A DNA stretch of 64,000 nt, from NCBI RefSeq assembly GCF_031202265.1, contig NZ_CP100604.1, positions 2,462,501 through 2,526,500 of the forward strand, written 5' to 3'. Origin of the DNA: Bradyrhizobium sp. Ash2021. GTDB lineage: Bacteria > Pseudomonadota > Alphaproteobacteria > Rhizobiales > Xanthobacteraceae. The notes beneath the pieces are model-generated. The model was not told where the DNA came from. It saw nothing but the letters and a program-made list of their open reading frames with translations, and searched no databases. This document shows, one piece after another, positions 1 to 64,000 of this stretch (positions are counted from its first letter, which is position 1; the number at the start of each line of letters is the position of its first letter). The translations under genes and the position numbers were made by a program.

Positions 1-71
1 CGAATGGCCTGGGACAGAAATATGATGATGAGCAGCGCAATCGCTGGATAGGTCAGATAATCGAGCATCAT
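1..71 (-). CDS. Slipin/SPFH-type membrane protein, N-terminal fragment
   Basis: Only the first ~24 residues are inside the window; they start MMLDYLTYPAIALLIIIF and form one hydrophobic N-terminal anchor. The start ATGATG overlaps the TGA of the upstream nfeD-like gene, so the two are translationally coupled. NfeD proteins are normally encoded next to a stomatin/slipin SPFH partner whose N-terminus is a single hydrophobic segment, which is why I call this slipin. The SPFH domain itself lies beyond the window edge, so the call rests on context and the anchor. Confidence 0.6.
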   Translation of the reverse strand, partial: MMLDYLTYPAIALLIIIFLSQAI

Positions 72-1480
72 GATGTACCTCCCTTGCCGGTCGGGGCGGG
101 CGGGCGCCGCACCATCAGCGTCAGATCGACGATGTTGGCGACTTCAACGACCTCGCCCGGCTTGAAGGTTTCGGTGCTGCGCGCTTGCCAGCGCTCGCCG
201 TGCGCAAAGACGTGACCTTCATTCTCGGACCAATCGAGGATCTCGGCAGACAGGCCTCGCATGGCTTGCGCGCCGACTCGTACTGGACCGCTGCGAGCGC
301 GTCGAAGCGCGCCGAGCACGACGAGAATAAAGCCGATGAACGTCGCCGTTACGATGGCGATGACCGACCACGACAGTCTGTAGCCGGGCGCTTCGACCCT
401 GAAGAGCATGACCGCTCCCAGCACAAAGGCGATGACCCCTCCGAGGCCCATCACGACGGACGGGTTGAAGGCCTCGATGGCGAGAAGCGCGATCCCTACC
501 AGCATCAAGGCGAGGCCGGTATAGTTGATCGGCAGCATATTGAGGGCGTAGAGGCCCAGCAGCAGGCAGATCGTGCCGACGACACCTGGGGCGACCGTGC
601 CGGGGGACATGAATTCAAAGATCAGCCCGTAGATGCCAACCATCAGGAGAATAAACGCGACGTTGGGATCGGTTATGACCGCCAGGAATCGGGAGATCGA
701 TCCGGGATCGATGGCTTCGATGACGGAGCCCTTTGTCACCAGGCGCTGCGTCTTGCCACCTGCAACCTCGACTACGCGACCGTCGACCAGCCTGAGCAGT
801 TCGGCCGGATCGCGTGCGATGAAGTCGATGACATTTGCCTGCAACGCGCCGTTGGCAGAGAGGGTGGCAGCCTCACGGACCGCCTTCTCGGCCCAGTCGG
901 CATTGCGGCCACGCAGTTCGGCGAGGCTACGGATGAAGGCGACGGCATCATTCGTCGCCTTCGCGGTCATGGCGTCCTTCGGCTCGGGCTGGCGGTCGTT
1001 ATCCTTCTTCTCTTTGCCCTCCTTGTCCGGGGCGCCGCCCGGCAGACCTGGTATCGGACCGCCAATCTGGACCGGGGTCGCTGCACCGATATTGGTACCC
1101 GGCGCCATGACCGCGATATGGGTCGCGTAAAGAATATAGGTACCGGCGCTCGCCGCGTGCGCTCCGGAGGGAGCGACGTAGCCGATGATGGGAACGGGGG
1201 AGGCGAGTACATCCGTGATGATCTCGCGCATACTGGTGTTGAGACCGCCCGGTGTGTTCATGCGCAGAATGACAATCTCGGCGCGTCGTTCGCCTGCCTT
1301 GGCCAAGGCGTCCTTCACGTAACTGGCCGTCGCTGGTCCGATCGCTCCGTCGATCGAAATAGTCAGTGCAAGACTGCCGCTCTCCTCCGCTAAACCGGGA
1401 AGGAGAGAGATAACCAGAGCGACGATCGCTATCGCCGCAACGAGGGCCGCCTTTACAGTACGCACGGCAAGGACTCCCAT
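68..1480 (-). CDS. nfeD: NfeD-family membrane serine protease (ClpP-class)
   Basis: 470 residues in the long NfeD layout. An N-terminal signal/anchor (about residues 8-30) leads into a ClpP-like protease domain (about 35-230) containing the MNTPGG and AASAGTYI motifs; the latter carries the expected catalytic serine. Several hydrophobic helices follow (about 265-395), then a C-terminal OB-fold (about 410-460). Long NfeD proteins cleave hydrophobic stretches of slipin-type SPFH proteins at the membrane, and the next gene downstream begins like a slipin and overlaps by ATGATG. A low-complexity charged insert (about residues 150-170) splits the protease domain. The ATG start at 1480 is followed directly by the signal peptide. 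The family is certain; the physiological substrate is not. Confidence 0.9.
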   Translation of the reverse strand: MGVLAVRTVKAALVAAIAIVALVISLLPGLAEESGSLALTISIDGAIGPATASYVKDALAKAGERRAEIVILRMNTPGGLNTSMREIITDVLASPVPIIGYVAPSGAHAASAGTYILYATHIAVMAPGTNIGAATPVQIGGPIPGLPGGAPDKEGKEKKDNDRQPEPKDAMTAKATNDAVAFIRSLAELRGRNADWAEKAVREAATLSANGALQANVIDFIARDPAELLRLVDGRVVEVAGGKTQRLVTKGSVIEAIDPGSISRFLAVITDPNVAFILLMVGIYGLIFEFMSPGTVAPGVVGTICLLLGLYALNMLPINYTGLALMLVGIALLAIEAFNPSVVMGLGGVIAFVLGAVMLFRVEAPGYRLSWSVIAIVTATFIGFILVVLGALRRARSGPVRVGAQAMRGLSAEILDWSENEGHVFAHGERWQARSTETFKPGEVVEVANIVDLTLMVRRPPAPTGKGGTS

Positions 1481-1611
1481 GCCGAAAATATGGGTTCCGC
1501 TCCCCGAACCTCAATGCCCCGTGGATAGGGATCAGGGATTCCTGTAGGCCGTTGTGCAATGCAATGGCTGGGCTGAAAGCCTCTTCTTGGGAGCACGCGC
1601 AAACAGGTGGT

Positions 1612-2712
1612 TCACGAGATCAGCTCAAGCTCGGACTTGAGTGCGACCAGGAAGCGAGCGGCTTCGCCGCCGGTCACGATGCGATGGTCGAAGGTGAGCG
1701 ACAACGGTAGCACACGCCTCACCGCAGGCTGGCCGCGATGCGCGACTGCTTGCTGGGAAATCCGCCCAGCTCCTATGATTGCCACCTGCGGTGGCACGAT
1801 GACCAGATTGGCAAACCTGCCTCCGATCATCCCGAAATTCGACAGTGTAATGGTCGCGCCGCGCAGCTCTTCAGGGGGTATCGAGCGCGCGATTGAGTCA
1901 GCCCGCAGGCGGTCGAGGCCGGCCCGCAAGTCCGATACGCTGCGCTCTGCGACATTGCGCAACACAGGAACGATGAGGCCGCCCTCAGTATCGACGGCGA
2001 TGCCGAGATCGACGCGCGCGATGAGGCGTCGTTCCCCCGTGCCGGAATTATACCAGGCATTGAGAACCGGTTCTGCCTTGCAGGCGGCAGCGATGGCCCG
2101 CACCAGGCGGATCGTCACGTCCTCGCCCGTCGGCCAATCGTCGATGTCGGCTTCGTCGGTTACGGTGGCGGGGACGATCTGCGCGTGGGCTGCTGTCATG
2201 CGTTGGGCCATCGCGCGCCGCATGCCTCGCAAGGGCTCGGCGCGGCCGGCTTGGGACATACTCTTCGCAGCCCGTTCAACATCGGTCCGTGTGATGGTGC
2301 CGCCGGGTCCCGTAGCCTCGACGCTCTCAAGATCAACATCAAGATTGCGCGCGAGCGCGCGCACGGCTGGAAACACCTGAGGCTGCTGCCCGATCGGCCG
2401 CTTGGAGGAGATTCCTGCCGCGGGTGGATGTTGGCCGCTGCCGAGTTCGCCGACAATTGTGCCAGTGTCCTGTTCGGCGTCTTCGGCAAATTCGACGAGC
2501 GGCATGCCGACCTTCACGATGTTTCCCTTGGCACCAAACACGTGGGCGATGCGTCCGCTCGATGGCGACGGTATTTCAACGACCGCCTTGTCGGTCTCGA
2601 CGGAAACCAGCGGCTGATCGGTGACGACGTGATCGCCTTCGTTGACATACCAGGTGACGATCTCCGCCTCTTCAAGACCTTCTCCCAGATCCGGCAGCAT
2701 GAACTGGCGCAT
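1612..2712 (-). CDS. 2-oxoacid dehydrogenase E2, dihydrolipoamide acyltransferase
   Basis: 366 residues from MRQFMLPDLGEG. Order: lipoyl domain (1-80) with lipoyl-lysine motif ETDKAVVEI; peripheral subunit-binding domain (about 115-150, VRALARNLDV and GPGGTITRTDV); catalytic domain to the end. The core motif reads DHRIVTGG, where classical E2 proteins have DHRxxDG, so the usual Asp is Thr; I recall the same form in a subset of E2-like proteins. It would transfer the acyl group to CoA in a pyruvate- or branched-chain-type complex. The start at 2712 is preferred to the in-frame ATG at 2748 because that one lies inside the E1-beta gene and adds no lipoyl-domain sequence. It lies 20 bp after the E1-beta stop. 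No E3 gene is nearby. Confidence 0.9.
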   Translation of the reverse strand: MRQFMLPDLGEGLEEAEIVTWYVNEGDHVVTDQPLVSVETDKAVVEIPSPSSGRIAHVFGAKGNIVKVGMPLVEFAEDAEQDTGTIVGELGSGQHPPAAGISSKRPIGQQPQVFPAVRALARNLDVDLESVEATGPGGTITRTDVERAAKSMSQAGRAEPLRGMRRAMAQRMTAAHAQIVPATVTDEADIDDWPTGEDVTIRLVRAIAAACKAEPVLNAWYNSGTGERRLIARVDLGIAVDTEGGLIVPVLRNVAERSVSDLRAGLDRLRADSIARSIPPEELRGATITLSNFGMIGGRFANLVIVPPQVAIIGAGRISQQAVAHRGQPAVRRVLPLSLTFDHRIVTGGEAARFLVALKSELELIS

Positions 2713-2732
2713 AGGACAAAGTCCGTTGAGAT

Positions 2733-3713
2733 TTAGCTGAACTGGCACACCTTGCGTGCCCCGGCGACGATGCGTTCGACCGAAGGCATATAGTATTGCT
2801 CGAGGCGTGCCATCGGGATGACGGTGTCATAGCCGGTGACGCGGGTTACAGGCGCGAGCAGCGAGGACAGGCCACGTTCGGCGATAAAGGCTGCAATCTC
2901 GGCCCCGAATCCGCCGGTGTGTGCCGCCTCGTGCACGATGACGCAACGTCCGGTCTTTGCGATCGAACCGAGCACCGTTCTTTCATCATAAGGCTTGAGT
3001 GTGGCAAGATCGATGACCTCGGCAGCGATGCCTTCGGCAGAGAGCGCTTCGGCCGCGGCCATGGTCTCTTTCAACGCCGCGCCCCAACCGATCAGCGTGA
3101 TGTCGCGACCTTCCCGCAGGACAAAGGCACGATCCAGCGGCAAGGCTTCGCCATCGTCCTGCACCTCGCCTTTTGCCGCGCGGTATAAGCGCGTTGGCTC
3201 CAGAAACACCACCGGATCGGGGTCGCGGATCGCGGCGAGCAGAAGTCCATAGGCGCGTTCCGGCGAAGAGGGGATGACGACGCGCAAGCCGGGAATATGG
3301 GCGAGCATCGCCTCGGTGCTTTCGGAATGATGCTCGGGCGCGCGAATTCCGGCCCCGTGCGGCGTGCGTAGAACCATCGGACAGGTGAGCCGTCCTTGGG
3401 TGCGATTACGCATTCGGGACGCGTGGTTCACCAGTTGATCCAGGCAGGGATAAATAAATCCCATAAACTGGATTTCGCCGACGGGCTTAAGCCCCTGCGC
3501 CGCCATGCCCACGCAGAGCCCGCTGATCAGGAGTTCAGCAAGCGGCGTATCGAGGACGCGCTCCGCTCCAAAGCGCTTCTGCAGGCCCGCGGTCGCGCGG
3601 AAGACGCCTCCGTTGACGCCAACGTCTTCGCCAAGCACGACCACATCGGGATCGTCCTCCATCGCGCGTCCGAGCGCCAGATTGACGGCTTCCACCAGCG
3701 TTACCTCAGGCAT
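2733..3713 (-). CDS. 2-oxoacid dehydrogenase E1 beta subunit
   Basis: 326 residues starting MPEVTLVEAVNLAL, the standard transketolase-like pyrimidine-binding start of E1 beta. LGEDVGVNGG and DTPLAE follow, then GAGIRAPEHHSES, and a C-terminal transketolase domain with VIDLATLKPYD and the VHEAAHTGGFGAE motif. With E1 alpha it performs thiamine-diphosphate-dependent decarboxylation of a 2-oxoacid and reductive acylation of the E2 lipoyl group. Its start ATG overlaps the E1-alpha stop by 8 bp, showing translational coupling. The sequence alone does not settle pyruvate versus branched-chain specificity. Confidence 0.92.
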   Translation of the reverse strand: MPEVTLVEAVNLALGRAMEDDPDVVVLGEDVGVNGGVFRATAGLQKRFGAERVLDTPLAELLISGLCVGMAAQGLKPVGEIQFMGFIYPCLDQLVNHASRMRNRTQGRLTCPMVLRTPHGAGIRAPEHHSESTEAMLAHIPGLRVVIPSSPERAYGLLLAAIRDPDPVVFLEPTRLYRAAKGEVQDDGEALPLDRAFVLREGRDITLIGWGAALKETMAAAEALSAEGIAAEVIDLATLKPYDERTVLGSIAKTGRCVIVHEAAHTGGFGAEIAAFIAERGLSSLLAPVTRVTGYDTVIPMARLEQYYMPSVERIVAGARKVCQFS

Positions 3714-4803
3714 CGTGCTCTCCCGCGAGTTCACGGCGCTGTGCGGCATAGACCTCGGGCAGATCGGCATAGAGGTGGTCGAACATGGTTTCCGGCCGGC
3801 GCGGCGCCGTTGCCAGATAGCGCTCGACCGCCGCCTCGACACGGTCATGGCACTCGGTGGCGAGCCGCTCTTCGTCTGCTTTGCCCCACATTTTTTGCCC
3901 AACAAGATAAGCCCTCAAGCGGGCAATCGGCTCTTCCTTCCAGTGAGCCTGGACTTCGTCAACCGAGCGATAGCGTGAAGCGTCATCGGAGGTTGTATGG
4001 TCTCCGAGCCGGTAAGTGACCGCCTCGATGAAATGGGGGCCTTTGCCGTCACGGGCTGCGGCAATGGCCTCTTCGGCAGCGGCGCGCATCGCCACCACGT
4101 CGTTGCCATCGACCTGCTCGCCGGTGAATCCAGCGGCGATAGCTTTCTGCGCCAGCGTTTCGGAACCGGTCTGCAGTCGCAACGGGACCGATATGGCCCA
4201 TTGATTGTTGGTGGCGACGAATACGACGGGCAATTTGTGCACGCCGGCAAAATTCATCGCTTCGTAGACGTCGCCTTTCGAGGTGGCGCCATCGCCGAAC
4301 AGGCACACGGCGACACGCGGCTCCTTGCGCAGCTTGAAGGCATAGGCGACGCCGGCGGCATGAGGCGCCTGAGATCCCACGGGAACGCAGAATGGAAAAT
4401 CGTGGAGCGGTCCGGAGAAACAATTGCCCCGTTCGTCCCCGCCCCAAAACAGAAGGATCTCTTCAAGCTTGACGCCGCGCCAAAGCAGCGCGCCATTGTC
4501 GCGATAGGAGGGCAACAGCACGTCTTCTTCCCGCATCGCAGCGGCTGTCCCAACCGATACCGCCTCCTGGCCGAGCGAAACGGCATAAGTCCCAAGCCGG
4601 CCGGTGCGCTGCAATGCAACAGCCTTCCTGTCAAAGACGCGCAGCAGCACCATGGCCCGGTAGAGCGCGATGAGCAGCTTGGCATCCGAGGCGAAGGCGG
4701 GGAGCGGCCGGATTATCGAGCCGTCTGGCGCAAGGTAATTGCGCTGGCGCACCTCAAAGCGCGCGATCACGGGGAGATCTTGGTTTACTCTTCGGCTGGC
4801 CAC
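3706..4803 (-). CDS. 2-oxoacid dehydrogenase E1 alpha subunit
   Basis: 365 residues with a GTG start; GGAG lies about ten bases upstream. The ThDP/Mg motif runs from GDGATSKGDVYEAMNF to ATNNQWAIS (GDG...NN). The phosphorylation-loop region RLGDHTTSDDASRY matches E1-alpha proteins of pyruvate and 2-oxoisovalerate dehydrogenases. First gene of the E1alpha-E1beta-E2 operon, with an 8-bp overlap into E1 beta. The N-terminal extension ending FEVRQRNYL resembles bacterial PdhA/BkdA-type proteins. Substrate is undetermined; without an E3 gene the operon presumably borrows a dihydrolipoamide dehydrogenase encoded elsewhere. Confidence 0.92.
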   Translation of the reverse strand: MASRRVNQDLPVIARFEVRQRNYLAPDGSIIRPLPAFASDAKLLIALYRAMVLLRVFDRKAVALQRTGRLGTYAVSLGQEAVSVGTAAAMREEDVLLPSYRDNGALLWRGVKLEEILLFWGGDERGNCFSGPLHDFPFCVPVGSQAPHAAGVAYAFKLRKEPRVAVCLFGDGATSKGDVYEAMNFAGVHKLPVVFVATNNQWAISVPLRLQTGSETLAQKAIAAGFTGEQVDGNDVVAMRAAAEEAIAAARDGKGPHFIEAVTYRLGDHTTSDDASRYRSVDEVQAHWKEEPIARLRAYLVGQKMWGKADEERLATECHDRVEAAVERYLATAPRRPETMFDHLYADLPEVYAAQRRELAGEHDA

Positions 4804-4991
4804 GCTCTCACTCCGGAGCGATTATGCCTTCTATAACTTATTCACTTGGTGTTTGTGCCGAGACGATGCAAGACCACGGCCGCGACGTAGACCCAAACTG
4901 TCATTTGTCTCTGCTCCAGAAGGGTCAGACGCTTACGAACTGATAACCGCTGCCCTGGCAATCCGGGCATTCATCCCGGGCGGGAAGGTGG

Positions 4992-5234
4992 TCAACTTCT
5001 ATCTGAACGCAAAAAAAGTGGCAGGTCGCCGGCTTCTTCATTGGCCGGAAAGCCCGTATCAGGTTCGGGAATTTTGTATGTCTTACGTTCCAGGCGCGCC
5101 CATTGCGTCGCCTGGCGATAGTCACGGCAGCGGAGAATCATTTCCTGGTCCCGAACGACAACCACTACGTCGCAGATCGGAGAATCCGGATAACTTCGGA
5201 TCGTAACTGCCGGCGGAGCGTATTTGCCGGTCAT
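4992..5234 (-). CDS. Small conserved-looking cytoplasmic protein, unknown function
   Basis: 80 residues (MTGKYAPPAVTIRSY...). It has no signal peptide or membrane segment, and an even mix of charged and hydrophobic residues with a VVVVVRDQEMILRC core strand. It resembles small hypothetical proteins I associate with Bradyrhizobium. The ATG at 5234 has only a weak GGAA upstream. A second minus-strand frame (4925-5125), ending with a CPDCQGSG zinc-knuckle-like tail, overlaps it; only one of the two is likely real, and this one has the more protein-like composition. Confidence 0.5.
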   Translation of the reverse strand: MTGKYAPPAVTIRSYPDSPICDVVVVVRDQEMILRCRDYRQATQWARLERKTYKIPEPDTGFPANEEAGDLPLFLRSDRS

Positions 5235-5456
5235 CGCAACATCTTTCCTTGCCCGAAAGCATTTCCCGGCTGGATGACACGGGGCTGTAACAGCCGGGCA
5301 CCTTCACGGAACGCGGTCCCTGAGTTATCGACTCAAACTAGCCTGAGAAGATTCGTTCCACCCGCCAGGGCGCAATTAGCCTAGAGTTTTGTCGGCTGCT
5401 GGTCTCAGGACGCATTGGCGTTGGGGCAGACCATGCCCCATCCGCGCCATTTGGGC

Positions 5457-5477
5457 GCATCCGGACGAGGAGAGGTG
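5457..5477 (+). repeat. 21-bp direct repeat, copy 1
   Basis: The 21 bases beginning GCATCCGGACGAGGAG are identical to those at 6094-6114. This copy lies 180 bp upstream of the exported-protein gene at 5636; the other lies about 100 bp upstream of the gene at 6212. Exact identity in two intergenic regions suggests a shared upstream element or a small dispersed repeat. Confidence 0.7.
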
Positions 5478-5576
5478 ACGGCGCCGGTTCACGCCGGCCG
5501 ATCTTGCACGGTTGATCAGGGGAGGCCGCGCTCCGCTTACGCCGCGCTACTCCCGACAAGCCTCGATTGCCGCAGT

Positions 5577-5601
5577 GGAACCCTCAGCGTTCGTGCCCGT
5601 T
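5577..5601 (+). promoter_or_regulatory. Candidate EcfG (general stress) promoter
   Basis: GGAAC at 5577-5581, 16 bases, then CGTT at 5598-5601. This matches the general-stress sigma EcfG/RpoE-like consensus of alphaproteobacteria (GGAAC-N16/17-CGTT). It ends 34 bp before the start codon of the exported protein, with the Shine-Dalgarno in between, which is good promoter geometry. About one such match is expected by chance on two strands of 64 kb, so placement is the main support. Confidence 0.45.
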
Positions 5602-5635
5602 ACACCTCCAAATCAAGCGCAAGGAGGAGTCTCAC

Positions 5636-5953
5636 ATGATGAAGATCACTCTTGCCGTGGCGGCAGCGGCAGTTGTGCTGACAACTGCCCCGCTCGCCAC
5701 TCCGGCCAAGGCCCAAGGCCTCAAGATGGCCCAAGGCGTCGATGTTCAGGTCGGGCGGGACCGCGACGACCGCTACAATCGCGACGACCGCTACAATAGG
5801 GACCGTCGCCGGGGGTACGACTCCGACACCACAGTTGGCGTCGGCCCAGGTGGCGTCACCGTCGGCCCACAACAGCGCTGCCACATGGAGACAACGACGA
5901 TTGAACGGGACGACGGCCGCAGGATCACGCGTAGGGAGCGTCGCTGCGACTAA
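5636..5953 (+). CDS. Small exported protein with RDDRYN repeats
   Basis: 105 residues. AAGGAGGAG at 5620-5628 fixes the ATG at 5636. A typical Sec signal peptide (about 1-24, ending ATPAKA) is followed by two near-identical DDRYNRD units and Arg/Asp-rich sequence. A glycine/valine segment (VGVGPGGVTVGP) and a C-terminal section with two cysteines and many Arg (RITRRERRC) complete it. It is predicted to be periplasmic or secreted; no enzymatic motif is visible. A possible EcfG promoter lies directly upstream, suggesting stress induction. No function is claimed. Confidence 0.8.
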   Translation: MMKITLAVAAAAVVLTTAPLATPAKAQGLKMAQGVDVQVGRDRDDRYNRDDRYNRDRRRGYDSDTTVGVGPGGVTVGPQQRCHMETTTIERDDGRRITRRERRCD

Positions 5954-6093
5954 AAGGCGAGCAACAAAGAATTCGCCGCCGATCCGGTGCCGCGAGGCGA
6001 GGGCGAGGGGGATTCGATTTGTCCGCCATCGCCTTCGGACACCGCGTCTTAAATCCAACGCGAAACGCCGCAGGTTTTGAGAGATTTTTGGGG

Positions 6094-6114
6094 GCATCCG
6101 GACGAGGAGAGGTG
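6094..6114 (+). repeat. 21-bp direct repeat, copy 2
   Basis: Identical to 5457-5477. It lies in the gap between the exported-protein gene and the MCDYSLH gene, about 100 bp before the ATG at 6212. Confidence 0.7.
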
Positions 6115-6211
6115 CGCGAGCGGCGCCCCTGGGTTTTTTCCGGCGGTATCGCAACCAAATCGGTTTGCGAAGGTTCGTGAGTTGGGGTGACGGTCTATAG
6201 GAGGCGCATCC

Positions 6212-6622
6212 ATGTGCGATTATAGCTTACATGCGGTCGCGACCCGTCCCGCTGAGGTCGCGGAAACCTTGGTCTCGACCAACTTTTCTACAGGGACTGG
6301 CGGCTTTGCGAGCCCGGACGATCCGAAAGTCGCGGTCTGCCTTCGTCCCGGGACCGAGATCGCATTCGAGAATGAGGTTGGAACTGGCGGCATGATGTTT
6401 CGCAAGAGCGTCGGCGATCGATTGGCGCGGTTTCGCCAAATAGCCCTCGACAAGCCATACCGACATCATGACGCGCTAGAATTCTCAAACGGTGCAATCG
6501 TTCTAGTCACCGACCTCACTGTCGGGCAAAGGGCTACGGTACTACAATTGCCTGCAAGCCCGATCGAGGAAAAGCCTCAGGTGCCCCAACCTGCAGCTCG
6601 GTATGAGACCGCCGACGTGTGA
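6212..6622 (+). CDS. MCDYSLH-family small protein, copy 1 (unknown function)
   Basis: 136 residues, preceded by a strong AGGAGG. It shares MCDYSLHA, the RPAxVxETLV stretch, a CLxPGTExAFExxV core, RHHDAxEFxxG and a VxGQRATVLQLP segment with the protein at 9849, so the two are paralogues. No signal peptide, membrane helix or known catalytic motif. The repeated His and acidic residues of RHHDALEF could bind a metal, which is speculation. I recognise the family as common in Bradyrhizobium but know no assigned role. Confidence 0.8.
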   Translation: MCDYSLHAVATRPAEVAETLVSTNFSTGTGGFASPDDPKVAVCLRPGTEIAFENEVGTGGMMFRKSVGDRLARFRQIALDKPYRHHDALEFSNGAIVLVTDLTVGQRATVLQLPASPIEEKPQVPQPAARYETADV

Positions 6623-6675
6623 TGGGCCTTTCGCCGCCGACTGAGACCCCGCCGGATCGGCGGCGGGGTGGTCAG

Positions 6676-6858
6676 TCATTCGGCATCCCTAGCTGGACAG
6701 GCGATGAATCGATATCGAGGAACCCAAGCGGAGTTCCAATTCTCGATAGTTTCACCGCACACGGCGCATTCAAAGCTGCTGATCTCGCGTGCCTCTGCAA
6801 TGTGTTCGCTGCGGTCATAAACTGCGCCGCACTTACAAGTTCGATGGGTACCGATCAT
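6676..6858 (-). CDS. Small zinc-ribbon protein
   Basis: 60 residues with CKCGAVYD near the N-terminus and CAVCGETI about 23 residues later, a four-cysteine zinc-ribbon spacing, followed by the tail ENWNSAWVPRYRFI. Such one-domain ribbons are frequent small hypothetical proteins in Bradyrhizobium. It is antisense to, and 53 bp beyond, the end of the MCDYSLH gene. Nucleic-acid or protein binding is the only family-level suggestion. Confidence 0.6.
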   Translation of the reverse strand: MIGTHRTCKCGAVYDRSEHIAEAREISSFECAVCGETIENWNSAWVPRYRFIACPARDAE

Positions 6859-7418
6859 CGGACATCATCCCCGCCACGTTCAAACTGAAACGGCCCAGCG
6901 CGGACGCCACTGAGGCCGCTTGTGTCGGAACTCCCGACTGGGGAGGGGGGTGGTCTGCCAGCCGAGGTTCTTGCACTCGGGTGGATAAAGTCAAATTGCT
7001 AAGTCACGAATGGTTCCAACAATCCCGATGATTCTCTCTTGAACCTTGGCACGATCTGCGCCGACAAAACCCTGCTGGGATTTGAGGGCAGCTTGAAATA
7101 CGTAACGCCACCAAGCGAAGATACACCGCTTGGTGGCGTTGTGCGTTTCAGTGGCCCGAACCGCGCAGCCCATCGCCGCTCAAACCTTCTTTGAATGTGA
7201 AGAGGGAATACCGCTCATAGCCAAAGCTTCGCGTTCGTGGCCGCCCCGGTCTCAAAGGCCTCAACGCGGTCGGTCCTTTTAAGGTCCGCCGCAAATGGAG
7301 CTGTCTCTTCGAAAAAATCGCAGAAAGAGGCCACCAACTGAGGTGGCCCTAGTTATAATTTTCGACGGGATTTGGGACTAGTAAGGGGAGATGTTGGTTT
7401 GAATGGTGTTTATAGAGA
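6859..7418. other. 560 bp without a convincing gene
   Basis: Open frames here are short and lack ribosome sites. A 60-codon minus-strand frame (6991-7173) spans the hairpin at 7104-7140 and is not believed. The right half (7200-7418) shows nothing recognisable. Confidence 0.5.
7104..7140. terminator. Strong 14-bp perfect hairpin
   Basis: Arms 7104-7117 (AACGCCACCAAGCG) and 7127-7140 are perfect reverse complements around a nine-base loop. There is no T tract on either side, so it is a stable structure of uncertain role: a factor-assisted terminator, a processing site or a relic of a repeat. Confidence 0.5.
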
Positions 7419-7823
7419 ATGGCGAAATCCTCGAAACTGGTGGCTGCGAAACGCGGACGGGTGCTGCTCGTAAGACGAAAGCGCGATGGACTTTGGATGT
7501 TTCCCGGAGGGCGCAAACGCGCGCGAGAAAGCGACAAGGATTGCCTGCGCCGGGAGATCAAAGAAGAGCTTCCGAAACTCAAGCTTGGAAGTCTCAGGCT
7601 TTGGAAGGATGTTAGAACCAGGAACCGCCGTTCGGGTCGGAAAATGAGTGACGCGATCTTCGTCGCAGCAAAAGCGTCCGGTCGCCTGACAATCGGCGAC
7701 AAAAAAGAAATCGATAGGGCAATCTGGCGCAGGCCACGCGGCATTCGTCTGACGCCAACGTCGCGCTACATCAGGGATAAACTCTTCCCAAAATCAAATT
7801 TGGCCGCTGCGTATTCAAATTAG
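7419..7823 (+). CDS. NUDIX-fold hydrolase-like protein
   Basis: 134 very basic residues. The NUDIX box G-x5-E-x7-RE-x2-EE is complete (GRKRARE ... RREIKEEL), but the final Gly of the consensus (GX5EX7REUXEEXGU) is Pro. The preceding LWMFPGGRKR strand-turn matches the family. NUDIX enzymes cleave nucleoside diphosphates linked to another moiety; the substrate cannot be read here. The start ATG at 7419 has only a weak GAG upstream. No neighbour suggests a pathway. Confidence 0.75.
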   Translation: MAKSSKLVAAKRGRVLLVRRKRDGLWMFPGGRKRARESDKDCLRREIKEELPKLKLGSLRLWKDVRTRNRRSGRKMSDAIFVAAKASGRLTIGDKKEIDRAIWRRPRGIRLTPTSRYIRDKLFPKSNLAAAYSN

Positions 7824-7867
7824 GCCATTAGGGGTCGAAACAGGCCAGTACCGAAAGGGGATGGATT

Positions 7868-8026
7868 CTAAGTGTCGCAGAAAGCGCTCCAGAGGCCGAT
7901 CGCTAAAGGGATGAGAGCGACGCAAATCCATAAAGCAGGCGCGCTGTAGCTTAGGCCGGCAATAAGGATCCAAACACCGAAGCCGACGATTAAGGCTGAG
8001 ATCGCATAGGCGACCGCTTTGTCCAT
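7868..8026 (-). CDS. 52-residue two-helix membrane protein
   Basis: MDKAVAYAISALIVGFGVW leads into a first helix (about 6-25), a short SYSAP turn and a second helix (about 31-46, ending ALIPLAIGLW), then FCDT-stop. Almost every residue is hydrophobic and the frame is clean across its whole length, typical of a real inner-membrane miniprotein. ATG at 8026; GGATCGAGT just upstream gives a weak ribosome site. No known family is claimed. Confidence 0.6.
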   Translation of the reverse strand: MDKAVAYAISALIVGFGVWILIAGLSYSAPALWICVALIPLAIGLWSAFCDT

Positions 8027-8762
8027 ACTCGATCCAAAAGCGAAACCGGGGATCGATTGCCGCTGCTACTACTTGCTACGGGCCAAAACGTTCCAATCAG
8101 GACTTTGGCTTCAGCTTCAGCCCAAGTACCGACTCGCTAATTCGACGGAGAGGGTAGCGACGCGCCTTGTGAATAGGCCGGATGCCTGCATCCGAAGTGA
8201 CGGAGCGGAACTGGCACTTCCGCGGCGGGTCTTGTGTCACGAAGCGTAGCCGGTCCAAACGGCTGCGCGCAACTTTACAGGAGATGAAGGTAGGTCCTTC
8301 GGGTTCGGCGATCAGGTCGCTGATCCCAAGCCACCGCGGGCCGCTTTGGTCAAAAGCCACGGTGGTGAGCGCTGCGGAAACGTCGGGACGATGATCCCGG
8401 GTGATGCGAGAGTATCAAGTCCGGATCTGTGAGAGGAAATTCCCTGGGCCTACTCGGCAAGAGCGCCGCTTTCACGGCCAACCGGCCGCTTCCGGTCTTC
8501 CCCTATGGACAGACATCGGCAGCACCGGTCGGCATGTCTCAAAGGTGCCACAAACGGACTCGTGCACCGCAGCAAACAAGGTACGGCGCATTTCGTCCGA
8601 AACGCGCGGCTTGCCGCCGAGCGGAATCATGATCGTAGCTCCCCGCTCGCCCGCCAGCCTCAGCGTGCGAGCACAGAATCGTTCGCCTTCGCATCTTTGA
8701 TGGTCATTGCGACTTTGCGATGCGCTGTGACGGGTGCCACCAGAGCTTGCGCTTAAGCCGTT
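8027..8762. other. 735 bp with only doubtful open frames
   Basis: An 87-codon minus-strand frame (8097-8360, GTG start, beginning MAFDQSGPRWLGISDL) is the most protein-like candidate but lacks a good ribosome site and any motif. Plus-strand frames at 8182-8394 and 8401-8700 look like shadows. I do not annotate a gene here. Confidence 0.4.
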
Positions 8763-8978
8763 TCAGTATTTCTCTTCTTCGACCGTCAGTGGTTTCCAGT
8801 GTGTCGGCGGCTCTGGACTGATTACGCGGTTTTCGATGCCCGGGATGCGCGTGTTGGCAGACCAGGACTGACTGCCCTTGTGCCAAAATCCTTCCACATC
8901 GCTCGACCAGCGGTCATTGTGCAGCAGAACGAACACCCCGTCTCTAGGCGCGGTACTGATGTCCCGCCATTCGCTCAT
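8763..8978 (-). CDS. DUF551-like small protein
   Basis: 71 residues. MSEWRDISTAPRDG at the N-terminus, a VLLHN strand, GFWHKGSQSW in the middle and THWKPL near the end follow the pattern of DUF551-type proteins (start W-x-x-I-x-x-A-P-x-D-G, end HWxPL), which are often phage- or island-borne. AGGA lies just upstream of the ATG at 8978. Function unknown for the family. Confidence 0.75.
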   Translation of the reverse strand: MSEWRDISTAPRDGVFVLLHNDRWSSDVEGFWHKGSQSWSANTRIPGIENRVISPEPPTHWKPLTVEEEKY

Positions 8979-9054
8979 TGTGCGGGTCCTTCGCTTGATT
9001 CCGTTTAGTTAATGCCTCAAGGCACGGCTTCAAGTCTATCGCGCTCCTCACTTG

Positions 9055-9270
9055 TCAGCAGTGCCGGCGGTGTAGTCGAATGCCCCACCTCATAAGGCTT
9101 GCGACAGGGACCGGTCCCGGATCGCTGCCCTCGGTCGGGACGACTACCCCGCCGGGCTCGCCTACATGGCCGGGACCGCACTTCGCTCCGTCCGGAGCTC
9201 CGCCACTCGGACAGAACACAGAGACCAACGTTTCGTTCGCCTCGCAGCTTACAGAGCCATCGGCTTGCAC
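9055..9270 (-). pseudogene. Fragment of a cysteine-rich exported protein
   Basis: The translated frame has SCEANETLVSVFCPSGGAP followed by DGAKC. This resembles the mature part of small exported Bradyrhizobium proteins I remember with C-(D/E)xxExLVSxxC signatures. A TAG lies 14 codons before the GTG at 9270, no signal peptide is encoded, and the downstream half turns into low-complexity sequence. I read it as the remnant of a gene that lost its leader. Confidence 0.35.
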
Positions 9271-9447
9271 GGCGCGCCGGGGTGATCCGGCGGGCCCGGA
9301 GGCTGGCGCCTACTTTCCTTCCACGTCTCGACGAATTAACTCGCGTTTGAGACCGTGGAAGCGCATACTCGGACAATCACCGCTCCGCCTCCTAGGCATT
9401 ACCGGTGACAGAGAGTGTTGCGCTCCCGCCTGTTCGGGGGAAGCATC

Positions 9448-9693
9448 ATGCCCCAGCCTCGACGCCTGTCGTCCGTCATTCCATTCGTTGCAATTGAGCG
9501 CCCCGCTTGTCCGAAGTGCAAGGCCACGATGATGCTCGTCAGTATCGAGCTGGCACGCCCGGGCGTCGACTTGCATACGTTTGAATGCGCTATCTGCGGT
9601 CGCGTACATAAGACCCTAGCCGCGTATGAAGACCCTATGAAGTCCAAGGGTCTTGGACGCTGGCTTCAAGGCGATTTGCACTCACCGAAGTAA
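9448..9693 (+). CDS. Small zinc-ribbon protein
   Basis: 81 residues starting MPQPRRLSSVIPF, with GGGGGA a few bases upstream. CPKCKATM and, about 25 residues later, FECAICGRVHKT form a C-x2-C ... C-x2-C zinc ribbon, followed by a short charged tail. Same general class as the protein at 6676-6858 but not closely similar. No function assigned. Confidence 0.7.
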   Translation: MPQPRRLSSVIPFVAIERPACPKCKATMMLVSIELARPGVDLHTFECAICGRVHKTLAAYEDPMKSKGLGRWLQGDLHSPK

Positions 9694-9848
9694 GGCGCGC
9701 CGGCGTGAACCGCGCGGATTTTGTAATGCTTGAATTGAGGAGGGCCGTAGAATTGCCCGCAAGGGTAATATTCACCACTGGACCACACTGATAGACGCCC
9801 GCGCCACCGCGGATGCGGGTGCGCTATCTCGAAAGAGGAGCAAATCTG

Positions 9849-10310
9849 ATGTGTGACTATAGTCTGCATGCCATGGCATCGCGTCCCGCCAAAGTTGGAG
9901 AGACGCTCGTCACCACAACGTTCCCCAGGACCTCGACCCGTGGCTTTGCTGCAGAAGGCGAACCCGGTGTGGCGATCTGCCTCCTTCCCGGAACCGAGTT
10001 AGCCTTCGAGCAAGACGTTAAGTACGACCAGGGACGGATCTGGACGAGAACAACCAGCTTCCGCGTTGCCAAGTTTGGTGTGGTCGAACCAAATGTGCCG
10101 CATCGCCATCACGACGCGATTGAATTTCCCGATGGAAGCAATGTCCTGGTGACGCTGCTCGTCGAAGGCCAGCGAGCGACTGTGCTGCAATTGCCAGTTG
10201 TCCATCAGATATCGGGGCGCACCACAAAAGCTGAGGAGCACGGAAGCACACCGGCAGCAGCAGCTTCGGCCGCCGTGGAACTTGCGCGCTGCCCGCGGAC
10301 CATCGTTTGA
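9849..10310 (+). CDS. MCDYSLH-family small protein, copy 2
   Basis: 153 residues from MCDYSLHAMASRPAKVG, with AAGAGGAG upstream. Paralogue of 6212-6622, sharing the N-terminal block, the GTELAFEQDV strand, PHRHHDAIEF and VEGQRATVLQLP. This copy has an Ala-rich C-terminal extension. Its stop is 13 bp before the acyl-CoA dehydrogenase start, so the two may be co-transcribed. No known function. Confidence 0.8.
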   Translation: MCDYSLHAMASRPAKVGETLVTTTFPRTSTRGFAAEGEPGVAICLLPGTELAFEQDVKYDQGRIWTRTTSFRVAKFGVVEPNVPHRHHDAIEFPDGSNVLVTLLVEGQRATVLQLPVVHQISGRTTKAEEHGSTPAAAASAAVELARCPRTIV

Positions 10311-10323
10311 GGGAGGAGCAGCA

Positions 10324-11685
10324 ATGGCCATCGATTTCAGGCTGACGACAGAACAGCAGAATCTGCGGGAGACCGCGCGTGACTTCGCGCAGAACGTGCT
10401 CGCACCGCTGGTTCCCGATGCAGATGCAACGCGCGACCCGCATGAGGCCTTCGCCAAGACCAAGCCGGCTTACGTCGAGTCTTATAAGCTTGGGTTCGCC
10501 ATGGGATTCCTTCCCAAGGAGTACGGTGGCGGCAGCGTCAGCAACCTCGACCTCCAGCTGGTCGCCGAGGAGATTTGCGCCGTCGACCCGGGCTTCGCGA
10601 CGACGCTCCTGGTCAATGGTTTGGGCCTTATGAACGTCGCTTGGTTTGGCACCGATGCCGAAAAGGAGAAGTGGCTTCGGCCGGCCTGCACGGATGCGAA
10701 GGGAGAGTATCTTGCCGGCTGGGTGGTAAGCGAGGCAGGGGGCCGTCCCGGCGGCACCGCAAATTTCGATGCACCACAGCCGTCGCCCGTAGGCATCGGT
10801 CTCACCGCCGAGCTGACGAACGGCGAGTACGTGCTGAATGGACGCAAATACTGGCCGTGCAATGCCGGCGGGTGGGACAAACAGGGCGCCGACGTCAACG
10901 TATGCATCGTCAGGACGGACAAGACGAAGGGCGGCAAGGAGGGTCTGAGCGCAATCATGGTCCCGAGAGGCGCGCCGGGCTTCCGCGTCGAGAAGGTCAT
11001 CGACACGATGGGCCATCGCCTCTGTCAGAACAATTCGCTCGTGTTCGACAACGTGCGTGTTCCCGAAGAGAACATCATTTCCGGCACGAAAGGCAACGGC
11101 GACCTCGTCATCAGCAAGGCCTTCACATGGTCGGGCCCGGTCGCGGCGATCGCCGCAGTCGGTGTCGCCAGAGCCGCCTACGAATACACCCTCGAATGGG
11201 CCAAGGGTCACACAGCAGGTGGTGCTCAGCCGATCATGCAACACCAGCATGTGGGTTATCTGCTGTCGGATGTGGCTATGAAGATAGAGGCTGCGCGCTA
11301 TCTCTCCTGGAAATCGGCCCAATACCTCGATCTCTATGACAGCGAGGGCCATGTCCCAGGCGCCTGGTCGAAGATTTTCGGCGGGGAGACCTGTGTCGAG
11401 GTCGTATACACGTGCATGCGTATCATGGGCGTCAACAGCTACGATAGGAGCCATCCGCTCGAGAAATATATGCGTGAGGCCCTGTGCTTCCCGATCTACG
11501 ACGCCGGCAACATCGGCATGCAGCGTCGTAAGATTCATGGCGTGATGGCCCACGATTCATTCGACCCGCGCGCCTTCGTCGACAACAAGGCGATGGTCTT
11601 CTCGAAGGATATGGAAGGATTGGACACGTCCCCGAACCTGGTCGAAACGGGGACGCCTCCGGAGCCGCACAGAGTGGCGGCCTAG
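10324..11685 (+). CDS. Acyl-CoA dehydrogenase family flavoprotein
   Basis: 453 residues starting MAIDFRLTTEQQNLRETARD; GGGAGGAG fixes the start at 10324. Order: N-terminal helical domain (GFLPKEYGGGSVSNLD, then EEICAVDPGFATTLLVN), beta domain (GWVVSEAGGRPGG and NGRKYWPCNAGG), and C-terminal helical domain with YEYTLEWAKGHTAGG, CMRIMGVNSYDRSHPLEKYMRE and DAGNIGMQRRKIH. Oxidation of an acyl-CoA to the enoyl-CoA with FAD is the family reaction. The active-site base and chain-length class cannot be fixed by eye. No ETF or other beta-oxidation gene is nearby. Confidence 0.9.
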   Translation: MAIDFRLTTEQQNLRETARDFAQNVLAPLVPDADATRDPHEAFAKTKPAYVESYKLGFAMGFLPKEYGGGSVSNLDLQLVAEEICAVDPGFATTLLVNGLGLMNVAWFGTDAEKEKWLRPACTDAKGEYLAGWVVSEAGGRPGGTANFDAPQPSPVGIGLTAELTNGEYVLNGRKYWPCNAGGWDKQGADVNVCIVRTDKTKGGKEGLSAIMVPRGAPGFRVEKVIDTMGHRLCQNNSLVFDNVRVPEENIISGTKGNGDLVISKAFTWSGPVAAIAAVGVARAAYEYTLEWAKGHTAGGAQPIMQHQHVGYLLSDVAMKIEAARYLSWKSAQYLDLYDSEGHVPGAWSKIFGGETCVEVVYTCMRIMGVNSYDRSHPLEKYMREALCFPIYDAGNIGMQRRKIHGVMAHDSFDPRAFVDNKAMVFSKDMEGLDTSPNLVETGTPPEPHRVAA

Positions 11686-11880
11686 TGCGCAGTCCGGAGC
11701 GGGCGGACGGATTCGCGGGCCGAGCGAAGGCCGAGGCCCAGCGATGGGCTGCTGCTGTCGGCGCCCCTGAATAACACGGGCCGCTTCGCACCGCTGCCAG
11801 GATGGGCCACTGACTAAACCGGTCCATTCTAGAGAAAAGATTGGGCCCCGGGTAAGGAAACGGTTCTGTCTACACGAAGA

Positions 11881-11905
11881 AAACCCCGCCGGTTCCGGCG
11901 GGTTT
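11881..11905. terminator. GC-rich hairpin, possible bidirectional terminator
   Basis: The arms around GGTTCC pair almost perfectly (AAACCC...GCCGG with CCGGCGGGTTT, one bulged C). On the minus strand it is followed by TTTTCTT, a usable T tract; on the plus strand by TTTCGATT. It lies in the gap between convergent genes ending at 11685 and 12140. Confidence 0.55.
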
Positions 11906-11920
11906 CGATTGGGGGTACCT

Positions 11921-12086
11921 GACCTGCTTTGCCCGGTGCTGCAAGGGTACATCCGACCCTGGATAGCAAGCTTTCCGATGAAAGAGAAACCGCGCCGTTT
12001 CTGGCGGGGTTTTCATTTTTCTGACTAGGGGACCTACTTTGCCCGGTAAAGGGGGACAAACTTGCAGGGGACCAACTATGCCCGGT
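11921..12086. repeat. Three copies of GACC(N)2CT(T/A)TGCCCGGT
   Basis: Seventeen-base units at 11921-11937, 12031-12047 and 12070-12086 share GACC, then CTTTGCCCGGT or CTATGCCCGGT. Two are followed by GCTGCA. They alternate with the two terminator-like hairpins in a gene-free stretch. Degenerate small repeat array; function unknown. Confidence 0.55.
11985..12018 (+). terminator. Rho-independent terminator-like hairpin
   Basis: AGAAACCGCGCC pairs with GGCGGGGTTTT around a short GTTTCT loop (one mismatch) and is followed by TTTTCATTTTT. It probably ends transcription coming from the acyl-CoA dehydrogenase side. Confidence 0.6.
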
Positions 12087-12139
12087 GCTGCAGCGGGAGC
12101 GGTCTTCCACCGGAAGGATCGCACCAGGGTGCCGCACCG

Positions 12140-12562
12140 TCAACCAAGCGGCCGGGCTTGCCGGAACGAGAAACCGTTCGGAACGAATCTTCGGGCCACC
12201 GCGAGCGCGCCGCTCTCGCGGCATTCGAGCGCAATCTTCTGCGCCAGCATGACGTCTCCGATCGGCAGATTGCCAATCGGCAAGAAACACAATCCAGCCT
12301 TCGGGCGGCCTCGTTCATCGATTTCGCACACGTTCGTCACCGCCCCGACATGGATCCTGTAGCGCCTTCCGCTCTCGCCGCCGACGACCTCGAAATAGCC
12401 CTTCGCCGCGAACTGCGCCCGCTGGCTCGGCGACAGCCACTCCCGCAGAAGCTGGAGAGACCGGCCCTCCGGAGTTCTTTCGGCGCCGTGTGTCATGAAG
12501 AGGGCCCTTGCGGCTCTCATGCGCGAGCGCCCGCCCGGCGGTGATGGTCGAAAGCCGAACAT
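12140..12562 (-). CDS. Conserved small protein, unknown function
   Basis: Up to 140 residues. The core LREWLSPSQRAQF, KGYFEVVG, SGRRYRIHVG, VCEIDERGRPKAGLCF and GDVMLAQKIALE is a pattern I recognise from a Bradyrhizobium family of unknown role. The start is ambiguous: ATG at 12562 gives a Pro/Arg-rich leader, while ATG at 12520 or 12496 gives a shorter N-terminus close to the core. It follows the gene at 12573-12794 by 10 bp on the same strand, so the two probably form an operon. Confidence 0.7.
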   Translation of the reverse strand: MFGFRPSPPGGRSRMRAARALFMTHGAERTPEGRSLQLLREWLSPSQRAQFAAKGYFEVVGGESGRRYRIHVGAVTNVCEIDERGRPKAGLCFLPIGNLPIGDVMLAQKIALECRESGALAVARRFVPNGFSFRQARPLG

Positions 12563-12572
12563 GAGCTGGCGG

Positions 12573-12794
12573 CTATCCGCCGACCAGCCTGGGGAAGAAG
12601 ACGGTTTCTTCCGCGTTCGGATCGAACGATCGGATCTGCGAGACCTGACCCGGACCGGTCCGGACCGCGGCGGTAAAGCCGACCTTCGTCAGCTCGTAGA
12701 ACCGCTGCTCCGCCTTCGCCAGTTCCTGTGTGTCGTTCGGGTCGAAAGGGTGACGGCTGTCGCCGGTGCGGTCCATCACGATCTGGATTGCCAT
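12573..12794 (-). CDS. 73-residue conserved small protein
   Basis: MAIQIVMDRTGDSRHPFDP, then a helix AKAEQRFYELTKVGFTAA and the C-terminal SFDPNAEETVFFPRLVGG. A GAGGAGG ribosome site supports ATG at 12794; longer in-frame ATGs upstream only add an unrelated Arg-rich stretch. This is a widespread small alphaproteobacterial family with an FDP...FxPxLxGG end, function unknown to me. First gene of a two-gene unit with 12140-12562. Confidence 0.75.
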   Translation of the reverse strand: MAIQIVMDRTGDSRHPFDPNDTQELAKAEQRFYELTKVGFTAAVRTGPGQVSQIRSFDPNAEETVFFPRLVGG

Positions 12795-13061
12795 GATCGT
12801 CCTCCTCGGATTGCTGATGGCCAAGGACCTCGATCCAGTATCCAGCCGAAGTCGCCGAGTTTCAAGAGAAGAAGATTCCGTCGCGAAGCCTTGGGATCCT
12901 TTCAAAACCAGTCTGTATTTCGTTCGATCGAGGCTGCCTGCAGAGTAAAACTTCCCACTCACAATCACCCGACTTCCGAGTATGTTACCGTACTCGCTGG
13001 TGATTTTTTGCTTCGGGGTGGAGACAAACTCGACCCCAAGTGCAGTAGGCAGTCTTAGAAA

Positions 13062-13736
13062 ATGGACCTTGCCTCTTTCTCGAGCTTTCTGATTCGCTTG
13101 ATCCAGGTCCATGGACCCTGGATCATTTCCGTCGTTGTTGCGCTCGAAAGCGCGGGCGTGCCCCTTCCCGGAGAGACGATCCTTGTTGCCGCTGCTCTCC
13201 TGGCCGCCGCCACCAATCAGATCGATATCGCTGTCGTTGTAGCCGCGGCCGCTGCAGGTGCGATCGTTGGAGACGCGATCGGATATATGGTCGGGCGCCG
13301 CTTCGGAATGCCGCTTCTTCGCAAATACGGGCGGTACATTCGTCTCGATGAAAACCGATTGCTGATCGGTCGATATTTGTTTTTTCGGTATGGGAACGCT
13401 GTCGTGTTTTTTGGCCGCTTTATCGCGGTGCTACGCATGTTTGCAGCTTTGCTTGCTGGCGCAAATGGCATGCCGGCGGGCCGCTTTTTCTTCTTCAACG
13501 TGACCGGGGGCATTTGCTGGGCGTGTCTCTTCGGTTTCGGTTCCCACGCTGTCGGAACCGAAATCTATAAGATTTCTGAAACGCTGAGCCTAGTGTCACT
13601 GGGATTGTTTATTGGCGCTGGATCCGCGCTTTCGATCATCATTCGGCGATATGAAATTGTGCTTCTTCGCCGGGCCGAGCGCGCGCTGCCGGTGCTCCGC
13701 AAACGGTGCGGCGCTAACCCTGATGCGGAAACCTGA
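13062..13736 (+). CDS. DedA/SNARE-associated family membrane protein
   Basis: 224 residues. LESAGVPLPGETILVAAALLA is the family's E-x-x-(x)-P-x-P-x-E motif. GDAIGYMVGRRFG and FFGRFIAVLRMFAALLAGANGMP follow: the F-x-R-(x3)-R re-entrant loop plus the G-x-x-x-M-P signature. Four to five hydrophobic helices. DedA proteins act in the inner membrane in lipid-carrier and envelope homeostasis (undecaprenyl-phosphate and phospholipid recycling in studied members). No ribosome site stands out, but ATG at 13062 places the first helix correctly. Confidence 0.9.
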   Translation: MDLASFSSFLIRLIQVHGPWIISVVVALESAGVPLPGETILVAAALLAAATNQIDIAVVVAAAAAGAIVGDAIGYMVGRRFGMPLLRKYGRYIRLDENRLLIGRYLFFRYGNAVVFFGRFIAVLRMFAALLAGANGMPAGRFFFFNVTGGICWACLFGFGSHAVGTEIYKISETLSLVSLGLFIGAGSALSIIIRRYEIVLLRRAERALPVLRKRCGANPDAET

Positions 13737-13783
13737 GCAGAAGGGGTAAAATCCCCTGGGGTCCACACTCGGGGAGCAACAAC

Positions 13784-13957
13784 ATGAAGCAACACACCCC
13801 CGAGGAATTTTCCACCAGGTTGATCGACTGGAGTCCCTTCGTGATCATGGGCAACACGATGCCGCCCCGAGATCCTGATGAAGACGAAGAGGACGATGAG
13901 GAAGAAGAGGACCACGCCGACGAACCGCCGGTCGTGCGCGAGCCGGACGAAGACTAG
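13784..13957 (+). CDS. 57-residue highly acidic protein
   Basis: GGGGAG lies ten bases before the ATG. The product begins MKQHTPEEFSTRLIDWSPFV and turns into an Asp/Glu tract (PDEDEEDDEEEEDHADEPP) ending REPDED. It lies 47 bp after the DedA stop in the same direction. The N-terminal half is ordinary sequence, so this is not just a low-complexity artefact. Cytoplasmic; possible roles such as binding a basic partner are guesses. Confidence 0.65.
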   Translation: MKQHTPEEFSTRLIDWSPFVIMGNTMPPRDPDEDEEDDEEEEDHADEPPVVREPDED

Positions 13958-13996
13958 ACTGGCCTGTAGTTGGCAGGCGGCGTTATAGTATCTCCC

Positions 13997-14324
13997 ATGA
14001 GCTGGGATGCGGAAGACGTAGCGCTGCTCAAAAAACCCTGGTCCGTAGGACAGAGCGCCGCGCAGATCGCGCGCCCGTCTTGGGTGTAGCCGTATCGCGG
14101 TCTGCGGCAGCCTAACTCGTTTGGGCCTGAAGCGTGGGCACAAGCCGCCAACAGCAAAGCCCAAGATAAGGCCGGTCCCGAAGCGAAGGCCGGCGTCGTT
14201 GGCCGCCTGTGCCCGCCCGGTGGCAAAGAAGGTGTCGCGGAAGACAGCAGGGAAGCAGCCTAAGGAATTCAGCAAGCGCCAGCTTTACGCCATTCTAGCT
14301 GAAGCGGTCAGGAATACGGGCTAA
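13997..14324 (+). pseudogene. gcrA: GcrA-like cell-cycle regulator, frameshifted
   Basis: Frame 1 reads MSWDAEDVALLKKPWSVGQ then SAAQIAR, the typical GcrA N-terminal DNA-binding helix region. It then hits TAG at 14087. Shifting frame at the CCC run 14074-14076 (one extra C) gives RLGCSRIAVCGSLTRLGLKRG, the second helix of the same domain. It continues through a basic Pro/Lys-rich linker to EFSKRQLYAILAEAVRNTG, the usual end of small GcrA-family proteins. One inserted base therefore explains the break. LW of the family motif is also PW here. A sequencing error cannot be excluded. Confidence 0.75.
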
Positions 14325-14533
14325 CGGGCTCACTGCGACATCGTTGCGGTGCTGCCTCCACAACTGGTTCAGTTCCGGCAATCAATGCCCCTGAACGCGC
14401 CATGGCGGTAATCCGTGACTTCATCCAGCAGTGACTGAACGATATCGTTCAGCGTCGTACAGGTGATTGCGTGCCGCTTCACTTCCGCTTGTGGCCCTCT
14501 GCAACGACGCAAGCTCCATCGCAAGGTTGCACG

Positions 14534-15817
14534 ATGAAGAAGGTAATCAACTCGGCACCGTCGCGCCGCCACTTTTTGCGGCTAACATCAATGGCCGCGG
14601 CATCAGCCCTGGCTCCAACGGTTTTGCGGGCCGAGCAGCGAGAAGCAGCGGATTCGGCGACATCCCAGCCCGTATCCGCACGCATCGCCACGTTCGAGGA
14701 GATATGGCGGACCGTGCGAGACCGGTTCTACGATCCGCACCTACACGGGCTCGATTGGTCGGCGGTCCGGGAACGTTACTTGCCGGACGCCACACAGGCG
14801 AGCTCCGAAGAGGCGCTGGCCAGCGTCATTAATAGCATGCTCTCTGAGCTGCATGCTTCGCACACCCGCTACTACACACCGTACGAACCAGAATACTACC
14901 AGCTTTCCGATATCTTTGCTGGTGCGCTAAGGCGGCGCGGACTGGAACGCGCTTTTCCGGGTGGCCGTATCTCCTATCCCGGCATTGGCGTCCTCTCGCA
15001 TCTCGACATGCAGGGCCGCAGCATGAATACCGGTGTCATAGAAGGCACGCCGGCCCAACAAGCCGGCCTGTTCGCTGGCGATATGATCGTCTTCGCCGAC
15101 AGTGCACCGTTTCAGCCGGTACAGTCATTCCGTGACAAAATTGGCATGGACGTCGTGCTGGGCCTGCGTCGTGCCGGCGCGTTTACGCAAATATCGGTTA
15201 CCCCGGTTGATATTGAGCCCAACAAAATGTTCTTGGACGGCCTGAAGGCCAGCGCCCGTATAATACCGGCCAACGGCCGACGCATCGGCTATGTTCATGT
15301 CTGGTGCTACGCTGGCTCCGTGTATCAGCGGACGCTCGAGCATCTTCTATCGCATGGTCCGCTGAACGACGCCGACGCGCTGATCTGGGACCTGCGCGAT
15401 GGCTGGGGCGGCGCGATCCCCGAGTATCTTGATTTGTTCAACACGCGAGCGCCGACGATGCAGGTCACTGATCGCAATGGCGCCAGCGAACTCGAGAACG
15501 TGAAGTGGCGCAAGCCTGTCGCCATGCTTGTCAACGGTGGCACCCGCAGCGGCAAGGAGATCCTTGCCTATGGCTTCAAGAAATATCGGCTTGGCGAGGT
15601 CATCGGTAGCCGGACCGAGGGAGCTGTCCTCGCTGCGACGGCATTCCTCATTGGCGGCGGCTTGCTGTTGCTCGCGGTCGCGGACGTGCAGGTCGACGGC
15701 GAGCGACTGGAAGGCGTTGGCGTCGCACCCACGATCGAGGTCCAAGCTGACCCGGCCTCCATGGGTCCAGGTGATCCTCAACTCAATCGTGCAATCGCGG
15801 CCCTATCCGGGGCCTGA
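14534..15817 (+). CDS. S41-family (CtpA-like) peptidase with Tat-type leader
   Basis: 427 residues from MKKVINSAPSRRHFLRL. SRRHFL plus an Ala-rich stretch ending TVLRA is a Tat-type signal. A helical N-terminal part (TFEEIWRTVRDRFYDPHLHGLDW) precedes a PDZ-like region (GVIEGTPAQQAGLFAGDMIV, about residues 170-230). The peptidase core contains YVHVWCYAG, WDLRDGWGG and VNGGTRSGKEILAYGFKKY. The Ser-Lys centre is expected in the TRSGKEI region, where S and K are present. EGAVLAATAF and a short C-terminal strand close the fold. It would act on periplasmic or exported proteins. The start is chosen at the Tat leader; the in-frame ATG at 14471 adds nothing signal-like. Confidence 0.85.
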   Translation: MKKVINSAPSRRHFLRLTSMAAASALAPTVLRAEQREAADSATSQPVSARIATFEEIWRTVRDRFYDPHLHGLDWSAVRERYLPDATQASSEEALASVINSMLSELHASHTRYYTPYEPEYYQLSDIFAGALRRRGLERAFPGGRISYPGIGVLSHLDMQGRSMNTGVIEGTPAQQAGLFAGDMIVFADSAPFQPVQSFRDKIGMDVVLGLRRAGAFTQISVTPVDIEPNKMFLDGLKASARIIPANGRRIGYVHVWCYAGSVYQRTLEHLLSHGPLNDADALIWDLRDGWGGAIPEYLDLFNTRAPTMQVTDRNGASELENVKWRKPVAMLVNGGTRSGKEILAYGFKKYRLGEVIGSRTEGAVLAATAFLIGGGLLLLAVADVQVDGERLEGVGVAPTIEVQADPASMGPGDPQLNRAIAALSGA

Positions 15818-16296
15818 TCCTCGGGAGGCGGCCTTGCTGGCTCTTACACTGATCCGCGAGGACCGGATGGCCATTGAACAGCATCTAAAGAATTTTCGGT
15901 GGAAGAAACTGGAGGACATCGCTCGCTATTGAGACGGTCTCGCCCGTGCTGGGGTTCCGATGGAGTGACTGCCGGCTCGGAGCCGCCGCCATTCTCACGA
16001 GCGTCCGCTGTGAGTTCCAAGTCACGAGTCTTCGGGCGAGCCGGCCGGAGAGCCTTGCTGCCGCACTCGCGGCAGCCCGTCCTGAAGCGATAGCAACCGT
16101 CGTCTCGTTTTCAAGAGGCTCTGAATGTGCTTGGTGCTCAAGCGACCGTGCCGGGCGAAGCTCGCGGGACGTGCAAGCTCCAGCAGTCGATAAAACGTGC
16201 CTCGCCTCTGCACCGGATCTTCTCCGGACCCCCTGTCCCTATCGCAAACTCAATCTGACTAGCAGTTGATCGAGAATCGGGCGATGCTGTTGCCGG
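15818..16296. other. 480 bp between peptidase and transposase
   Basis: A plus-strand frame ending at 15932 carries EAALLALTLIREDRMAIEQ and KNFRWKKLEDIARY-stop, which looks like the true C-terminus of some protein but has no start of its own (its reading frame runs back into the peptidase gene). I regard it as a relic. The rest, up to the transposase start, shows nothing. Confidence 0.4.
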
Positions 16297-17307
16297 ATGA
16301 GAGATCTTGTCAGGCTCATTGTTTGGATGGTCGTAGATCTGTTTCGGTCGTGGGCAGCGCTCGAGGCGGAAATTCTGACGTTGCGGCAGCAGATAAACGT
16401 TCTGCGGCGAACCGCTCCTAAGAAACAAACCTTCAGCCCCATCGACCGATTGATTTTTGTTTGCCTCTATCGGCTTGGCGTTCGCCATGCGCTGGCGATT
16501 GTTAAGCCGGAAACCGTAGTCAAATGGCATCGCGCTGGCTTCCGATTATATTGGCGCTGGAAATCGAAAGCGCGGGGTGGCAGGCCAACGGTTCCGTTGG
16601 AGATACGCAAGCTTATCCGCGAGATGAGCATTGCCAATCCCCTGTGGGGAGCGCCTCGGATCCATGGAGAACTCCTCAAGCTCGGCGTCGATATCGGACA
16701 GACCAGCGTGGCCAAGTACATGGTCAGGCGACGAGACCCGCCGTCCCAAGGCTGGAGGACATTCCTCCGCAATCACGCTGATGGGATTGCTGCGATGGAT
16801 ATGTTCGTCGTGCCGATAATCTCGTTTCGCCTGCTCTATGGATTGCTGATCATGGGGCACGGCCGGCGACATATTCTGTGGTTTGGCGTCACAGCGCATC
16901 CAACCGCAGAATGGAGCGCAAATCAGATCACGCAAGCCTGCGGCTGGGAACAAGCTCCCCGCTATCTCATTCGTGACCGGGATGGAGCCTATGGTGAGGT
17001 CTTCATTCGAAGGCTTCGATCAATAGGCATTCGCGATCGACCGACGCCGTCGCGCTCCCCCTGGCAAAATGGATATGCTGAAAGGCTGATCGGTTCGATC
17101 CGCAGGGAATGCCTTGACCACGTCATTGTATTCAGCGAACGCCACCTCCGTCACTTACTGCTCTGTTACATGAAATATTACAATGGGACCCGCACTCATC
17201 TATCCCTAGAGAAAGATGCACCGGTCTCGCGCGCCGTCGATCGGGTCGGGCACATTCTTTGTCGCCCAATATTGGGCGCACTCCATCACCGATATGGCCG
17301 GATTTAA
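16297..17307 (+). mobile_element. Integrase-core (rve, DDE) transposase of an insertion sequence
   Basis: 336 residues. The N-terminal helix-turn-helix part (MRDLVRLIVWMVVDLFRSW...LRQQINVLRR) is followed by the linker RGGRPTVPLEIRKLIREMS and WGAPRIHGELLKLG. The rve core has the three acids visible: AAMDMFVV (D), RDRDGAYGE (D) and NGYAERLIGSIRRE (E). YRLGVRHALAIVKPE looks a few residues shorter than I expect at this point. The reading frame is intact and probably a complete transposase, of the IS3/IS481-like integrase type common in Bradyrhizobium. I could not identify terminal inverted repeats. Confidence 0.85.
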
Positions 17308-17608
17308 TTTACGACAGGCACACCGTGCTCGCGCGCGAGCCCTGGGTCGGCCAATTCGATCCGCTCTCCGGAGTGATCCTGCACGAAACCGAGGAGTTCA
17401 GCGCTCGCCGCCGAGTGAGGCGGAGCACGAGTGCCACCAACGAATTAATCGAGGCGACGACGTTTCCGGCGCAGATGAGACGGGCGCAGACGAGACGAAC
17501 GAGCATCTCTTCGATCCGGCCCGGCATTCAGCGCCTTGGCGCGATCAGTCAAGGTGACACCAGAAGCGGAACGGCTCATCCCGAGCCCGCGAAAAAAGGA
17601 GTGTCACC
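17308..17608. other. 300 bp, no clear gene
   Basis: A plus-strand frame reads LAREPWVGQFDPLSGVILHE then TEEFSARRRV, protein-like but with no start and no identifiable end. It may be a fragment cut by the neighbouring insertion sequence. Confidence 0.35.
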
Positions 17609-17884
17609 ATGTCCACCTCAACAACGAAGCATTCGACGAGTGTGGCCGCGGCCGTCGCGGCTGGTGTTATGCTGTTCGGCCCGCTTTCGCCGGCAATAGC
17701 GGCGTCCGATCAAAACCGCCCAGTCGTTCCGACCGCGCATTCGCCCTGGCTCGCTCCGATCGGTCATCGGCAGCCTGCAAGGGCGGATGTTCCCCAGAAC
17801 GAGGTTCTGTCGGCTTGGGAGCGCCAACAACAAGATCTCGATGTCGAACTTGATCGCAAGCTGATCATCTGCCGCGGCTGCTGA
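17609..17884 (+). CDS. Small exported protein with C-terminal KLIICRGC (Cys-tail family A)
   Basis: 91 residues. AAAAAAGGAG lies just upstream. The Sec signal peptide (about 1-32: MSTSTTKHSTSVAAAVAAGV ... SPAIAA) is followed by a Pro/His-rich linker, a short helix SAWERQQQDLDVELD and the exact end RKLIICRGC. The last nine residues and the preceding (L)D-x2-LD pattern recur at 30502 and 52026, although the N-termini differ. It is predicted to be periplasmic, with two C-terminal cysteines three residues apart (C-R-G-C) at the very end. No known family is claimed. Confidence 0.8.
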   Translation: MSTSTTKHSTSVAAAVAAGVMLFGPLSPAIAASDQNRPVVPTAHSPWLAPIGHRQPARADVPQNEVLSAWERQQQDLDVELDRKLIICRGC

Positions 17885-17888
17885 AAGC

Positions 17889-17911
17889 CTCTATTCCTGA
17901 GCGGAATAGAG
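17889..17911 (+). terminator. Hairpin after the Cys-tail gene
   Basis: CTCTATTCC and GGAATAGAG are perfect reverse complements around a five-base loop, starting four bases after the stop codon. There is no T tract, so it may be a transcript-end stabilising structure rather than a classical terminator. A second hairpin (GACCGCC/GGCGGTC) follows within 40 bp. Confidence 0.5.
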
Positions 17912-18139
17912 TCTAGTCCGACCGCCTTCGCTACCCTCGGTGGCGGTCTCCTTTAGGTTCTTTCGCGTGAGTTCGATCCATGAGCCCACGTGAAACCCAA
18001 AGGAGAACCGACCAGAGACCATACCGGCCCAGAGCGATGCCTCGAACAACGTAATTAGCCACTTGAAGCGACCTTGGAAGGCGACTTCGTCAAAAGCGGC
18101 CACGGTACAGGTCCCGCCACGCTGGGACGCGAAGCTCAT
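17891..18139 (-). CDS. Possible small membrane-associated protein
   Basis: An 82-codon frame with FKWLITLFEASLWAGMVSG as a hydrophobic helix, then FGFHVGSWIELTRKN. It is protein-like, but the ATG at 18139 has no ribosome site and the tail runs into the hairpin at 17889. It could be real or a relic; no family recognised. Confidence 0.3.
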   Translation of the reverse strand: MSFASQRGGTCTVAAFDEVAFQGRFKWLITLFEASLWAGMVSGRFSFGFHVGSWIELTRKNLKETATEGSEGGRTRLYSAQE

Positions 18140-18298
18140 GATACCGACGGCGAGAGCGACCAGAAATGCGCCTTCATGTACGAACCAATCTCAGAGTTCG
18201 CGTTTTCGCGATCGGGCTTCATTCTCGCACGAAGAGCATGCAGCCAAATATGTGTTCGGCGGTAACTTCTGCAGGCGAAGAAATTTCTCCGCCTGCCT

Positions 18299-18324
18299 GT
18301 AACCAAACCACCTCGGTCCGCGAA
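18299..18324 (+). promoter_or_regulatory. SigF-type ECF promoter, site 1 (GTAACC-N16-CGAA)
   Basis: GTAACC at 18299-18304, sixteen bases, CGAA at 18321-18324. It begins CTGTAACCAAACC, as do three other sites here. It points at the flavoprotein gene at 18477, leaving a leader of about 145 nt. A palindrome GCAGGCG-N12-CGCCTGC (18271-18277 and 18290-18296), enclosing AAGAAATTTCT, abuts the -35 element and could be an operator. Confidence 0.75.
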
Positions 18325-18476
18325 CTAGCTACGTCGTACCACGCCGGACGTGCGGGGTGCGGTTTGGAGCGGAAAGACGGGACACGATGGATACAGAGAT
18401 GAGGGAGAGGAACACTACTGCGCGACGCTCTTCCAGCCTGTCAGCTGGTTCGGTGGATTATATTTGAGAGGACATC

Positions 18477-19922
18477 ATGTCTCAGGCGGAACAGTTCGAT
18501 ATCGTCGTTCTCGGCAGCGGCCAAGGTGGCAAGTTGCTCGCGTGGCACCTTGGCAGGTCAGGCAGGAAGGTTGCGGTTGTAGAGCGCCGCTGGGTCGGTG
18601 GCTCGTGCCCTGCCGTCGCCTGTCTGCCATCCAAGAACGAGTTGTGGAGTGCGCGGATCGCCCATCTCGTCCAGAACGCCGCGCAGTTCGGCACATTGAA
18701 CGCCGCCGTCAGAACCAATATGGGCAAGGTTCGCCAGCGCAAGCAGGACATGATCGATCGTGAGATCGCATTCCATGTAAACGCCTACAAGCAGAGCGGA
18801 GTCGATCTCATCATGGGCAGCGGCCGTTTCGTGGGGCCGAAAACGATCAGGGTGGAACTGGCTGTTGGCGGAACGCGTCTGCTCACGGGTAACGAGATTA
18901 TCGTGAATGTTGGTTCGCGCGCCGCCATCCCGGATATTGCTGGTCTCAAGGCGGCTCGTGCGCTCACTCACATCGAGGCCCTCGAACTCGACTATTTACC
19001 CTCACACCTGATCGTACTCGGCGGCGGCTATGTTGGGATCGAGATGGCGCAGGCTTTCCGCCGGTTCGGCAGCCGCGTGACGATCATCGAGCCTGGCCGG
19101 CAACTCATGGGACGGGAAGATGCTGACGTTTCCGAGGAGATTCTGCAGATTCTGAGAGGCGAGGGTATCGAGATCTTGGTCAACGCCAAGCCGGTCAGCG
19201 TTGAGGGTCAATCCGGAGATGCAATTGCCGTGACCGTGCGTACAGCCGCGGGCGAGCGGAAGATTGAGGGCAGCGACCTGCTCGTGGCAGTTGGCCGAGT
19301 TTCGAATACCGATGGGATCGGGCTCGCTGAGGCAGGGGTGGAACTCGATGCACGCGGCTTCATTCGTGTGAATGAGCGGCTAGAAACGACAGCCCCGCGC
19401 GTCTGGGCCATCGGCGAATGTGCGGGAAGCCCGCAGTTCACACATGTGTCGGTCGATGATTTTAGGATAGTCAGAGACAATATGACGGGCGGCAACCGCA
19501 CAACGGGCGACCGGCTCGTTCCCTATGTCATGTTCACGGATCCGCCGCTCGCCCGTGTCGGCCATTCCGAGGGGGAAGCCAAGCGGCAGGGGATTCCGGT
19601 GCGTATCGGCAAGCTGCCGATGTCCAGTGTCCTTCGTACGGAAGCGACCGACGAGACCTAGGGCTTCATGAAGGTGGTTGTCGGCGCGGATGACGACACG
19701 ATCCTCGGCTTTACGATGATTGGCTCCGAGGCGGGCGAAGTGATGGCCGCCATCCAGGCCGCGATGCTGGCAGCGCTTCCCTACACGAAGCTGCGTGACG
19801 CTGTCATCGCCCATCTCACGATGGCAGAAGGCCTTGGTCCACTCCTTTCGAATGTGCCGCCGCGGAATGCCGCCGGCAGCAGAAAGTCCGCATTGAGCCA
19901 TCATGCGGGCGCTCCTCAGTGA
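18477..19922 (+). pseudogene. Mercuric-reductase-like FAD/NAD(P) disulfide oxidoreductase, split by TAG
   Basis: GAGAGGAC precedes ATG 18477. Frame 1 gives 394 residues. They include the FAD motif VVLGSGQGGKLLAWHL, the redox pair in GGSCPAVACLPSKNE (C-x4-C present), the NAD motif IVLGGGYVGIEMAQAF and AIGECAGSPQFTH. A TAG at 19659-19661 follows TEATDET; the frame then continues without shift as GFMKVVVGADDDTILGF to 19922. That is the expected dimerisation domain with ERGFMK-like sequence. One substitution (for example CAG to TAG) therefore splits an otherwise complete ~481-residue class-I flavoprotein. The usual substrate class is mercuric ion or other disulfide/quinone targets. The C-terminal C-C pair typical of MerA is not seen. 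Confidence 0.85.
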
Positions 19923-20089
19923 CGTAGTCAAGACCTAGGTTCGTTAGCTGCGGCGGCGTTCGTCACCGGCGCGGCGGGCGCATCGGCAGGCAAATTGCGC
20001 TCATTTTCGCTTGCGAAGGGGGAAGGGTGGCCATCGTCGACCTGAACAGAGATGTGGTGCAATCAGTCGCCGACTAGAGGCAGAGCAAG

Positions 20090-20914
20090 ATGCGAATCCT
20101 CTTCATCGGCGACGTTGTAGGCGCAGCGGGTCTGGCTGCGCTTTCATCGTTTCTTCCGCCGCTACTCTCACGTTGGCAGGTAGACATTACAATTGTGAAT
20201 GGTGAGAACTCTGCCGATGGCGGCTTCGGGATAACCTTTGATTCCTACCGGGCGATAAGAGAAGCGGGGGCCGACGTAGTGACCCTTGGCAACCACTCGT
20301 GGAGCCGCAAAGAGGCACTCGAACTGATTCAGAGGGAACCCTATCTTATCCGCCCAGTCAATTACTTGCCGGGTACGCCAGGGGCTGGACTCGTGGAGGT
20401 CCAGACCGCAACGCAAAAGCGCGTGCTAATCATCAACGCTCTGGGCCGATTGTTCATGGAGCCTGCCGACGATCCATTTGGTGCCGTCGCTCGTATCCTC
20501 GCAGAGCGGCGTCTGGCACGAGACGTAGATGCGACGGTCCTCGATTTCCATTGCGAGGCGACCGGTGAAAAGCAGGCAATGGGATATTTCTGCGACGGGC
20601 GAGCTAGTCTCGTCGTCGGCACACATACTCACACGCCAAGCGCAGATTGCCGCGTTCTGCCCCATGGTACCGCTTACATTACAGACGCGGGGATGACCGG
20701 TAACTACGATTCTGTCATTGGTATGGAAAGGAGCGAGCCAATCAATCGGTTCGTGACCGGCATGTCGTCGGGTCGCTTTGTGCCGGCCGCGGGAGCTGCG
20801 ACGATGTGCGGTGTTGCCGTCGAGACGGACGACGAGACAGGTCTCGCGGTCAGAGCCGCAGCAGTCAGGGTCGGGCCAAATCTTGAGGAGCAGAAACCTC
20901 AATTTTGGGAATGA
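20090..20914 (+). CDS. YmdB-family metallophosphoesterase
   Basis: 274 residues. MRILFIGDVVG, NGENSADGGFGI, LGNHSW, DFHCEATGEKQAM, GTHTHTPSAD and DAGMTGNYDSVIGM follow the TIGR00282 (YmdB) order of metal-binding motifs. The usual GNHTWD is GNHSWS here, and the other ligands (D, N, E, H, H) are present. Studied YmdB proteins are cytosolic 2',3'-cyclic phosphodiesterases; the fold is confident, the substrate inferred. AGAGGCAGAGCAAG precedes ATG 20090. The gene ends 40 bp before SigF-type site 2. Confidence 0.88.
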   Translation: MRILFIGDVVGAAGLAALSSFLPPLLSRWQVDITIVNGENSADGGFGITFDSYRAIREAGADVVTLGNHSWSRKEALELIQREPYLIRPVNYLPGTPGAGLVEVQTATQKRVLIINALGRLFMEPADDPFGAVARILAERRLARDVDATVLDFHCEATGEKQAMGYFCDGRASLVVGTHTHTPSADCRVLPHGTAYITDAGMTGNYDSVIGMERSEPINRFVTGMSSGRFVPAAGAATMCGVAVETDDETGLAVRAAAVRVGPNLEEQKPQFWE

Positions 20915-20953
20915 AATGGACAGAGCTTTCGCGACGAAATAGGCCAAATGCCT

Positions 20954-20979
20954 GTAACCAAACCCGAACCACCCGCGAA
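20954..20979 (+). promoter_or_regulatory. SigF-type ECF promoter, site 2
   Basis: GTAACC 20954-20959, sixteen bases, CGAA 20976-20979, reading CTGTAACCAAACC as at sites 1, 3 and 4. The haloalkane dehalogenase start is 61 bp downstream with a Shine-Dalgarno in between. This places it as the promoter of the 21041-23870 gene run. Confidence 0.75.
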
Positions 20980-21040
20980 TATAGGTTCGTCAAATCATGT
21001 GGGCGCGCCGATGATAAACGGCTACCACGGAGAAACGAAT

Positions 21041-21925
21041 ATGATCTCTGCGGCGTTTCCATACCGAAAGCAGCGGCGGCGGGTCCTCGGCAGAGAGATG
21101 GCCTATGTGGAGGTGGGAGAGGGCGACCCCATCGTGCTGCTGCACGGCAATCCCACCTCGTCGTACCTCTGGCGCAACGTGTTGCCGTACCTGCAGCCAC
21201 TAGGCCGCTGCATCGCCCCCGATCTGATCGGCATGGGCGACTCCGACAAGCTGCCCGACAGTGGCCGCGACTCGTATCGCTTCGTCGAGCACCGGCGCTA
21301 CCTTGACGCCCTGCTCGAGGCCCTGGATGTGCGCGAGCGGGTCACCTTGGTCGTCCATGACTGGGGTTCGGCCCTCGGCTTCGACTGGGCCAACCGCCAC
21401 CGCGAGGCCGTGAAGGGTATCGCGTACATGGAGGCGATCGTGGGGCCGCAGTACTGGGACCACTGGGACAAGTTCGACATGCGTCCCGCCTTGCAGGGGC
21501 TGCGTTCAGAGAAGGGCGAGGAGATGGTCCTGCAAAACAACTTCTTCATCGAGCAGATCCTGCCGGGGGCCATCCTGCGCACCCTCTCCGCGGAGGAGAT
21601 GGCGGAGTACCGGCGGCCGTTCGCCGAGCCCGGCGAGGGGCGGCGGCCGACGCTGACGTGGCCCCGGCAGATCCCCATCGAGGGCGAGCCCGCCGACGTG
21701 GTTGCGATCGCGAACGCCTACGCGGACTGGCTGAAGACGAGCAATGTGCCCAAGCTGTTCTTGAGGGCTGAGCCCGGTGGAATCCTCGCCCAAGGCGCGG
21801 TTCTCGACTTGGCCCGCAGCTTCCCGGCGCAGACCGAGGTGACGATCGCGGGACTCCATTTCGTCCAGGAAGATTCGCCGGACGAGATCGGGCGGGCCGT
21901 AGCCGGCTGGATGCGGAAGTTATAG
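21041..21925 (+). CDS. Haloalkane dehalogenase (HLD-II type)
   Basis: 294 residues from MISAAFPYRK, with GGAG in a correct position; the longer frame from 20948 would start before the promoter element. Alpha/beta-hydrolase with the full HLD-II set: nucleophile D107 in VVHDWGSALGF, halide-binding N37 (HGNPTSS) and W108, acid E131 (AYMEAI) and base H273 (GLHFVQEDSP). It hydrolyses carbon-halogen bonds of haloalkanes to alcohol plus halide; cytoplasmic, with no leader. The three genes 21041-23362 look more GC-rich than the flanking DNA, suggesting import. Promoter site 2 precedes it. Confidence 0.92.
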   Translation: MISAAFPYRKQRRRVLGREMAYVEVGEGDPIVLLHGNPTSSYLWRNVLPYLQPLGRCIAPDLIGMGDSDKLPDSGRDSYRFVEHRRYLDALLEALDVRERVTLVVHDWGSALGFDWANRHREAVKGIAYMEAIVGPQYWDHWDKFDMRPALQGLRSEKGEEMVLQNNFFIEQILPGAILRTLSAEEMAEYRRPFAEPGEGRRPTLTWPRQIPIEGEPADVVAIANAYADWLKTSNVPKLFLRAEPGGILAQGAVLDLARSFPAQTEVTIAGLHFVQEDSPDEIGRAVAGWMRKL

Positions 21926-22020
21926 AGCGCACTTACGTCGAACTCCCCAGACTTCGGACGGTTGCCGATGTCCCCGGGGGTCGGTTGCCAAGGTGGTGCC
22001 GACGCTCAAATGCAGGAGAC

Positions 22021-22443
22021 ATGATGCTTGCCTTGGAGGTCGTCCCGCTGCCTGTCGCCGACGTCGACCGCGCGCTCGCGTTCTACGTCGGACAGGCCGG
22101 CTTCACCCTAGACGTTGACTACGGTCCCACTCCCCATTTCCGGATTGTGCAACTCACCCCGCCCGGGTCCGCGTGTTCGGTGCATCTTGTCGCGGCTGAC
22201 TCGCACAGCCGCGTGCATGATCTGTGCCTCGTTACGAGCGACCTGGAGGCCGAACGGGCGAAATTGATCGACCGTGGTGCCGACGTCAGCGCGGTCCGGC
22301 ACAAAGACCCGGTCGAGACCTGGGCCGGAGGATGGAGCATGGGGTTGGACCCCGAGCATCGCGACTATGCGAGCTTTGCGGATTTCGCCGATCCAGACGG
22401 AAATACCTGGATTTTGCAGGAACGTAGTCATCGCGCGCGATGA
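22021..22443 (+). CDS. VOC-superfamily (glyoxalase/dioxygenase-fold) protein
   Basis: 140 residues beginning MMLALEVVPLPVADVDRALAF, preceded by CAGGAG. The beta-alpha-beta-beta-beta pattern VxDVDRALAFYV...GFTLDVDYG and the C-terminal FADPDGNTWILQER ending with an acidic ligand are typical. The first His ligand of glyoxalases is not obvious, so catalysis is open. It lies 95 bp after the dehalogenase and 31 bp before the DUF427 gene, and is likely co-transcribed. Confidence 0.85.
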   Translation: MMLALEVVPLPVADVDRALAFYVGQAGFTLDVDYGPTPHFRIVQLTPPGSACSVHLVAADSHSRVHDLCLVTSDLEAERAKLIDRGADVSAVRHKDPVETWAGGWSMGLDPEHRDYASFADFADPDGNTWILQERSHRAR

Positions 22444-22474
22444 TGCGACGCGGCGAAACGAGAGGAGCATGACT

Positions 22475-23362
22475 ATGGGGCTCTCTTGGCAACAAGGCCC
22501 TCTGGGCGGCGCGACGGTGGGCCGCTTCCTCACCCCCGAGCCGCTTCCACAACGACTGCTGTTCGCCGAGCCCCTGCGCAGACGGATGCGAGTCAAGTTG
22601 GCTGGCGAGTGGATCGCCGACAGCGAAGATGTCGTCCTTCTCCACGAGCCGGGTCGCTACCCCGTCGCGTACTTCCCGCTCGCTGACGTCCGACCGGGTG
22701 TCCTCGTCAGCGAAAATCGAGCGACACAGCACCGCGACCTCGGCGATACCGCGTGGTTCAGCGCGAGCGTCGGAGACAGAAGTGCGGACCACGTCGCATG
22801 GCAGCACACCGCCCTGCCCGAATTTGCCCACGTGCTACAGGGCCGGGTCGCGTTTGCTTGGCGAGCGATGGACGCCTTCTACGAGGAGGACGAGCGCATT
22901 GTTGGCCACGCTGCCGACGCCTACCACCGCCTCGACATCCGCCAGAGCTCACGACACCTGGTCGTCAAGCTCGAAGATGGGGTAATCGCCGACACGACGC
23001 GCCCAGTCGTGTTATTCGAATCTGGCTTCGCGCCGCGCTGGTATGTGCCGCGCGAGGACATCGACGAGAACTCGCTGACGCCGGCCGAGGGACAAACGTT
23101 CTGCCCCTATAAGGGCTTGGCCAGCTATTACGACATCGGCAGCCGCAAGAAGGCGGCGTGGTCCTATCCGCAGGCCTGGCCCGAGGTTGCACGGGTCTCC
23201 AACCTTGTCTCGTTCGAGCCGGACAAGATCGATGTCTTCCTGGACGACAAAAAGCTCGTTCTCGCGCCGGGTCAGAGCGTTGTGCCGCACGGAATCGACC
23301 GAGGCCTGGATCCTGGCGAAATGCTAGGGCGGGGTGACAAAATTGCCCACCCGCGCAACTGA
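22475..23362 (+). CDS. Tandem DUF427-domain protein
   Basis: 295 residues. Two DUF427 units: the first (about 35-130) with VKLAGEWIADSEDVVLLHE and YPVAYFPLADV; the second (about 165-270) with KLEDGVIADTTRPVVLFES, RWYVPREDI, CPYKGLASYYDI and AWSYPQAWPEVARVSNLVSF, the conserved block. Function of the domain is unknown. ATG 22475 is preferred to 22469 because the GAGGAG spacing is about seven bases for the former and only one for the latter. Part of the dehalogenase run. Confidence 0.85.
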   Translation: MGLSWQQGPLGGATVGRFLTPEPLPQRLLFAEPLRRRMRVKLAGEWIADSEDVVLLHEPGRYPVAYFPLADVRPGVLVSENRATQHRDLGDTAWFSASVGDRSADHVAWQHTALPEFAHVLQGRVAFAWRAMDAFYEEDERIVGHAADAYHRLDIRQSSRHLVVKLEDGVIADTTRPVVLFESGFAPRWYVPREDIDENSLTPAEGQTFCPYKGLASYYDIGSRKKAAWSYPQAWPEVARVSNLVSFEPDKIDVFLDDKKLVLAPGQSVVPHGIDRGLDPGEMLGRGDKIAHPRN

Positions 23363-23369
23363 ATCGATC

Positions 23370-23870
23370 ATGCCACAGGCCTGGATGCTCGACCGACCTC
23401 ACCTACTTGCCATTCTCGCCGGAGCGGCCGGGGGCGCAATTGCCATCGGGAGCATGGAAGCGTTCTCCATTGAGAGGGCATTTCCGCTCTTCGCGATTCC
23501 ATTCGCGACGTCGATCGTAACAGCATTGGGCTCACCAAAGGCAGAACCGGCGCAACCTCGCGCCCTTGTCGGCGGTCATCTTGTCTCCACGCTCGTTGGA
23601 CTGCTGGTTGTGAAATTGTGCGGCCCAGCGCCGTGGGCCGCCGCCGTCGCTGTTGGTTTGGCAATGGTCGCAATGCATCTGACCGGCACGTTTCACCCGC
23701 CTGCCGGCATCGATCCGCTGGTTGTTGTCGTCAACAACATGTCCTGGAGCTTTCTGATTGTGCCAGTTGGCATCGGCGCCGTGCTGCTCGCAACGTTTGC
23801 TTTTGCTTGGCACAATCTCGTCACGCGAGGCGTTAATGAAGGAGATACCTGGCCCATCCGGTGGTGGTGA
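23370..23870 (+). CDS. HPP-family membrane protein
   Basis: 166 residues with four hydrophobic helices. The diagnostic segment is TGTFHPPAGIDPLVVV, where HPP names the family, together with AxGSPxAxPAQPRALVGGH earlier. HPP proteins are small integral membrane proteins; some cyanobacterial and plant members transport nitrite. The role here is unknown. The GTG at 23334 is an alternative start; ATG 23370 is chosen because it keeps a short cytoplasmic leader. Last gene of the 21041-23870 run. Confidence 0.8.
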   Translation: MPQAWMLDRPHLLAILAGAAGGAIAIGSMEAFSIERAFPLFAIPFATSIVTALGSPKAEPAQPRALVGGHLVSTLVGLLVVKLCGPAPWAAAVAVGLAMVAMHLTGTFHPPAGIDPLVVVVNNMSWSFLIVPVGIGAVLLATFAFAWHNLVTRGVNEGDTWPIRWW

Positions 23871-23937
23871 CCTTGAAGCATTTCACACTCGTCGCGTTTC
23901 AGCCGGGGAAAGCATGCCAGCTTCGCTTGTTAGTATG

Positions 23938-24020
23938 TTTGAGACATGCCGATGGACTCTCAGAATGTCTGTCTATCCGAGTAGACAGAAGCGATGCGCG
24001 CAGGGTCAAAACGGCGCGAT
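23938..24020 (+). repeat. Degenerate ~80-bp relic repeat, copy 1
   Basis: TTGAGACATGCCGA, GAATGTCTG and GTCAAAACG-CGCGATTG recur in the same order at 36673-36757 with many substitutions between. Neither copy encodes an obvious protein. Shared relic or dispersed repeat. Confidence 0.55.
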
Positions 24021-24202
24021 TGGTGGACGACTACCGAGCGCTCTTACGGAGCGAATTACGACCTTGCCGGTGCATACAGTGTGATTGAGAGCGGGCCAAG
24101 ATGGTGTCTTGATCGGACAATTTGCTCGAACGAAAGCTTGTCTACGTAGGCATACCACGTATCAGACACACCAGTCTGACGGGTCAATAAAGGAGTTTAG
24201 AA

Positions 24203-24931
24203 ATGGCCAACACATCGAAGACCGTGATCGTGACCGGCGGTTCGCAAGGCATAGGTGCTGGCGCCGTACAGGCGTTTCTTGAGCGGGGTTACAGCGTTGT
24301 TGCAACGTCGCGGAACGTCACCAAGTCGAAAGACCTGCCTTCGTCGCCGAAGCTGGCTTTGGTGGATGGCGACATTGGGGAAGCCACTACTGCCGCAAAA
24401 GTGGCGGAAACGGCCGTCAACACATTCGGCTCGATTGATGCATTGGTGAACAATGCGGGAATATTCTTCATCAAGCCCTTTACCGACTACACGGCTGAGG
24501 ACTTCAAGCGACTCGTTTCCACCAATCTTGAGGGGTTCATCTACATGACCCAACTCGCGATCAGACAGATGCTGGCGCAAAAATCGGGCGGGAGCATCGT
24601 CAGCATCACAGCCGCGCTGGCGGACAATCCGATCGCAGGCGTAAGTGCCTCGATCCCAATGATTACCAAGGGCGGCATTAACGCGATTACACACAGCCTC
24701 GCCATCGAATATGCCAAAGACGGTATCCGTGTGAATGCGGTTGCGCCTGGAATGGTCGATACGCCACTGCAAAGGAATAGTCCGAGCGACTTTCTGAAGG
24801 GTTTGTCCCCAATGGGAGTCGTTTCGAGCGTTCAGGAGATTGTGGACGCCGTGATTTATTTGACCGAGGCTCCGCACGTTACCGGGGAGGTGCTGCACGT
24901 CGACGGCGGTGCGCATATCGGCAAATGGTGA
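24203..24931 (+). CDS. SDR-family protein lacking the catalytic tyrosine
   Basis: 242 residues, AAAGGAG upstream. The Rossmann motif VTGGSQGIGAG, NNAG (LVNNAGIFF), the Ser-region IVSITAA and the C-terminal APGMVDTPL and HVDGGAHIGKW are all present. The YxxxK motif is not: the sequence reads SIPMITKGG, keeping Lys but with Pro where Tyr should be. Classical hydride-transfer catalysis by this motif is therefore unlikely, so it may be a cofactor-binding regulator or use a different acid. It stands alone and converges on the HAD gene 54 bp away. Confidence 0.85.
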   Translation: MANTSKTVIVTGGSQGIGAGAVQAFLERGYSVVATSRNVTKSKDLPSSPKLALVDGDIGEATTAAKVAETAVNTFGSIDALVNNAGIFFIKPFTDYTAEDFKRLVSTNLEGFIYMTQLAIRQMLAQKSGGSIVSITAALADNPIAGVSASIPMITKGGINAITHSLAIEYAKDGIRVNAVAPGMVDTPLQRNSPSDFLKGLSPMGVVSSVQEIVDAVIYLTEAPHVTGEVLHVDGGAHIGKW

Positions 24932-24985
24932 AGTTGTGTTAGCCGGGCTCCAGGTGTGGAGGCGAGATGCGCGGCGCGTTACTGA

Positions 24986-25675
24986 TCAGCGCCAAAGTTT
25001 TATCATTTGGGTTGCGACTGCTGGCAGATCCGGGCCGACAACCTGCGGCTGGGGCAACCCATTCACAGGCAGCGCAGCATTACCGGGTCTGGCAATGAGC
25101 GCTCCTGAACAGCCAATGCTTTGCGCACCAATCGTGTCCCACACATGCGCCGCCACCATGCAAATCGCGGACGGCGGTACATTCAATTCTTCAGCGACCA
25201 TGTGGTACACCTGCGGGGCCGGTTTAAAGCGACGAACGCGATCGATGCTGAACGACCTTTCAAACCAGCCATCAATGCCTGCATGCTTGAGCGGGCTGGT
25301 TTGCGGATCGGGAGGCGAATTAGTGCATGTCACCAGACGGAACCCAGCGTCTTTTAATTGCTTCAGACCAGTTGGCACATCGGCGTGCGCCGGCATTGTG
25401 AGCATCCGTGTTCTCAATTCGTCAATGTCTGCCTCGGTAATGGAGACGTTGTGGATCGTGCCCAGCATCTTCAAGACACCCTGTCCCAACGTGAAGAACG
25501 TCACGTAGGGGCCTGACAAGGTCATTGCCTCCGAATAGAGGATGAGCTGTCCAAACCACTCGCGCATTGCCTTCCGATCGCCAAACAGTCGCTCAAACAG
25601 CGGCGCTATGAACTCAATATCGAGCAGCGTCTCATTGACATCGAAAACACATACTGATGGTTTCACGGCGTCCAT
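24986..25675 (-). CDS. 2-haloacid dehalogenase (HAD type II), N-terminal leader frameshifted
   Basis: 229 residues from MDAVKPSVCVFDVNETLLDI. HAD motif I FDVNETL, motif II CTNSPPD, motif III KPAPQVYHM and AAHVWDTIG are intact, so the catalytic domain should work. It is closely similar to the Tat-exported protein at 46765. Upstream, a good ribosome site (CGGAGAAACC) precedes ATG 25802, which reads MSDELLGSAVRR, the same start as that paralogue (MTDDLLLSMSRR). A frameshift then separates it from GHHGAAAIIPVGRAALA and the catalytic domain. The export signal is thus broken, and the enzyme, if made from 25675, stays in the cytoplasm. SigF-type site 5 lies upstream. Confidence 0.82.
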   Translation of the reverse strand: MDAVKPSVCVFDVNETLLDIEFIAPLFERLFGDRKAMREWFGQLILYSEAMTLSGPYVTFFTLGQGVLKMLGTIHNVSITEADIDELRTRMLTMPAHADVPTGLKQLKDAGFRLVTCTNSPPDPQTSPLKHAGIDGWFERSFSIDRVRRFKPAPQVYHMVAEELNVPPSAICMVAAHVWDTIGAQSIGCSGALIARPGNAALPVNGLPQPQVVGPDLPAVATQMIKLWR

Positions 25676-25928
25676 TTTGGTCTTCTCATCATTTGCAAGC
25701 GCAGCGCGCCCAACAGGGATTATTGCCGCTGCGCCATGGTGTCCGTACCCAGCCCCGTAAGCAGCTACGGCGCACCGCTGAACCCAAAAGTTCATCACTC
25801 ATGGCGGTTTCTCCGGTTGCGTTCGTCGGCCACGCGCCTTCCGTCGTGGCGGCACGCACTGCTCGGCCGGCGGGGTAGAACCGAATGCAGCATTTGAGGT
25901 CTCTATGTGCGCTACACACCGAGTATCT

Positions 25929-26718
25929 CTAATTATTCGGACGCATGGCCAAACCGGTTACAGCCTGGAGGATTATTTCGACGACCAATTCCGGCGCGGT
26001 AACCAAGGGCGTATGGTCGACCTTTCAGACCTGGTCTGCGCGCCCATACGTCGCGCCAGGAATTGCTGAGTAATCGGGTTGATCATCCGATCCTCTTGCG
26101 CAACAAGATCCAGGAGGGTTTTGCCCTCCGCGCCAGCCTCGGTGCCTTTTCCTGAATGCATGCGAGGGCTATGGGACGCTGCGTTGCTGCCAAGAGCGCC
26201 GCCTGCTCGGACAAAGCGTGCTAAGCAAAGGTCGTGCCAAATCGATCGTCGGGCATCCAAAGGAAGCCATGCTTGTCAGGAGCCAGTTGAGGTGCCTCCG
26301 GATGCGGCTTTTCGCGATAGAAGACCTCTCCAACGGTCTCGCCTTCGTCAGGGGTCAGAGCCGCAATGAAGACCAGCGACCGAACTCTTTGGTTGAAACT
26401 TGCCCCTATCACCGCGCCGGCATAAGCATGGGCAACCAGAACGGCCGGCCCATTGGTCCGCTCCAATGCGCTTTCAAGCGCTGTGACATCATCTGACAAT
26501 GACGTTAGCGGAATCGGAGCGGCGAGGACCCTCAGCCCCTCGGATTGCAGCGGCTTGATAACGCGTGTCCAGCTGGAGCCGTCGGCCCAAGCGCCGTGCT
26601 CGATTTCCGCAAGGCGCAACTGTCGGTCGTTCTGGTTGCGAAGCATTAGATGTCCCTTACGAGACGCCGGCAAAGTCCCGCTTGATGCGAGAGTCCTCCT
26701 CATCGCATGTCCCTTCAC
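25929..26718 (-). pseudogene. Alpha/beta hydrolase, multiple frameshifts
   Basis: The first frame (26718 to 26221) has HGAWADGSSWTRVIKPLQ, ALERTNGPAVLVAHAYAGAV and LTPDEGETVGEVFYRE, ending at HGFLWMPDDRFGTTFA-stop. A second frame (to 25973) resumes with LLDLVAQEDRMINPITQQF and ARRMGAQ. A third supplies KVDHTPLVTAPELVVEIILQ and ends at TAG 25929-25931. Together they rebuild a ~260-residue hydrolase with its C-terminal His (KVDHTP), broken at two or more places. The elbow is AHAYAG instead of G-x-S-x-G, which I believe is usual in this subfamily. Its ATG overlaps the sigma-factor stop (ATGA). Confidence 0.8.
25936..25961 (-). promoter_or_regulatory. SigF-type ECF promoter, site 5 (minus strand)
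   Basis: On the minus strand GTAACC (25961-25956), sixteen bases, CGAA (25939-25936). The flanks differ from sites 1-4 (GCTGTAACCGG) because it lies in the last codons of the decayed hydrolase gene. It points to the 2-haloacid dehalogenase, 134 bp before ATG 25802. Position and orientation fit, but the codons it overlaps would permit it by chance more easily than the intergenic sites. Confidence 0.55.
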
Positions 26719-27476
26719 TCCTCGGTCACGGGATTGCGCAGTTTGCGGATCGGCAGACCTTTTGAGTGCCTCAGGTGCCGAGGCTCTGAAGAATTGTCGG
26801 ACGTCGTTGCCGCAATGACGTCACAGGACACCAAGGCAGCCAGTTTCTTGAGACCTCGATGGATGTTGATCTTGACGAGCGCTGTGGATTGGCCACTTGC
26901 GCCGGATGCGCGTGCGATGCTCAGGCCCTTCAGTTTTACGAGGCGGATCACGCAGGCTTGCGCAGGCTTCAGCCGGCCAAGGAGATTTTCCATCACCGCG
27001 GCGCTTATCGCGGCTCCCCCGTGATCCTCGATCGGTATTTCGTCGTCAAGCGGTAGTGCGGCGAATCGAGACGCGTCACGAACCCGATCGATCCACTTGT
27101 AGCGCGCGATCGCGGTGACCCATGCTCCGAAAGCTCTCGACGGTGCGTATGTGTGCCGATTGGCATGGATCGCAAGAAGTGCTTCCTGCCTCGCATCTTC
27201 GGAAGCGGGACTCGGAAGCCGGCGCGCATAGTAGCGGCGCAGCCACGCGTCCAATTCTCGCAGCAATTGCTCGTAGGCGCGGCCGTCGCCAGCTTGTGCC
27301 GCGGTCATCAGGTAACCCCATCGCTCGGAGCGCCTGTCCCAATTCTCGGACCGGATTTCTGTTCGCGCCGTTTGCCGTGGACGAATCGCGAGATCGGACG
27401 ACGACGTTCTCTGAACAGCATCGGCGACGGGTGGCGTTGAGCCGAGTGTCGAGGTATTATTGTGTAGGGCGGTCAT
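26715..27476 (-). CDS. ECF sigma factor, SigF (ECF16)-like
   Basis: 253 residues from MTALHNNTSTLG, with AGAGGAG eight bases upstream. Region 2: RWGYLMTAAQAGDGRAYEQL, EDARQEALLAIHANRHTYAP and FGAWVTAIARYKWIDRVRD. Region 4: LKPAQACVIRLVKLKGLSI and ASGQSTALVKINIHRGLKKL. The RW-x2-LM-x-AA and RHTY-x-P-x-R-x-(F)G-x-W signatures are those I associate with SigF-type ECFs. The N-terminus has a ~60-residue extension, and about 40 residues follow region 4. Instead of the usual downstream DUF1109/NrsF anti-sigma gene, it overlaps an upstream receiver gene by 20 bp and a hydrolase relic by 4 bp. It is a candidate reader of the five GTAACC-N16-CGAA sites. Confidence 0.88.
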   Translation of the reverse strand: MTALHNNTSTLGSTPPVADAVQRTSSSDLAIRPRQTARTEIRSENWDRRSERWGYLMTAAQAGDGRAYEQLLRELDAWLRRYYARRLPSPASEDARQEALLAIHANRHTYAPSRAFGAWVTAIARYKWIDRVRDASRFAALPLDDEIPIEDHGGAAISAAVMENLLGRLKPAQACVIRLVKLKGLSIARASGASGQSTALVKINIHRGLKKLAALVSCDVIAATTSDNSSEPRHLRHSKGLPIRKLRNPVTEE

Positions 27477-27921
27477 TGGAGAGGCTCCTCTCGACCCAAT
27501 CAAGCAGGGAGGCTGTTTCAAACGGCTTTCTGAGAAGACATTGCGCGCCCGCCGCAATTGCTTCATCGTCTAAACGCTTGTCAGGCAGAGCCGTGATCAG
27601 GATTACGGGTGTCATGATTCCCTGTTCGTGGAACCTTCTTACGAGGTTAAGTCCACCCATCCCGGGCATATGAACATCAGCGATGACACAGTCGAAGCTG
27701 AGCAGTGTTGACGACGTCAAGAACGCTTCCGCCGAGATATACGGCTCGACCCGACAGCCGATGGAGCGCATCAAATCCACAAGGGACAAGCTAAGCGCTT
27801 CATCGTCGTCGATGACTGCGACGAGCGGGCTTGTCACCGAATGTAACCTCGCCAGGTGCGCGCAATCCTGGAAAGGCAATGGGGACGAAGGCGCCATCCC
27901 AGGTGAGGCCGTGTCGCCCAT
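27457..27921 (-). CDS. Receiver-only response regulator overlapping the sigma gene
   Basis: 154 residues. The receiver domain (about 32-150) has the acidic pair VAVIDDDEAL, phospho-Asp in IADVHMPGMGG, Thr-region ILITALP and Lys in LLRKPFE; no output domain follows. The first 30 residues are unusual for a receiver, so a later start is possible. Its end overlaps the sigma-factor start by 20 bp, meaning coupled translation. Encoding a single receiver with an ECF sigma suggests phosphorylation-controlled release or partner switching, an inference from the arrangement. The nearest kinase candidates are the MASE4 and GAF-PAS kinases in this window. Confidence 0.88.
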   Translation of the reverse strand: MGDTASPGMAPSSPLPFQDCAHLARLHSVTSPLVAVIDDDEALSLSLVDLMRSIGCRVEPYISAEAFLTSSTLLSFDCVIADVHMPGMGGLNLVRRFHEQGIMTPVILITALPDKRLDDEAIAAGAQCLLRKPFETASLLDWVERSLSNDRPTQ

Positions 27922-28087
27922 CGTTTGGCTTTCGAGGCAAGAGAACCGCTATGCAACCGAGAAAGAATGTGCATGGCATCATCTCCCTGGCAGTCTGACG
28001 TCACCGGGTGCCGAACGGCAGCACAAGGCGAAGCCGAACCTTGCTTTCGGCGTCGCACGGTCACAATCTCTCGGTAATGAGGGATAG

Positions 28088-28107
28088 ACCCATACGTTGG
28101 TATGGGT
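28088..28107. terminator. Perfect 8-bp hairpin after the FixJ-like gene
   Basis: ACCCATAC-GTTG-GTATGGGT, followed on the plus strand by TTTTC. It lies 27 bp beyond the stop of the minus-strand FixJ-like gene and separates it from the receiver-sigma operon, so the two are probably separate transcripts. Confidence 0.5.
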
Positions 28108-28133
28108 TTTCGGCGGTCAACCGGTGCGCGCCC

Positions 28134-28748
28134 TCATGTCTGGATGTCGAGGGCCTCTGCTATCCGAGCGAGCGTTGCTACGGATTTTGCTCTGAGCTTT
28201 CGCATGACGTTGCCGCGATGCATCTTCACGGTGACTTCGCTAATCGACAATTCGTTCGCGACCTGTTTGTTCATGAGCCCGGACGCGACAAGCGCCATCA
28301 CTTGCCGTTCGCGGGACGTCAGGAGTTCATACCGCTCCTGCAATTGAGCAATCTGCGCGCCCTCTCGACGCCGGTCTTGGTCAATTCGAATCGCCGTCGC
28401 AACGGCATCAATCAAATCCTGATGCCTTATCGGTTTGGTCAGGAAGTCGACAGCGCCGGCCTTCATGCCCCTCACAGACATGGGAATGTCGCCATGACCG
28501 GTCATCAAAATGACAGGCACCCGGATATTGATGCGTGCCAGATACTCTTGTAGCTCCAATCCGCTTGTGCCCGGCAGCCGAACGTCGAGCACGAGACACC
28601 CGGGAGCGTCGAGCAGCTCAACCTTGAGAAACTCTGACGCGGATCCATAAAGCGCGACTTCATAGCCCATGGACCGAAGCAGATCTCCAAGTGACTCACG
28701 GACCTCCTTGTCGTCATCGACGATGTGAACAAAAAAAGACGACGACAC
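28134..28748 (-). CDS. FixJ-type response regulator (orphan copy)
   Basis: 204 residues. GTG start at 28748, two bases after the TGA of the kinase relic, exactly as in the intact pair at 39236/39239. The receiver has HIVDDDKEV, phospho-Asp in LDVRLPGTSG, MTGHGDIPMSV and Lys in LTKPIR. The LuxR-type output has LTSRERQVMALVASGLMNKQVA and SISEVTVKMHRGNVMRKL. It differs from the 39239 copy at scattered positions and lacks that copy's C-terminal tail. Its own kinase is deleted, so it depends on another kinase, perhaps the 37590 one. Confidence 0.9.
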   Translation of the reverse strand: MSSSFFVHIVDDDKEVRESLGDLLRSMGYEVALYGSASEFLKVELLDAPGCLVLDVRLPGTSGLELQEYLARINIRVPVILMTGHGDIPMSVRGMKAGAVDFLTKPIRHQDLIDAVATAIRIDQDRRREGAQIAQLQERYELLTSRERQVMALVASGLMNKQVANELSISEVTVKMHRGNVMRKLRAKSVATLARIAEALDIQT

Positions 28749-28750
28749 TC

Positions 28751-28969
28751 TCAGTGGCTCCTGGACATCTGGACGGATTGGCGAAGCGGGAGAGTGAAAG
28801 TGAATGTCGCGCCATGCGTGGTGTTTTCCTCCATCCATAGACGTCCTCCATGGACTGCAACAATTTTGCGGCAGATCGACAGGCCTAGGCCATCACCTTT
28901 CTCTCTCGAGATCGCCTGAAACGCTTTGGCGATCAGCTCTATTTCTGACGCTTTGTTCTCAAGCCTCAT
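28751..28969 (-). pseudogene. Histidine kinase with ~1.4-kb internal deletion
   Basis: A 72-codon frame made of the first ~24 residues of the 37590 kinase (MRLENKASEIELIAKAFQAIS) fused in frame to its last ~50 (GDGLGLSICRKIVAVHGG ... ATFTFTLPLRQS). The GAF, PAS and phospho-His regions and the N and G1 boxes (about 474 residues) are missing. The sequence just before the ATG also matches the intact copy. It cannot be a kinase; it is the deleted twin of the 37590 gene, still coupled to its regulator. Confidence 0.85.
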
Positions 28970-29119
28970 AGCGAGTCGCTCTTACCGACAATTTTCATCG
29001 GCGCATACCGGAATGAAGGTGCAGATGCCGAGACTTGGCGCATCCGGCTACGCATATTCCCGCCAGTCAGCCCGCAATGCGGCAGGCAAGAAATTTCTTA
29101 GCGGGGATCGGCGTGCTCT

Positions 29120-29145
29120 GTAACCAAACCAGTCCACCCCACGAA
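29120..29145 (+). promoter_or_regulatory. SigF-type ECF promoter, site 3
   Basis: GTAACC 29120-29125, sixteen bases, CGAA 29142-29145, again as CTGTAACCAAACC with CGAAAGTAGT after it, as at site 4. GCAGGCAAGAAATTTCT just upstream echoes site 1. It points at the alpha/beta hydrolase starting at 29267. Confidence 0.75.
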
Positions 29146-29266
29146 AGTAGTCACGTGAAACCAACGTGGATGTGTCCGGAGCTGCCGTATCTGGAGGTAC
29201 AGTAACCTGTCCGATCGCGTTACACAAGTTACTATCTTCCGAGCCAAATACCCGAGGGAATCGCTC

Positions 29267-30127
29267 ATGACCACGATCCGGTACCGGCACGCCCACGTCG
29301 ATGGGTTCAAAATATTCTACCGGGAGGCCGGCCCGGTCGATGCGCCGACGCTGCTGTTGCTTCACGGGTTTCCAAGTGCCGGCCATATGTTTCGCGAGTT
29401 GATCCCGGCCTTGTCGGATCGCTTTCGCATCGTAGCTCCAGACCTGCCGGGCTTCGGCCAGTCCGACATGCCGTCTCGCGACAAGTTTTCCTACACCTTC
29501 GCCAAATTGGCCGAGGTAATCGAGCGTTTCACCGAAATAATCGGACTCGGTCGCTTCTCAATCTACGTGTTTGACTATGGTGCGCCGACCGGCTTTCGAC
29601 TGGCCGTTCGACATCCCGAGCGTATCACCGCAATCATTTCTCAGAACGGCAACGCCTACGAGGAAGGGTTGAGCGACGGCTGGAATCCTATTCGGGCCTA
29701 TTGGATGGAGGCCACGGAGGCGAACCGGAAGGCACTGCGTGCCTTCCTCTCTCCCGAAACAACGATCTGGCAGTACACGCACGGCGTCGTCGACCCGTCC
29801 TTGGTTTCTCCGGATGGATATTCGCTTGATAACTTCTATCTGGCGCGTGCCGGCGCGGATGAAATTCAGCTCGATCTCTTCGGCGACTACAAGAGTAACG
29901 TCTCGATGTACCCGCAATTTCAGGCCTATTTCCGCAAGCACAAGCCGCCGTTTTTGGCGGTCTGGGGCAAACACGATCCCTTCTTCTTGCCGGCGGGTGC
30001 GGAGGCGTTCAAGCGTGACATTCCAGGCGCGGAAGTCCGTTTCCTCGACACTGGCCACTTTGCGCTCGAAACCCATTGCGACGAAATCGCCGCGGCGATC
30101 CGCGAATTTTTGCCGCGCTCGAAATGA
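29267..30127 (+). CDS. Alpha/beta hydrolase, epoxide hydrolase/dehalogenase-like
   Basis: 286 residues. Oxyanion motif HGFPSAGH, nucleophile elbow VFDYGAPTGF (Asp about 103), acid in WGKHDPFF and His in DTGHFALETH (about 264). An Asp nucleophile indicates the epoxide hydrolase/haloacetate-haloalkane dehalogenase branch. However, Tyr follows it where HLD enzymes have a halide-binding Trp, so haloalkane activity is less certain than for 21041. Cytoplasmic. SigF-type site 3 lies ~120 bp upstream. The Cys-tail gene at 30242 follows after 114 bp and may share the transcript. Confidence 0.88.
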   Translation: MTTIRYRHAHVDGFKIFYREAGPVDAPTLLLLHGFPSAGHMFRELIPALSDRFRIVAPDLPGFGQSDMPSRDKFSYTFAKLAEVIERFTEIIGLGRFSIYVFDYGAPTGFRLAVRHPERITAIISQNGNAYEEGLSDGWNPIRAYWMEATEANRKALRAFLSPETTIWQYTHGVVDPSLVSPDGYSLDNFYLARAGADEIQLDLFGDYKSNVSMYPQFQAYFRKHKPPFLAVWGKHDPFFLPAGAEAFKRDIPGAEVRFLDTGHFALETHCDEIAAAIREFLPRSK

Positions 30128-30241
30128 GAACCTGGTGATGGCCCGTTAGCAGACAGCGAGACGACGATAATGAACTATCTCACGTTCATACCGGATGGTT
30201 GGGATCCGGCAAACGATGATCCTAGCGTAAGAGAGGTCACC

Positions 30242-30502
30242 ATGAAATCGTTTCTTCCAGGTGCGCTTTTGTTCGCTTTCGCAGTGGCGCCAAGCGCGGC
30301 GGTCGCCGATAAGTTCCGATCGCCGTCCGAGGCCCGAAGCAAAACGACCGAGGACGTGCATGTGCAGCCACGAGGACGGAGCTTCGCTCCAGGCTCTGCC
30401 GACGATAATGACATCCAGAGAAAACTCGAAAGCTTCAACAAGGCGCAGCAGAATCTGGACAAGTCATTAGACAAGAAGTTGATCATCTGTCGCCGCTGTT
30501 AG
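30242..30502 (+). CDS. Small exported protein with C-terminal KLIICRRC (Cys-tail family B)
   Basis: 86 residues from MKSFLPGALLFAFAVAPSAA, ribosome site AGAGAGGTC. After the Sec signal (about 1-22) the mature part contains VHVQPRGRSFAPGSADDND, a helix IQRKLESFNKAQQNLDKSL and the end DKKLIICRRC. VHVQPRGxxFAPxSAxDD and the end are shared with the 52026 protein; the end alone is shared with 17609. Family unknown. Confidence 0.8.
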   Translation: MKSFLPGALLFAFAVAPSAAVADKFRSPSEARSKTTEDVHVQPRGRSFAPGSADDNDIQRKLESFNKAQQNLDKSLDKKLIICRRC

Positions 30503-30791
30503 TGCGCCGTTCGCCCCGCCGATAAGAGATGCAAATGAGGTCGGACGTATCAGCGTCTCGTGACGAAAGTGCTCAGGAATGCGCAAGTTGGGCTGAGCAT
30601 TGATCGGGCGAGGCTCGTCTGCCAAATGTTGATGGAAATCGATGAATGCTATCCGAAACGCCGGATACAGTGCATTCCGGGCTCAAGTCGGACATCGTGT
30701 GAAGTCCAAAAAGTGTGATAATCAGACCTAGGCGCGCAGAAGGTCACCGACGCATTCGCGGCCGACCATGACACGGATGGGGCCGGCACAA

Positions 30792-32396
30792 CTAGGATGG
30801 AGTGCCCGGAACTACCGGCACCGTGAAGTGAAAAATGGCGCCGCGGCCTTCATTGGCGGTCACCCACAATTGCCCTTCATGCGCCTCGATAATCGACCGG
30901 CAGATCGACAGCCCCATGCCCATGCCGTGCGTTTTGGTCGTGAACATTGGGTTGAATATCCGGTCCACGGCACCGGGCTCGAGGCCTTTCCCCGTGTCTT
31001 CCACCGACACCATCACATATCTGGAGTGATGGACTTCAGACTTTATGGATAACACCCGCTCCTCATTCTTCGTGACCATGGAGTCAATTGCGTTCGTAAT
31101 CAAATTCATCAGCACTTGTTGCAGCTGGATCTGTTCGCCTGTTATCCGTGGCAGCCGTTCGTTAGGGTCGAATTGAACGGCAACGCGATGTGTTTGCAGT
31201 TTGTCGCGAACGACGGCCAAAGCTTCCTGGATGAGGTCGTCGATATCAAGCGAAGTGCGGGTCCGTGCACCCATCTTGAAATGCGCCCGGATATTTTCGA
31301 TCACGGCGTCCGCGCGGTGTCCGGCGGTCACGACGAGGCGCAATGCATCCCTGGCCTCATCGAGGTTAGGGTCGACACGATCAAGCCAATTCAATCCCGC
31401 GCTCGCACTGGTTATGATCGCCCCTAATGGCTGTTTGACTTCGTGGGCAATCGAAGCCGAGACGGCGTCGCCGGTCATCAGCCGCGCCTCACGTTCGCGA
31501 CGCTGCGCCAGCAGGGCGCGGTGCAGTTGCGCGTAAAGCGTCGTTATCTCATACAACAGGACACAGAGTACAAGAATGCTGGACACGAACCCGAGGACCC
31601 GGCCGGCATACCAGCCGGCGCTGAACCGGGCCAGATCGGACAACGAGGGCATATAGATCTCAATTGCATACGCGCAAACGACCACCATCAGCCACAGATC
31701 GAGGACCGAATGCTGGCGCATCCAGAGCAAAGTGAGCGCAAGTGCATTCCACAGGATTAGACAACCGACCGTATAATAGGAGAGGGTAGAAAAATGGACC
31801 AGGTCGAGCATGGTGCGGGGCAAGTGCGCTTGCCCCGCTGTGACAAGAAACGTCGCTACAATCACGACGGCCGCGGTCACGGCCACACTCGAAAGAATGG
31901 CCGCACCGGCGGAACCCCGCCACAGCCCCTTGGCCGGATCGGCATCCTTCAAAAGGGCGTACGCGATGACGAACGTAGGAAAACCGGCGTGCCACAGATT
32001 ATAAAGCCAAGTCGTGCTCTGTAGCCCCGCGCCAAGCAGGCCACCTGGCGTGAAGACGCCCGGAAAGGTCAGCATCCACGGGATCACGATAAGTGCCATG
32101 AAGAGATATCCACTCGCGATCGCGAGGAGGGCACGCGAGCGCATGATGGCGAACTGGTTGAACAGCAGGACCGCGGTGATCAAGTCATTCACGAAGACCG
32201 CCGTGCCGTAGGCCGGGACGAAGGCATCGATCCGCCCCAGCTGGATGTTCGAGAGCCCCCCTGCCAAGATTAAAACGGCGCCAAAGAAGGAGAGCACGAT
32301 CGCAAGCGCGAGCCGTTTTTGCGGCCGGCTCGGCGGTAAGTTCGCAAGGGTGAAAGGCTGATCCTCTGGGACAATGAAAGGCGGCTTCTTCATCAT
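30792..32396 (-). CDS. MASE4-type membrane histidine kinase, copy 1
   Basis: 534 residues. About eight N-terminal membrane helices (30-300) show MASE4-like motifs AFVPAYGTAVFVNDLITAVL, RALLAIASGYLF and TFPGVFTPGGLLGAG. Cytoplasmic kinase: phospho-His region SIAHEVKQPLGAI, N box NLITNAIDSM, G1 DTGKGL and G2 GMGMGLSICRSII. No receiver is fused or adjacent. The protein is nearly the same as 33501-35102, which lies in opposite orientation. A short coupled leader frame (MRMAKLSLVPRVPAAAKSRS) overlaps its start by ATGATGA in both copies. Confidence 0.92.
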   Translation of the reverse strand: MMKKPPFIVPEDQPFTLANLPPSRPQKRLALAIVLSFFGAVLILAGGLSNIQLGRIDAFVPAYGTAVFVNDLITAVLLFNQFAIMRSRALLAIASGYLFMALIVIPWMLTFPGVFTPGGLLGAGLQSTTWLYNLWHAGFPTFVIAYALLKDADPAKGLWRGSAGAAILSSVAVTAAVVIVATFLVTAGQAHLPRTMLDLVHFSTLSYYTVGCLILWNALALTLLWMRQHSVLDLWLMVVVCAYAIEIYMPSLSDLARFSAGWYAGRVLGFVSSILVLCVLLYEITTLYAQLHRALLAQRREREARLMTGDAVSASIAHEVKQPLGAIITSASAGLNWLDRVDPNLDEARDALRLVVTAGHRADAVIENIRAHFKMGARTRTSLDIDDLIQEALAVVRDKLQTHRVAVQFDPNERLPRITGEQIQLQQVLMNLITNAIDSMVTKNEERVLSIKSEVHHSRYVMVSVEDTGKGLEPGAVDRIFNPMFTTKTHGMGMGLSICRSIIEAHEGQLWVTANEGRGAIFHFTVPVVPGTPS

Positions 32397-32560
32397 CGGA
32401 GCGACTCTTAGCAGCGGCTGGAACGCGCGGCACGAGGCTCAGCTTCGCCATTCGCATCACGGGCTGCAGCAGTCACCGCCATACTTATTGGGCCAACTGA
32501 CGACGAGTAAGGAAGCGTCGCCACCTTTGAAAAGACCACGCTGGCAAGGTTTCCTGCGGC
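30792..32560. repeat. Inverted duplication, left arm
   Basis: The kinase gene plus about 165 bp upstream (to the AAGCGTCGCCACC region near 32520) recur in reverse orientation at 33340-35102. The upstream match includes GCGACGCTTCCTTA, GCGGTGA, GAATGGCGAAGC, GCGTTCCAGCC and AAGAGTCGCTCCGATGATGA. Confidence 0.75.
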
Positions 32561-32976
32561 GGCGCATGCGCCAATGACCGAAGCTCCATCGTTCCCGCTC
32601 CCCGTTCGATCAGACGCCACGGGTGACATCAGAGTATATCTCATTTGAACGTGGAGAGGGGCACACCCACGCTACTTATCGATGGGCGGCGCCCGTGCCC
32701 CCCCGCGCCCGGCGCGGGAGGGCAAAAGGTCTAAGCCGCGCCATTCTGGTGTTAAGCCGGGGATCGATAGAGAAAACTCATAAAATCATAATAAACACAA
32801 CGACATATGGCCGAGAGAGTGTCCATTCACATAGGCCTCGCTAAAGCTCGGCTAGGCCCGTCACGCTCTTCAACATCAATCAGTTAGTGGCGGCACAAGC
32901 CCGCTCCATTCCGGAGGCCTCCAATGGGCAATTCAATGGGGAAGAGGTAGGTGGCCGTGATCGGCATCAAGGAGAG

Positions 32977-33111
32977 TCATATTCCCTTGCCGTGATCATC
33001 GGAATCAATCGTCAGGGCGAGTACGAGGCGCCAAATAGCAGGGGCAGCCAGCACCACAATGGGAATGGTTGTCGTCCATGCAATCAGCCAGGAGCCGAGC
33101 CAGTTAGCGAT
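32977..33111 (-). pseudogene. DUF2798-like membrane protein remnant
   Basis: The frame carries ANWLGSWLIAWTTTIPIVV then LAAPAIWRLVLALT, matching the C-terminal half of DUF2798 small membrane proteins (LGSWL-x-AW...VV-x-AP-x-x-RRLV). The N-terminal half has no second helix and no start. It lies in the space between the two inverted kinase copies. Confidence 0.45.
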
Positions 33112-33339
33112 CCCACCACAAGCGTCATCAATCGCTATCTTCCAGATTGTTTCGGCGAAGTGATCGGCTCGACTCGCAGATCGCGACGGGGCCACTCGCG
33201 TCGACTTTGACGTGCCGCCCGATATGCCAAAATCGACGCGAATGACCCCAACCAGACATCGATCTCCACGTTCAAACAAGATATATACTGATCCCACGCA
33301 TGGAGCATTCGTCACTGGCGCGTCCGCAACCGCCGAAAA

Positions 33340-35102
33340 CCCTGCCAGCCCAGCTTTTTCAGAGGCGGTGACGCTTCCTTAATCGTCGCAAGCTGTCTCG
33401 ATGGCAGAAATGGCGGTGAACGACGGCGGCCTTTGATGAGAATGGCGAAGCCGTTTGAGCTTCATGCCCTGCGTTCCAGCCACTGCCAAGAGTCGCTCCG
33501 ATGATGAAGCCGGCCGTCTTTGTCCCAGAGGATCAGCCTCTCACCCTTGCGAACTTACCGCCGAGCCGGCCGCAGAAACGGCTTGCGTTTGCGGTCGTGC
33601 TCACCTTGCTGGGCGCCCTTTTCATCTCGGCACCGAAGCTTTGGAACGTCCAGCTGGGGGGGATCGACGCCTTCGTCCCGGCCTATGGCACGGCGCTGGT
33701 CGTGAATGACTTGATCACCGCGGTTCTGCTGTTCAACCAGTTCGCCATCCTGCATTCGCGTGCCCTCCTCGCAATCGCGAGTGGGTATCTCTTCGCAGGG
33801 TTTATGGTCATCCCGTGGATGCTGACCTTTCCGGGGGTGTTCACACCAGGTGGCCTGCTGGGCGCGGGGCTACAGACCGCGGCTTGGCTCTCCGCTCTGC
33901 GGTACGCCTGTATTCCTCCGTTCGTCATCGCATATGCCCTTTTGAACGATCCCGATCCGCCCAAGCGATTGTGGAAGGGCTCAGTGGGAGCGACCGTCGT
34001 TTGGAGTGTCGCGATGTCCGCGGCCATCGTATGCGCCGTGACATTTCTTGTCATAGCGGGTGATGCATATTTGCCCCCCATCTCCATCGATCTGGTCCGT
34101 TTTTCCACCTTCTGGCTTTATTTTGCCAGTTGTCTAATACTGTGGAACACACTTGCACTCATTTTGCTCTGGATCCGCAAGCGGTCGATACTCGATCTGT
34201 GGCTGATGGTGGTCGTTTGCGCGTATGCAATTGAGCTCTATCTGGTCGCGTTTCCTGGTCTGGCCCGGTTCAGCGCCGGCTGGTACGCCGGCCGAATCTA
34301 CGGGTACGTCGCCAGCATTCTTGTACTCTTTGTCCTGTTGTATGAGATAATGACGCTTTACGCGCAACTCCTCCGCGCGGTCTTGGCGCAGCGTCGCGAG
34401 CGTGAGACGCGACTGATGACCGGCGATGCCGTGTCAGCCTCAATTGCTCACGAAGTCAAACAGCCATTAACGGCGATCATAGCCAGTGCGAACGCAGGTT
34501 TAAATTGGCTCGATCGTGTCGAGCCTGAGCTCGATAGCGCCCGGAATGCGTTGCGACGCGTCGTGGCCACCGGACACCGTGCGGACGCCATGATCGAAAA
34601 TATCCGGGCGCATTTCAAGATGGGTGCACGGACACGCACTTCGCTTGATATCGACGACCTCATCCAGGAAGCTTTGGCCGTCGTTCGCGACAAACTGCAA
34701 ACACATCGCGTTGCCGTTCAATTCGACCCTAACGAACGGCTGCCACGGATAACAGGCGAACAGATCCAGCTGCAGCAAGTGCTGGTGAATTTGATTACGA
34801 ACGCAATTGACTCCATGGCTGCAAAGAATGGGGAACGAGTGCTGTCCATAAGGTCTGAAGTCCATCATTCCAGATATGTGATGGTGTCGGTGAAAGACAC
34901 GGGGAAAGGCCTCGAGGCCGGTGCCGTGGACCGGATATTCAACCCAATGTTCACGACCAAAACGCACGGCATGGGCATGGGGCTGTCGATCTGCCGGTCG
35001 ATCATCGAGGCGCATGAAGGGCAAATATGGGTGACCGCCAATAAGGGCCGCGGCGCCATTTTTCACTTCACGGTGCCGGTGGATCCTGGCAGCGCATCCT
35101 AA
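33340..35102. repeat. Inverted duplication, right arm
   Basis: Reverse-complement counterpart of 30792-32560, covering the upstream region and the whole kinase gene. The two arms point away from each other across a ~780-bp spacer. Confidence 0.75.
33501..35102 (+). CDS. MASE4-type membrane histidine kinase, copy 2
   Basis: 533 residues, same architecture as 30792-32396: MASE4 membrane part, SIAHEVKQPLTAI phospho-His region, NLITNAIDSM, DTGKGL and GMGMGLSICRS. The cytoplasmic half is almost identical to copy 1 by eye, while the membrane half has more substitutions (for example WNVQLGGIDAFVPAYG versus SNIQLGRIDAFVPAYG). This suggests sensor divergence after duplication, or gene conversion of the kinase half. 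ATGATG start, AGTCGCTCCG upstream. Orphan: no regulator next to it. Confidence 0.92.
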   Translation: MMKPAVFVPEDQPLTLANLPPSRPQKRLAFAVVLTLLGALFISAPKLWNVQLGGIDAFVPAYGTALVVNDLITAVLLFNQFAILHSRALLAIASGYLFAGFMVIPWMLTFPGVFTPGGLLGAGLQTAAWLSALRYACIPPFVIAYALLNDPDPPKRLWKGSVGATVVWSVAMSAAIVCAVTFLVIAGDAYLPPISIDLVRFSTFWLYFASCLILWNTLALILLWIRKRSILDLWLMVVVCAYAIELYLVAFPGLARFSAGWYAGRIYGYVASILVLFVLLYEIMTLYAQLLRAVLAQRRERETRLMTGDAVSASIAHEVKQPLTAIIASANAGLNWLDRVEPELDSARNALRRVVATGHRADAMIENIRAHFKMGARTRTSLDIDDLIQEALAVVRDKLQTHRVAVQFDPNERLPRITGEQIQLQQVLVNLITNAIDSMAAKNGERVLSIRSEVHHSRYVMVSVKDTGKGLEAGAVDRIFNPMFTTKTHGMGMGLSICRSIIEAHEGQIWVTANKGRGAIFHFTVPVDPGSAS

Positions 35103-35267
35103 TCGGGCTCCATCCGTATCGCGGCCGGCCGCAAGTGCTTAGTGGTAGCCTTCTGCGCCGCCCAAGTCCGACTGTGGCACTTTTCTGACCTAGCGAGCCA
35201 AGCCGGCGATGTCGGCTCATTCGGGGTAAAGCGGACGTCGCGTACCAGCCGACCGATGCCGCTGCGG

Positions 35268-36452
35268 TCACAATTGCCCACCGGCCTTGTTCAACGAATT
35301 GTTCGAGGTATCCTCTATCGGACCGTTCGCGCGAACGTCGAATGTACGCGCTCCGAGCTCCGGCGGAATCGGCTCTAGCCACGGCGCAGCCATTAGCGTT
35401 TCCTCCGCATCGGAGAGACCCTGCGCCCATCGCCTTTCCATCGTTGGGCGGTCGAATTCGTAGTCCTTTGATTGTCCTAGCGCGTGCTCCGGACGGTAAA
35501 TCACTTCAACGATGTCCATGGTAGTCACGCAACGGAATTCGTCGAGCAAGGCGGCTTCCGGGCCGGTCCTCAGATCGTCGGGGAGTCTCTCCCAAAGCAT
35601 GTTGATGCTGTGGCGCAGATCATGCAACCGCCGCAATGTGTCCGTAGCCGCCCGCGTTCGGCTTGAATAGCGGATGTCCTTGTCCCGCTCGGTAACCTCG
35701 TTCAAATTCCCGGGCAGGGCGCCGCGGGCCGGGAAAAGGTCCACCTGGAAGATGAGATGGCTACGGCGCGGATAATACTCGATCACGTATTGCAGCGGTG
35801 TATTGGATACCAGGCCGCCGTCCCAATAGTGCTCTCCGTCGATTTCCACGGAGGGAAAGCCTGGCGGAAGAGCGCCGCTCGCGAGGATGTGCTCCGGCCT
35901 TATCTCGGTCTCGGCATTATCGAAGTACGCGAAATTGCCTGTCCTTACGTTTACGGCTCCGACGCTGAAGCGAATTTCTCTGGAATTAATGCGGTCGAAA
36001 TCGACAAGTCGCTCCAATGTGGATTTCAGCGAGCTCGTGTCGTAGTAGCTGGTCGGCGTGTGGCCGAACCACCACTCGGTAGGCTTTCGCGGCGCGAAGA
36101 AGTTAGACTGGCCGAACATCAGCGCATGCATTGCGCTGATCTGCTTTCCAAGGTCGAAAGGCAAACCCGTACCGTTGACGAGGTCAGAAATCCGTGCGGG
36201 CCAGATCGCGGACGTTGTGATCGTGCGCCAGAATTCCCGCAGTTTTTCAACCCGCATTTCCGGCGAATTGCCAGCGATCAGGGCGGCATTGATCGCGCCG
36301 ATCGAGATGCCGGCCACCCAGTCAGGCTTGTAGTCCGACGAGGCGAGCGCCTCGTAAACGCCGGCTTGATAGCTTCCGAGGGCGCCCCCGCCTTGCAGGA
36401 CGAGTGCAACCTTCTTCGTGTACGATTCTGGCCGCAAGGCAGCTTGCTTCAT
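35268..36452 (-). CDS. Patatin-like phospholipase (DUF3734 type)
   Basis: 394 residues from MKQAALRPESY; GAGGGCGGAC supports 36452 rather than the in-frame ATG at 36494. Motifs: oxyanion loop VLQGGGALGSYQAG, nucleophile elbow AGISIGAINA (G-x-S-x-G), and DGG (HYWDGGLVSNTPL) with the dyad Asp. The C-terminal half (FQVDLFPARG ... DIVEVIYRPEHALG ... SKDYEFDRPTMERRW) is the DUF3734 extension of bacterial patatins. Acyl-ester or phospholipid hydrolysis is the family activity. It stands alone. Confidence 0.9.
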   Translation of the reverse strand: MKQAALRPESYTKKVALVLQGGGALGSYQAGVYEALASSDYKPDWVAGISIGAINAALIAGNSPEMRVEKLREFWRTITTSAIWPARISDLVNGTGLPFDLGKQISAMHALMFGQSNFFAPRKPTEWWFGHTPTSYYDTSSLKSTLERLVDFDRINSREIRFSVGAVNVRTGNFAYFDNAETEIRPEHILASGALPPGFPSVEIDGEHYWDGGLVSNTPLQYVIEYYPRRSHLIFQVDLFPARGALPGNLNEVTERDKDIRYSSRTRAATDTLRRLHDLRHSINMLWERLPDDLRTGPEAALLDEFRCVTTMDIVEVIYRPEHALGQSKDYEFDRPTMERRWAQGLSDAEETLMAAPWLEPIPPELGARTFDVRANGPIEDTSNNSLNKAGGQL

Positions 36453-36521
36453 TGTCCGCCCTCTGTTTTTGCTCGAGAGACTTTTCCGGGGCACGCGCCC
36501 AAGCGAACTCCCGGTCGAGCC

Positions 36522-36617
36522 CCAACCAAACTCGACCTAGTCATCAAACTCAAGGCCGCCAGGGCGCTCGGCGTCACGATACCGGAATCGTTCCTGCCGC
36601 GGCTGCGCGCCGACTAG
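36522..36617 (+). pseudogene. C-terminal relic of an ABC substrate-binding protein
   Basis: Thirty-one codons reading PTKLDLVIKLKAARALGVTI then PESFLPRLRAD-stop. This is close to the common end of pfam04392-type substrate-binding proteins (FDLVINLKTAKALGLTIP). No upstream part exists; the frame is antisense to the patatin leader region. Confidence 0.65.
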
Positions 36618-37014
36618 GTGATCGAATAAAGCACATAATTGCTACGGTGCATGAGTCTCTTCCTGGCACCCTTGAGACATGCCGACGGACGTCTCGAATG
36701 TCTGCTTGTCGGGGAAGACCAGAAGTGGTTGGCGCACCGTCAAAACGACGCGATTGACCCTAATCGGACTCATGCGACGCCTCATTCCGCCGATTGATAC
36801 GTCACCCATTTTGGACTAGGCCGTGTACTCATAAACCCGGCGGCATGACGCACCGACGTTGATGTCCGCTTTGCGCCCAAGGCGACGCGTTGTTGCGCAG
36901 CAGCGAAATGACGGAAGGCCAACAGCCGACATCCGCTCGGGCCCGACGGCCGGATCTTCGATCTTGTCGATTCCCTGCAGCCGCACATCGGATCACAGTG
37001 AGTTAGCCGCTGCG
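36618..37014. other. 400 bp of relic intergenic sequence
   Basis: Contains the second copy of the ~80-bp relic repeat (36673-36757), then sequence such as GTGTACTCATAAACCCGG and TGATGTCCGCTTTGCG. I associate these with degenerate repeats scattered between Bradyrhizobium genes. No gene seen. Confidence 0.45.
36673..36757 (+). repeat. Degenerate ~80-bp relic repeat, copy 2
   Basis: Shares TTGAGACATGCCGA, GAATGTCTG and GTCAAAACGxCGCGATTG with 23938-24020. Confidence 0.55.
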
Positions 37015-37350
37015 TCAAAGTTCAGCGAACCAGCCGTCGATGACCACTTCCGATCCAAGGATGTAGCTGGATGCGTCACTGGCGACGAACAGCACCGCAG
37101 CGGCGATTTCGTCGGGTTGTCCAAGGTGCCCGATTGGAATCAGCTCGCTGGCGCCCACGAGATAGTCGCGAAAGTCCGCTTCAGTCTGCCCGGAATGTTC
37201 GGATTGGCCCACGCCCCGAAGGATGGGCGTCTCGATCGGGCCCGGACTGACCAGTTAAGAAACCAAGGGCGTATCCGCTACGCCGTGTGTGTAGTGGCAG
37301 AACAAGTTCAATCCAGTTAGGCTAACTTTGCGATGTTGGATCTTAGCCAT
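37015..37350 (-). pseudogene. SDR gene with internal deletion, intact promoter and start
   Basis: ATG 37350 with ribosome site CTAGGAG starts MAKIQHRKVSLTGLN, the beginning of an SDR (…VLVTGAN). The frame soon ends at TAA 37260-37258. In the frame that follows, VSPGPIETPILRGVG, then LIPIGHLGQPDEIAAAVLF and YILGSEVVIDGWFAEL supply a normal SDR C-terminus. The middle (~150 residues: NNAG, Ser and YxxxK) is gone. SigF-type site 4 sits 87 bp upstream and is perfect, so a promoter still drives a dead gene. Confidence 0.75.
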
Positions 37351-37436
37351 GCAGACTCCTAGCGCTTCTACAATAGTAACGTCTCAGGTCCATTTGGTTA
37401 TCGCATAAATGGTCCAGCCACGTCTGACATACTACT

Positions 37437-37462
37437 TTCGCGGTTTGCTTCGGTTTGGTTAC
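37437..37462 (-). promoter_or_regulatory. SigF-type ECF promoter, site 4 (minus strand)
   Basis: On the minus strand GTAACC (37462-37457), sixteen bases, CGAA (37440-37437), again CTGTAACCAAACC before and CGAAAGTAGT after. It faces the SDR relic at 37350 and away from the kinase at 37590. Confidence 0.75.
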
Positions 37463-37589
37463 AGGTACACAAAGAAGTTATTCGCCACCGCCGTTGCAGT
37501 CGGCTGACTGAGTACGATAAAGCCGGACCAAGTTTGAGGACATGTGCCGAAATATCCCGGCAATCGTTGACGGTGAGAGAAGTCTCGCT

Positions 37590-39236
37590 ATGAAGCTTGA
37601 GAACAAAGCGTCTGAAATAGGACGAATTGCCAAGGCGTTCCAGGCAATCTCAAAGGAGATCAGCTACGAAGGGTTAGCTAAAGCCCTTCTCAAAGCCGCA
37701 CTCGACTATTGCGGAGCAGCGCGTGGTGCTGTGCTGCTGAGCGAAAAAGGTGAGTTGCTTGCCAAAGCCGATGCAAGCTTTCCACGCGAAAGGGCGAGGT
37801 TCTTTGTTTCGGAACCTGCGGCCGGTGACTTCCGATTGTTGCCAGATATCAGCGAACGGGTACTTGCGCGTCAGGAAATTGTCGTCAGACAGGATTGCTG
37901 GAAAGGGTCCGCACTGGTCGATCCGGCCGAGTGCCCGCCGGGGCAGAACATAGCGCAATTGTTCCTGCCTCTGATTCATCAAGACCGGACCATCGGTGTT
38001 CTCTACCTCGAATCAGAGCGCAAGGAGACATTCACGCCCGGGTGTATCTCTGTGATATCGATGTTGGCTTCGCAGGCTGCCGCATCCTTCGAATCTACGC
38101 AGCTTTTCGAGGCACTGCGTGAGACCAACTCGTGGATGATCAAGGGTCAGCAGATCGGCCGGATGGGCAGCTATCGCTGGAACACGCGGACTCTGCTCTC
38201 GCGAGCATCGCGCGAATGCTACCGCATCTTCGATATCGATCTTGACGTAAATCCGGTACCGTTCGAGGTGTTCAAGAGCCGAGTATACCCTGACGACATC
38301 AATGCTTTGGAGCAAGCGCTCAGGGAGGCCGTCAGTACCAAGTCTCCGTTCAGTCACGAGTACAGAGTTGTTCATAGAGACAGCTCGATCCTGCATGTCG
38401 TAGCTGTCGGACAATTCGACCTCGGCCCAACCGGCGATGTCGAATTGGAAGGGATCATCACCGATATCACGGAATGGAAGGCCGCGGAACATGCGCTCAC
38501 GGACGTGCGAAACGAACTTGCGCGAGCCGTCCGCCTCGCATCGCTCGGCGAACTCGCAGGCTCCGTTATTCACGAGATCAATCAGCCGCTGACCGGGATC
38601 ATCATGAGTGCGGAGGCTTGCCTCCGGTGGCTCGCGCGGGATCCCGCCGAACCCAGTGAAGCTCGCAAGTCCGCGATGCGTGTCATTGAACAGGGACGCC
38701 GGGCGAGCGACATCGTCACGGGCCTCAGGTACCTGGTGCGCGACGCGCGGATCCGATTTAGCGAGGTCGAGATCAATGATGCCATCGATGAAATTCTTCT
38801 TCTTTTGAAGCGAGATATTGAGCGTGCCGACGTCACGCTCAGGACGGCCCTTGATAACTCGATACCGACCGTCGAGGGGGATCGAGTGCAGCTTCAGCAG
38901 GTCGTCCACAACCTCGTGCGCAATGCAATCGACGCCATGACTACCGTTAGTGGAAGGCCTCGCGTTCTGACTGCTTCCTCAAAGGTCGCCGACGGTTGTG
39001 TCTTTGTCAGTATCGCTGATGCTGGCGTCGGCATCGCCTCCACGAGCAGGGAACGACTGTTCGATCCCCTCTACACGACAAAAGGCGACGGCTTGGGCCT
39101 GGGTCTGTCGATCTGCCGCAAGATCATTGCTGTCCATGGAGGAGGTCTCTGGGTGGAGGAAGACACGGCTCATGGCGCAACCTTCACGTTCACTGTCCCG
39201 CTTCGCCAATCGGCCTCGGTGCCGGGGAGCGCCTGA
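37590..39236 (+). CDS. GAF-PAS sensor histidine kinase
   Basis: 548 residues from MKLENKASEIGRIAKAF (the ATG at 37542 is an alternative; the twin at 28969 begins at the position of 37590). Order: short N-helix; GAF domain (about 30-180: ALLKAALDYCGAARGAVLLS ... FLPLIHQDRTIGVLYLE); PAS domain (about 200-315: MGSYRWNTRTLL ... LEGIITDITEWK); phospho-His region LGELAGSVIHEINQPLTGI; HATPase with NLVRNAIDAM, DAGVGI and GDGLGLGLSICRKII. Soluble, no membrane segment, so it senses a cytoplasmic signal. Its stop is two bases before the GTG of the FixJ-like regulator, forming a two-gene operon. Confidence 0.92.
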   Translation: MKLENKASEIGRIAKAFQAISKEISYEGLAKALLKAALDYCGAARGAVLLSEKGELLAKADASFPRERARFFVSEPAAGDFRLLPDISERVLARQEIVVRQDCWKGSALVDPAECPPGQNIAQLFLPLIHQDRTIGVLYLESERKETFTPGCISVISMLASQAAASFESTQLFEALRETNSWMIKGQQIGRMGSYRWNTRTLLSRASRECYRIFDIDLDVNPVPFEVFKSRVYPDDINALEQALREAVSTKSPFSHEYRVVHRDSSILHVVAVGQFDLGPTGDVELEGIITDITEWKAAEHALTDVRNELARAVRLASLGELAGSVIHEINQPLTGIIMSAEACLRWLARDPAEPSEARKSAMRVIEQGRRASDIVTGLRYLVRDARIRFSEVEINDAIDEILLLLKRDIERADVTLRTALDNSIPTVEGDRVQLQQVVHNLVRNAIDAMTTVSGRPRVLTASSKVADGCVFVSIADAGVGIASTSRERLFDPLYTTKGDGLGLGLSICRKIIAVHGGGLWVEEDTAHGATFTFTVPLRQSASVPGSA

Positions 39237-39238
39237 AA

Positions 39239-39904
39239 GTGTCGTCGTCAGTTTTTGTTCATATCGTCGACGACGACAAGGCGGTTCGCGAGACGCTTGG
39301 AGATCTGCTTCGCTCCATAGACTATCAGGTAATGCTCCATGGATCTGCCTCGGAGTTTCTCAATGTTGAACTGCCCGACGCGCCGGCATGTCTGGTGCTC
39401 GACGTTCGATTGCCGGGCACGAGCGGGTTGGAGCTGCAAGAGTATCTGACCAGCATCAATATCTCGATGCCTGTCATTTTGATGACAGGCTATGGCGACA
39501 TTCCAATGTCTGTGAAAGGCATGAAGGCTGGCGCGGTCGATTTCCTCGCCAAGCCGATACGGGAACAGGAGTTGATTGATGCCGTTGCCACGGCGATTCG
39601 AATGGACCAGGACCGGCGTCACGACCTTGTGCAAGTTACTCGATTGCGAGAGCGGTATGCGCTCCTGACGCCGCGTGAAAGGCAAGTGATGGTGCTTGTG
39701 GCGTCCGGGTTCATGAACAAGCATGTCGCGAGCGAACTCTCGATCAGCGAGCCAACCGTGAAAATGCACCGCGGCAGCGCTATGCGAAAGATGGGAGCAA
39801 AATCCGTAGCGACGCTCGCTCGGATGGCTGAAGCTCTTAACATTCAGAGGCAAGGCGCGACCGTGACCTCGGTACCAAAGGTACAGACCAAGGTATGGGT
39901 CTGA
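39239..39904 (+). CDS. FixJ-type response regulator
   Basis: 221 residues, GTG start. Receiver with HIVDDDKAV, LDVRLPGTSG (phospho-Asp) and LAKPIR (Lys); LuxR-type HTH with LTPRERQVMVLVASGFMNKHVA and SISEPTVKMHRGSAMRKM. Cognate to the kinase at 37590 by operon structure. It carries a 20-residue tail (VTSVPKVQTKVWV) absent from the 28134 twin. DNA target unknown. Confidence 0.92.
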   Translation: MSSSVFVHIVDDDKAVRETLGDLLRSIDYQVMLHGSASEFLNVELPDAPACLVLDVRLPGTSGLELQEYLTSINISMPVILMTGYGDIPMSVKGMKAGAVDFLAKPIREQELIDAVATAIRMDQDRRHDLVQVTRLRERYALLTPRERQVMVLVASGFMNKHVASELSISEPTVKMHRGSAMRKMGAKSVATLARMAEALNIQRQGATVTSVPKVQTKVWV

Positions 39905-40323
39905 GTATCACAACCGCGAGATTGCGGCCATGCGCGGCCGAAAGCATGGTTTAGCTAAACCTTGTGCTGCCAATCGACACTGGGTAGCCGTCTGCTCACA
40001 GGGGAGATGATGCGATGCACATCCCTTCTCGATTGTATAACAGCCCCCCGGATCGAATGCCTGACGATCGACGATTCAGCGTTAGTAGGGATGACCACTG
40101 CCCCCCGATGCGCTCCCATGATTTCGCGCACGTGGCAAGATTAAGATCAACATCTATCGAGGTCTGAAGAAAATGGCTGCCTTGGCGTCTTAGCGGTAAC
40201 GAGAGACGGAAACGAACGCATCTCGCAAGCAAAAAGCAGAGCACATGAATTACGCTTCTACCGGCATGGCAGAGAGTCCAGCGAGTGCCAACACGGGCGC
40301 GGTCATCAAGCGGAGGCAATGTC
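39905..40323. other. 420 bp without a gene
   Basis: Short unrelated frames only; no promoter motif I can name. It probably holds the promoter of the AraC gene. Confidence 0.4.
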
Positions 40324-41184
40324 TTGAATCCGACCGTTAAGATCACGCCTGCCGAATCTATTGAACGTTTCGGTACGGGCTGCCACTGGTGGTTTTCAGA
40401 AAGCGTCCACGTTCCGATCGGATGCAAGATTGAGTTTCTCTTTCAAGGACCACTGCATTTACTCGTATTGTACAATGAAGGTACACGTCGGAACGGTGAA
40501 ACATGGATCGATGGCCTACCTTCATCAAGGCTTCGAAAGTTTACGCATAAGCTTACTTTCGTACCTGCGGGATGCGCCTATCGAGAATGGCATGAGAGCG
40601 GCGCTTCCACTCGAGTAACCCTTCTGTATCTGGACCCTGCTGCGTTTCAGAAATCGGACGATAGCGAAGGCGCGTTCCAGCCCAGAATATACTTCGAGGA
40701 TTCTCTTGTCTGGGAGACAGCATCGAAATTGAAGAACACGATTGAGGACGCTCGGGCCAGAAGCATGCCGTACCTGGAGGCGCTCTCTGGTGTTCTTGCG
40801 CATGAGTTATCTTGCGTGAACGACGAGGCAGCTCGCGCGCCGAAAGTGAATCGCGGAGGTCTCGCCAGTTGGCAAAAACGCGCCGTCGTCGGCTATATTG
40901 AAGAGCACCTCGGGAAACAGGTCTCGCTTTCAAAACTTGCGGAACTGGCGCGACTTAGCCAGCATCATTTTTGCCGAGCGTTCAAGCAGTCATTCGGAAC
41001 TCCACCGCATCAGTATCAAGTGCAGCGCCGCATGGAGGTCGCCAAGTCGCTCCTGGCGAATCGAGCGAGCTCGGTCACGGATATCGCCCTCACTTTAGGG
41101 TATGCGCAGACCAGCTCTTTCAGCAATTCTTTTCGAAAGACGACAGGCTGGACACCCACGGTGTATCGCAGGGAATTCCAATGA
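40324..41184 (+). CDS. AraC-family transcriptional regulator
   Basis: 286 residues. The C-terminal ~100 residues hold the double HTH: VSLSKLAELARLSQHHFCRAF, FGTPPHQYQVQRRMEVAKSL and VTDIALTLGYAQTSSFSNSF, ending GWTPTVYRREF. The N-terminal ~170 residues form an effector domain without an obvious cupin signature. A TTG at 40324 with GGAGG seven bases before it is preferred over ATG 40285, which only adds an Arg/Ser-rich leader. No adjacent target is obvious. Confidence 0.88.
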   Translation: MNPTVKITPAESIERFGTGCHWWFSESVHVPIGCKIEFLFQGPLHLLVLYNEGTRRNGETWIDGLPSSRLRKFTHKLTFVPAGCAYREWHESGASTRVTLLYLDPAAFQKSDDSEGAFQPRIYFEDSLVWETASKLKNTIEDARARSMPYLEALSGVLAHELSCVNDEAARAPKVNRGGLASWQKRAVVGYIEEHLGKQVSLSKLAELARLSQHHFCRAFKQSFGTPPHQYQVQRRMEVAKSLLANRASSVTDIALTLGYAQTSSFSNSFRKTTGWTPTVYRREFQ

Positions 41185-41362
41185 GCCGACTCAATGGGTC
41201 ATTCAGAGGTTGACGAGTGAACGGGACACTTAGCTTCGGAGACAAGGAGTGCGTGTTGAGCCTTGTATGCAGACCCATCCTGTGGAGCTGTGTCTGGCGT
41301 CTATTGCCGGCCACCGCCACTCGAGGCGCGGGAAAGCGGACAAGGTCAGGCTATTCGTCCTA

Positions 41363-41602
41363 TTATCTCACCGGCCTCGCTTCGCCGCCGCCATACTTGG
41401 ACGGATCGTCGTAGCTAGGGGTGTCGTGATAGCGGACCGGCGGGCTACGCCGTTCGACTGTCCAACCCGGAGCGGCAAAGCCTAAGGTCAAATCTTGCTT
41501 GGCACGAACGATGACATGTAGCGGTCTCGAACGATGCGCCGTTGCTGCGTTGGCAGAAGCACACAGGGTGATCAACAGGCATAACACCAAACCAGAACGC
41601 AT
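41363..41602 (-). CDS. Small exported protein
   Basis: 79 residues from MRSGLVLCLLITLCASANAA, a clean Sec signal cleaved after ANA. The mature part is short (PLHVIVRAKQDLTLGFAAPG then WTVERRSPPVRYHDTPSYDD) and resembles small exported Bradyrhizobium proteins with an HVIVRP segment. Translation may begin at 41602; the upstream ATG at 41653 adds a non-signal leader. No function known. Confidence 0.7.
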   Translation of the reverse strand: MRSGLVLCLLITLCASANAATAHRSRPLHVIVRAKQDLTLGFAAPGWTVERRSPPVRYHDTPSYDDPSKYGGGEARPVR

Positions 41603-42072
41603 CGCATTTACTCCAATCGACCTCTCGCCGTTCCTGCATGATGCGCGCCGCACTTCCCCAATCGCAGCGAGTTCACGATCAGTCTCATCGCAGGCATCAT
41701 GCGCGCATGCACGAGAAGTTAGATATCATTCAACACCTGCTCCGGCTTATCCATTTTTCGCGCGGGTGTGTCGATCGTGCTATTTTCGGTGGCCGACGAG
41801 TTAAATTAGTAACCGTCTGCGCTGTCTAAATTTCCGGATGAAGATTAACAGGCTGACATCTTCGAGATCCGAGAGCTCGATCTGCCCCAGGCCAAGCCCG
41901 TCGCGTCCTTCTGGGTTTTCATCCCGTTCGAATCTCTATTCCCGAATGACGTTTACGACGTCATCGGCCATGCTGGGACGAGACGGGATAAGACACTGCG
42001 GACCCTGCGACTGGGCCGTTCGCAAATGCGTGATCGTTTTGCGAGCGGGCCGACCAACCCGTCCGAATCTAA
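41603..42072. other. 470 bp with no recognised gene
   Basis: One plus-strand stretch (41857-42090) translates as DIFEIRELDLPQAKPVASFW and LFPNDVYDVIGHAGTRRDKT, protein-like but without a start; possibly a relic. Nothing else is seen. Confidence 0.35.
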
Positions 42073-42639
42073 CTATTGCGGCACACCGTTTGGCGTCGCG
42101 CGACGAGCGGCGTCTATTTTGCGGAACAACCAGTTATCCACGGCGAAGGGGCCGCAACCACCAAGAACAAGCGCAGCAAGACAGGCCAAATAAAGCAAGT
42201 CAGTTTCGAACCCTGGTTCGCCAAAATGCGCCCCGTTTGGCGTGATTGCTTGAAGGTTTATAGACGAGAAACCGTATGGCAAGTGGACCGTGAAGATAGC
42301 CACCAGTAGCACGATGGCCATCGGAATGCTGACGAGTGGAACGAGCACTCCCAGCGCAATGCAAAATCCTCCGACAATTTCCGTTACGATCGTGATCCAG
42401 GCGAAAACGTGGGGAAAAGGGAGTCCCATCGCGTGCAAGAGACCGGAGAAATTGTCTGCGCCGCGTAACAATTTTGCAAAGCCATGTGCGGCAAATCCGT
42501 ATCCGACGATCAGGCGCAAGGGAAGAGGCGCCCACCGAGCGGCGGAGCAAGAGAATAGGGCGTGACACACAGTGAGGCTTCGGTCGAAGCCGCTGCTGGG
42601 GCGTTTCATAGCGCTATCGGGCGCTTTTGATTTACTCAT
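42073..42639 (-). CDS. DoxX-family membrane protein
   Basis: 188 residues, AGAGAGGAG upstream. Four helices; LRLIVGYGFAAHGFAKLLRG with a GxxFxxHGxxKL-type start, GLPFPHVFAWITIVTEIVGG and FCIALGVLVPLVSIPMAIV are DoxX features. An insertion with NLQAITPNGAHFGEPGFETD lies before the last helix, as in DoxX members of this type. Inner membrane; studied members relate to thiosulfate oxidation or redox stress, but the role here is open. Confidence 0.85.
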   Translation of the reverse strand: MSKSKAPDSAMKRPSSGFDRSLTVCHALFSCSAARWAPLPLRLIVGYGFAAHGFAKLLRGADNFSGLLHAMGLPFPHVFAWITIVTEIVGGFCIALGVLVPLVSIPMAIVLLVAIFTVHLPYGFSSINLQAITPNGAHFGEPGFETDLLYLACLAALVLGGCGPFAVDNWLFRKIDAARRATPNGVPQ

Positions 42640-42747
42640 TTTGCACTCCTCTCTTTGTCATTGGGAAGACATGCCACCTTTGGCGGGGCACGCCCGGGCC
42701 CTGCCTAGACCCCGCTGGGGGTCGGAGATTGCGCAAGCGGCCTGAAG

Positions 42748-43074
42748 TCATTTCGACCGCCCGTGATTTAGCTTCCCATAGGCATTCGGCGACGGGGCGT
42801 GGGAGATCAGGCTCGGATTCTCGATGCATTCTTCAGCTGTCCCGGACGCTGTCTGCATGCATTGCGCTCGTGTAGTGAAGTCGCATTGGACCGCGCCCTC
42901 GCGCCGGGTGCACCAGGCATAATCAGCGGCGTGGGTCGGTTGCGGGAGAAGCGAGGCGATCCCGCCGACGCCAGCTGTAGCCACAAAGACGAACGGCAGT
43001 GCAATTGATCGAACGTGCGCAAGCGTTCGTTGGATCGATGTCGCATCAATGGTCAGGACATGTTTCTGGAACAT
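42748..43074 (-). CDS. DUF3551-like exported protein
   Basis: 108 residues from MFQKHVLTIDATSIQ, AAGGAAGAC upstream. A longer-than-usual N-region precedes a hydrophobic stretch (about 24-40) and PTHAADYAWC, where the mature protein starts. AWCTRREGAVQCDFTTRAQC then MQTASGTAEECIENP is the DUF3551 cysteine pattern (W-C ... C-x-F-x-T-x-x-Q-C ... C-x-x-N-P). Small periplasmic disulfide-rich protein, typical of Bradyrhizobium. Function unknown. Confidence 0.8.
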   Translation of the reverse strand: MFQKHVLTIDATSIQRTLAHVRSIALPFVFVATAGVGGIASLLPQPTHAADYAWCTRREGAVQCDFTTRAQCMQTASGTAEECIENPSLISHAPSPNAYGKLNHGRSK

Positions 43075-43483
43075 TGTCTTCCTTCGTGTTCGCGGCGAGC
43101 AATTGACGTCCGGGTTCGCGCGCGGTTTCAAGCGGGAGTTACGAGAGCTCATTGCCTCACCAAGCGACGACCAGGTCCGGATATGAGACCTAGCCGACTC
43201 CTTGTCGATGGGTTGGGTGCCGAATGCATCAAGATTGAAAAAGGCAAGGCAATCCCGAACGCGCAGGACGCGGATCAATTCAATATTTCAGGTTGCGCCT
43301 AGTAGGGCCTCATTGACCCCGGACATGCGTTCGGAGAAGTGGGCTGCCGAGGAGATGGAATGACTAACAAGGCGATTGACCCCACAAGGCCCGACGACTT
43401 GGCGGCGGCAGTGGACTTCTCCGTTATGGAGGGCAACAAGGCCAGGGTATCGACACTCTTATCCTCGATCAGGAGTGGGGATC

Positions 43484-45040
43484 ATGCGCAGAGCTGATGT
43501 GCTGCCGATCCCGCGCGAGCTAATATTGGCTGCTCTTCAGCTTCCGCTTGCGGCCTTCATCGCCGGAACGGCCAACGCACAATCGCCGCAGCAATTGGAG
43601 CGGATGGAGGCACTTATTCGTGCCCAGGCAGTACAAATCGAGCAGCTCAATCTCGAGATGAAAGCGCTGAAGAAGGCTCAATCCAAAACGCCGCGGCAGG
43701 CTGAGACTGCGTCACGGCAGGCCGGTAGGCCGCCCCCTCGAGTCGATACCGTGGTCGAAGCGGCCCCGCCGGCCGTCAGGACTCCGGGGGCGATCGGCTC
43801 GCCACAATATCCAAATTACGTCATTGCGGGAGACAAGAAGCTGTCATGGAAGCTGCCCGGTAGCGATGTCAGTTTGCGGATCGGCGGTTATGCGAAACTT
43901 GACGCTATCGGAATCACCGGCGGCGACCGCTCCGTTGGAGCAAACGACCAGTTCAACGTGTTCCAAATACAATCGCGCGGAACGTCTCCGACGGGCACCG
44001 CGCCCGGTGACCCAAGGACGAATATTCATGCGCGGCAATCCCGCATTTTCGTTGAGGCGAGCAAGACCGATACGCCGCTCGGACCGGCGCGTGCCTATGT
44101 CGAAGCTGACTTCTTTGGTCCAATCGATCTCGGCACTCCAACCGTTTCAAACTCGCACACGTTTCGTCTTCGTCACGCCTATGGCGAAGTGGGACCGCTG
44201 CTGGCGGGGCAGACCTGGTCGACATTCGTCGATCCGACAACCTATCCGGAGGTCCTGGATTTCACGGGGCCGGGAGGGGAGGCCTTCATTCGTCAAGGGC
44301 AGGTCCGGTACACCCACAATTTCGGCGGCGGCCTCACGGCCTCGGTCGCGGTGGAAAACCCCCAATCCAGAATCCGCATAGGTGAAGGGCCTGTCTCCGG
44401 AACGGGTGCGGCACCTGCAGCCACCGGCCTTCAGGTCATCGGCGTCGGTCCGTTCGCGCGCGACAGCACCCCGGATTTCATCGCCCGGATCCGCTATGAA
44501 AGCCCGCAGTTCAATCTCCAGCTTTCCGGCGTTGGCACGCGATCGGCCGCGCCTCCGGCAACTCCGGCCGCATCCGTTGTCGGCGGAGATGGGAAGTTCG
44601 GCTTCGGCGTGCTGGCTTCGGCGCAAATCGCGCTTCCGCTGTTCAACGACAAGGACAACTTCAGATTTCAGGCAGGCTATCTGGACGGTGCATCGCGCTA
44701 CCTCCTCGATGTCGCCAGCACGGCGCCTTCTGTCGCCTATAATGCGACACTGACACAATTCGACAGCATCAAAGCTTTCGGCGGATTCGGGGCCTTGCAG
44801 CACTGGTGGACCGATAAGCTCCGTACCAATCTTGTCTACAGCCTCGTCAAGATCGACAATCCGATATTCGCGGGGCCGGCGGCAGCACGCGAAACCCAGT
44901 ATGGGGTCGTTAATCTTATCTACAGCCCGTGGCCGGACGTCGATATCGGCGCCGAGTTTCAGTATGGACAGAGGACAGATGCCGATGGGCGCAAAGGCAA
45001 CCAGACGCGCATCCAGTCCTCCCTGATCTACCGATTCTGA
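43484..45040 (+). CDS. DcaP-like outer-membrane porin
   Basis: 518 residues from MRRADVLPIPREL, CAGGAG upstream. The signal peptide (about 8-34, ending TANAQ) is followed by a coiled-coil QQLERMEALIRAQAVQIEQL and EMKALKKAQ, then a Pro-rich linker and the beta-barrel. LRIGGYAKLDAIGITGGDRS, IFVEASKTDTPLGPARAYVE, FFG, LRHAYGEVGPLLAGQTWSTF and the aromatic end IQSSLIYRF match trimeric DcaP-type porins. Such porins admit small anionic compounds. It precedes the double-DUF417 and dehydrogenase genes by ~550 bp. Confidence 0.88.
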   Translation: MRRADVLPIPRELILAALQLPLAAFIAGTANAQSPQQLERMEALIRAQAVQIEQLNLEMKALKKAQSKTPRQAETASRQAGRPPPRVDTVVEAAPPAVRTPGAIGSPQYPNYVIAGDKKLSWKLPGSDVSLRIGGYAKLDAIGITGGDRSVGANDQFNVFQIQSRGTSPTGTAPGDPRTNIHARQSRIFVEASKTDTPLGPARAYVEADFFGPIDLGTPTVSNSHTFRLRHAYGEVGPLLAGQTWSTFVDPTTYPEVLDFTGPGGEAFIRQGQVRYTHNFGGGLTASVAVENPQSRIRIGEGPVSGTGAAPAATGLQVIGVGPFARDSTPDFIARIRYESPQFNLQLSGVGTRSAAPPATPAASVVGGDGKFGFGVLASAQIALPLFNDKDNFRFQAGYLDGASRYLLDVASTAPSVAYNATLTQFDSIKAFGGFGALQHWWTDKLRTNLVYSLVKIDNPIFAGPAAARETQYGVVNLIYSPWPDVDIGAEFQYGQRTDADGRKGNQTRIQSSLIYRF

Positions 45041-45592
45041 ACATTGGTTTGAGGGCGCGTGATGCGCGTTTGATCGCACCAACGAATCGTGCGCGAAACG
45101 CAGCGCGCCCTCACGCCATCAACCACGTGTCGATCCGTGAAGGCGAGCGCAAATTCCTGTGGACCGGTCAAGGCCTCGCCCTGCGGATATCCTCGTTTGA
45201 GCGACCTTGGTCTCAGCGCGGCCTTTTTTGAATGGGCGCTCGTCGATAACCTCAGTGTCGGCACCGATATCCAGGAAGCGATAACACTCGCGCCGTCGCT
45301 ACGCTGCTGGCGAACAGCCGTTGCGAGGGTGATCACCGGTCGGTCGCCACGCAGCGCTGCTGATAGAGTCGAAGAAGATCCTTTTCTAATGTTGCTGTCA
45401 TTCATGCAGTCTTGCTTAGATTTTCAGGTTGCGACGTCCTTTTTCGATGTAGCGAATTGCGATTACCAAATGACAAAATATACTCTGCCCAGAAATGCAA
45501 CGGTTGGAGTTGGTCGCAAGAAGCGATCGAAGTGCTGAGGGTCAAAGCCTGAGCGAGTAACAACGACGCCATCCGGCTACCATGAGACGACA
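45041..45592. other. 550 bp with no recognised gene
   Basis: Short frames only. The region just before 45593 presumably carries the promoter for the 45593 gene; no motif is identified. Confidence 0.4.
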
Positions 45593-46645
45593 ATGATGAG
45601 CGATCTTTTGCATGCACTGGCAAACTCCCGTCTCCTCAAGGGGAATCTCGACTATCATCTAATTCGAGCGTCAATGGTGATCGTATTTCTGTTGTTCGGG
45701 TATCAAAAGTGGTTTGAATATGAGGCGCAGGTGCTGATCCCCTATATCAGCAATGGGCCCCTAATCTTCTGGATCTATCCTGCTTTCGGCATTAGCGGCG
45801 GTAGTTGGTTCTTGGGCGTTATGGAATGGCTATTTTGCGTGCTTCTGTTCTGGGGGTTTTGGAATAGGCAGGCGGGAATCCTTGGAGCTCTCGGATCGTG
45901 CGCTACATTCGTGGGGACCGCTACGATCATTCCATTCATGCCGAACGGATGGGACGAGGTTGCCGGCGGCTTTCCTGCAATGACCGGTAACGTTCCGTTT
46001 CTTATGAAAGATGTCGTGCTGCTTGCTGCTTCATTCTACCTGTTGAAGCAGGATGTCGTAAGGGCGATACGTTCCCCTAACTATGCAGGCATAACGAAAT
46101 ATCTGATCGAGCGTCTCGCAAGGACGATGACTGCTCTCGGCCTTCTCAACGACGATCTGGAGTACTACGTACTCCGTCTCGCGATGGTGATCATGTTCGC
46201 GTTCTTTGGCTACACAAAGTGGCACGAGTACGCAGCGCAGTTGATGATCCCATTTATCAGCAATAGTCCCTTCATTTCTTGGTTGTATCCAGCCTTCGGG
46301 CTGCGCGGAGGTGCCCGGTTCCTAGGTGCGTCGGAGTGGATAATCCTGGCACTCCTGTATGCGGGATTCTGGGATAAGAGGTTCGGACTTCTTGGGGCCA
46401 TTGGCTCAACCATAGTCTTCGTTACGACCCTTACGATCATCCCCTTCATGCCAAATGGATGGGATCCGGCTGCCGGGTTTCCTGCGATGGCAGGTCTCGT
46501 GCCATTCCTGATGAAGGATTTGGTCCTTCTTGCAGTGTCAATGTATTTGCTGAAGCAGGACGTCATGAGGATGTCTCTCTCCAGCAGGGATGCCGAAATG
46601 AGCTCGATGCGACTGCGTGTCGATGCCATTGCTGCTGGCAATTGA
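45593..46645 (+). CDS. Double DUF417 (YkgB/RclC-like) membrane protein
   Basis: 350 residues made of two homologous halves. Half 1: IRASMVIVFLLFGYQKWFEY, IPYISNGPLIFWIYPAFGI, TIIPFMPNGWD, NVPFLMKDVVLLAASFYLL. Half 2: LRLAMVIMFAFFGYTKWHEY, IPFISNSPFISWLYPAFGL, TIIPFMPNGWD, LVPFLMKDLVLLAVSMYLL. Each half has the four-helix DUF417 layout; normal family members have one. Escherichia coli RclC, a single-unit member, belongs to a reactive-chlorine response. The fusion suggests an obligate dimer in the inner membrane. It is followed 119 bp later by the Tat-HAD operon. Confidence 0.88.
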   Translation: MMSDLLHALANSRLLKGNLDYHLIRASMVIVFLLFGYQKWFEYEAQVLIPYISNGPLIFWIYPAFGISGGSWFLGVMEWLFCVLLFWGFWNRQAGILGALGSCATFVGTATIIPFMPNGWDEVAGGFPAMTGNVPFLMKDVVLLAASFYLLKQDVVRAIRSPNYAGITKYLIERLARTMTALGLLNDDLEYYVLRLAMVIMFAFFGYTKWHEYAAQLMIPFISNSPFISWLYPAFGLRGGARFLGASEWIILALLYAGFWDKRFGLLGAIGSTIVFVTTLTIIPFMPNGWDPAAGFPAMAGLVPFLMKDLVLLAVSMYLLKQDVMRMSLSSRDAEMSSMRLRVDAIAAGN

Positions 46646-46764
46646 GCAGTGACGCTCGTCATAGCAACAGAAGCATACCCGACGAAAACCCGTGACCGCA
46701 CACGCCGCGCTCGCAGAGCGTACGGAAGGCACTGTGGCCCACAAATGCAATAGGAGAAAACACC

Positions 46765-47595
46765 ATGACTGACGATCTCTTGCTCTCGATGTCGCGCCGC
46801 AGGTTGCTTGCTGGACTTGGAACCGCGGCAGCTGGCGGTGTAACGGCAAGTGCTGTCGGGAAGGCGGTGCGCGCACGCGCTCAGGAAAGCAAAGGCGGCG
46901 CTGTGGTGCCGTCGATCCTTGCGTTCGATGTCAATGAGTCGCTGCTCGACATCCAACACCTAGCGCCTCTGTTTGAACGGCTATTCGGCGACGGAAAGTT
47001 CGTGAACGAGTGGTATGCACAGCTCGTCCTCTACTCGGAAGCAATAACTCTGGCGGGGGGGCCATACACACCATTCTTCAATTTGTCACAGGCTGTGCTG
47101 AAATTGATGGGCTCAATCCACAGCGTCTCGATTCAGCAGGCCGATATCGATGAACTGGGAATGCGATCGGCCACGATGCCGGCTCACCCCGATGTGCCGG
47201 TCGGGTTGAAGCAATTGAAAGATGCCGGTTTCCGGCTGGTCACGCTAACGAATTCGCCGCCCGACGCGCAGATCAGCCAGCTAAGGCACGCGGGCATCGA
47301 TGGCTTCTTTGAAAGATTGTTCAGTGTTGATCGCGTGCGTCGATATAAACCGGCGCCGCAGGTGTACCACATGGCGGCGGAAGAGCTGAATGTGCAGACC
47401 GCTGCGATCTGCCTGATCTCAGTGCACGTATGGGATAATTTGGGCGCACAGAACGCTGGCTGTTCGTCGGCGCTCGTCGCTAGACCAGGCAATGCTCCTC
47501 CGCCGGCCCTGGCCTTACCGGGGTGGCCCGCCCCGGCGGCCGTTGGGCCGGATCTTCCAGGCGTGGCCACGCAACTGATCAAGCTCTGGCGTTAA
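46765..47595 (+). CDS. Tat-exported 2-haloacid dehalogenase (HAD type II)
   Basis: 276 residues, AGGAG upstream. Twin-arginine leader MSRRRLLAGLGTAAAG (about 9-40), then HAD motif I AFDVNESLLDI (Asp 55), motif II LTNSPPD, KPAPQVYHM (Lys) and SVHVWDNLGAQ. Type II haloacid dehalogenases hydrolyse 2-haloalkanoates to 2-hydroxyacids. A Tat leader on this fold would place the reaction in the periplasm. Closest relative in the window: 24986, whose leader is frameshifted. Its stop is 9 bp before the next gene, so it heads or joins the gluconate-dehydrogenase-like operon. Confidence 0.88.
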   Translation: MTDDLLLSMSRRRLLAGLGTAAAGGVTASAVGKAVRARAQESKGGAVVPSILAFDVNESLLDIQHLAPLFERLFGDGKFVNEWYAQLVLYSEAITLAGGPYTPFFNLSQAVLKLMGSIHSVSIQQADIDELGMRSATMPAHPDVPVGLKQLKDAGFRLVTLTNSPPDAQISQLRHAGIDGFFERLFSVDRVRRYKPAPQVYHMAAEELNVQTAAICLISVHVWDNLGAQNAGCSSALVARPGNAPPPALALPGWPAPAAVGPDLPGVATQLIKLWR

Positions 47596-47604
47596 GGACT
47601 CTAA

Positions 47605-48348
47605 ATGGAAACGTCCAAAACGACTCCGCCGGCCGTGCGGCGGCGCGAACTCCTTGCCGCAACGGCGATGCTGATGTTTAGCGCTACAACCGTTCGCGCT
47701 GCGACCATCGCCGGGCAGCTGCCCTGGACGCCCAATGCGGGAAATCCGCCTTCTAGGATCAAGCTTGGGCCTTGGGAATTCTTTACCGGCGAAGAGGGCC
47801 GCACGATGGAGTCGCTGGCCGACCGCATCATTCCGGCGGATTCCGAAACGCCCGGCGGGAAGGATTCCGGTTGCGCCATATTCGTCGACCGACAATTGGC
47901 GGGTTCCTACGGAAGACAGGAAGGACTTTACCTGCGCCCACCATTTCAAGTCGGCGCAAAGAACCAGGGACATCAGTCCGAAAAGGGCCCGGCTCAGGAA
48001 TATCGTGAAGGGCTTGCAGCGCTGGACCGAGCATGCAAGGGCGAGCTCGGTAAGTCGTTCGCGGATCTTTCCGACGACGACAAGGACCTCGTCCTTAAAG
48101 GGTTGGAGAGCGGAGAAGTTAAACTCCAGGGAGTCGACGGCAAGTCGTTCTTCGCGCAGATCGTCAGAGACGTTCAGATGGGATTCTTCGCCGACCCCAT
48201 CTACGGAGGCAACCGCGATATGGTCGCGTGGAAGATGATCGGCTACCCGGGCGCACGATACAACTACCTCGATTGGATCGGTCGCCACAATGAACGCTTT
48301 CCCTTGCCGCCGGTCAGCATGACCGGCAGCGCGCAATGGACGAGGTAG
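47605..48348 (+). CDS. Gluconate 2-dehydrogenase subunit 3-like protein
   Basis: 247 residues. A twin-arginine-like leader (VRRRELLAATAMLMFSATTV) is followed by FTGEEGRTMESLADRIIPAD, FVDRQLAGSYGR and IYGGNRDMVAWKMIGYPGAR, the subunit-3 signature. In gluconate/sorbitol-type membrane dehydrogenases this small subunit is exported with the GMC flavoprotein, sharing its Tat signal. The next start is 4 bp past its stop. Confidence 0.9.
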   Translation: METSKTTPPAVRRRELLAATAMLMFSATTVRAATIAGQLPWTPNAGNPPSRIKLGPWEFFTGEEGRTMESLADRIIPADSETPGGKDSGCAIFVDRQLAGSYGRQEGLYLRPPFQVGAKNQGHQSEKGPAQEYREGLAALDRACKGELGKSFADLSDDDKDLVLKGLESGEVKLQGVDGKSFFAQIVRDVQMGFFADPIYGGNRDMVAWKMIGYPGARYNYLDWIGRHNERFPLPPVSMTGSAQWTR

Positions 48349-48352
48349 GCCC

Positions 48353-50131
48353 ATGCCCGGCAGGCTCCCGAAGAAAGATGTGGTCATCGTTGGCTTTGGC
48401 TGGACAGGCGCGATCATGGCGAACGAGCTCACCGACGAAGGGCTCGAGGTCATCGCCATAGAGCGCGGCCCATGGAGGGACGCGCCGACCGACTTTCCAC
48501 CCAGTTATATGCAGGACGAGTTGCGCTATCGTGTGCGTCATGAGCTTTTCCTGCGTCCGGACCAGCTCACCTTCACGTTCCGCAATAGGATGAACCAAGC
48601 CGCGCTTCCAATTCGGAGTTGGGGAGCATTTATGCCGCCCAACGGAGTGGGCGGCGGCGGCGTACACTGGAACGCCGAGATGTGGCGTTTTCTGCCGTTC
48701 GATTTTGTCCTGAAAACGCATCTCACCGAGCGTTACGGCGCCTCCTTTCTGCCTGAAGACATGACGATCCAGGACTGGGGCATCACCTACGATGAACTCG
48801 AACCCTTTTATGATCGGTTCGAATATCTTTGTGGAACTTCGGGAACTGCGGGAAACATCAAGGGAAAGATCCAGGAAGGAGGTAACCCGTTCGAAGGTCC
48901 CCGTTCGCGCCCCTATCCGACGCCCGCACAGGCCCAACCGTTCAGCCACACGCTATTCGGCAAGGCCGCGCGCGAACTCGGTTACAAGCCCTTCCCGCAG
49001 CCGTCCGGAAATCTCTCGCAGGCATACACGAATCCGTTGGGATTGCGGCTGGGCCCATGCACATATTGCGGCTTCTGCGAGTGGTTCGGCTGCAGCAATT
49101 ATTCGAAGGCCAGTCCGCAAACAACGATTCTGCCTTATCTCGTGCGAAAGCCCAATTTCGCGCTGCGCGACAAATCGGAGGTTGTAAGGATCAACCTGGA
49201 TCGCTCCGGCAAACGGGCCACCGGCGTAACGTTCGTCGATTCCAGCGGCGAGGAATGGGAACAGCAGGCCGATCTGGTGATACTGTCCGCCTATTCGCTG
49301 TTTAACGTGCAGCTTCTACTGCACTCCAACATCGGGCGGCTCTACGATCCCGTCTCCAATACCGGAGTCGTAGGCCGCAACTATACGCACCAGACCGTAT
49401 CGACCGTGAACGGCTTCTTTGACAACAAGAAGTTCAACTTCAATCCGTTCATCGGGTCAGGTTCGATCGGTATGTGCATCGACGAGTTTAATGGGGACAA
49501 CTTCGACCATGGCCCTCATGGCTTCGTCGGCGGCGGCTATGTGGGACAAGTGCAGACCGGCGCCCGTCCCATCGAAAGCACGCTGGTCCCGCCGGGAACG
49601 CCGAAGTGGGGCGCCGACTGGAAGAAGGCAGTGAAGGAAAACTATCTCAGCACTGTAAAGCCCGGCAGCGGGGTGCACGGCAGCTTCTACGCCTACCGCG
49701 ACATCTATCTCGATCTCGACCCAACCTACAGGGATCGCTTTGGGCGTCCGCTGATGCGGATCACGATGGACCTGAAGGAAAACGAGATAAAGCAGAACAA
49801 GTTTCTGACCGATAAGTTCGCTGAGATTATCAAGGCGATGGGCGCGGAAAAGCTTGCCGTGCAGTATAGAAAGGCCCCGTACGACATCACTGTCTATCAG
49901 ACGACGCACCTCAACGGCGGCGCTATCATGGGCACCGATCCGAGGACGAGCGCGCTCAACAGGTACCTACAGAGTTGGGACGTTCCAAACCTGTTCGTGT
50001 TAGGTGCCAGCGCGTTTCCGCAGAACCCCGGCTACAACCCGACGCTCACTGTGGGGGCATTGGCATTTTGGGCTGCAGACGCGATCAGAAATCAATATCT
50101 CAAGAATCCGGGAAGGCTGGTCGATGCCTAG
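48353..50131 (+). CDS. GMC oxidoreductase, gluconate 2-dehydrogenase large-subunit type
   Basis: 592 residues. FAD-binding GFGWTGAIMANELTDEGLEV, then GVGGGGVHWNAEMWRF; a cysteine cluster CTYCGFCEWFGC that could bind an Fe-S cluster in this subfamily; and the C-terminal GMC block QTTHLNGGAIMGTDPRTSAL with catalytic His and GYNPTLTVGALAFW with Asn. It has no leader and is presumably exported piggy-back with subunit 3. It oxidises a sugar acid, polyol or hydroxyacid in the periplasm, passing electrons to the cytochrome subunit. Last 8 bp overlap the cytochrome gene. Confidence 0.92.
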   Translation: MPGRLPKKDVVIVGFGWTGAIMANELTDEGLEVIAIERGPWRDAPTDFPPSYMQDELRYRVRHELFLRPDQLTFTFRNRMNQAALPIRSWGAFMPPNGVGGGGVHWNAEMWRFLPFDFVLKTHLTERYGASFLPEDMTIQDWGITYDELEPFYDRFEYLCGTSGTAGNIKGKIQEGGNPFEGPRSRPYPTPAQAQPFSHTLFGKAARELGYKPFPQPSGNLSQAYTNPLGLRLGPCTYCGFCEWFGCSNYSKASPQTTILPYLVRKPNFALRDKSEVVRINLDRSGKRATGVTFVDSSGEEWEQQADLVILSAYSLFNVQLLLHSNIGRLYDPVSNTGVVGRNYTHQTVSTVNGFFDNKKFNFNPFIGSGSIGMCIDEFNGDNFDHGPHGFVGGGYVGQVQTGARPIESTLVPPGTPKWGADWKKAVKENYLSTVKPGSGVHGSFYAYRDIYLDLDPTYRDRFGRPLMRITMDLKENEIKQNKFLTDKFAEIIKAMGAEKLAVQYRKAPYDITVYQTTHLNGGAIMGTDPRTSALNRYLQSWDVPNLFVLGASAFPQNPGYNPTLTVGALAFWAADAIRNQYLKNPGRLVDA

Positions 50132-51383
50132 GAAAAGCTACCGCACCAATTTCCTCGGTGGCATCGCGGCCCTGTCGCTCGCGGCGACGCCGAGTGCGCG
50201 AGGTGGCGCTTCCGATCCGCAGGAATTCACGCAGATCGAACGGGGCCGCTACCTGGCGATCACGTCCGATTGCGTGAGCTGCCATACGGTGCCGGGAGGA
50301 ATGCCGTTCGCGGGCGGCCGGCCAATCGAAACTCCCTTCGGCGATATCGTCGCTCCCAACATCACGCCGGATCTTGAGACCGGAATCGGCGCCTGGAGTG
50401 ATGATGCGTTCGACGCGGCGATCAGAAAGGGCGTTCGGCCCAATAGTGCGCGTCTTTACCCCGCCATGCCTTACAACGCCTACACCAGGATGTCGCGCGA
50501 TGACGTTCAGGCGATCCGCGCCTACCTCAACTCGGTGGATCCCGCTCGAAACGCGGTGGTCGCCAACACCCTGCCATTTCCGTTCAACATCCGCGCCGCC
50601 ATGCGAATTTGGAACTTGCTGTATTTCAGGGAAGGCGAATTCACGCTTGACCCAACCAGGTCCGCCGAGTGGAATCGCGGAGCGTTTCTCGTCGACGGTC
50701 CAGCGCATTGCGGCGCCTGTCACACGCCGAAGACGTTTCTCGGCGGCGATCGTCTCGACCGGTATCTGCAAGGGTCCTACCTGCAGGGTTGGTCCGCGCC
50801 GGACATTACGAACGACAGGCGCGCGGGACTTGGCGAGTGGACGATCGAGGACATAGCGGCCTATCTGAAGTCCGGTCACAACCGCATCACGGCGGCAACG
50901 GGCCCGATGGCCGAGGCCGTTTCTTTATCCACGTCCCACATGACGGACGTAGATGCGAAAGCGATTGCAACCTACCTGAAGTCGCTCCCAGGCAATCAGA
51001 ACGGCGACGGCGACAAACCGTTACCGGCGGATACCGGGACGATGAGTGCCGGAACCGCAATTTATCGGGACCAATGTTCAGCATGCCATGGAATCGAAGG
51101 TAAGGGCATCCCAAATCTGTTCCCCTCAGTTGCCAACTCCTCGTTAGTGAGATCGAAGGACCCCACCACGGCGATACGAATAGTGCTCCGGGGCGCACGC
51201 AGCGTCGGGACTAGTGACGAACCGACGGCGCCGGGAATGCCTTCGTACGGATGGCAACTCGATGACGGACAAGTCGCAGCCGTCTTGAACTACATCAGGA
51301 ATTCCTGGGGCGGCGCGGCACCGGAAATCGAAGCAAAGGACGTGAATCGCGTACGATCGGACGCCGCTTCGCGCTCCGATTGA
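50124..51383 (+). CDS. Triheme cytochrome c subunit of the GMC dehydrogenase
   Basis: 419 residues from MPRKSYRTNFLGG (8-bp overlap with the GMC gene). A Sec leader (to about 28, SARGGA) and three CXXCH sites, CVSCH, CGACH and CSACH, each in its own domain, as in gluconate/alcohol dehydrogenase cytochrome subunits. NITPD, MPYNAYTRMSRDDVQAI and MPSYGWQLDDGQVAAVLNYI are family segments. It would accept electrons from the flavoprotein and pass them to quinone or an oxidase. Confidence 0.92.
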   Translation: MPRKSYRTNFLGGIAALSLAATPSARGGASDPQEFTQIERGRYLAITSDCVSCHTVPGGMPFAGGRPIETPFGDIVAPNITPDLETGIGAWSDDAFDAAIRKGVRPNSARLYPAMPYNAYTRMSRDDVQAIRAYLNSVDPARNAVVANTLPFPFNIRAAMRIWNLLYFREGEFTLDPTRSAEWNRGAFLVDGPAHCGACHTPKTFLGGDRLDRYLQGSYLQGWSAPDITNDRRAGLGEWTIEDIAAYLKSGHNRITAATGPMAEAVSLSTSHMTDVDAKAIATYLKSLPGNQNGDGDKPLPADTGTMSAGTAIYRDQCSACHGIEGKGIPNLFPSVANSSLVRSKDPTTAIRIVLRGARSVGTSDEPTAPGMPSYGWQLDDGQVAAVLNYIRNSWGGAAPEIEAKDVNRVRSDAASRSD

Positions 51384-52025
51384 GGCCTCGCCCTGGTATT
51401 CCGCCCAAAGGTATGCGCAGCAGCGCCTGGCACAGTCCGGCGGCGACGGCAAGAAAATGCGCTGCGCTACCTTGGTCATCGTCTGCGACGCCGAAGTAGG
51501 CTGCCGCCTGCTCGATCAGGTTTCCCCAGCGATAGCGATGTGATCGTTGATGTCACTGATATCAGTCGTTTGATTGGGCATGGATACTCTCCATGAATTC
51601 GACCAACGCGGCAGGGATAGAAGGGCGGTCGGCCGCATATCGACCGGCCGCAGTTACCCGGTCTAGGGAGCGGGAGGAACGCCGGGTGCCGTCAGAACTA
51701 CATGACGAACCCGAACGATGCTTTTGCAATATTCGCGAGTCTGTTGACGCCTTGCGTTAATATCAGAGCATACAAAACACTTCACCAACTCCGGACGTAG
51801 ACGTCCAGGCCGCCGTGCTTGCTGGCATTTGTCCGCGAGTTCGTGAAAGATCATGTGGAGGGCTAGAGCGAGACGCGGCTCCGGGATGATGTCGAGCCCT
51901 GCAAGGAGAATACACGCTTTGAATGCAGAACTTCGTGACGCAAAATCCCGGCCGCGCCTCCGAATGGATCGGAGAAAGTCGGCCCCATGTGTTTACCCGC
52001 TACGGTACATTTAGCACGACGGTGG
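51384..52025. other. 640 bp with relics only
   Basis: Holds the small relic at 51415-51581. A 63-codon minus frame (51663-51854) reads RPGRLRPELVKCFVCSDINA, unrecognised and without ribosome site, so not annotated. The rest shows nothing. Confidence 0.4.
51415..51581 (-). pseudogene. Frameshifted relic of a small conserved protein
   Basis: ATG 51581 starts MPNQTTDISDINDHIAIAGE then TGA at 51518. The neighbouring frame continues NLIEQAAAYFGVADDD. Both pieces match a small Bradyrhizobium family I remember (ISDINDHIAIVRDNLRQLIEQAA...), so one frameshift splits it. Confidence 0.4.
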
Positions 52026-52235
52026 CTAACAACAGCGACAGATGATTAGCTTTAGCTTTCTATCGAGCGAAGCGTCCAAAAGCCTCTCTGTCGCATTAAA
52101 GATCGTGATGCGCGTTTGAACGGCATCGTCCTCGGCCGAGTTCGGGGCAAACGCGCTGCCGCGTGGCTGTACATGTACGCTCTCAGCCGCTCCTGGGGCT
52201 GCCGTTGGCGGCTGACTAGAGAGAGGGTCAGCCAT
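52026..52235 (-). CDS. Small protein with C-terminal KLIICRCC (Cys-tail family C)
   Basis: 69 residues from MADPLSSQPPTAAPG. It shares VHVQPRGSAFAPNSAEDDAV with the 30242 protein and ends LDRKLKLIICRCC. Unlike the other two members it has no obvious signal peptide and no clear ribosome site; it starts just after the stop of the 52253 gene. Either the leader was lost or translation is coupled to that gene. The conserved C-terminus still makes it a real family member. Confidence 0.6.
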   Translation of the reverse strand: MADPLSSQPPTAAPGAAESVHVQPRGSAFAPNSAEDDAVQTRITIFNATERLLDASLDRKLKLIICRCC

Positions 52236-52252
52236 CACGGTTGCTGGCGGCT

Positions 52253-52438
52253 TTAGGCGGTCCGAAGTCCGCGCAGCCATTTTCGGCTTTCGTCGCGGCG
52301 GGCCTTGAGGCGTTCCACGCACTTCTTTGAACAAAGTGGAGTGCGCCAGGAATAATATCGGATGAGACCAAACGGTCCGTCACAGATCGCACAGTGCCTC
52401 GGTGTGCCATGCCGAGTATTTTGAGAGAGATTGAGCAT
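52253..52438 (-). CDS. Small four-cysteine (zinc-finger-like) protein
   Basis: 61 residues. CAICDGPFGLIRYYSWRTPL then CSKKCVERLKARRD: C-x2-C and C-x3-C about 17 residues apart, followed by a basic helix. It resembles a small Bradyrhizobium family with the same GTPRHCAICDG start. AGAGGAGACAGAG lies before ATG 52438. The Cys-tail gene 52026 starts 17 bp after its stop. Confidence 0.7.
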   Translation of the reverse strand: MLNLSQNTRHGTPRHCAICDGPFGLIRYYSWRTPLCSKKCVERLKARRDESRKWLRGLRTA

Positions 52439-52870
52439 CTCTGTCTCCTCTAATCTCTGTGTGAGTCCTGATGATTTTTTCAGTTGCCACCCAGGGAAGC
52501 TGGATCACGTTCGAGCTGGGGCGAGATCGTTGACATTCGCATCACCCAATCGACCACTCCAGAGCTCGTAGCGAGATTAGGATGAGATAGACCAATAGTT
52601 CAATCGTACGTAGGTGCGCGCCGATAGCCGAGAGGGCCGCCAGAACTAAACAAAGGTTTGCGTTAGTGTCCGACGCCTTATTTGGCCAAGCATCCGCATT
52701 TGAACTTGAGGCGCAATAAGAGGGCGCTATTTGCGTCGAGAGACGGCATAACTGATCAAGACCACCTCGTCTCCGTTGCTGTCTTGAAACCAGAAGCAAG
52801 TCCGGGGGTCCGGAAGCATCTTGCCACAGGACCATAGCGTATTTAGCCTTGTGGCCGAGGCCTTGGTGGT
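52439..52870. other. 430 bp without a recognised gene
   Basis: A 97-codon minus frame (52542-52835) has one hydrophobic end segment but no motif or ribosome site. Nothing convincing. Confidence 0.35.
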
Positions 52871-53560
52871 ATGAAAAATGGAACCCGCGCGATGGTGAAA
52901 GGCGTGTCTTCCGGTTCCCCGGCCCCAGTTCGAGAGGACCCGATCGTGCTCGTGATCGATGACGATCCTCTTACCCGTGGCTCACTTAGCAGCCTGTTCC
53001 GCTCGGTCGGATTGGGCGTGAAAGCGTTCGCATCCGCAACAGAGCTGCTGGAAAATCCACTTCCCGCCGTTCCCAGCTGCCTCGTCCTCGATGTTAGACT
53101 ACCTCGGCTGAGCGGGTTCGACCTGCAAACAGAGCTCAGTAGGCTGGGCGTAAATATACCGATCATCTTCCTTACCGGTCATGGGGATATTCCGATGTCG
53201 GTCAAGGCCATGAAAGCGGGTGCCGTTGACTTCCTGACCAAGCCGTTTCGTGACCAGGAGATGCTAGACGCAGTCGCCGGGGCTCTTGAGCGCGACCGGA
53301 AGCGTCGTAGCGAAGAGCAGTCCAATCTGGACATGCGAGCCCGATTTGAAACGCTGACCCCTCGCGAGCGCCAGACTATGTCGCTGGTGACAGCAGGCCT
53401 TATGAACAAGCAAGTTGCCGGCAGAATTGGCATAAGCGAAATGACGGTGAAGATTCACCGTGGCCATGTTATGCGAAAGATGGGTACGAAATCATTGGCT
53501 GATCTGGTGCTCGTCGCTGAAAACCTTGGCATTCGTGGGCAAGACAAAAAGGAAGACTAA
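52871..53560 (+). CDS. FixJ-type response regulator
   Basis: 229 residues (ATG 52892 is an alternative). Receiver with VLVIDDDPLT, phospho-Asp in LDVRLPRLSG, LTGHGDIPMSV and LTKPFR; LuxR HTH with LTPRERQTMSLVTAGLMNKQVA and GISEMTVKIHRGHVMRKM. Same architecture as 28134 and 39239 but clearly diverged. No kinase is adjacent; a receiver-only gene follows 32 bp later. Confidence 0.9.
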   Translation: MKNGTRAMVKGVSSGSPAPVREDPIVLVIDDDPLTRGSLSSLFRSVGLGVKAFASATELLENPLPAVPSCLVLDVRLPRLSGFDLQTELSRLGVNIPIIFLTGHGDIPMSVKAMKAGAVDFLTKPFRDQEMLDAVAGALERDRKRRSEEQSNLDMRARFETLTPRERQTMSLVTAGLMNKQVAGRIGISEMTVKIHRGHVMRKMGTKSLADLVLVAENLGIRGQDKKED

Positions 53561-53592
53561 TACTCAGGTAGTATTTCCTGCAGGGCTGCTCC

Positions 53593-54054
53593 GTGACACC
53601 CTCCGCTTGGCGAAAGCCAGGACAATGGCTTGTCAGCCGGCGGTGGAACGAACGGTTGATCGAGATTCCGCTCATATCGATTGTAGACGACGACGATCTG
53701 TTTCGCGCGGCCATAGAGAAGCTCGTGAAATCACTCGGGCTGGTAGCTCGCACATTTTCGTCAGCTGAGTCGTATCTTCAGTCATCGTGGGTGAAAACAA
53801 CCCGCTGTCTGATAGCGGACATGCAAATGCCAAACATGAGTGGCCTCGAGCTACAGGAGCATTTGTCTCATCTCGGCTTCGACATTCCCATTATTTTCAT
53901 AACCGCCTATCCGGACGACGCTGTAAGAGCGAGGGCAATGAACGCTGGAGCGGTCTGCTTTCTGCACAAGCCGATCGACCTGCAGGGGCGGCGCCTTGCC
54001 GACTGTTTGCAGGATGCACTCAGCAGGGCAAAGCGACCTTCTCCAGGTGCATAG
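53593..54054 (+). CDS. Receiver-only response regulator
   Basis: 153 residues, receiver about 25-150: LISIVDDDDLFR, phospho-Asp in IADMQMPNMSG, FITAYPDD and Lys in FLHKPID. No output domain. The first 24 residues are not receiver-like; a TTG inside ERLIEIPLI may be the true start. Probably an operon with 52871. Such FixJ-like plus single-receiver pairs echo the 27457/28134 arrangement. Confidence 0.82.
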   Translation: MTPSAWRKPGQWLVSRRWNERLIEIPLISIVDDDDLFRAAIEKLVKSLGLVARTFSSAESYLQSSWVKTTRCLIADMQMPNMSGLELQEHLSHLGFDIPIIFITAYPDDAVRARAMNAGAVCFLHKPIDLQGRRLADCLQDALSRAKRPSPGA

Positions 54055-54160
54055 CAGTTTACCCAACCGGAAATCCATGGTTGCAGCCATCGGGCACAAC
54101 CACGTTCACGCGCCACATTGCCGAGGTGACGGCCTGCGGATGACCGGTGTTGGCGCAAAG

Positions 54161-54301
54161 GTTAAGCCCGTTGATCGCTGCATGCAGCAGCTTGGCATCG
54201 GTTGGGAAGGTGATGGCCTTGGGCTGGACGGTGGTGTCCACCGTGACCCGTTTGAGATCGCGTGTGCGCAGCGCACCGGTCTTGTGGGCGACCCTTAAAC
54301 T
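54161..54301 (-). mobile_element. IS5-family transposase fragment
   Basis: Forty-seven codons SLRVAHKTGALRTRDLKRVT then VDTTVQPKAITFPTDAKLLH, the central VDTTVQ-K-I-P-D-LL block of IS5-type transposases. Sequence on both sides is unrelated, so both ends are lost. It abuts the truncated halogenase-like gene. Confidence 0.75.
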
Positions 54302-54321
54302 CTCGGGAAGCTGAAGCCGAG

Positions 54322-54801
54322 GGAGGGTGGTACGCCGCGCCGATACCGGCGGGCGCCGGCATCCTGGCGTTCCACACCGATGCGGATTTGCCCGCCGCAC
54401 GCGATGGGCGGACGCTGTCGACGCTGCTGACGCGGGCGCGACGATTGCCAATGCTCGGATGTCTGTTGCAGGACGCTGGGTGGGACCGGGGCGAACGGAG
54501 TTATTGCGCACAGGGAACCTGGCTCGAAACGGCGGCGGGAGAGGATTGGCTGGCGGTCGGCGATGCCGCGCTGGCGTTTGATCCCATTGCGGCCCAAGGC
54601 CTGTTCAACGCGATGTATCTGGGCCTTGCCACCGCCGAAGCCGCGGAGCGCTGGTTCGAGGGCGAAAGCGATGCGCTTGCGGAATACGCCTCGGAGGTCG
54701 CGAGGACTCGGGACATCTATGTCGATAATAGTGCCGCCTGGTATCGTCAGGAAACCAGCTGGGCCGATCGTCGCTTTTGGGCGAACCGGCATCGGAATTG
54801 A
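54322..54801 (+). pseudogene. C-terminal part of a flavin-dependent halogenase/oxidoreductase
   Basis: The frame GGWYAAPIPAGAGILAFHTD ... DWLAVGDAALAFDPIAAQGL and FNAMYLGLATAEAAERWF is the C-terminal FAD-contact half (GDAAxxFDPxxxQG) of tryptophan-halogenase/geranylgeranyl-reductase-like flavoproteins. The N-terminal half, with GxGxxG, is missing. Just upstream, sequence changes to the IS5 relic, which probably marks the deletion point. The frame is open through the junction but has no native start. Confidence 0.7.
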
Positions 54802-54825
54802 TCCGCGGTATCATTCCAATCATCG

Positions 54826-55203
54826 CTACAGGTCGATGACCCCGCGGCGCGCCGCGTGCGCCACCGCGTCGGTGCGGCCGGTGGCGTCGAGCTTGTCGAG
54901 CAGCGAGCCGACATGGAACTTGGCGGTATGGACCGATATTCCGAGCTGCCTTGCGATGGTCTTGTTCGACGCGCCTTCGGCCATCAGTGCCAGCACGTCG
55001 CGTTCGCGCGGCGTAAGCTCGATGCCATGCGGCTCAATGGCGCTTTGCGGATCGCGTGACACGACCGTGACGGTCGCCGTCTCGCCCGGGGCGGCGAGGC
55101 GGAGACCGGCGACGCCACCGAGCAGCGATGCGAGCCGGTCCGCGAGCACGGGATCGTCGATCTCGACGGCAACGACGATGGCAGGCGCGGTCTCCTCGCT
55201 CAC
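54826..55203 (-). CDS. LuxR-type regulator coupled to the HtrA-like gene
   Basis: 125 residues. The N-terminal ~55 residues look like a shortened receiver without phospho-Asp (AIVVAVEIDDPVLADRLASL). The C-terminal HTH is clear: IELTPRERDVLALMAEGASNKT, GISVHTAKFHVGSLLDKL and RTDAVAHAARRGVIDL. Its ATG overlaps the stop of the HtrA-like gene by ATGA. Without a phospho-acceptor it is probably controlled otherwise, or constitutive. Confidence 0.88.
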   Translation of the reverse strand: MSEETAPAIVVAVEIDDPVLADRLASLLGGVAGLRLAAPGETATVTVVSRDPQSAIEPHGIELTPRERDVLALMAEGASNKTIARQLGISVHTAKFHVGSLLDKLDATGRTDAVAHAARRGVIDL

Positions 55204-56075
55204 GCCTCCGGCCTTTCACCGATCGTCAGCTTGACCCGCGTCGGCTCGCCGCCGCGCCGGATCGCCACGTCGACGACCGAGCCGACGCTGTCGGGGCCGA
55301 GGGCCCGCAACAGCGCGCGCACGCCGGAGAGTTTCTCGTCGTTCCAGCCGACGATCACGTCGCCTTGCCGGATGCCGGCGGCAGCCGACGGCCCCGTCTT
55401 GTCGACGCTCATCACCATCGCGCCGATGCCGTCGTCGAGTTTGATAGGCTGAAGGCCAACCCCGAGATAGCCGCGCGCGATCCGGCCGTGGGTTTCGAGT
55501 CTGGCCGCGACACGATCGATCGTCGCCGCCGGGATGACGATCACCCGTCGCGCCCCCAGCACCGCCATGCCGATCGGTTCGCCGGCGGCGTTCAGCGCGA
55601 GGCCGCCCTGGTGGCTGTGACGCAGCCGGACGTCGAGCTCGATCCTGGCGTCGATGTCGCCGCCGCGAAGGCTGCGCCAGCGGCCGCCGGTGAGCGAGAT
55701 CGTGCCGAGCGCTGCGGCAGGTGCGCCGCGCTCGGCGGCGACCACGATCGAAAGCGAACCGAGCGCCGGCACCTCGGGCAAAAGCTTGATCGGCGCGATG
55801 TCTTTGGCGTCGAACCGCACAAGAGCGATGTCGGTCGTGTGATCGCGGCCGACGATGCTGCCGGACCGTGCCGTTCCATCGGCAAGCTTGATCGAGATCT
55901 CGCCTTCTTCCGCCAACGCCTCGTCGGCGGTCACGACGAGCCCGGGTTTCCAGACGAAGCCGGAAGCGCGCGATCGATGCGAGTGCACCGAGACGATCGA
56001 CGGCGCAGCCCGGGCAACCAGGCTGGCGAGCGCGGAAGAGAACGAAGAAAGGATGGCGGCACTAGGATCAGTCAT
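55200..56075 (-). CDS. HtrA-like trypsin-PDZ protein with a degenerate catalytic triad
   Basis: 291 residues from MTDPSAAILSSFSSAL, GGAG upstream. Protease-fold part (about 25-185): SGFVWKPGLVVTADEALAEE, GRDHTTDIALVRFD, ARIELDVRLRHSHQGGLALN. PDZ domain (about 195-285): RGYLGVGLQPIKLDDGIGAM, AAGIRQGDVIVGWNDEKL. The Asp of the triad is present (TDIALV). The His position (TNNHV in HtrA) reads TADEA, and the Ser position (GNSGGPL) reads SHQGGLA, so peptidase activity is not expected. No signal peptide. A binding or scaffold role is more likely. Confidence 0.88.
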   Translation of the reverse strand: MTDPSAAILSSFSSALASLVARAAPSIVSVHSHRSRASGFVWKPGLVVTADEALAEEGEISIKLADGTARSGSIVGRDHTTDIALVRFDAKDIAPIKLLPEVPALGSLSIVVAAERGAPAAALGTISLTGGRWRSLRGGDIDARIELDVRLRHSHQGGLALNAAGEPIGMAVLGARRVIVIPAATIDRVAARLETHGRIARGYLGVGLQPIKLDDGIGAMVMSVDKTGPSAAAGIRQGDVIVGWNDEKLSGVRALLRALGPDSVGSVVDVAIRRGGEPTRVKLTIGERPEA

Positions 56076-56286
56076 GGGAAAAACTCCGGTTGGGCTGCCA
56101 CTAATTTGGTAAGCGCGGAGGCATTGCGGAACTACCCGGATGGGCAGGAGCATGCCTTGCAGGCCAACTTTCCTTGTCCCCCGCACAAATGGCCTTTCCC
56201 CCAAAACATTTTCCCTGTTAGCTCGGATGGACAGTTTCCTGGAAATGCGGCTGCGATGCAGCGGTATTCCATGCCAATCCGTATCG

Positions 56287-56724
56287 ATGGATACCGAAAT
56301 GACCGATTTTCCCGACGGCGACGCCCCGCGATCCATCAGCGAGATCGCAAGTTTCCACGCCCACGTCTATTACGATCCCGCCACCACGCGCGCCGAGGCG
56401 GAGCGGCTGCGCGGATGGCTGGGTGAGCGGTTTTCCGTCACCTTGGGGAGATGGCACGACGTGAAGGTCGGTCCGCATGACCAAGCGATGTATCAAGTCG
56501 CCTTTGCCAAGGAGATTTTCCCCGAGCTGGTGCCGTGGCTGATGCTCAACCACGGCCCCTTGAGCATTCTGGTCCACCCCAACACGACTAACCCGCGCCG
56601 GGACCATCTTGCCGATCCCCTCTGGATCGGGTCGCCGCTTGCGCTGCATGGCGAGAAGCTGCCGGACCATGCCGAGATGGAACAGGCGCCTGCGCCGAAT
56701 ACGGCGCCGGTTCTCCGGCCCTAG
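56287..56724 (+). CDS. DOPA 4,5-dioxygenase family protein
   Basis: 145 residues. [20 protein letters not shown] with the first His pair, [13 protein letters not shown] and [30 protein letters not shown] follow the bacterial DOPA-dioxygenase-like family; the His residues FHAHVY and VHPNT are likely metal ligands. ATG 56299 is an alternative start. Single gene, converging on 56731 with 6 bp between the stops. Confidence 0.88.
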
Positions 56725-56730
56725 ATCGCG

Positions 56731-58902
56731 TTATCTCGGATTCGGATGACCGTCGAGCCGAAGCTGGTAGACGAAATAAGTCGGCGTGCAAAATCCGATC
56801 TTCCGGCTTTTCAGGATATTCAGGGTTTGCGTACTGACGTTGAATTTTGCGCCGGTCAAAAGCTCCGGCATCTCCTGGCAAATATAGTCTTCCCGGCAAA
56901 ACCGCGACGGCGTGCATACGTTCAAAAGGCCGCGGCCGACACCGGCGGCGAAGACGGCGCTGTCGAAATATCCCTTGGCCATTTGTTCAAAGCCCTTGCC
57001 GCCGACAATCGCGCAGATTTCGTCGGGTATGCTCCCGGGCTGAATTGCCGCCAATTTCGACTCGTCGGGCTTGCACGGACGGGTGATGCGGCCCAGCGGC
57101 ACGCCAATTCTTGTTGGACGGCAGTTGTAATCGTAGCCGCTCAATTTTCCTTCCGGCATTTTATAGATGAGTTCATCTTTACTGACGCGATCATTGAACG
57201 AACGCAGGTTGAAACTTAACGGCTCTTTTGCGTCACTCTTTGCGGTCGAGTCGTCGATGACATTCGAGCGGCAACTCAGGCCCGCGTAGATGTTCTGTGC
57301 GCCGGGCAGGCATTGGCCAAGGTAGGAAGAAGCCGAGGCGTTCGTCACTACTGCCTGGCAACTGAGATTGCGGGTGGAACTGCAGCTCCATTTTGCGGAA
57401 TTCGCAAGATCCGCGTTCAAGGGACACGGCATATTGTCGCCGGCGGGAGCGTAGGTCGGGCCTCCGTTCTCCCAGACCGCCGCGGGCGCGGAAGGGTGCG
57501 GCCGAAACATGTTGGGCGCCTGGCCCGACGAAACTCTCTCGACATAATCCTTGCGGCGGGCAAGTTCGGCGTAGACGTGGGGCGAGAACGGCAATTGCAG
57601 CTTGTTGCCGTCAAGCGCGCTTTTGATTGCGTCCGCACCACTGCCGAAATCAAACCGGTCCACTCCCAGGAAATGAAAGCCTGCGGTCGAAGAAGATTGA
57701 TGGCACCCCATGCAGGACGAAGTATTCAAACGTTCGAGCAGGCCGGCGCCGGATTGCACGAATTTGAGAGATTTCGCCGGAATTCCGGCCGCCGTGACGA
57801 TCTTTCCTGCTTGCTCCCTGTCGACCAAGAGATCAAACGGCCTGTTAGCCACGCGCGAGCTGCCGGCGGTGGAGAAACTGAGCGCGACGTCGGCCTCCAG
57901 ACTTTCAGGCAAGTTGAAGACGCCGGTGTCGATTTCGGCCATGTGGCCCGAGAGATATTCCAGCAACTGCTTCTGCTTGGCGGGATCTTTCAGGATCGCC
58001 TGCACGTCCGGCGTGTTCTCCAGTTTGGCGGGCTGAAATTTTCCGCCTCTAACGGCGAATATCCTCATCCAGTAGATCGCTTGACCCGCGAACTTGCGAT
58101 TCTCCATGTTTTCAAGGTCCGATGGAAAGCGCGCCACCTGGGCGTTGATTTCCATCTGCTTGAAAGTCAGCTTTGAAAGATCAAGTGGGCCCTGCAACAG
58201 GCGCCGGGCAATGACGGTCGGATCGTCTTTATCCATTCCATCGATGCGCCAGAGCGCGGCGATATCCCGGCAATTCTTGCCGTCGTCACCGTAACTGAAG
58301 ACCATATTCACGGTGAAGGGCATGCGCGACGCGTAGGTCTTGCCGTTCATTTTGACGTCGTAACCGAGCCGGTAGATGAAGCGTAGTTCGCCGCAATGGG
58401 CGCGGTCGAAATCGCGGCGGTCCATCCGGTTGACCACACCCGACAATATGAACAACCCGTCGCTGGAGCCGAGCCATTTCTCGTTGAACACGCGCGCGAC
58501 GTTGCCGTTCAGGCGCAAGGTCTTTCCGGCGTCCGTTTTGGCCGACTTCGGGTCGTACGTCCTAAGAATTTCCTTTTCCCAGTCGATTCCCATCCCTGAG
58601 ATGATCCGGGCAACGTCGGCGGACATCACGGCAGCGAATTGTGCGTAGGTTTCGTTGAAGCCCAGCAAATCGCTCGCGCGCGTGGGCCCGGTCGCGACGA
58701 CCGGCAGCGGCAGCTTTTGTGAGGCGTGAATCTTCCTGAACAGGGTCAACAGCGAAAGTGGGGATGTGTTGTCATGATCGAGCTCCGCAAGCAGCGGCGC
58801 CTGGCTGATCAGCGTTGTAACCGGAATGGAGGCCTGCGGAGACTCGGCGAAGCCGCGCGTAGCTGCGAGGATCAACAGGCAGATTATCGAAATGACGCGC
58901 AT
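56731..58902 (-). CDS. Large exported protein with one heme-c motif, unknown family
   Basis: 723 residues. Sec signal (1-19, MRVISIICLLILAATRGFA). The long N-terminal part has RVFNEKWLGSSDGLFILSGV and RMDRRDFDRAHCGELRFIY. A single CXXCH (SSCMGCHQSS, residues 397-401) sits mid-protein, and many further cysteines follow in the C-terminal third, including CLPGAQNIYAGLSC and CREDYICQEMPELL. I do not recognise the family. One heme plus disulfides suggests a periplasmic electron-transfer or peroxidase-like role, which is only inference. It is divergent from the gene at 58966 across 63 bp, so the two likely share regulation. Confidence 0.85.
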   Translation of the reverse strand: MRVISIICLLILAATRGFAESPQASIPVTTLISQAPLLAELDHDNTSPLSLLTLFRKIHASQKLPLPVVATGPTRASDLLGFNETYAQFAAVMSADVARIISGMGIDWEKEILRTYDPKSAKTDAGKTLRLNGNVARVFNEKWLGSSDGLFILSGVVNRMDRRDFDRAHCGELRFIYRLGYDVKMNGKTYASRMPFTVNMVFSYGDDGKNCRDIAALWRIDGMDKDDPTVIARRLLQGPLDLSKLTFKQMEINAQVARFPSDLENMENRKFAGQAIYWMRIFAVRGGKFQPAKLENTPDVQAILKDPAKQKQLLEYLSGHMAEIDTGVFNLPESLEADVALSFSTAGSSRVANRPFDLLVDREQAGKIVTAAGIPAKSLKFVQSGAGLLERLNTSSCMGCHQSSSTAGFHFLGVDRFDFGSGADAIKSALDGNKLQLPFSPHVYAELARRKDYVERVSSGQAPNMFRPHPSAPAAVWENGGPTYAPAGDNMPCPLNADLANSAKWSCSSTRNLSCQAVVTNASASSYLGQCLPGAQNIYAGLSCRSNVIDDSTAKSDAKEPLSFNLRSFNDRVSKDELIYKMPEGKLSGYDYNCRPTRIGVPLGRITRPCKPDESKLAAIQPGSIPDEICAIVGGKGFEQMAKGYFDSAVFAAGVGRGLLNVCTPSRFCREDYICQEMPELLTGAKFNVSTQTLNILKSRKIGFCTPTYFVYQLRLDGHPNPR

Positions 58903-58965
58903 CTATTATTTGTACTACGGCAGCGGGTACTTTACAATTTGAGGCTGAGCGCTCCAGGAGTCGCG

Positions 58966-60201
58966 ATGAAGCCTTTCGGAATCGTATTGCTCATATCTAT
59001 GGCGGGATGCGTGAGCCAACTGACGGCGTCGCCAGCCGTGGCCGCCGAGCCTTACGCCCAGGACGATATGCACAATCATGATGGAAGCCATCCGGCCGGA
59101 TCGAAGGACTGCGGCACCAACTATATGCTGCCAGGAGAGACGGCGAGGCGTGGCTCGCATTCGTTCATGATTCTTGGGCAGGAGGATGCCGATCATATCC
59201 TCGTCGAGCACCGTTCGGGGACGCCGCCGCATAATTATCAGTTCTTGCTCCGTCTTCGCCTGGATCCAGAGGAGATAGCCGCATACCAAAAGGTCCTGAA
59301 GGGGTCCAAAACCCTGCCGGCCTTCACGACGATTTATTACGATGAAGGCGGCGTGCAACGCGACCGCAGCTTTTTCTGCCTGCAGGATTTGCCGAGGATT
59401 TTCGGGCCTCATAAAGACAAGGATGAATTCTCGTCGCTGTTTCCGATCAGGGCGTCATTGCAAAAGAACGCCGACCATGAGGGAGGCTTCGCGATCAAGG
59501 CTTCCGTGGTGCCCGGGCTTTATTTTTCGCTCGATCGCAAAGACATCGAGTTAATCGTATACCGCTATCTTCCTGCCTATTTGCCACAGGAAAGCTTGCG
59601 CAAGGCGATCAAGGCAAATCCCGAAGCCGAAATACCTCTGCTCCAACACGCTCCGCTCTTCGCCACCGAGCCGGCGCAAACGGCATCGCAACATAAATCC
59701 TATATTTCGACTGACGGCGCGATCGCGATGCCCGGAGATGCTTGCCAGCATGACTATTATCTAAAAAAAGCCCCGGTGCCGAAAACGATTCACAATTTCC
59801 TGCTGATGGGCGAGGGCGCCGGCAACAGCGTAATAGCGGTCTATTACGCCGACCGGGCTCCGCACAATTGGCAAGCGGTCCTGACGTTGAAACTGTCGGA
59901 TGAAGAGATGAAGGTCTATCGCGCCGCAAAGTTGGGCAGCAAAAATCCGCCGGTCCTGCAAACGCGGGTCGGTGAGAACAATTATTTCTTCTGCATGAGC
60001 GATCTTCGCAAGCAGATCAGCTCCGGCGAATTCAAGGTGGGCGGCACGATCTATCGGGATTCGGATCTGAGCGACTATCGTCTCGGAACAGCCGTCGGCC
60101 AGATCGATCTGGATGCGAGCAAGGTCGCGGTCGTCGTGAACCGGAATTTGGCGAGCTTGATGAATCCGCTCGCCGTCGCCAAAGATGTTTTGGGACGCTA
60201 G
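58966..60201 (+). CDS. Exported two-repeat protein, possible lipoprotein, unknown function
   Basis: 411 residues, CAGGAG upstream. The N-terminus MKPFGIVLLISMAGC has a lipobox-like MAGC at residue 15, then a His/Asp-rich DDMHNHDGSH. Two homologous units follow: HSFMILGQEDADHILVEHRS...PPHNYQFLLRLRL...FFCLQDL (about 65-150) and HNFLLMGEGAGNSVIAVYYA...APHNWQAVLTLKL...FFCMSDL (about 280-350), so the protein arose by internal duplication. Each unit is preceded by a Cys (KDCGTNY, GDACQHDYY). No catalytic motif recognised. Divergent from 56731 and 156 bp before the cytochrome at 60358. Confidence 0.82.
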   Translation: MKPFGIVLLISMAGCVSQLTASPAVAAEPYAQDDMHNHDGSHPAGSKDCGTNYMLPGETARRGSHSFMILGQEDADHILVEHRSGTPPHNYQFLLRLRLDPEEIAAYQKVLKGSKTLPAFTTIYYDEGGVQRDRSFFCLQDLPRIFGPHKDKDEFSSLFPIRASLQKNADHEGGFAIKASVVPGLYFSLDRKDIELIVYRYLPAYLPQESLRKAIKANPEAEIPLLQHAPLFATEPAQTASQHKSYISTDGAIAMPGDACQHDYYLKKAPVPKTIHNFLLMGEGAGNSVIAVYYADRAPHNWQAVLTLKLSDEEMKVYRAAKLGSKNPPVLQTRVGENNYFFCMSDLRKQISSGEFKVGGTIYRDSDLSDYRLGTAVGQIDLDASKVAVVVNRNLASLMNPLAVAKDVLGR

Positions 60202-60357
60202 CTTCGCGTCAGTCCGGCCGTCGCAGGCGTGAGAGCTGCCCGTCCGGGGCTGAACTTCGCCGAAAAGACCGAGGGCGGGAATGCGGCCATGGCCTCTTCG
60301 CCGAAGTGTTTGAGCTAGGTCAATTTACTCGGCCGCGCGAGCGCTATTCACTTAAAC

Positions 60358-60843
60358 ATGCGCAAATGCACCAAATATCTCGCGGCGATAGCCGTGGTCA
60401 TCGTTGGACTGGCAGCGCCGGTCCTGGTCACCGCCCAGCCGGCGCAAAAATATACGCCCCGGCTGGCCGACATCATGAGCGCGGTCCAGTTCAGACATTT
60501 GAAATTGTGGACTGCGGGTCAACTGCAGAACTGGGAGCTGACGGCCTATGAGCTGGAACAGGTCAAGGGCGGCCTGACGGAGGCCATATCGTTCTATACC
60601 AATATACCCGTTGAAAATGTCGGGATGATCGATCCGCCGATTACGTCGCTGGACAAATCCATCGCGGCCAAAAATGGCGCTGGATTCAAAAAGGCTTTCA
60701 ATGAGCTGACCGCCGGCTGCAACGCCTGTCATCAATCGATCGGCCGCGGCTTCATCGTCATGACGGTCCCGGCCGTGTCACCTTTCAGCAATCAATCATT
60801 TTCCCAGGGTCACGGGTCGGGGAAGGGGAATCCGCCGCGATGA
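60358..60843 (+). CDS. Cytochrome c'-like (class II-type) exported protein
   Basis: 161 residues. Sec signal (1-26, ending VLVTAQP). Helical body (DIMSAVQFRHLKLWTAGQLQ, ELEQVKGGLTEAI, LDKSIAAKNGAGFKKAFNEL) with the heme site CNACH at 121-125 near the C-terminus, the class-II arrangement, followed by a Gly/Ser tail. Probably a periplasmic four-helix-bundle cytochrome. It fits with the neighbouring heme-c protein at 56731. Confidence 0.85.
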   Translation: MRKCTKYLAAIAVVIVGLAAPVLVTAQPAQKYTPRLADIMSAVQFRHLKLWTAGQLQNWELTAYELEQVKGGLTEAISFYTNIPVENVGMIDPPITSLDKSIAAKNGAGFKKAFNELTAGCNACHQSIGRGFIVMTVPAVSPFSNQSFSQGHGSGKGNPPR

Positions 60844-61094
60844 CCCGGCTGTGTGGCTGGTTCGACGACGCAGCGGGTGCCATATGCACGCTGCGATGGA
60901 TACATCACGGCCACGCAATGCCTCTTCCGGTTTTGCCGGGACGAGTGCATCATGCGATCTCATCGAAAAAACCTCCGCCGGTGGCCCCCGGCCGCCGCCG
61001 GAACGAATCGGTAATTTGATTTGAGCCAGATCAAGGAATCCTGACCCCTTGGCGGCTCATACTGCGACGTGAATTCATCGGGTGGGGGATGCTC

Positions 61095-61361
61095 ATGACA
61101 AGTCATCTGGAGCTGAGTTCGCGAGCGGCGCTTTGCAGGCGGCTCGCGGCGCGCGAGCCGAGCAGCAAGGCCTATTGGCTGGCGGAGGCAGAGAGCTGGT
61201 CGCGCCTCTCGCTTGAGCCAGGCCATGCCGTCGTAGCAGAAGGAACGGCGCTGGCCGGATACCGCGGCCGCGCAACCCCGTACCGTTACGATGCGCTCGA
61301 CACTAAGGGCGACCCATTCGAACAATTCCTCGGACTTATGGCGGCCGAAGACGAGCGATAA
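61095..61361 (+). CDS. Small conserved-looking protein, unknown function
   Basis: 88 residues, MTSHLELSSRAALCRRLAAR then EPSSKAYWLAEAESWSRLS: an amphipathic helical N-terminal half typical of small Rhizobiales hypotheticals. ATG 61089 is two codons earlier; GGTGGGGG suits 61095 better. C-terminal part PFEQFLGLMAAEDE. No function. Confidence 0.6.
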   Translation: MTSHLELSSRAALCRRLAAREPSSKAYWLAEAESWSRLSLEPGHAVVAEGTALAGYRGRATPYRYDALDTKGDPFEQFLGLMAAEDER

Positions 61362-61372
61362 CGCGTTGGGGG

Positions 61373-62413
61373 CTAGCCGATCTCCTTCCGCACCATCGCC
61401 GCGGCGTCGCACATCGCCTTCAGCTTTCCGAACGCGACATGGCGCGGCATGTATTTCATGCCGCAATCGGGTGCGACCACCAGCCGGTCGGCGGCGACAT
61501 GCTTGAGGCCGTTGCGAATTCGGCCGGCGACCACTTCCGCCGTTTCGATCTCGGGATTGCCGAGGTCGAGCACGCCGAGCATGATCTTCTTGTTGGACAA
61601 ATCCTTGAGCACGCCGAGATCGAGTTTCGGCTGCGCCGCCTCGATTGAAATCTGCTCGGCGCAGGTTTCGGCGAGTTCGGCGAGGAAGGAATAGCCGGCG
61701 GGTTTTGTCGAACCCGGCACCACCGCCGCATAGCCAAAGCACAGATGTACCACGGTCGGCACGGTGATGCCTTGTAGCGCACGGTTAATGGCCTCGACCG
61801 CATAGCGCTTCGCCAGATCCGGATTGTTGCGGACCCAGGGCTCGTCGAGCTGGATCACATCGGCGCCGGCCTTCTGCAGGTCGAGCGCTTCGGCATTGAC
61901 CGCTGCGGCGAATGCCATCGCCAGTTCTTCGTCGTCCTTGTAGAACTCGTTCTTGGCCTGCTGGCTCATCGTAAACGGGCCGGGCAGGGTGATCTTGGCG
62001 GCGCGATCGGTGTTTTTGCGCAAAAATTCCGTGTCGTGCAGTTCGACCGGCTGACCGCGCTTCACCGGGCCCACGACGCGGGGCACCGGCGTCTGGGTCC
62101 CGTTGCGCGCGGTGATGATGGCAGGATTGTCGGCATCGATGCCGTCAAGCGCGGTCGCAAAGCGGTTGGAATAGCTCTCGCGGCGGATTTCGCCGTCGGT
62201 CACGACGTCGATGCCGGCGCGCTCCATGTCTCTGATGGCAACGATGGTGGCATCGTCCTGCGCTTCCTCGAGATGTTCGGCCGGCAACCGCCACATCGCG
62301 TGCATGCGGGTGCGCGGCACCGATTTCGACAGCATCGCGCGATCGACCAGCCATTCCGGCTGCGGGTAACTTCCGACCACGGTGGTCGGCAACAGATGTC
62401 TGGGCAGGTTCAT
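61373..62413 (-). CDS. MetE C-terminal-domain-like (cobalamin-independent methionine synthase-type) protein
   Basis: 346 residues from MNLPRHLLPTTVVGSYP, AAGGAGGACGTC upstream. VVGSYPQPEWL, DGEIRRESYSNRF, LPGPFTMSQQ, ADVIQLDEPWV, VVHLCFGYAAV (His-x-Cys zinc site) and APDCGMKY (second Cys) follow the MetE catalytic-domain order. At half the length of true MetE it belongs to the single-domain group (archaeal MetE-like or epoxyalkane:CoM transferase-like); methyl or alkyl transfer to a thiol is the expected chemistry. It follows the FAH gene by 36 bp. Confidence 0.88.
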   Translation of the reverse strand: MNLPRHLLPTTVVGSYPQPEWLVDRAMLSKSVPRTRMHAMWRLPAEHLEEAQDDATIVAIRDMERAGIDVVTDGEIRRESYSNRFATALDGIDADNPAIITARNGTQTPVPRVVGPVKRGQPVELHDTEFLRKNTDRAAKITLPGPFTMSQQAKNEFYKDDEELAMAFAAAVNAEALDLQKAGADVIQLDEPWVRNNPDLAKRYAVEAINRALQGITVPTVVHLCFGYAAVVPGSTKPAGYSFLAELAETCAEQISIEAAQPKLDLGVLKDLSNKKIMLGVLDLGNPEIETAEVVAGRIRNGLKHVAADRLVVAPDCGMKYMPRHVAFGKLKAMCDAAAMVRKEIG

Positions 62414-62449
62414 GACGTCCTCCTTCTTGTTATTTTCGCTCGCGGCCAA

Positions 62450-63319
62450 TCAAGCGGCCCGCGTCGCCGCGGCCGCCACCTCGTCCTTGACTGGGTTGCT
62501 GAGAATGCCGATGCCGGAAACCTCAACCTCGACCACGTCGCCGTCCTTCATCCACAGCGGCGGCGTGCGATAGGCGCCGACGCCGCCTGTCGTGCCGGTC
62601 ACGATGACGTCGCCGGGCGCGAGCTCGGTGAAAGTCGAGCAATAGGCGATCAAGGCGGGGACGTCGAACACCAGGTCGGAGATCGGCGCGGCCTGCACCT
62701 CGACGCCGTTGAGACGGGTGGCGATGGTCTGCTTGCTGATATCGGGAAGTTCGTCCGTCGTGACCATCCACGGCCCGAAGCCGCCGGTGCCGGCAAAGTT
62801 CTTGCCCGGCGCGAATTGCGAGGTGTGGCGCTGCCAGTCGCGAATGCTGCCGTCATTGTAGCACGCATAGCCCGCGACATGTTTCAGCGCCGCCTCGCGC
62901 GAAATGCGCCGGCCGGCCTTGCCGATGATGACGGCCATTTCGCCCTCGTAATCGAAGCGCTCGGATTCCAGCGGCCGGATCATCGGCTGGCCGCCGCCGA
63001 CCTGGCTGTTGGCAAAGCGGGTAAAGATCATCGGATGCGGCGGGGTGGGATGGCCGCTCTCCGCAAGGTGCGTGGCGTAGTTGACGCCGATGCAGAAGAT
63101 CTTGTCCGGATCGGGCACGGTCGGCAGCAGCTCGATGTCTTTCAGCGCGTAGTCAGGCCGTTCGCCCTGCAAGGCCTTGAGTTCGTCAAGCGATCCCTTG
63201 GCCAGCAGCGCTTTCAGCGTGGGATAGGCTTTTAGCCGCTTTGCGACGTCGATCACGCCTGCGTCCGTTACGATGCCGTAGCTTGCTGCGCCGGCCGCCT
63301 TGAAACTTGCGATCTTCAT
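62450..63319 (-). CDS. Fumarylacetoacetate hydrolase family protein
   Basis: 289 residues from MKIASFKAAGAASYGIV. The FAH core includes IFCIGVNYATHLAES, MIFTRFANSQVGGG, YEGEMAVIIGKAGRRIS (metal ligand E-x-E), YACYNDGSIRDWQ, GKNFAGTGGFGPW and VIVTGTTGGVGAYRTPPLWM. Metal-dependent cleavage or decarboxylation of 2-oxo acids is the family chemistry; the substrate is not determined. Coupled by ATGA to the upstream deacetylase remnant and 36 bp before the MetE-like gene, suggesting a catabolic operon. Confidence 0.92.
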   Translation of the reverse strand: MKIASFKAAGAASYGIVTDAGVIDVAKRLKAYPTLKALLAKGSLDELKALQGERPDYALKDIELLPTVPDPDKIFCIGVNYATHLAESGHPTPPHPMIFTRFANSQVGGGQPMIRPLESERFDYEGEMAVIIGKAGRRISREAALKHVAGYACYNDGSIRDWQRHTSQFAPGKNFAGTGGFGPWMVTTDELPDISKQTIATRLNGVEVQAAPISDLVFDVPALIAYCSTFTELAPGDVIVTGTTGGVGAYRTPPLWMKDGDVVEVEVSGIGILSNPVKDEVAAAATRAA

Positions 63320-63645
63320 GGTTGAACACCTTCTTCGATGATTGAAACATAGGGGGTGATGGGCAGCACGATCTCGCCCGAGCGCATGGGAACGCAGGCG
63401 GGCGGGAAGTCCTGTTGGAAGCGGGCGCCGAGCGCCGCGGCGCGGTCCAGAAAACGTTCGAGATGATCCATCGCGCCGGATGGCAAATCGTGCAGCACCA
63501 TCAGGCTCCAGGGTTGTGCGCGGCATTGGTCGAGGGCGCGATCAGCCCAGCCGTCCGGATCGTCCCAGTCGCGCGGGATCGCCTTCCACAGCACGCAGCT
63601 ATGTTTGTGGCGCGGCAGATTGGCGGGCGAATTGGCTGTCGTCAA
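63316..63645 (-). pseudogene. Polysaccharide deacetylase-like gene, N-terminally truncated
   Basis: The C-terminal ~95 residues are clear: CVLWKAIPRDWDDPDGWADR, PWSLMVLHDLPSGAMDHLER, RFQQDFPPACVPMRSGEIVL. These match the end of polysaccharide-deacetylase-family proteins. The catalytic NodB core (DxD, HxxxH) is absent, and the frame upstream runs into unrelated sequence near 63650-63700 without a native start (only a TTG at 63645). Stop overlaps the FAH start as ATGA, so the operon structure survives. Confidence 0.65.
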
Positions 63646-63731
63646 TCGAAAATCGTTTTTTGTCGGAGCGCTACCGGGCTTCGCAATGGCACCGCTGGAG
63701 ATACCCGCAAAAGCTCGCGCCCGATCGCAGG

Positions 63732-64000
63732 TTACGCTGCTTGCGTCGACCGCGGCTTTTTCTCGTTGAGCAAGGCGAGGATCTGGTCGGCTGCCATCGG
63801 TCGGCCGATGAGATAGCCCTGAACTTCATCGCAGTCGGTCTGACGCAAATACTCGAGCTGATCAGCCGTTTCGACGCCTTCCGCCACCACGCCAATCCGC
63901 AGGTCTTGCGCCAGCCCGATCACCGATTTCACGATCGCCGCACAATCCGGCTGTTCCAGCATGTCACGGATGAAGGACTGATCGATCTTGATGCGGCTCA
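63732..64000 (-). CDS. EAL-domain (c-di-GMP phosphodiesterase) protein, C-terminal part
   Basis: Runs off the window. The visible end reads SRIKIDQSFIRDMLEQPDCA, VKSVIGLAQDLRIGVVAEGV, ETADQLEYLRQTDCDEVQGY and LIGRPMAADQI, the last third of an EAL domain with KIDxSFI, AEGVET and QGYLIGRP. EAL enzymes linearise cyclic di-GMP; N-terminal sensor or GGDEF domains would lie beyond 64000. Confidence 0.92.
   Translation of the reverse strand, partial: SRIKIDQSFIRDMLEQPDCAAIVKSVIGLAQDLRIGVVAEGVETADQLEYLRQTDCDEVQGYLIGRPMAADQILALLNEKKPRSTQAA

What the first reader, a model, noticed from the sequence alone, without database searches (positions are those of the whole stretch)
18299..37462. Five exact GTAACC-N16-CGAA promoters form a local SigF-type sigma regulon
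Sites at 18299-18324(+), 20954-20979(+), 25961-25936(-), 29120-29145(+) and 37462-37437(-) share both hexamer and tetramer and the same 16-base spacer. Four also share CTGTAACCAAACC. Each is oriented toward a gene: flavoprotein, haloalkane dehalogenase run, 2-haloacid dehalogenase, alpha/beta hydrolase and SDR relic. Ten fixed bases at fixed spacing should occur about 0.12 times on two strands of 64 kb with equal base use. From memory the motif is that of SigF-type ECF sigma factors of Caulobacter and relatives, and a SigF-like gene lies in the middle of the cluster. A dehalogenation plus redox regulon under such a sigma is, to my knowledge, not described.
Basis: partly seen in the sequence, partly recalled or inferred. 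Interest (0 to 1): 0.88.

Follow-up and report, generated by a model that had tools for sequence, protein, structure and literature searches.

The report
Receiver-coupled sigma factor and its regulon
In this soil bacterium a sigma factor whose relatives work with a membrane inhibitor is instead encoded as a tight pair with a phosphorylatable receiver protein, and five matching promoters around it probably switch on dehalogenase and redox genes, which points to an undescribed way of controlling this class of sigma factors.

Summary
The five GTAACC-N16-CGAA sites are real and far beyond chance. They are most likely promoters of a local regulon of the ECF sigma encoded between them. In 18 relative sigma loci the motif occurs 46 times at spacer 16 and 0-2 times at each other spacer tested. 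A matrix built from relatives alone scores the five sites 28-32 bits, the next best place in the window 8. Among the 30 best homologs of one target hydrolase, an exact site precedes 11 of 17 from sigma-bearing genomes and 0 of 13 from sigma-lacking ones. One relative keeps the island but has neither the sigma nor an exact site in 20 kb.

"SigF-type" is only half right. The sigma sits in its own ECF16-related clade. The NrsF anti-sigma, within 1.5 kb in 56 of 60 outgroup loci, was found in none of the clade's loci; a single-domain receiver gene adjoins the sigma gene in 22 of 25 testable copies. A conserved palindrome, CCCATAC-N4-GTATGGG, found once in the 9.7-Mb genome, precedes the receiver-sigma operon.

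Best reading: a two-component system transcribes the pair, the receiver gates the sigma, the sigma drives hydrolase, dehalogenase and redox genes. Promoter linkage is comparative evidence; receiver-sigma contact, the kinase and the signal are inferred.

The parts
18299..18324 (+). promoter site 1, toward the flavoprotein; base after CGAA is C
   Evidence: 28.1 bits with a matrix from relatives only
20954..20979 (+). promoter site 2, toward the haloalkane dehalogenase
   Evidence: 32.5 bits
25936..25961 (-). promoter site 3, toward the type II haloacid dehalogenase
   Evidence: 29.1 bits
29120..29145 (+). promoter site 4, 147 nt ahead of the alpha/beta hydrolase
   Evidence: 31.7 bits
37437..37462 (-). 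promoter site 5, divergent from the histidine kinase gene; same placement in 13 of 15 relatives that carry the kinase
   Evidence: 28.3 bits
26715..27476 (-). ECF sigma of the receiver-coupled clade (frame open to 27566; start at 27476 inferred)
   Evidence: Pfam sigma-70 regions 2 and 4; clade; DARQ signature
27457..27921 (-). single-domain receiver, overlapping the sigma gene by 20 nt
   Evidence: Response_reg only; phospho-Asp, Thr and Lys present in the alignment
28089..28106 (.). palindrome CCCATACGTTGGTATGGG, proposed operator of the receiver-sigma operon; only place in the genome with up to 1 mismatch
28134..28838 (-). FixJ-like response regulator (receiver plus LuxR-type DNA-binding domain), candidate binder of the palindrome
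37542..39236 (+). GAF-PAS histidine kinase, conserved in 15 of 24 relative loci searched
39239..39904 (+). second FixJ-like response regulator, next to the kinase
   Evidence: 75-79% to the regulator at 28134
40285..41184 (+). AraC-type regulator of the island
18477..19922 (+). pyridine nucleotide-disulphide oxidoreductase (MerA/RclA superfamily), frame closed by TAG at 19659-19661
21041..21925 (+). haloalkane dehalogenase
   Evidence: NF002938, 427 v cut-off 241 bits; solved haloalkane dehalogenases
21985..23870 (+). glyoxalase-like, DUF427 and HPP-type membrane genes that follow the dehalogenase
   Evidence: co-transcription inferred
24986..25672 (-). type II haloacid dehalogenase (start at 25672 inferred)
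   Evidence: TIGR01428, 201 v cut-off 125 bits
29267..30127 (+). alpha/beta hydrolase with Asp at the nucleophile place; commonest kind of target in relatives
30170..30502 (+). small secreted protein ending KLIICRRC, 43 nt behind the hydrolase
   Evidence: co-transcription inferred
26221..26718 (-). shortened alpha/beta hydrolase directly behind the sigma
   Evidence: relatives about 230-300 aa

Best explanation
The five sites are promoters of an ECF sigma encoded among them. This sigma is an ECF16/SigF relative whose clade lacks the membrane anti-sigma NrsF and has a single-domain receiver in the same operon. I propose this chain. (1) A histidine kinase of the island and a FixJ-like regulator switch on the receiver-sigma operon through the palindrome CCCATAC-N4-GTATGGG. 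(2) The receiver, made beside the sigma from overlapping genes, holds or licenses it according to its own phosphorylation. (3) The sigma takes RNA polymerase to GTAACC-N16-CGAA promoters, in this genome within about 11 kb of its gene, and so raises Asp-nucleophile hydrolases and dehalogenases, HAD hydrolases and redox enzymes, perhaps against halogenated or reactive-chlorine compounds. Supported by comparison: the link of sigma and promoters, the lack of NrsF, the co-occurrence of receiver and palindrome. Inferred: which kinase and regulator act, that the receiver touches the sigma, the sign of the switch, and the signal.
For: Promoters: exact sites. Matrix from 65 relative sites: window sites 28-32 bits, next 7.9. 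33 of 51 sites lie -60 to +300 nt from a downstream ORF start, 16% of random places do. Sigma link: exact site within 400 nt ahead of the hydrolase in 11 of 17 sigma-bearing and 0 of 13 sigma-lacking genomes (the 30 loci fetched). G140 keeps kinase, regulator, AraC, receiver, palindromes and hydrolase but has no sigma and no exact site in 20 kb. Sub-motif: A/T after CGAA in 60 of 70 clade sites v 0 of 18 sites in NrsF-class loci of the same genus. Partner: NrsF within 1.5 kb in 0 of 18 and 0 of 20 clade loci v 56 of 60 outgroup loci; receiver 0 of 60 there. Receiver in 22 of 25 testable distinct copies, 4-nt gene overlap in 18 of 21, phospho-Asp in 21 of 22. Clade of 26 rows, SH-aLRT 95; DARQ in 26 of 26 v 0 of 69. 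Site ahead of the sigma operon in 0 of 39 clade loci v 25 of 72 NrsF-class loci. Palindrome: 38 hits at spacer 4 v 0-2 at others in 26 clade loci, 0 in 1.28 Mb of NrsF-class loci; exact copy in 14 of 14 genomes with sigma and intact receiver, 0 of 3 with sigma but no intact receiver, 3 of 129 without sigma.
Against: No transcript, binding or mutant data. L036, L038 and L039 keep sigma and promoter but have no adjacent receiver and no palindrome, so the receiver can be lost. No call tests receiver-sigma contact. Site 1 has the C after CGAA that marks NrsF-class sites, its gene is broken, and site 5 points at a remnant: the window's regulon is partly decayed. 16 of 51 relative sites lie inside ORFs as I picked them. 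One sigma-bearing hydrolase (L153) has no site; L076 and L084 have the kinase without the divergent site. The sigma-lacking hydrolases are also the more distant copies. Of the promoter positions tested within the genus, -1, 6 and 19 do not differ between the classes. With 1 mismatch allowed the palindrome is also in 16 of 129 sigma-lacking genomes, while the reversed control is hit in 19 of 146. G140 is one case. Genomes in one genus are not independent.
Confidence: 0.72

Rival explanations
1. The sigma is controlled only through its transcription: a FixJ-like regulator binds the palindrome, and the receiver is a phosphate sink or has another target.
For: The palindrome accompanies the receiver-sigma operon in 21 of 22 receiver-bearing loci; no autoregulation. 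Transcription-only control of ECF sigmas by two-component systems is known (PMC8999054, passages).
Against: The receiver gene overlaps the sigma gene by 4 nt in 18 of 21 loci and is kept in 22 of 25 copies, which is more than a sink would need.
Confidence: 0.2
2. The sites are read by one of the NrsF-controlled ECF16 paralogs of the same genome, and the window sigma reads something else.
For: The core GTAACC-N16-CGAA is shared, and the genome has NrsF-neighboured paralogs with sites of their own. Site 1 has their C after CGAA.
Against: A/T after CGAA in 60 of 70 v 0 of 18 within the genus; hydrolase sites track the sigma, 11 of 17 v 0 of 13; the sigma-less island of G140 has no exact site.
Confidence: 0.07
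3. An ordinary SigF-NrsF regulon.
For: Same promoter core and sigma family.
Against: No NrsF in any clade locus searched, v 56 of 60 outgroup loci; separate clade and signature.
Confidence: 0.05
4. The palindrome is the hairpin of a transcription terminator, not an operator.
For: It is an inverted repeat with a 4-nt loop, and on the + strand TTTT follows it.
Against: The arm sequence itself is conserved, single changes in one arm are not matched in the other, and on the strand of these genes no T-run follows.
Confidence: 0.1
5. Chance or copies of a repeat element.
For: Genome-wide the pattern is not in excess.
Against: Shuffles, fixed spacer in relatives, matrix gap 28 v 8 bits.
Confidence: 0.01

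Closest known systems
ECF16: SigF-NrsF (Caulobacter), EcfF-OsrA (Bradyrhizobium japonicum), BcrS-AbcS (Brucella)
   Same: Sigma family by sequence and promoter core tGTAACc-N16-CGAA (PMC3511200, PMC3420878, PMC8315932; passages seen)
   Different: No NrsF/DUF1109 partner beside the sigma, no autoregulatory site, receiver in the operon, DARQ in region 2, mostly A/T after CGAA, hydrolase and dehalogenase targets
PorX-PorY-SigP of Porphyromonas gingivalis
   Same: A two-component response regulator binds an ECF sigma directly (PMC4800418, abstract and passages)
   Different: PorX carries a PglZ domain and has a separate gene number from sigP; other phylum and other promoter
PhyR-NepR-EcfG general stress response
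   Same: Receiver phosphorylation frees an alphaproteobacterial ECF sigma (PMC8999054, PMC8103513; passages)
   Different: PhyR has a sigma-like domain and acts through NepR; here a lone receiver domain, and I did not search for a small anti-sigma
SigE under CseBC in Streptomyces (ECF39)
   Same: A two-component regulator transcribes an ECF sigma gene (PMC8999054, passages)
   Different: Transcription only; here an output-less receiver is encoded with the sigma as well
RclR-RclABC reactive chlorine system of E. coli (recalled, no call)
   Same: The island holds a flavoprotein of the RclA/MerA superfamily, DUF417 proteins and an AraC-type regulator
   Different: The flavoprotein is far below the RclA cut-off (292 v 740 bits); no functional test

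Membership tests
ECF16 (SigF) sigma factors | Sequence relationship to SigF/EcfF-type sigmas | tested here: met
   44-54% to three paralogs of the same genome; the tree places the clade among NrsF-bearing sigmas
ECF16 (SigF) sigma factors | Promoter core GTAACC-N16-CGAA | tested here: met
   literature passages
ECF16 (SigF) sigma factors | NrsF (DUF1109) membrane anti-sigma beside the sigma | tested here: not met
   0 of 18 and 0 of 20 clade loci, 56 of 60 outgroup loci; none of the 8 NrsF matches in the genome lies in the window
ECF16 (SigF) sigma factors | Autoregulated sigma operon (shown for EcfF, PMC3420878) | tested here: not met
   0 of 39 clade loci; only 25 of 72 NrsF-class loci show it too
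ECF16 (SigF) sigma factors | Above the cut-off of NCBIfam PRK12539 | tested here: inconclusive
   132 v 171 bits; of two NrsF-neighboured paralogs one passes (276) and one does not (129)
PhyR-NepR-EcfG | Response regulator with a sigma-like domain | tested here: not met
   Pfam finds only the receiver domain
PhyR-NepR-EcfG | Small NepR anti-sigma | not tested
   no search was made
PorX-SigP | Receiver fused to PglZ | tested here: not met
PorX-SigP | Direct binding of regulator and ECF sigma | not testable with these tools
   no complex was modelled
Ser/Thr-kinase-activated ECFs (ECF43 type) | Acidic DAED motif replaced by uncharged residues | tested here: not met
   Acidic residues kept ahead of ARQ (ADD or SED) in the alignment, although giant Ser/Thr-kinase/histidine-kinase genes lie in several islands

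The most novel reading that the evidence does not exclude
A clade of ECF16 sigmas has exchanged its transmembrane redox anti-sigma for a phosphorylatable receiver that binds the sigma directly, so that one phosphorelay acts twice on one regulon: on transcription of the receiver-sigma operon through a dedicated palindrome, and on the sigma protein itself. The regulon is a local island of dehalogenases and redox enzymes.
Probability: 0.5. Interest if true: 0.82.

Novelty: new variant of a known kind. Interest (0 to 1): 0.72.

Why it matters
ECF16 sigmas are described as sensing through the cysteines of NrsF-type anti-sigmas (PMC3420878, PMC8315932; passages). A clade that keeps the promoter but replaces the partner by a receiver shows how one sigma family can be rewired from redox sensing to two-component signalling, and gives a small, testable case of a response regulator acting on an ECF sigma outside PhyR and PorX. 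It also gives a practical handle on how soil bradyrhizobia may switch on haloalkane and haloacid dehalogenases. The clade looks widespread: 1396 proteins at E 1e-20 or better, a count that includes other ECF sigmas (best 120 listed).

Tried and rejected
First test of sites ahead of the hydrolase was wrong because loci of the genome search are not turned for minus-strand matches; one search is the corrected count. Genome-wide excess of the motif: not there (15 v 27 reversed; in 17 sigma-bearing genomes TGTAACC-N16-CGAA gives 82 v 38 reversed, summed by hand). Sigma-54 promoter ahead of the receiver operon: 4 near-identical weak hits and 2 others in 22 sequences, not convincing. The HWE kinase of some relatives has no close counterpart in the window's genome (best 36%); giant-kinase relatives exist elsewhere in the genome at 49-51%, so the cognate kinase is open. 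The second palindrome copy at 39882-39899 has 3 mismatches and is at chance level (2 found, 1.41 expected). A Fisher value printed used a wrong margin (129 instead of 126) and is not quoted. Literature: (search listings) showed no receiver-coupled ECF16 sigma and no dehalogenase regulon under one; the library lacks most subscription papers, and the ECF reclassification paper and the EcfS paper (known to me from recall and from a reference list) were not seen. One search (palindrome letters) gave only unrelated titles, primers presumably. The 8 other exact sites of the genome away from the window and the paralogs were not examined. No structure was predicted.
Full report
1. The observation. Five exact GTAACC-N16-CGAA sites lie at 18299(+), 20954(+), 25961(-), 29120(+) and 37462(-), and nowhere else in the window (shuffles mean 0.07, largest 1). 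Genome-wide there are 15 exact matches in 9.70 Mb, five of them here, and the reversed pattern gives 27. The pattern as such is therefore at chance level across the genome; the cluster is not. The longer form with AAACC and TAG occurs four times in the genome, all here. Two of the other ten genome matches lie in the 20-kb locus (L055) of ECF16 paralogs; the other eight were not examined.

2. Organism. Relatives drawn from its genus have contigs of the same lengths as named Bradyrhizobium records (for example 72487 and 447294 bases), so the window is from Bradyrhizobium or a genus-level relative in that taxonomy.

3. The motif goes with the sigma. A search of 146 genomes of the genus gave sigma matches of 66-72% identity in 16 genomes besides the window's own, 18 relative copies in all, set apart from paralogs at 54% and below. 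In the stretches around these 18 copies (17 of about 20 kb, one of 10.7 kb) GTAACC-N-CGAA has 46 hits at spacer 16 and 0-2 at each other spacer from 10 to 23. All 18 hold at least one exact site. A matrix made from 65 relative sites, none from the window, gives the five window sites 28.1-32.5 bits; the next place in 64 kb has 7.9. The relative sites were chosen by the exact core, so part of this gap is built in; the flanks add the rest. Of 51 sites 33 have a downstream ORF start at -60 to +300 nt, against 16% of random places; 16 lie inside ORFs as picked, against 81% of random places.

4. Target genes with and without the sigma. The hydrolase at 29267 was searched in the same 146 genomes, and the 30 loci returned were checked in the right orientation. 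Of 17 from sigma-bearing genomes, 11 have an exact site within 400 nt (109 to 147 nt ahead), 13 with one mismatch allowed, 3 more have an exact site 1082-1324 nt ahead, where another hydrolase gene begins the run, and 1 has none. Of 13 from genomes without the sigma, 0 have one. The sigma-lacking copies are also more distant, so this is not a fully controlled comparison. G140 is a natural case: it has two kinases, FixJ-like regulator, AraC gene, receiver (70%), two palindromes and the hydrolase, but no sigma after the receiver, no sigma-like ORF by profile search, only 36% sigma matches elsewhere, and no exact site in the 20 kb.

5. Same core, different shade. Within the genus the base after CGAA is A or T in 60 of 70 sites of the clade's loci and 0 of 18 sites in NrsF-class loci; positions 7 and 10 of the spacer side and the second base after CGAA also differ, while positions -1, 6 and 19 do not. 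Window site 1 has the other class's C. Across both classes the core is identical, so cross-talk is possible.

6. The sigma is not SigF. In a tree of 95 sigmas the window sigma is in a group of 26 with SH-aLRT 95 (quick method, no bootstrap). All 26 carry DARQ in region 2, 0 of 69 others do, and 61 of 69 others carry an (E/D)D-x-(V/A)-Q form that none of the 26 has. NrsF genes lie within 1.5 kb of the sigma in 56 of 60 outgroup loci and in 0 of 18 plus 0 of 20 clade loci. The genome itself has 8 NrsF matches, none in the window. No exact site precedes the sigma operon in 39 clade loci (the two overlapping sets plus the window); 25 of 72 NrsF-class loci have one.

7. A receiver in the operon. 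A single-domain receiver gene lies directly upstream of, and overlaps, the sigma gene in 15 of 18 and 15 of 20 clade loci and in 0 of 60 outgroup loci. Among the 26 distinct copies 21 were scored with a receiver; the Reyranella copy L076 also has one, missed by the first filter because the sigma ORF was taken too long; L085 is cut by its contig end. That makes 22 of 25. The three without (L036, L038, L039) form one starred subclade, so one loss is enough. The overlap is 4 nt in 18 of 21 loci and 20 nt in the window. The phospho-acceptor Asp is present in 21 of 22, the exception (L040) being diverged over its first half; the Thr and Lys of the active site are present in all 22, by my reading of the alignment.

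8. A second cis-element. The region ahead of the receiver operon holds a palindrome, CCCATAC-N4-GTATGGG, found by comparing upstream regions. In 26 clade loci it has 38 hits with up to 2 mismatches at spacer 4 and 0-2 at spacers 0-3 and 5-9; in 1.28 Mb of NrsF-class loci it has none. It precedes the receiver in 21 loci, every receiver-bearing locus except L040, and is absent from L036, L038 and L039. A second copy, in 17 loci, lies by the FixJ-like regulator and AraC genes in those I mapped. In the window's genome it occurs once with up to 1 mismatch, at 28089-28106. In the genus an exact copy is in 14 of 14 genomes with sigma and intact receiver, 0 of 3 with sigma and no intact receiver, and 3 of 129 without sigma, one of them the sigma-less island of G140. 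With one mismatch 16 of the 129 have a hit, while the reversed control hits 19 of 146 genomes, so only exact copies are informative.

9. What is switched on. In the window: a haloalkane dehalogenase (427 bits, cut-off 241), a type II haloacid dehalogenase (201, cut-off 125), an alpha/beta hydrolase below the cut-off of every named family listed, a flavoprotein of the MerA/RclA superfamily with a closed frame, and a dehydrogenase remnant. In relatives sites precede alpha/beta hydrolases (13 relative sites; 15 with the window's two), HAD hydrolases (4; 5 with the window's), a 1861-residue Ser/Thr kinase-AAA-GAF-PAS-histidine kinase and its kin (4), DUF427 (3), gluconate 2-dehydrogenase subunit 3 with GMC oxidoreductase and cytochrome c (3), and Abhydrolase_6 genes (2). 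Only one of four relative HAD proteins given to NCBIfam passed the strict E 1e-50 setting as a type II dehalogenase. The kinase at 37542 has counterparts in 15 of 24 relative loci, and in 13 of these, as in the window, an exact site lies 80-450 nt upstream facing away. The halogen or reactive-chlorine theme is a guess from these genes and from ECF16 systems that answer hypochlorous acid (PMC8315932, passages).

10. How it may work and what is known. The order of proof is: promoters read by this sigma (comparative, strong); partner exchange (comparative, strong); a regulator acting on the palindrome (comparative, moderate); receiver acting on sigma (inferred from gene overlap and retention; precedents PorX-SigP, PMC4800418, abstract and passages, and PhyR-NepR-EcfG, PMC8999054 and PMC8103513, passages). 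The kinase is unknown. My literature searches (listings, with passages from PMC3511200, PMC3420878, PMC6180224, PMC8103513, PMC8999054, PMC8315932 and PMC4800418) showed nothing like a receiver-coupled ECF16 sigma, but the held library is partial.

11. Verdict. Observation confirmed. Interpretation half right: a real local ECF16-type regulon, but of a new, receiver-coupled variant. Interest 0.72.

Noticed in passing
window 17609-17884(+), 30170-30502(+), 52026-52334(-); L073 1529-1900, L078 141-512, L079 777-1148: Small proteins of 91-123 aa with the shared tail KLIICR(G/R/C)C, two of the window's tested without any Pfam match; the window ones look secreted. One follows the hydrolase of site 4.
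   Followed up: partly
window 52871-54054(+): A second FixJ-like regulator (50% to the one at 28134) followed by a receiver-like gene (38%), near the third small KLIICR protein.
   Followed up: no
window 30792-32396(-) and 33501-35102(+): Two closely similar MASE4 histidine kinases in opposite orientation.
   Followed up: no
window 39882-39899: A 3-mismatch copy of the palindrome at the end of the FixJ-like gene at 39239, where relatives have a good copy; at chance level by itself.
   Followed up: partly
window 16297-17307(+): Transposase-like ORF beside the island (by reading only); several island genes are broken or shortened.
   Followed up: no
L128, L130, L143: Loci from records of three acetic acid bacteria (Gluconacetobacter, Ameyamaea, Acetobacter) have near-identical ECF16 sites at the same positions, as if recently transferred or mislabelled.
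   Followed up: no
L045 1554-7139 and kin: 1861-residue protein joining Ser/Thr kinase, AAA, GAF, PAS and histidine kinase domains, with an exact site 129 nt upstream in L045.
   Followed up: partly
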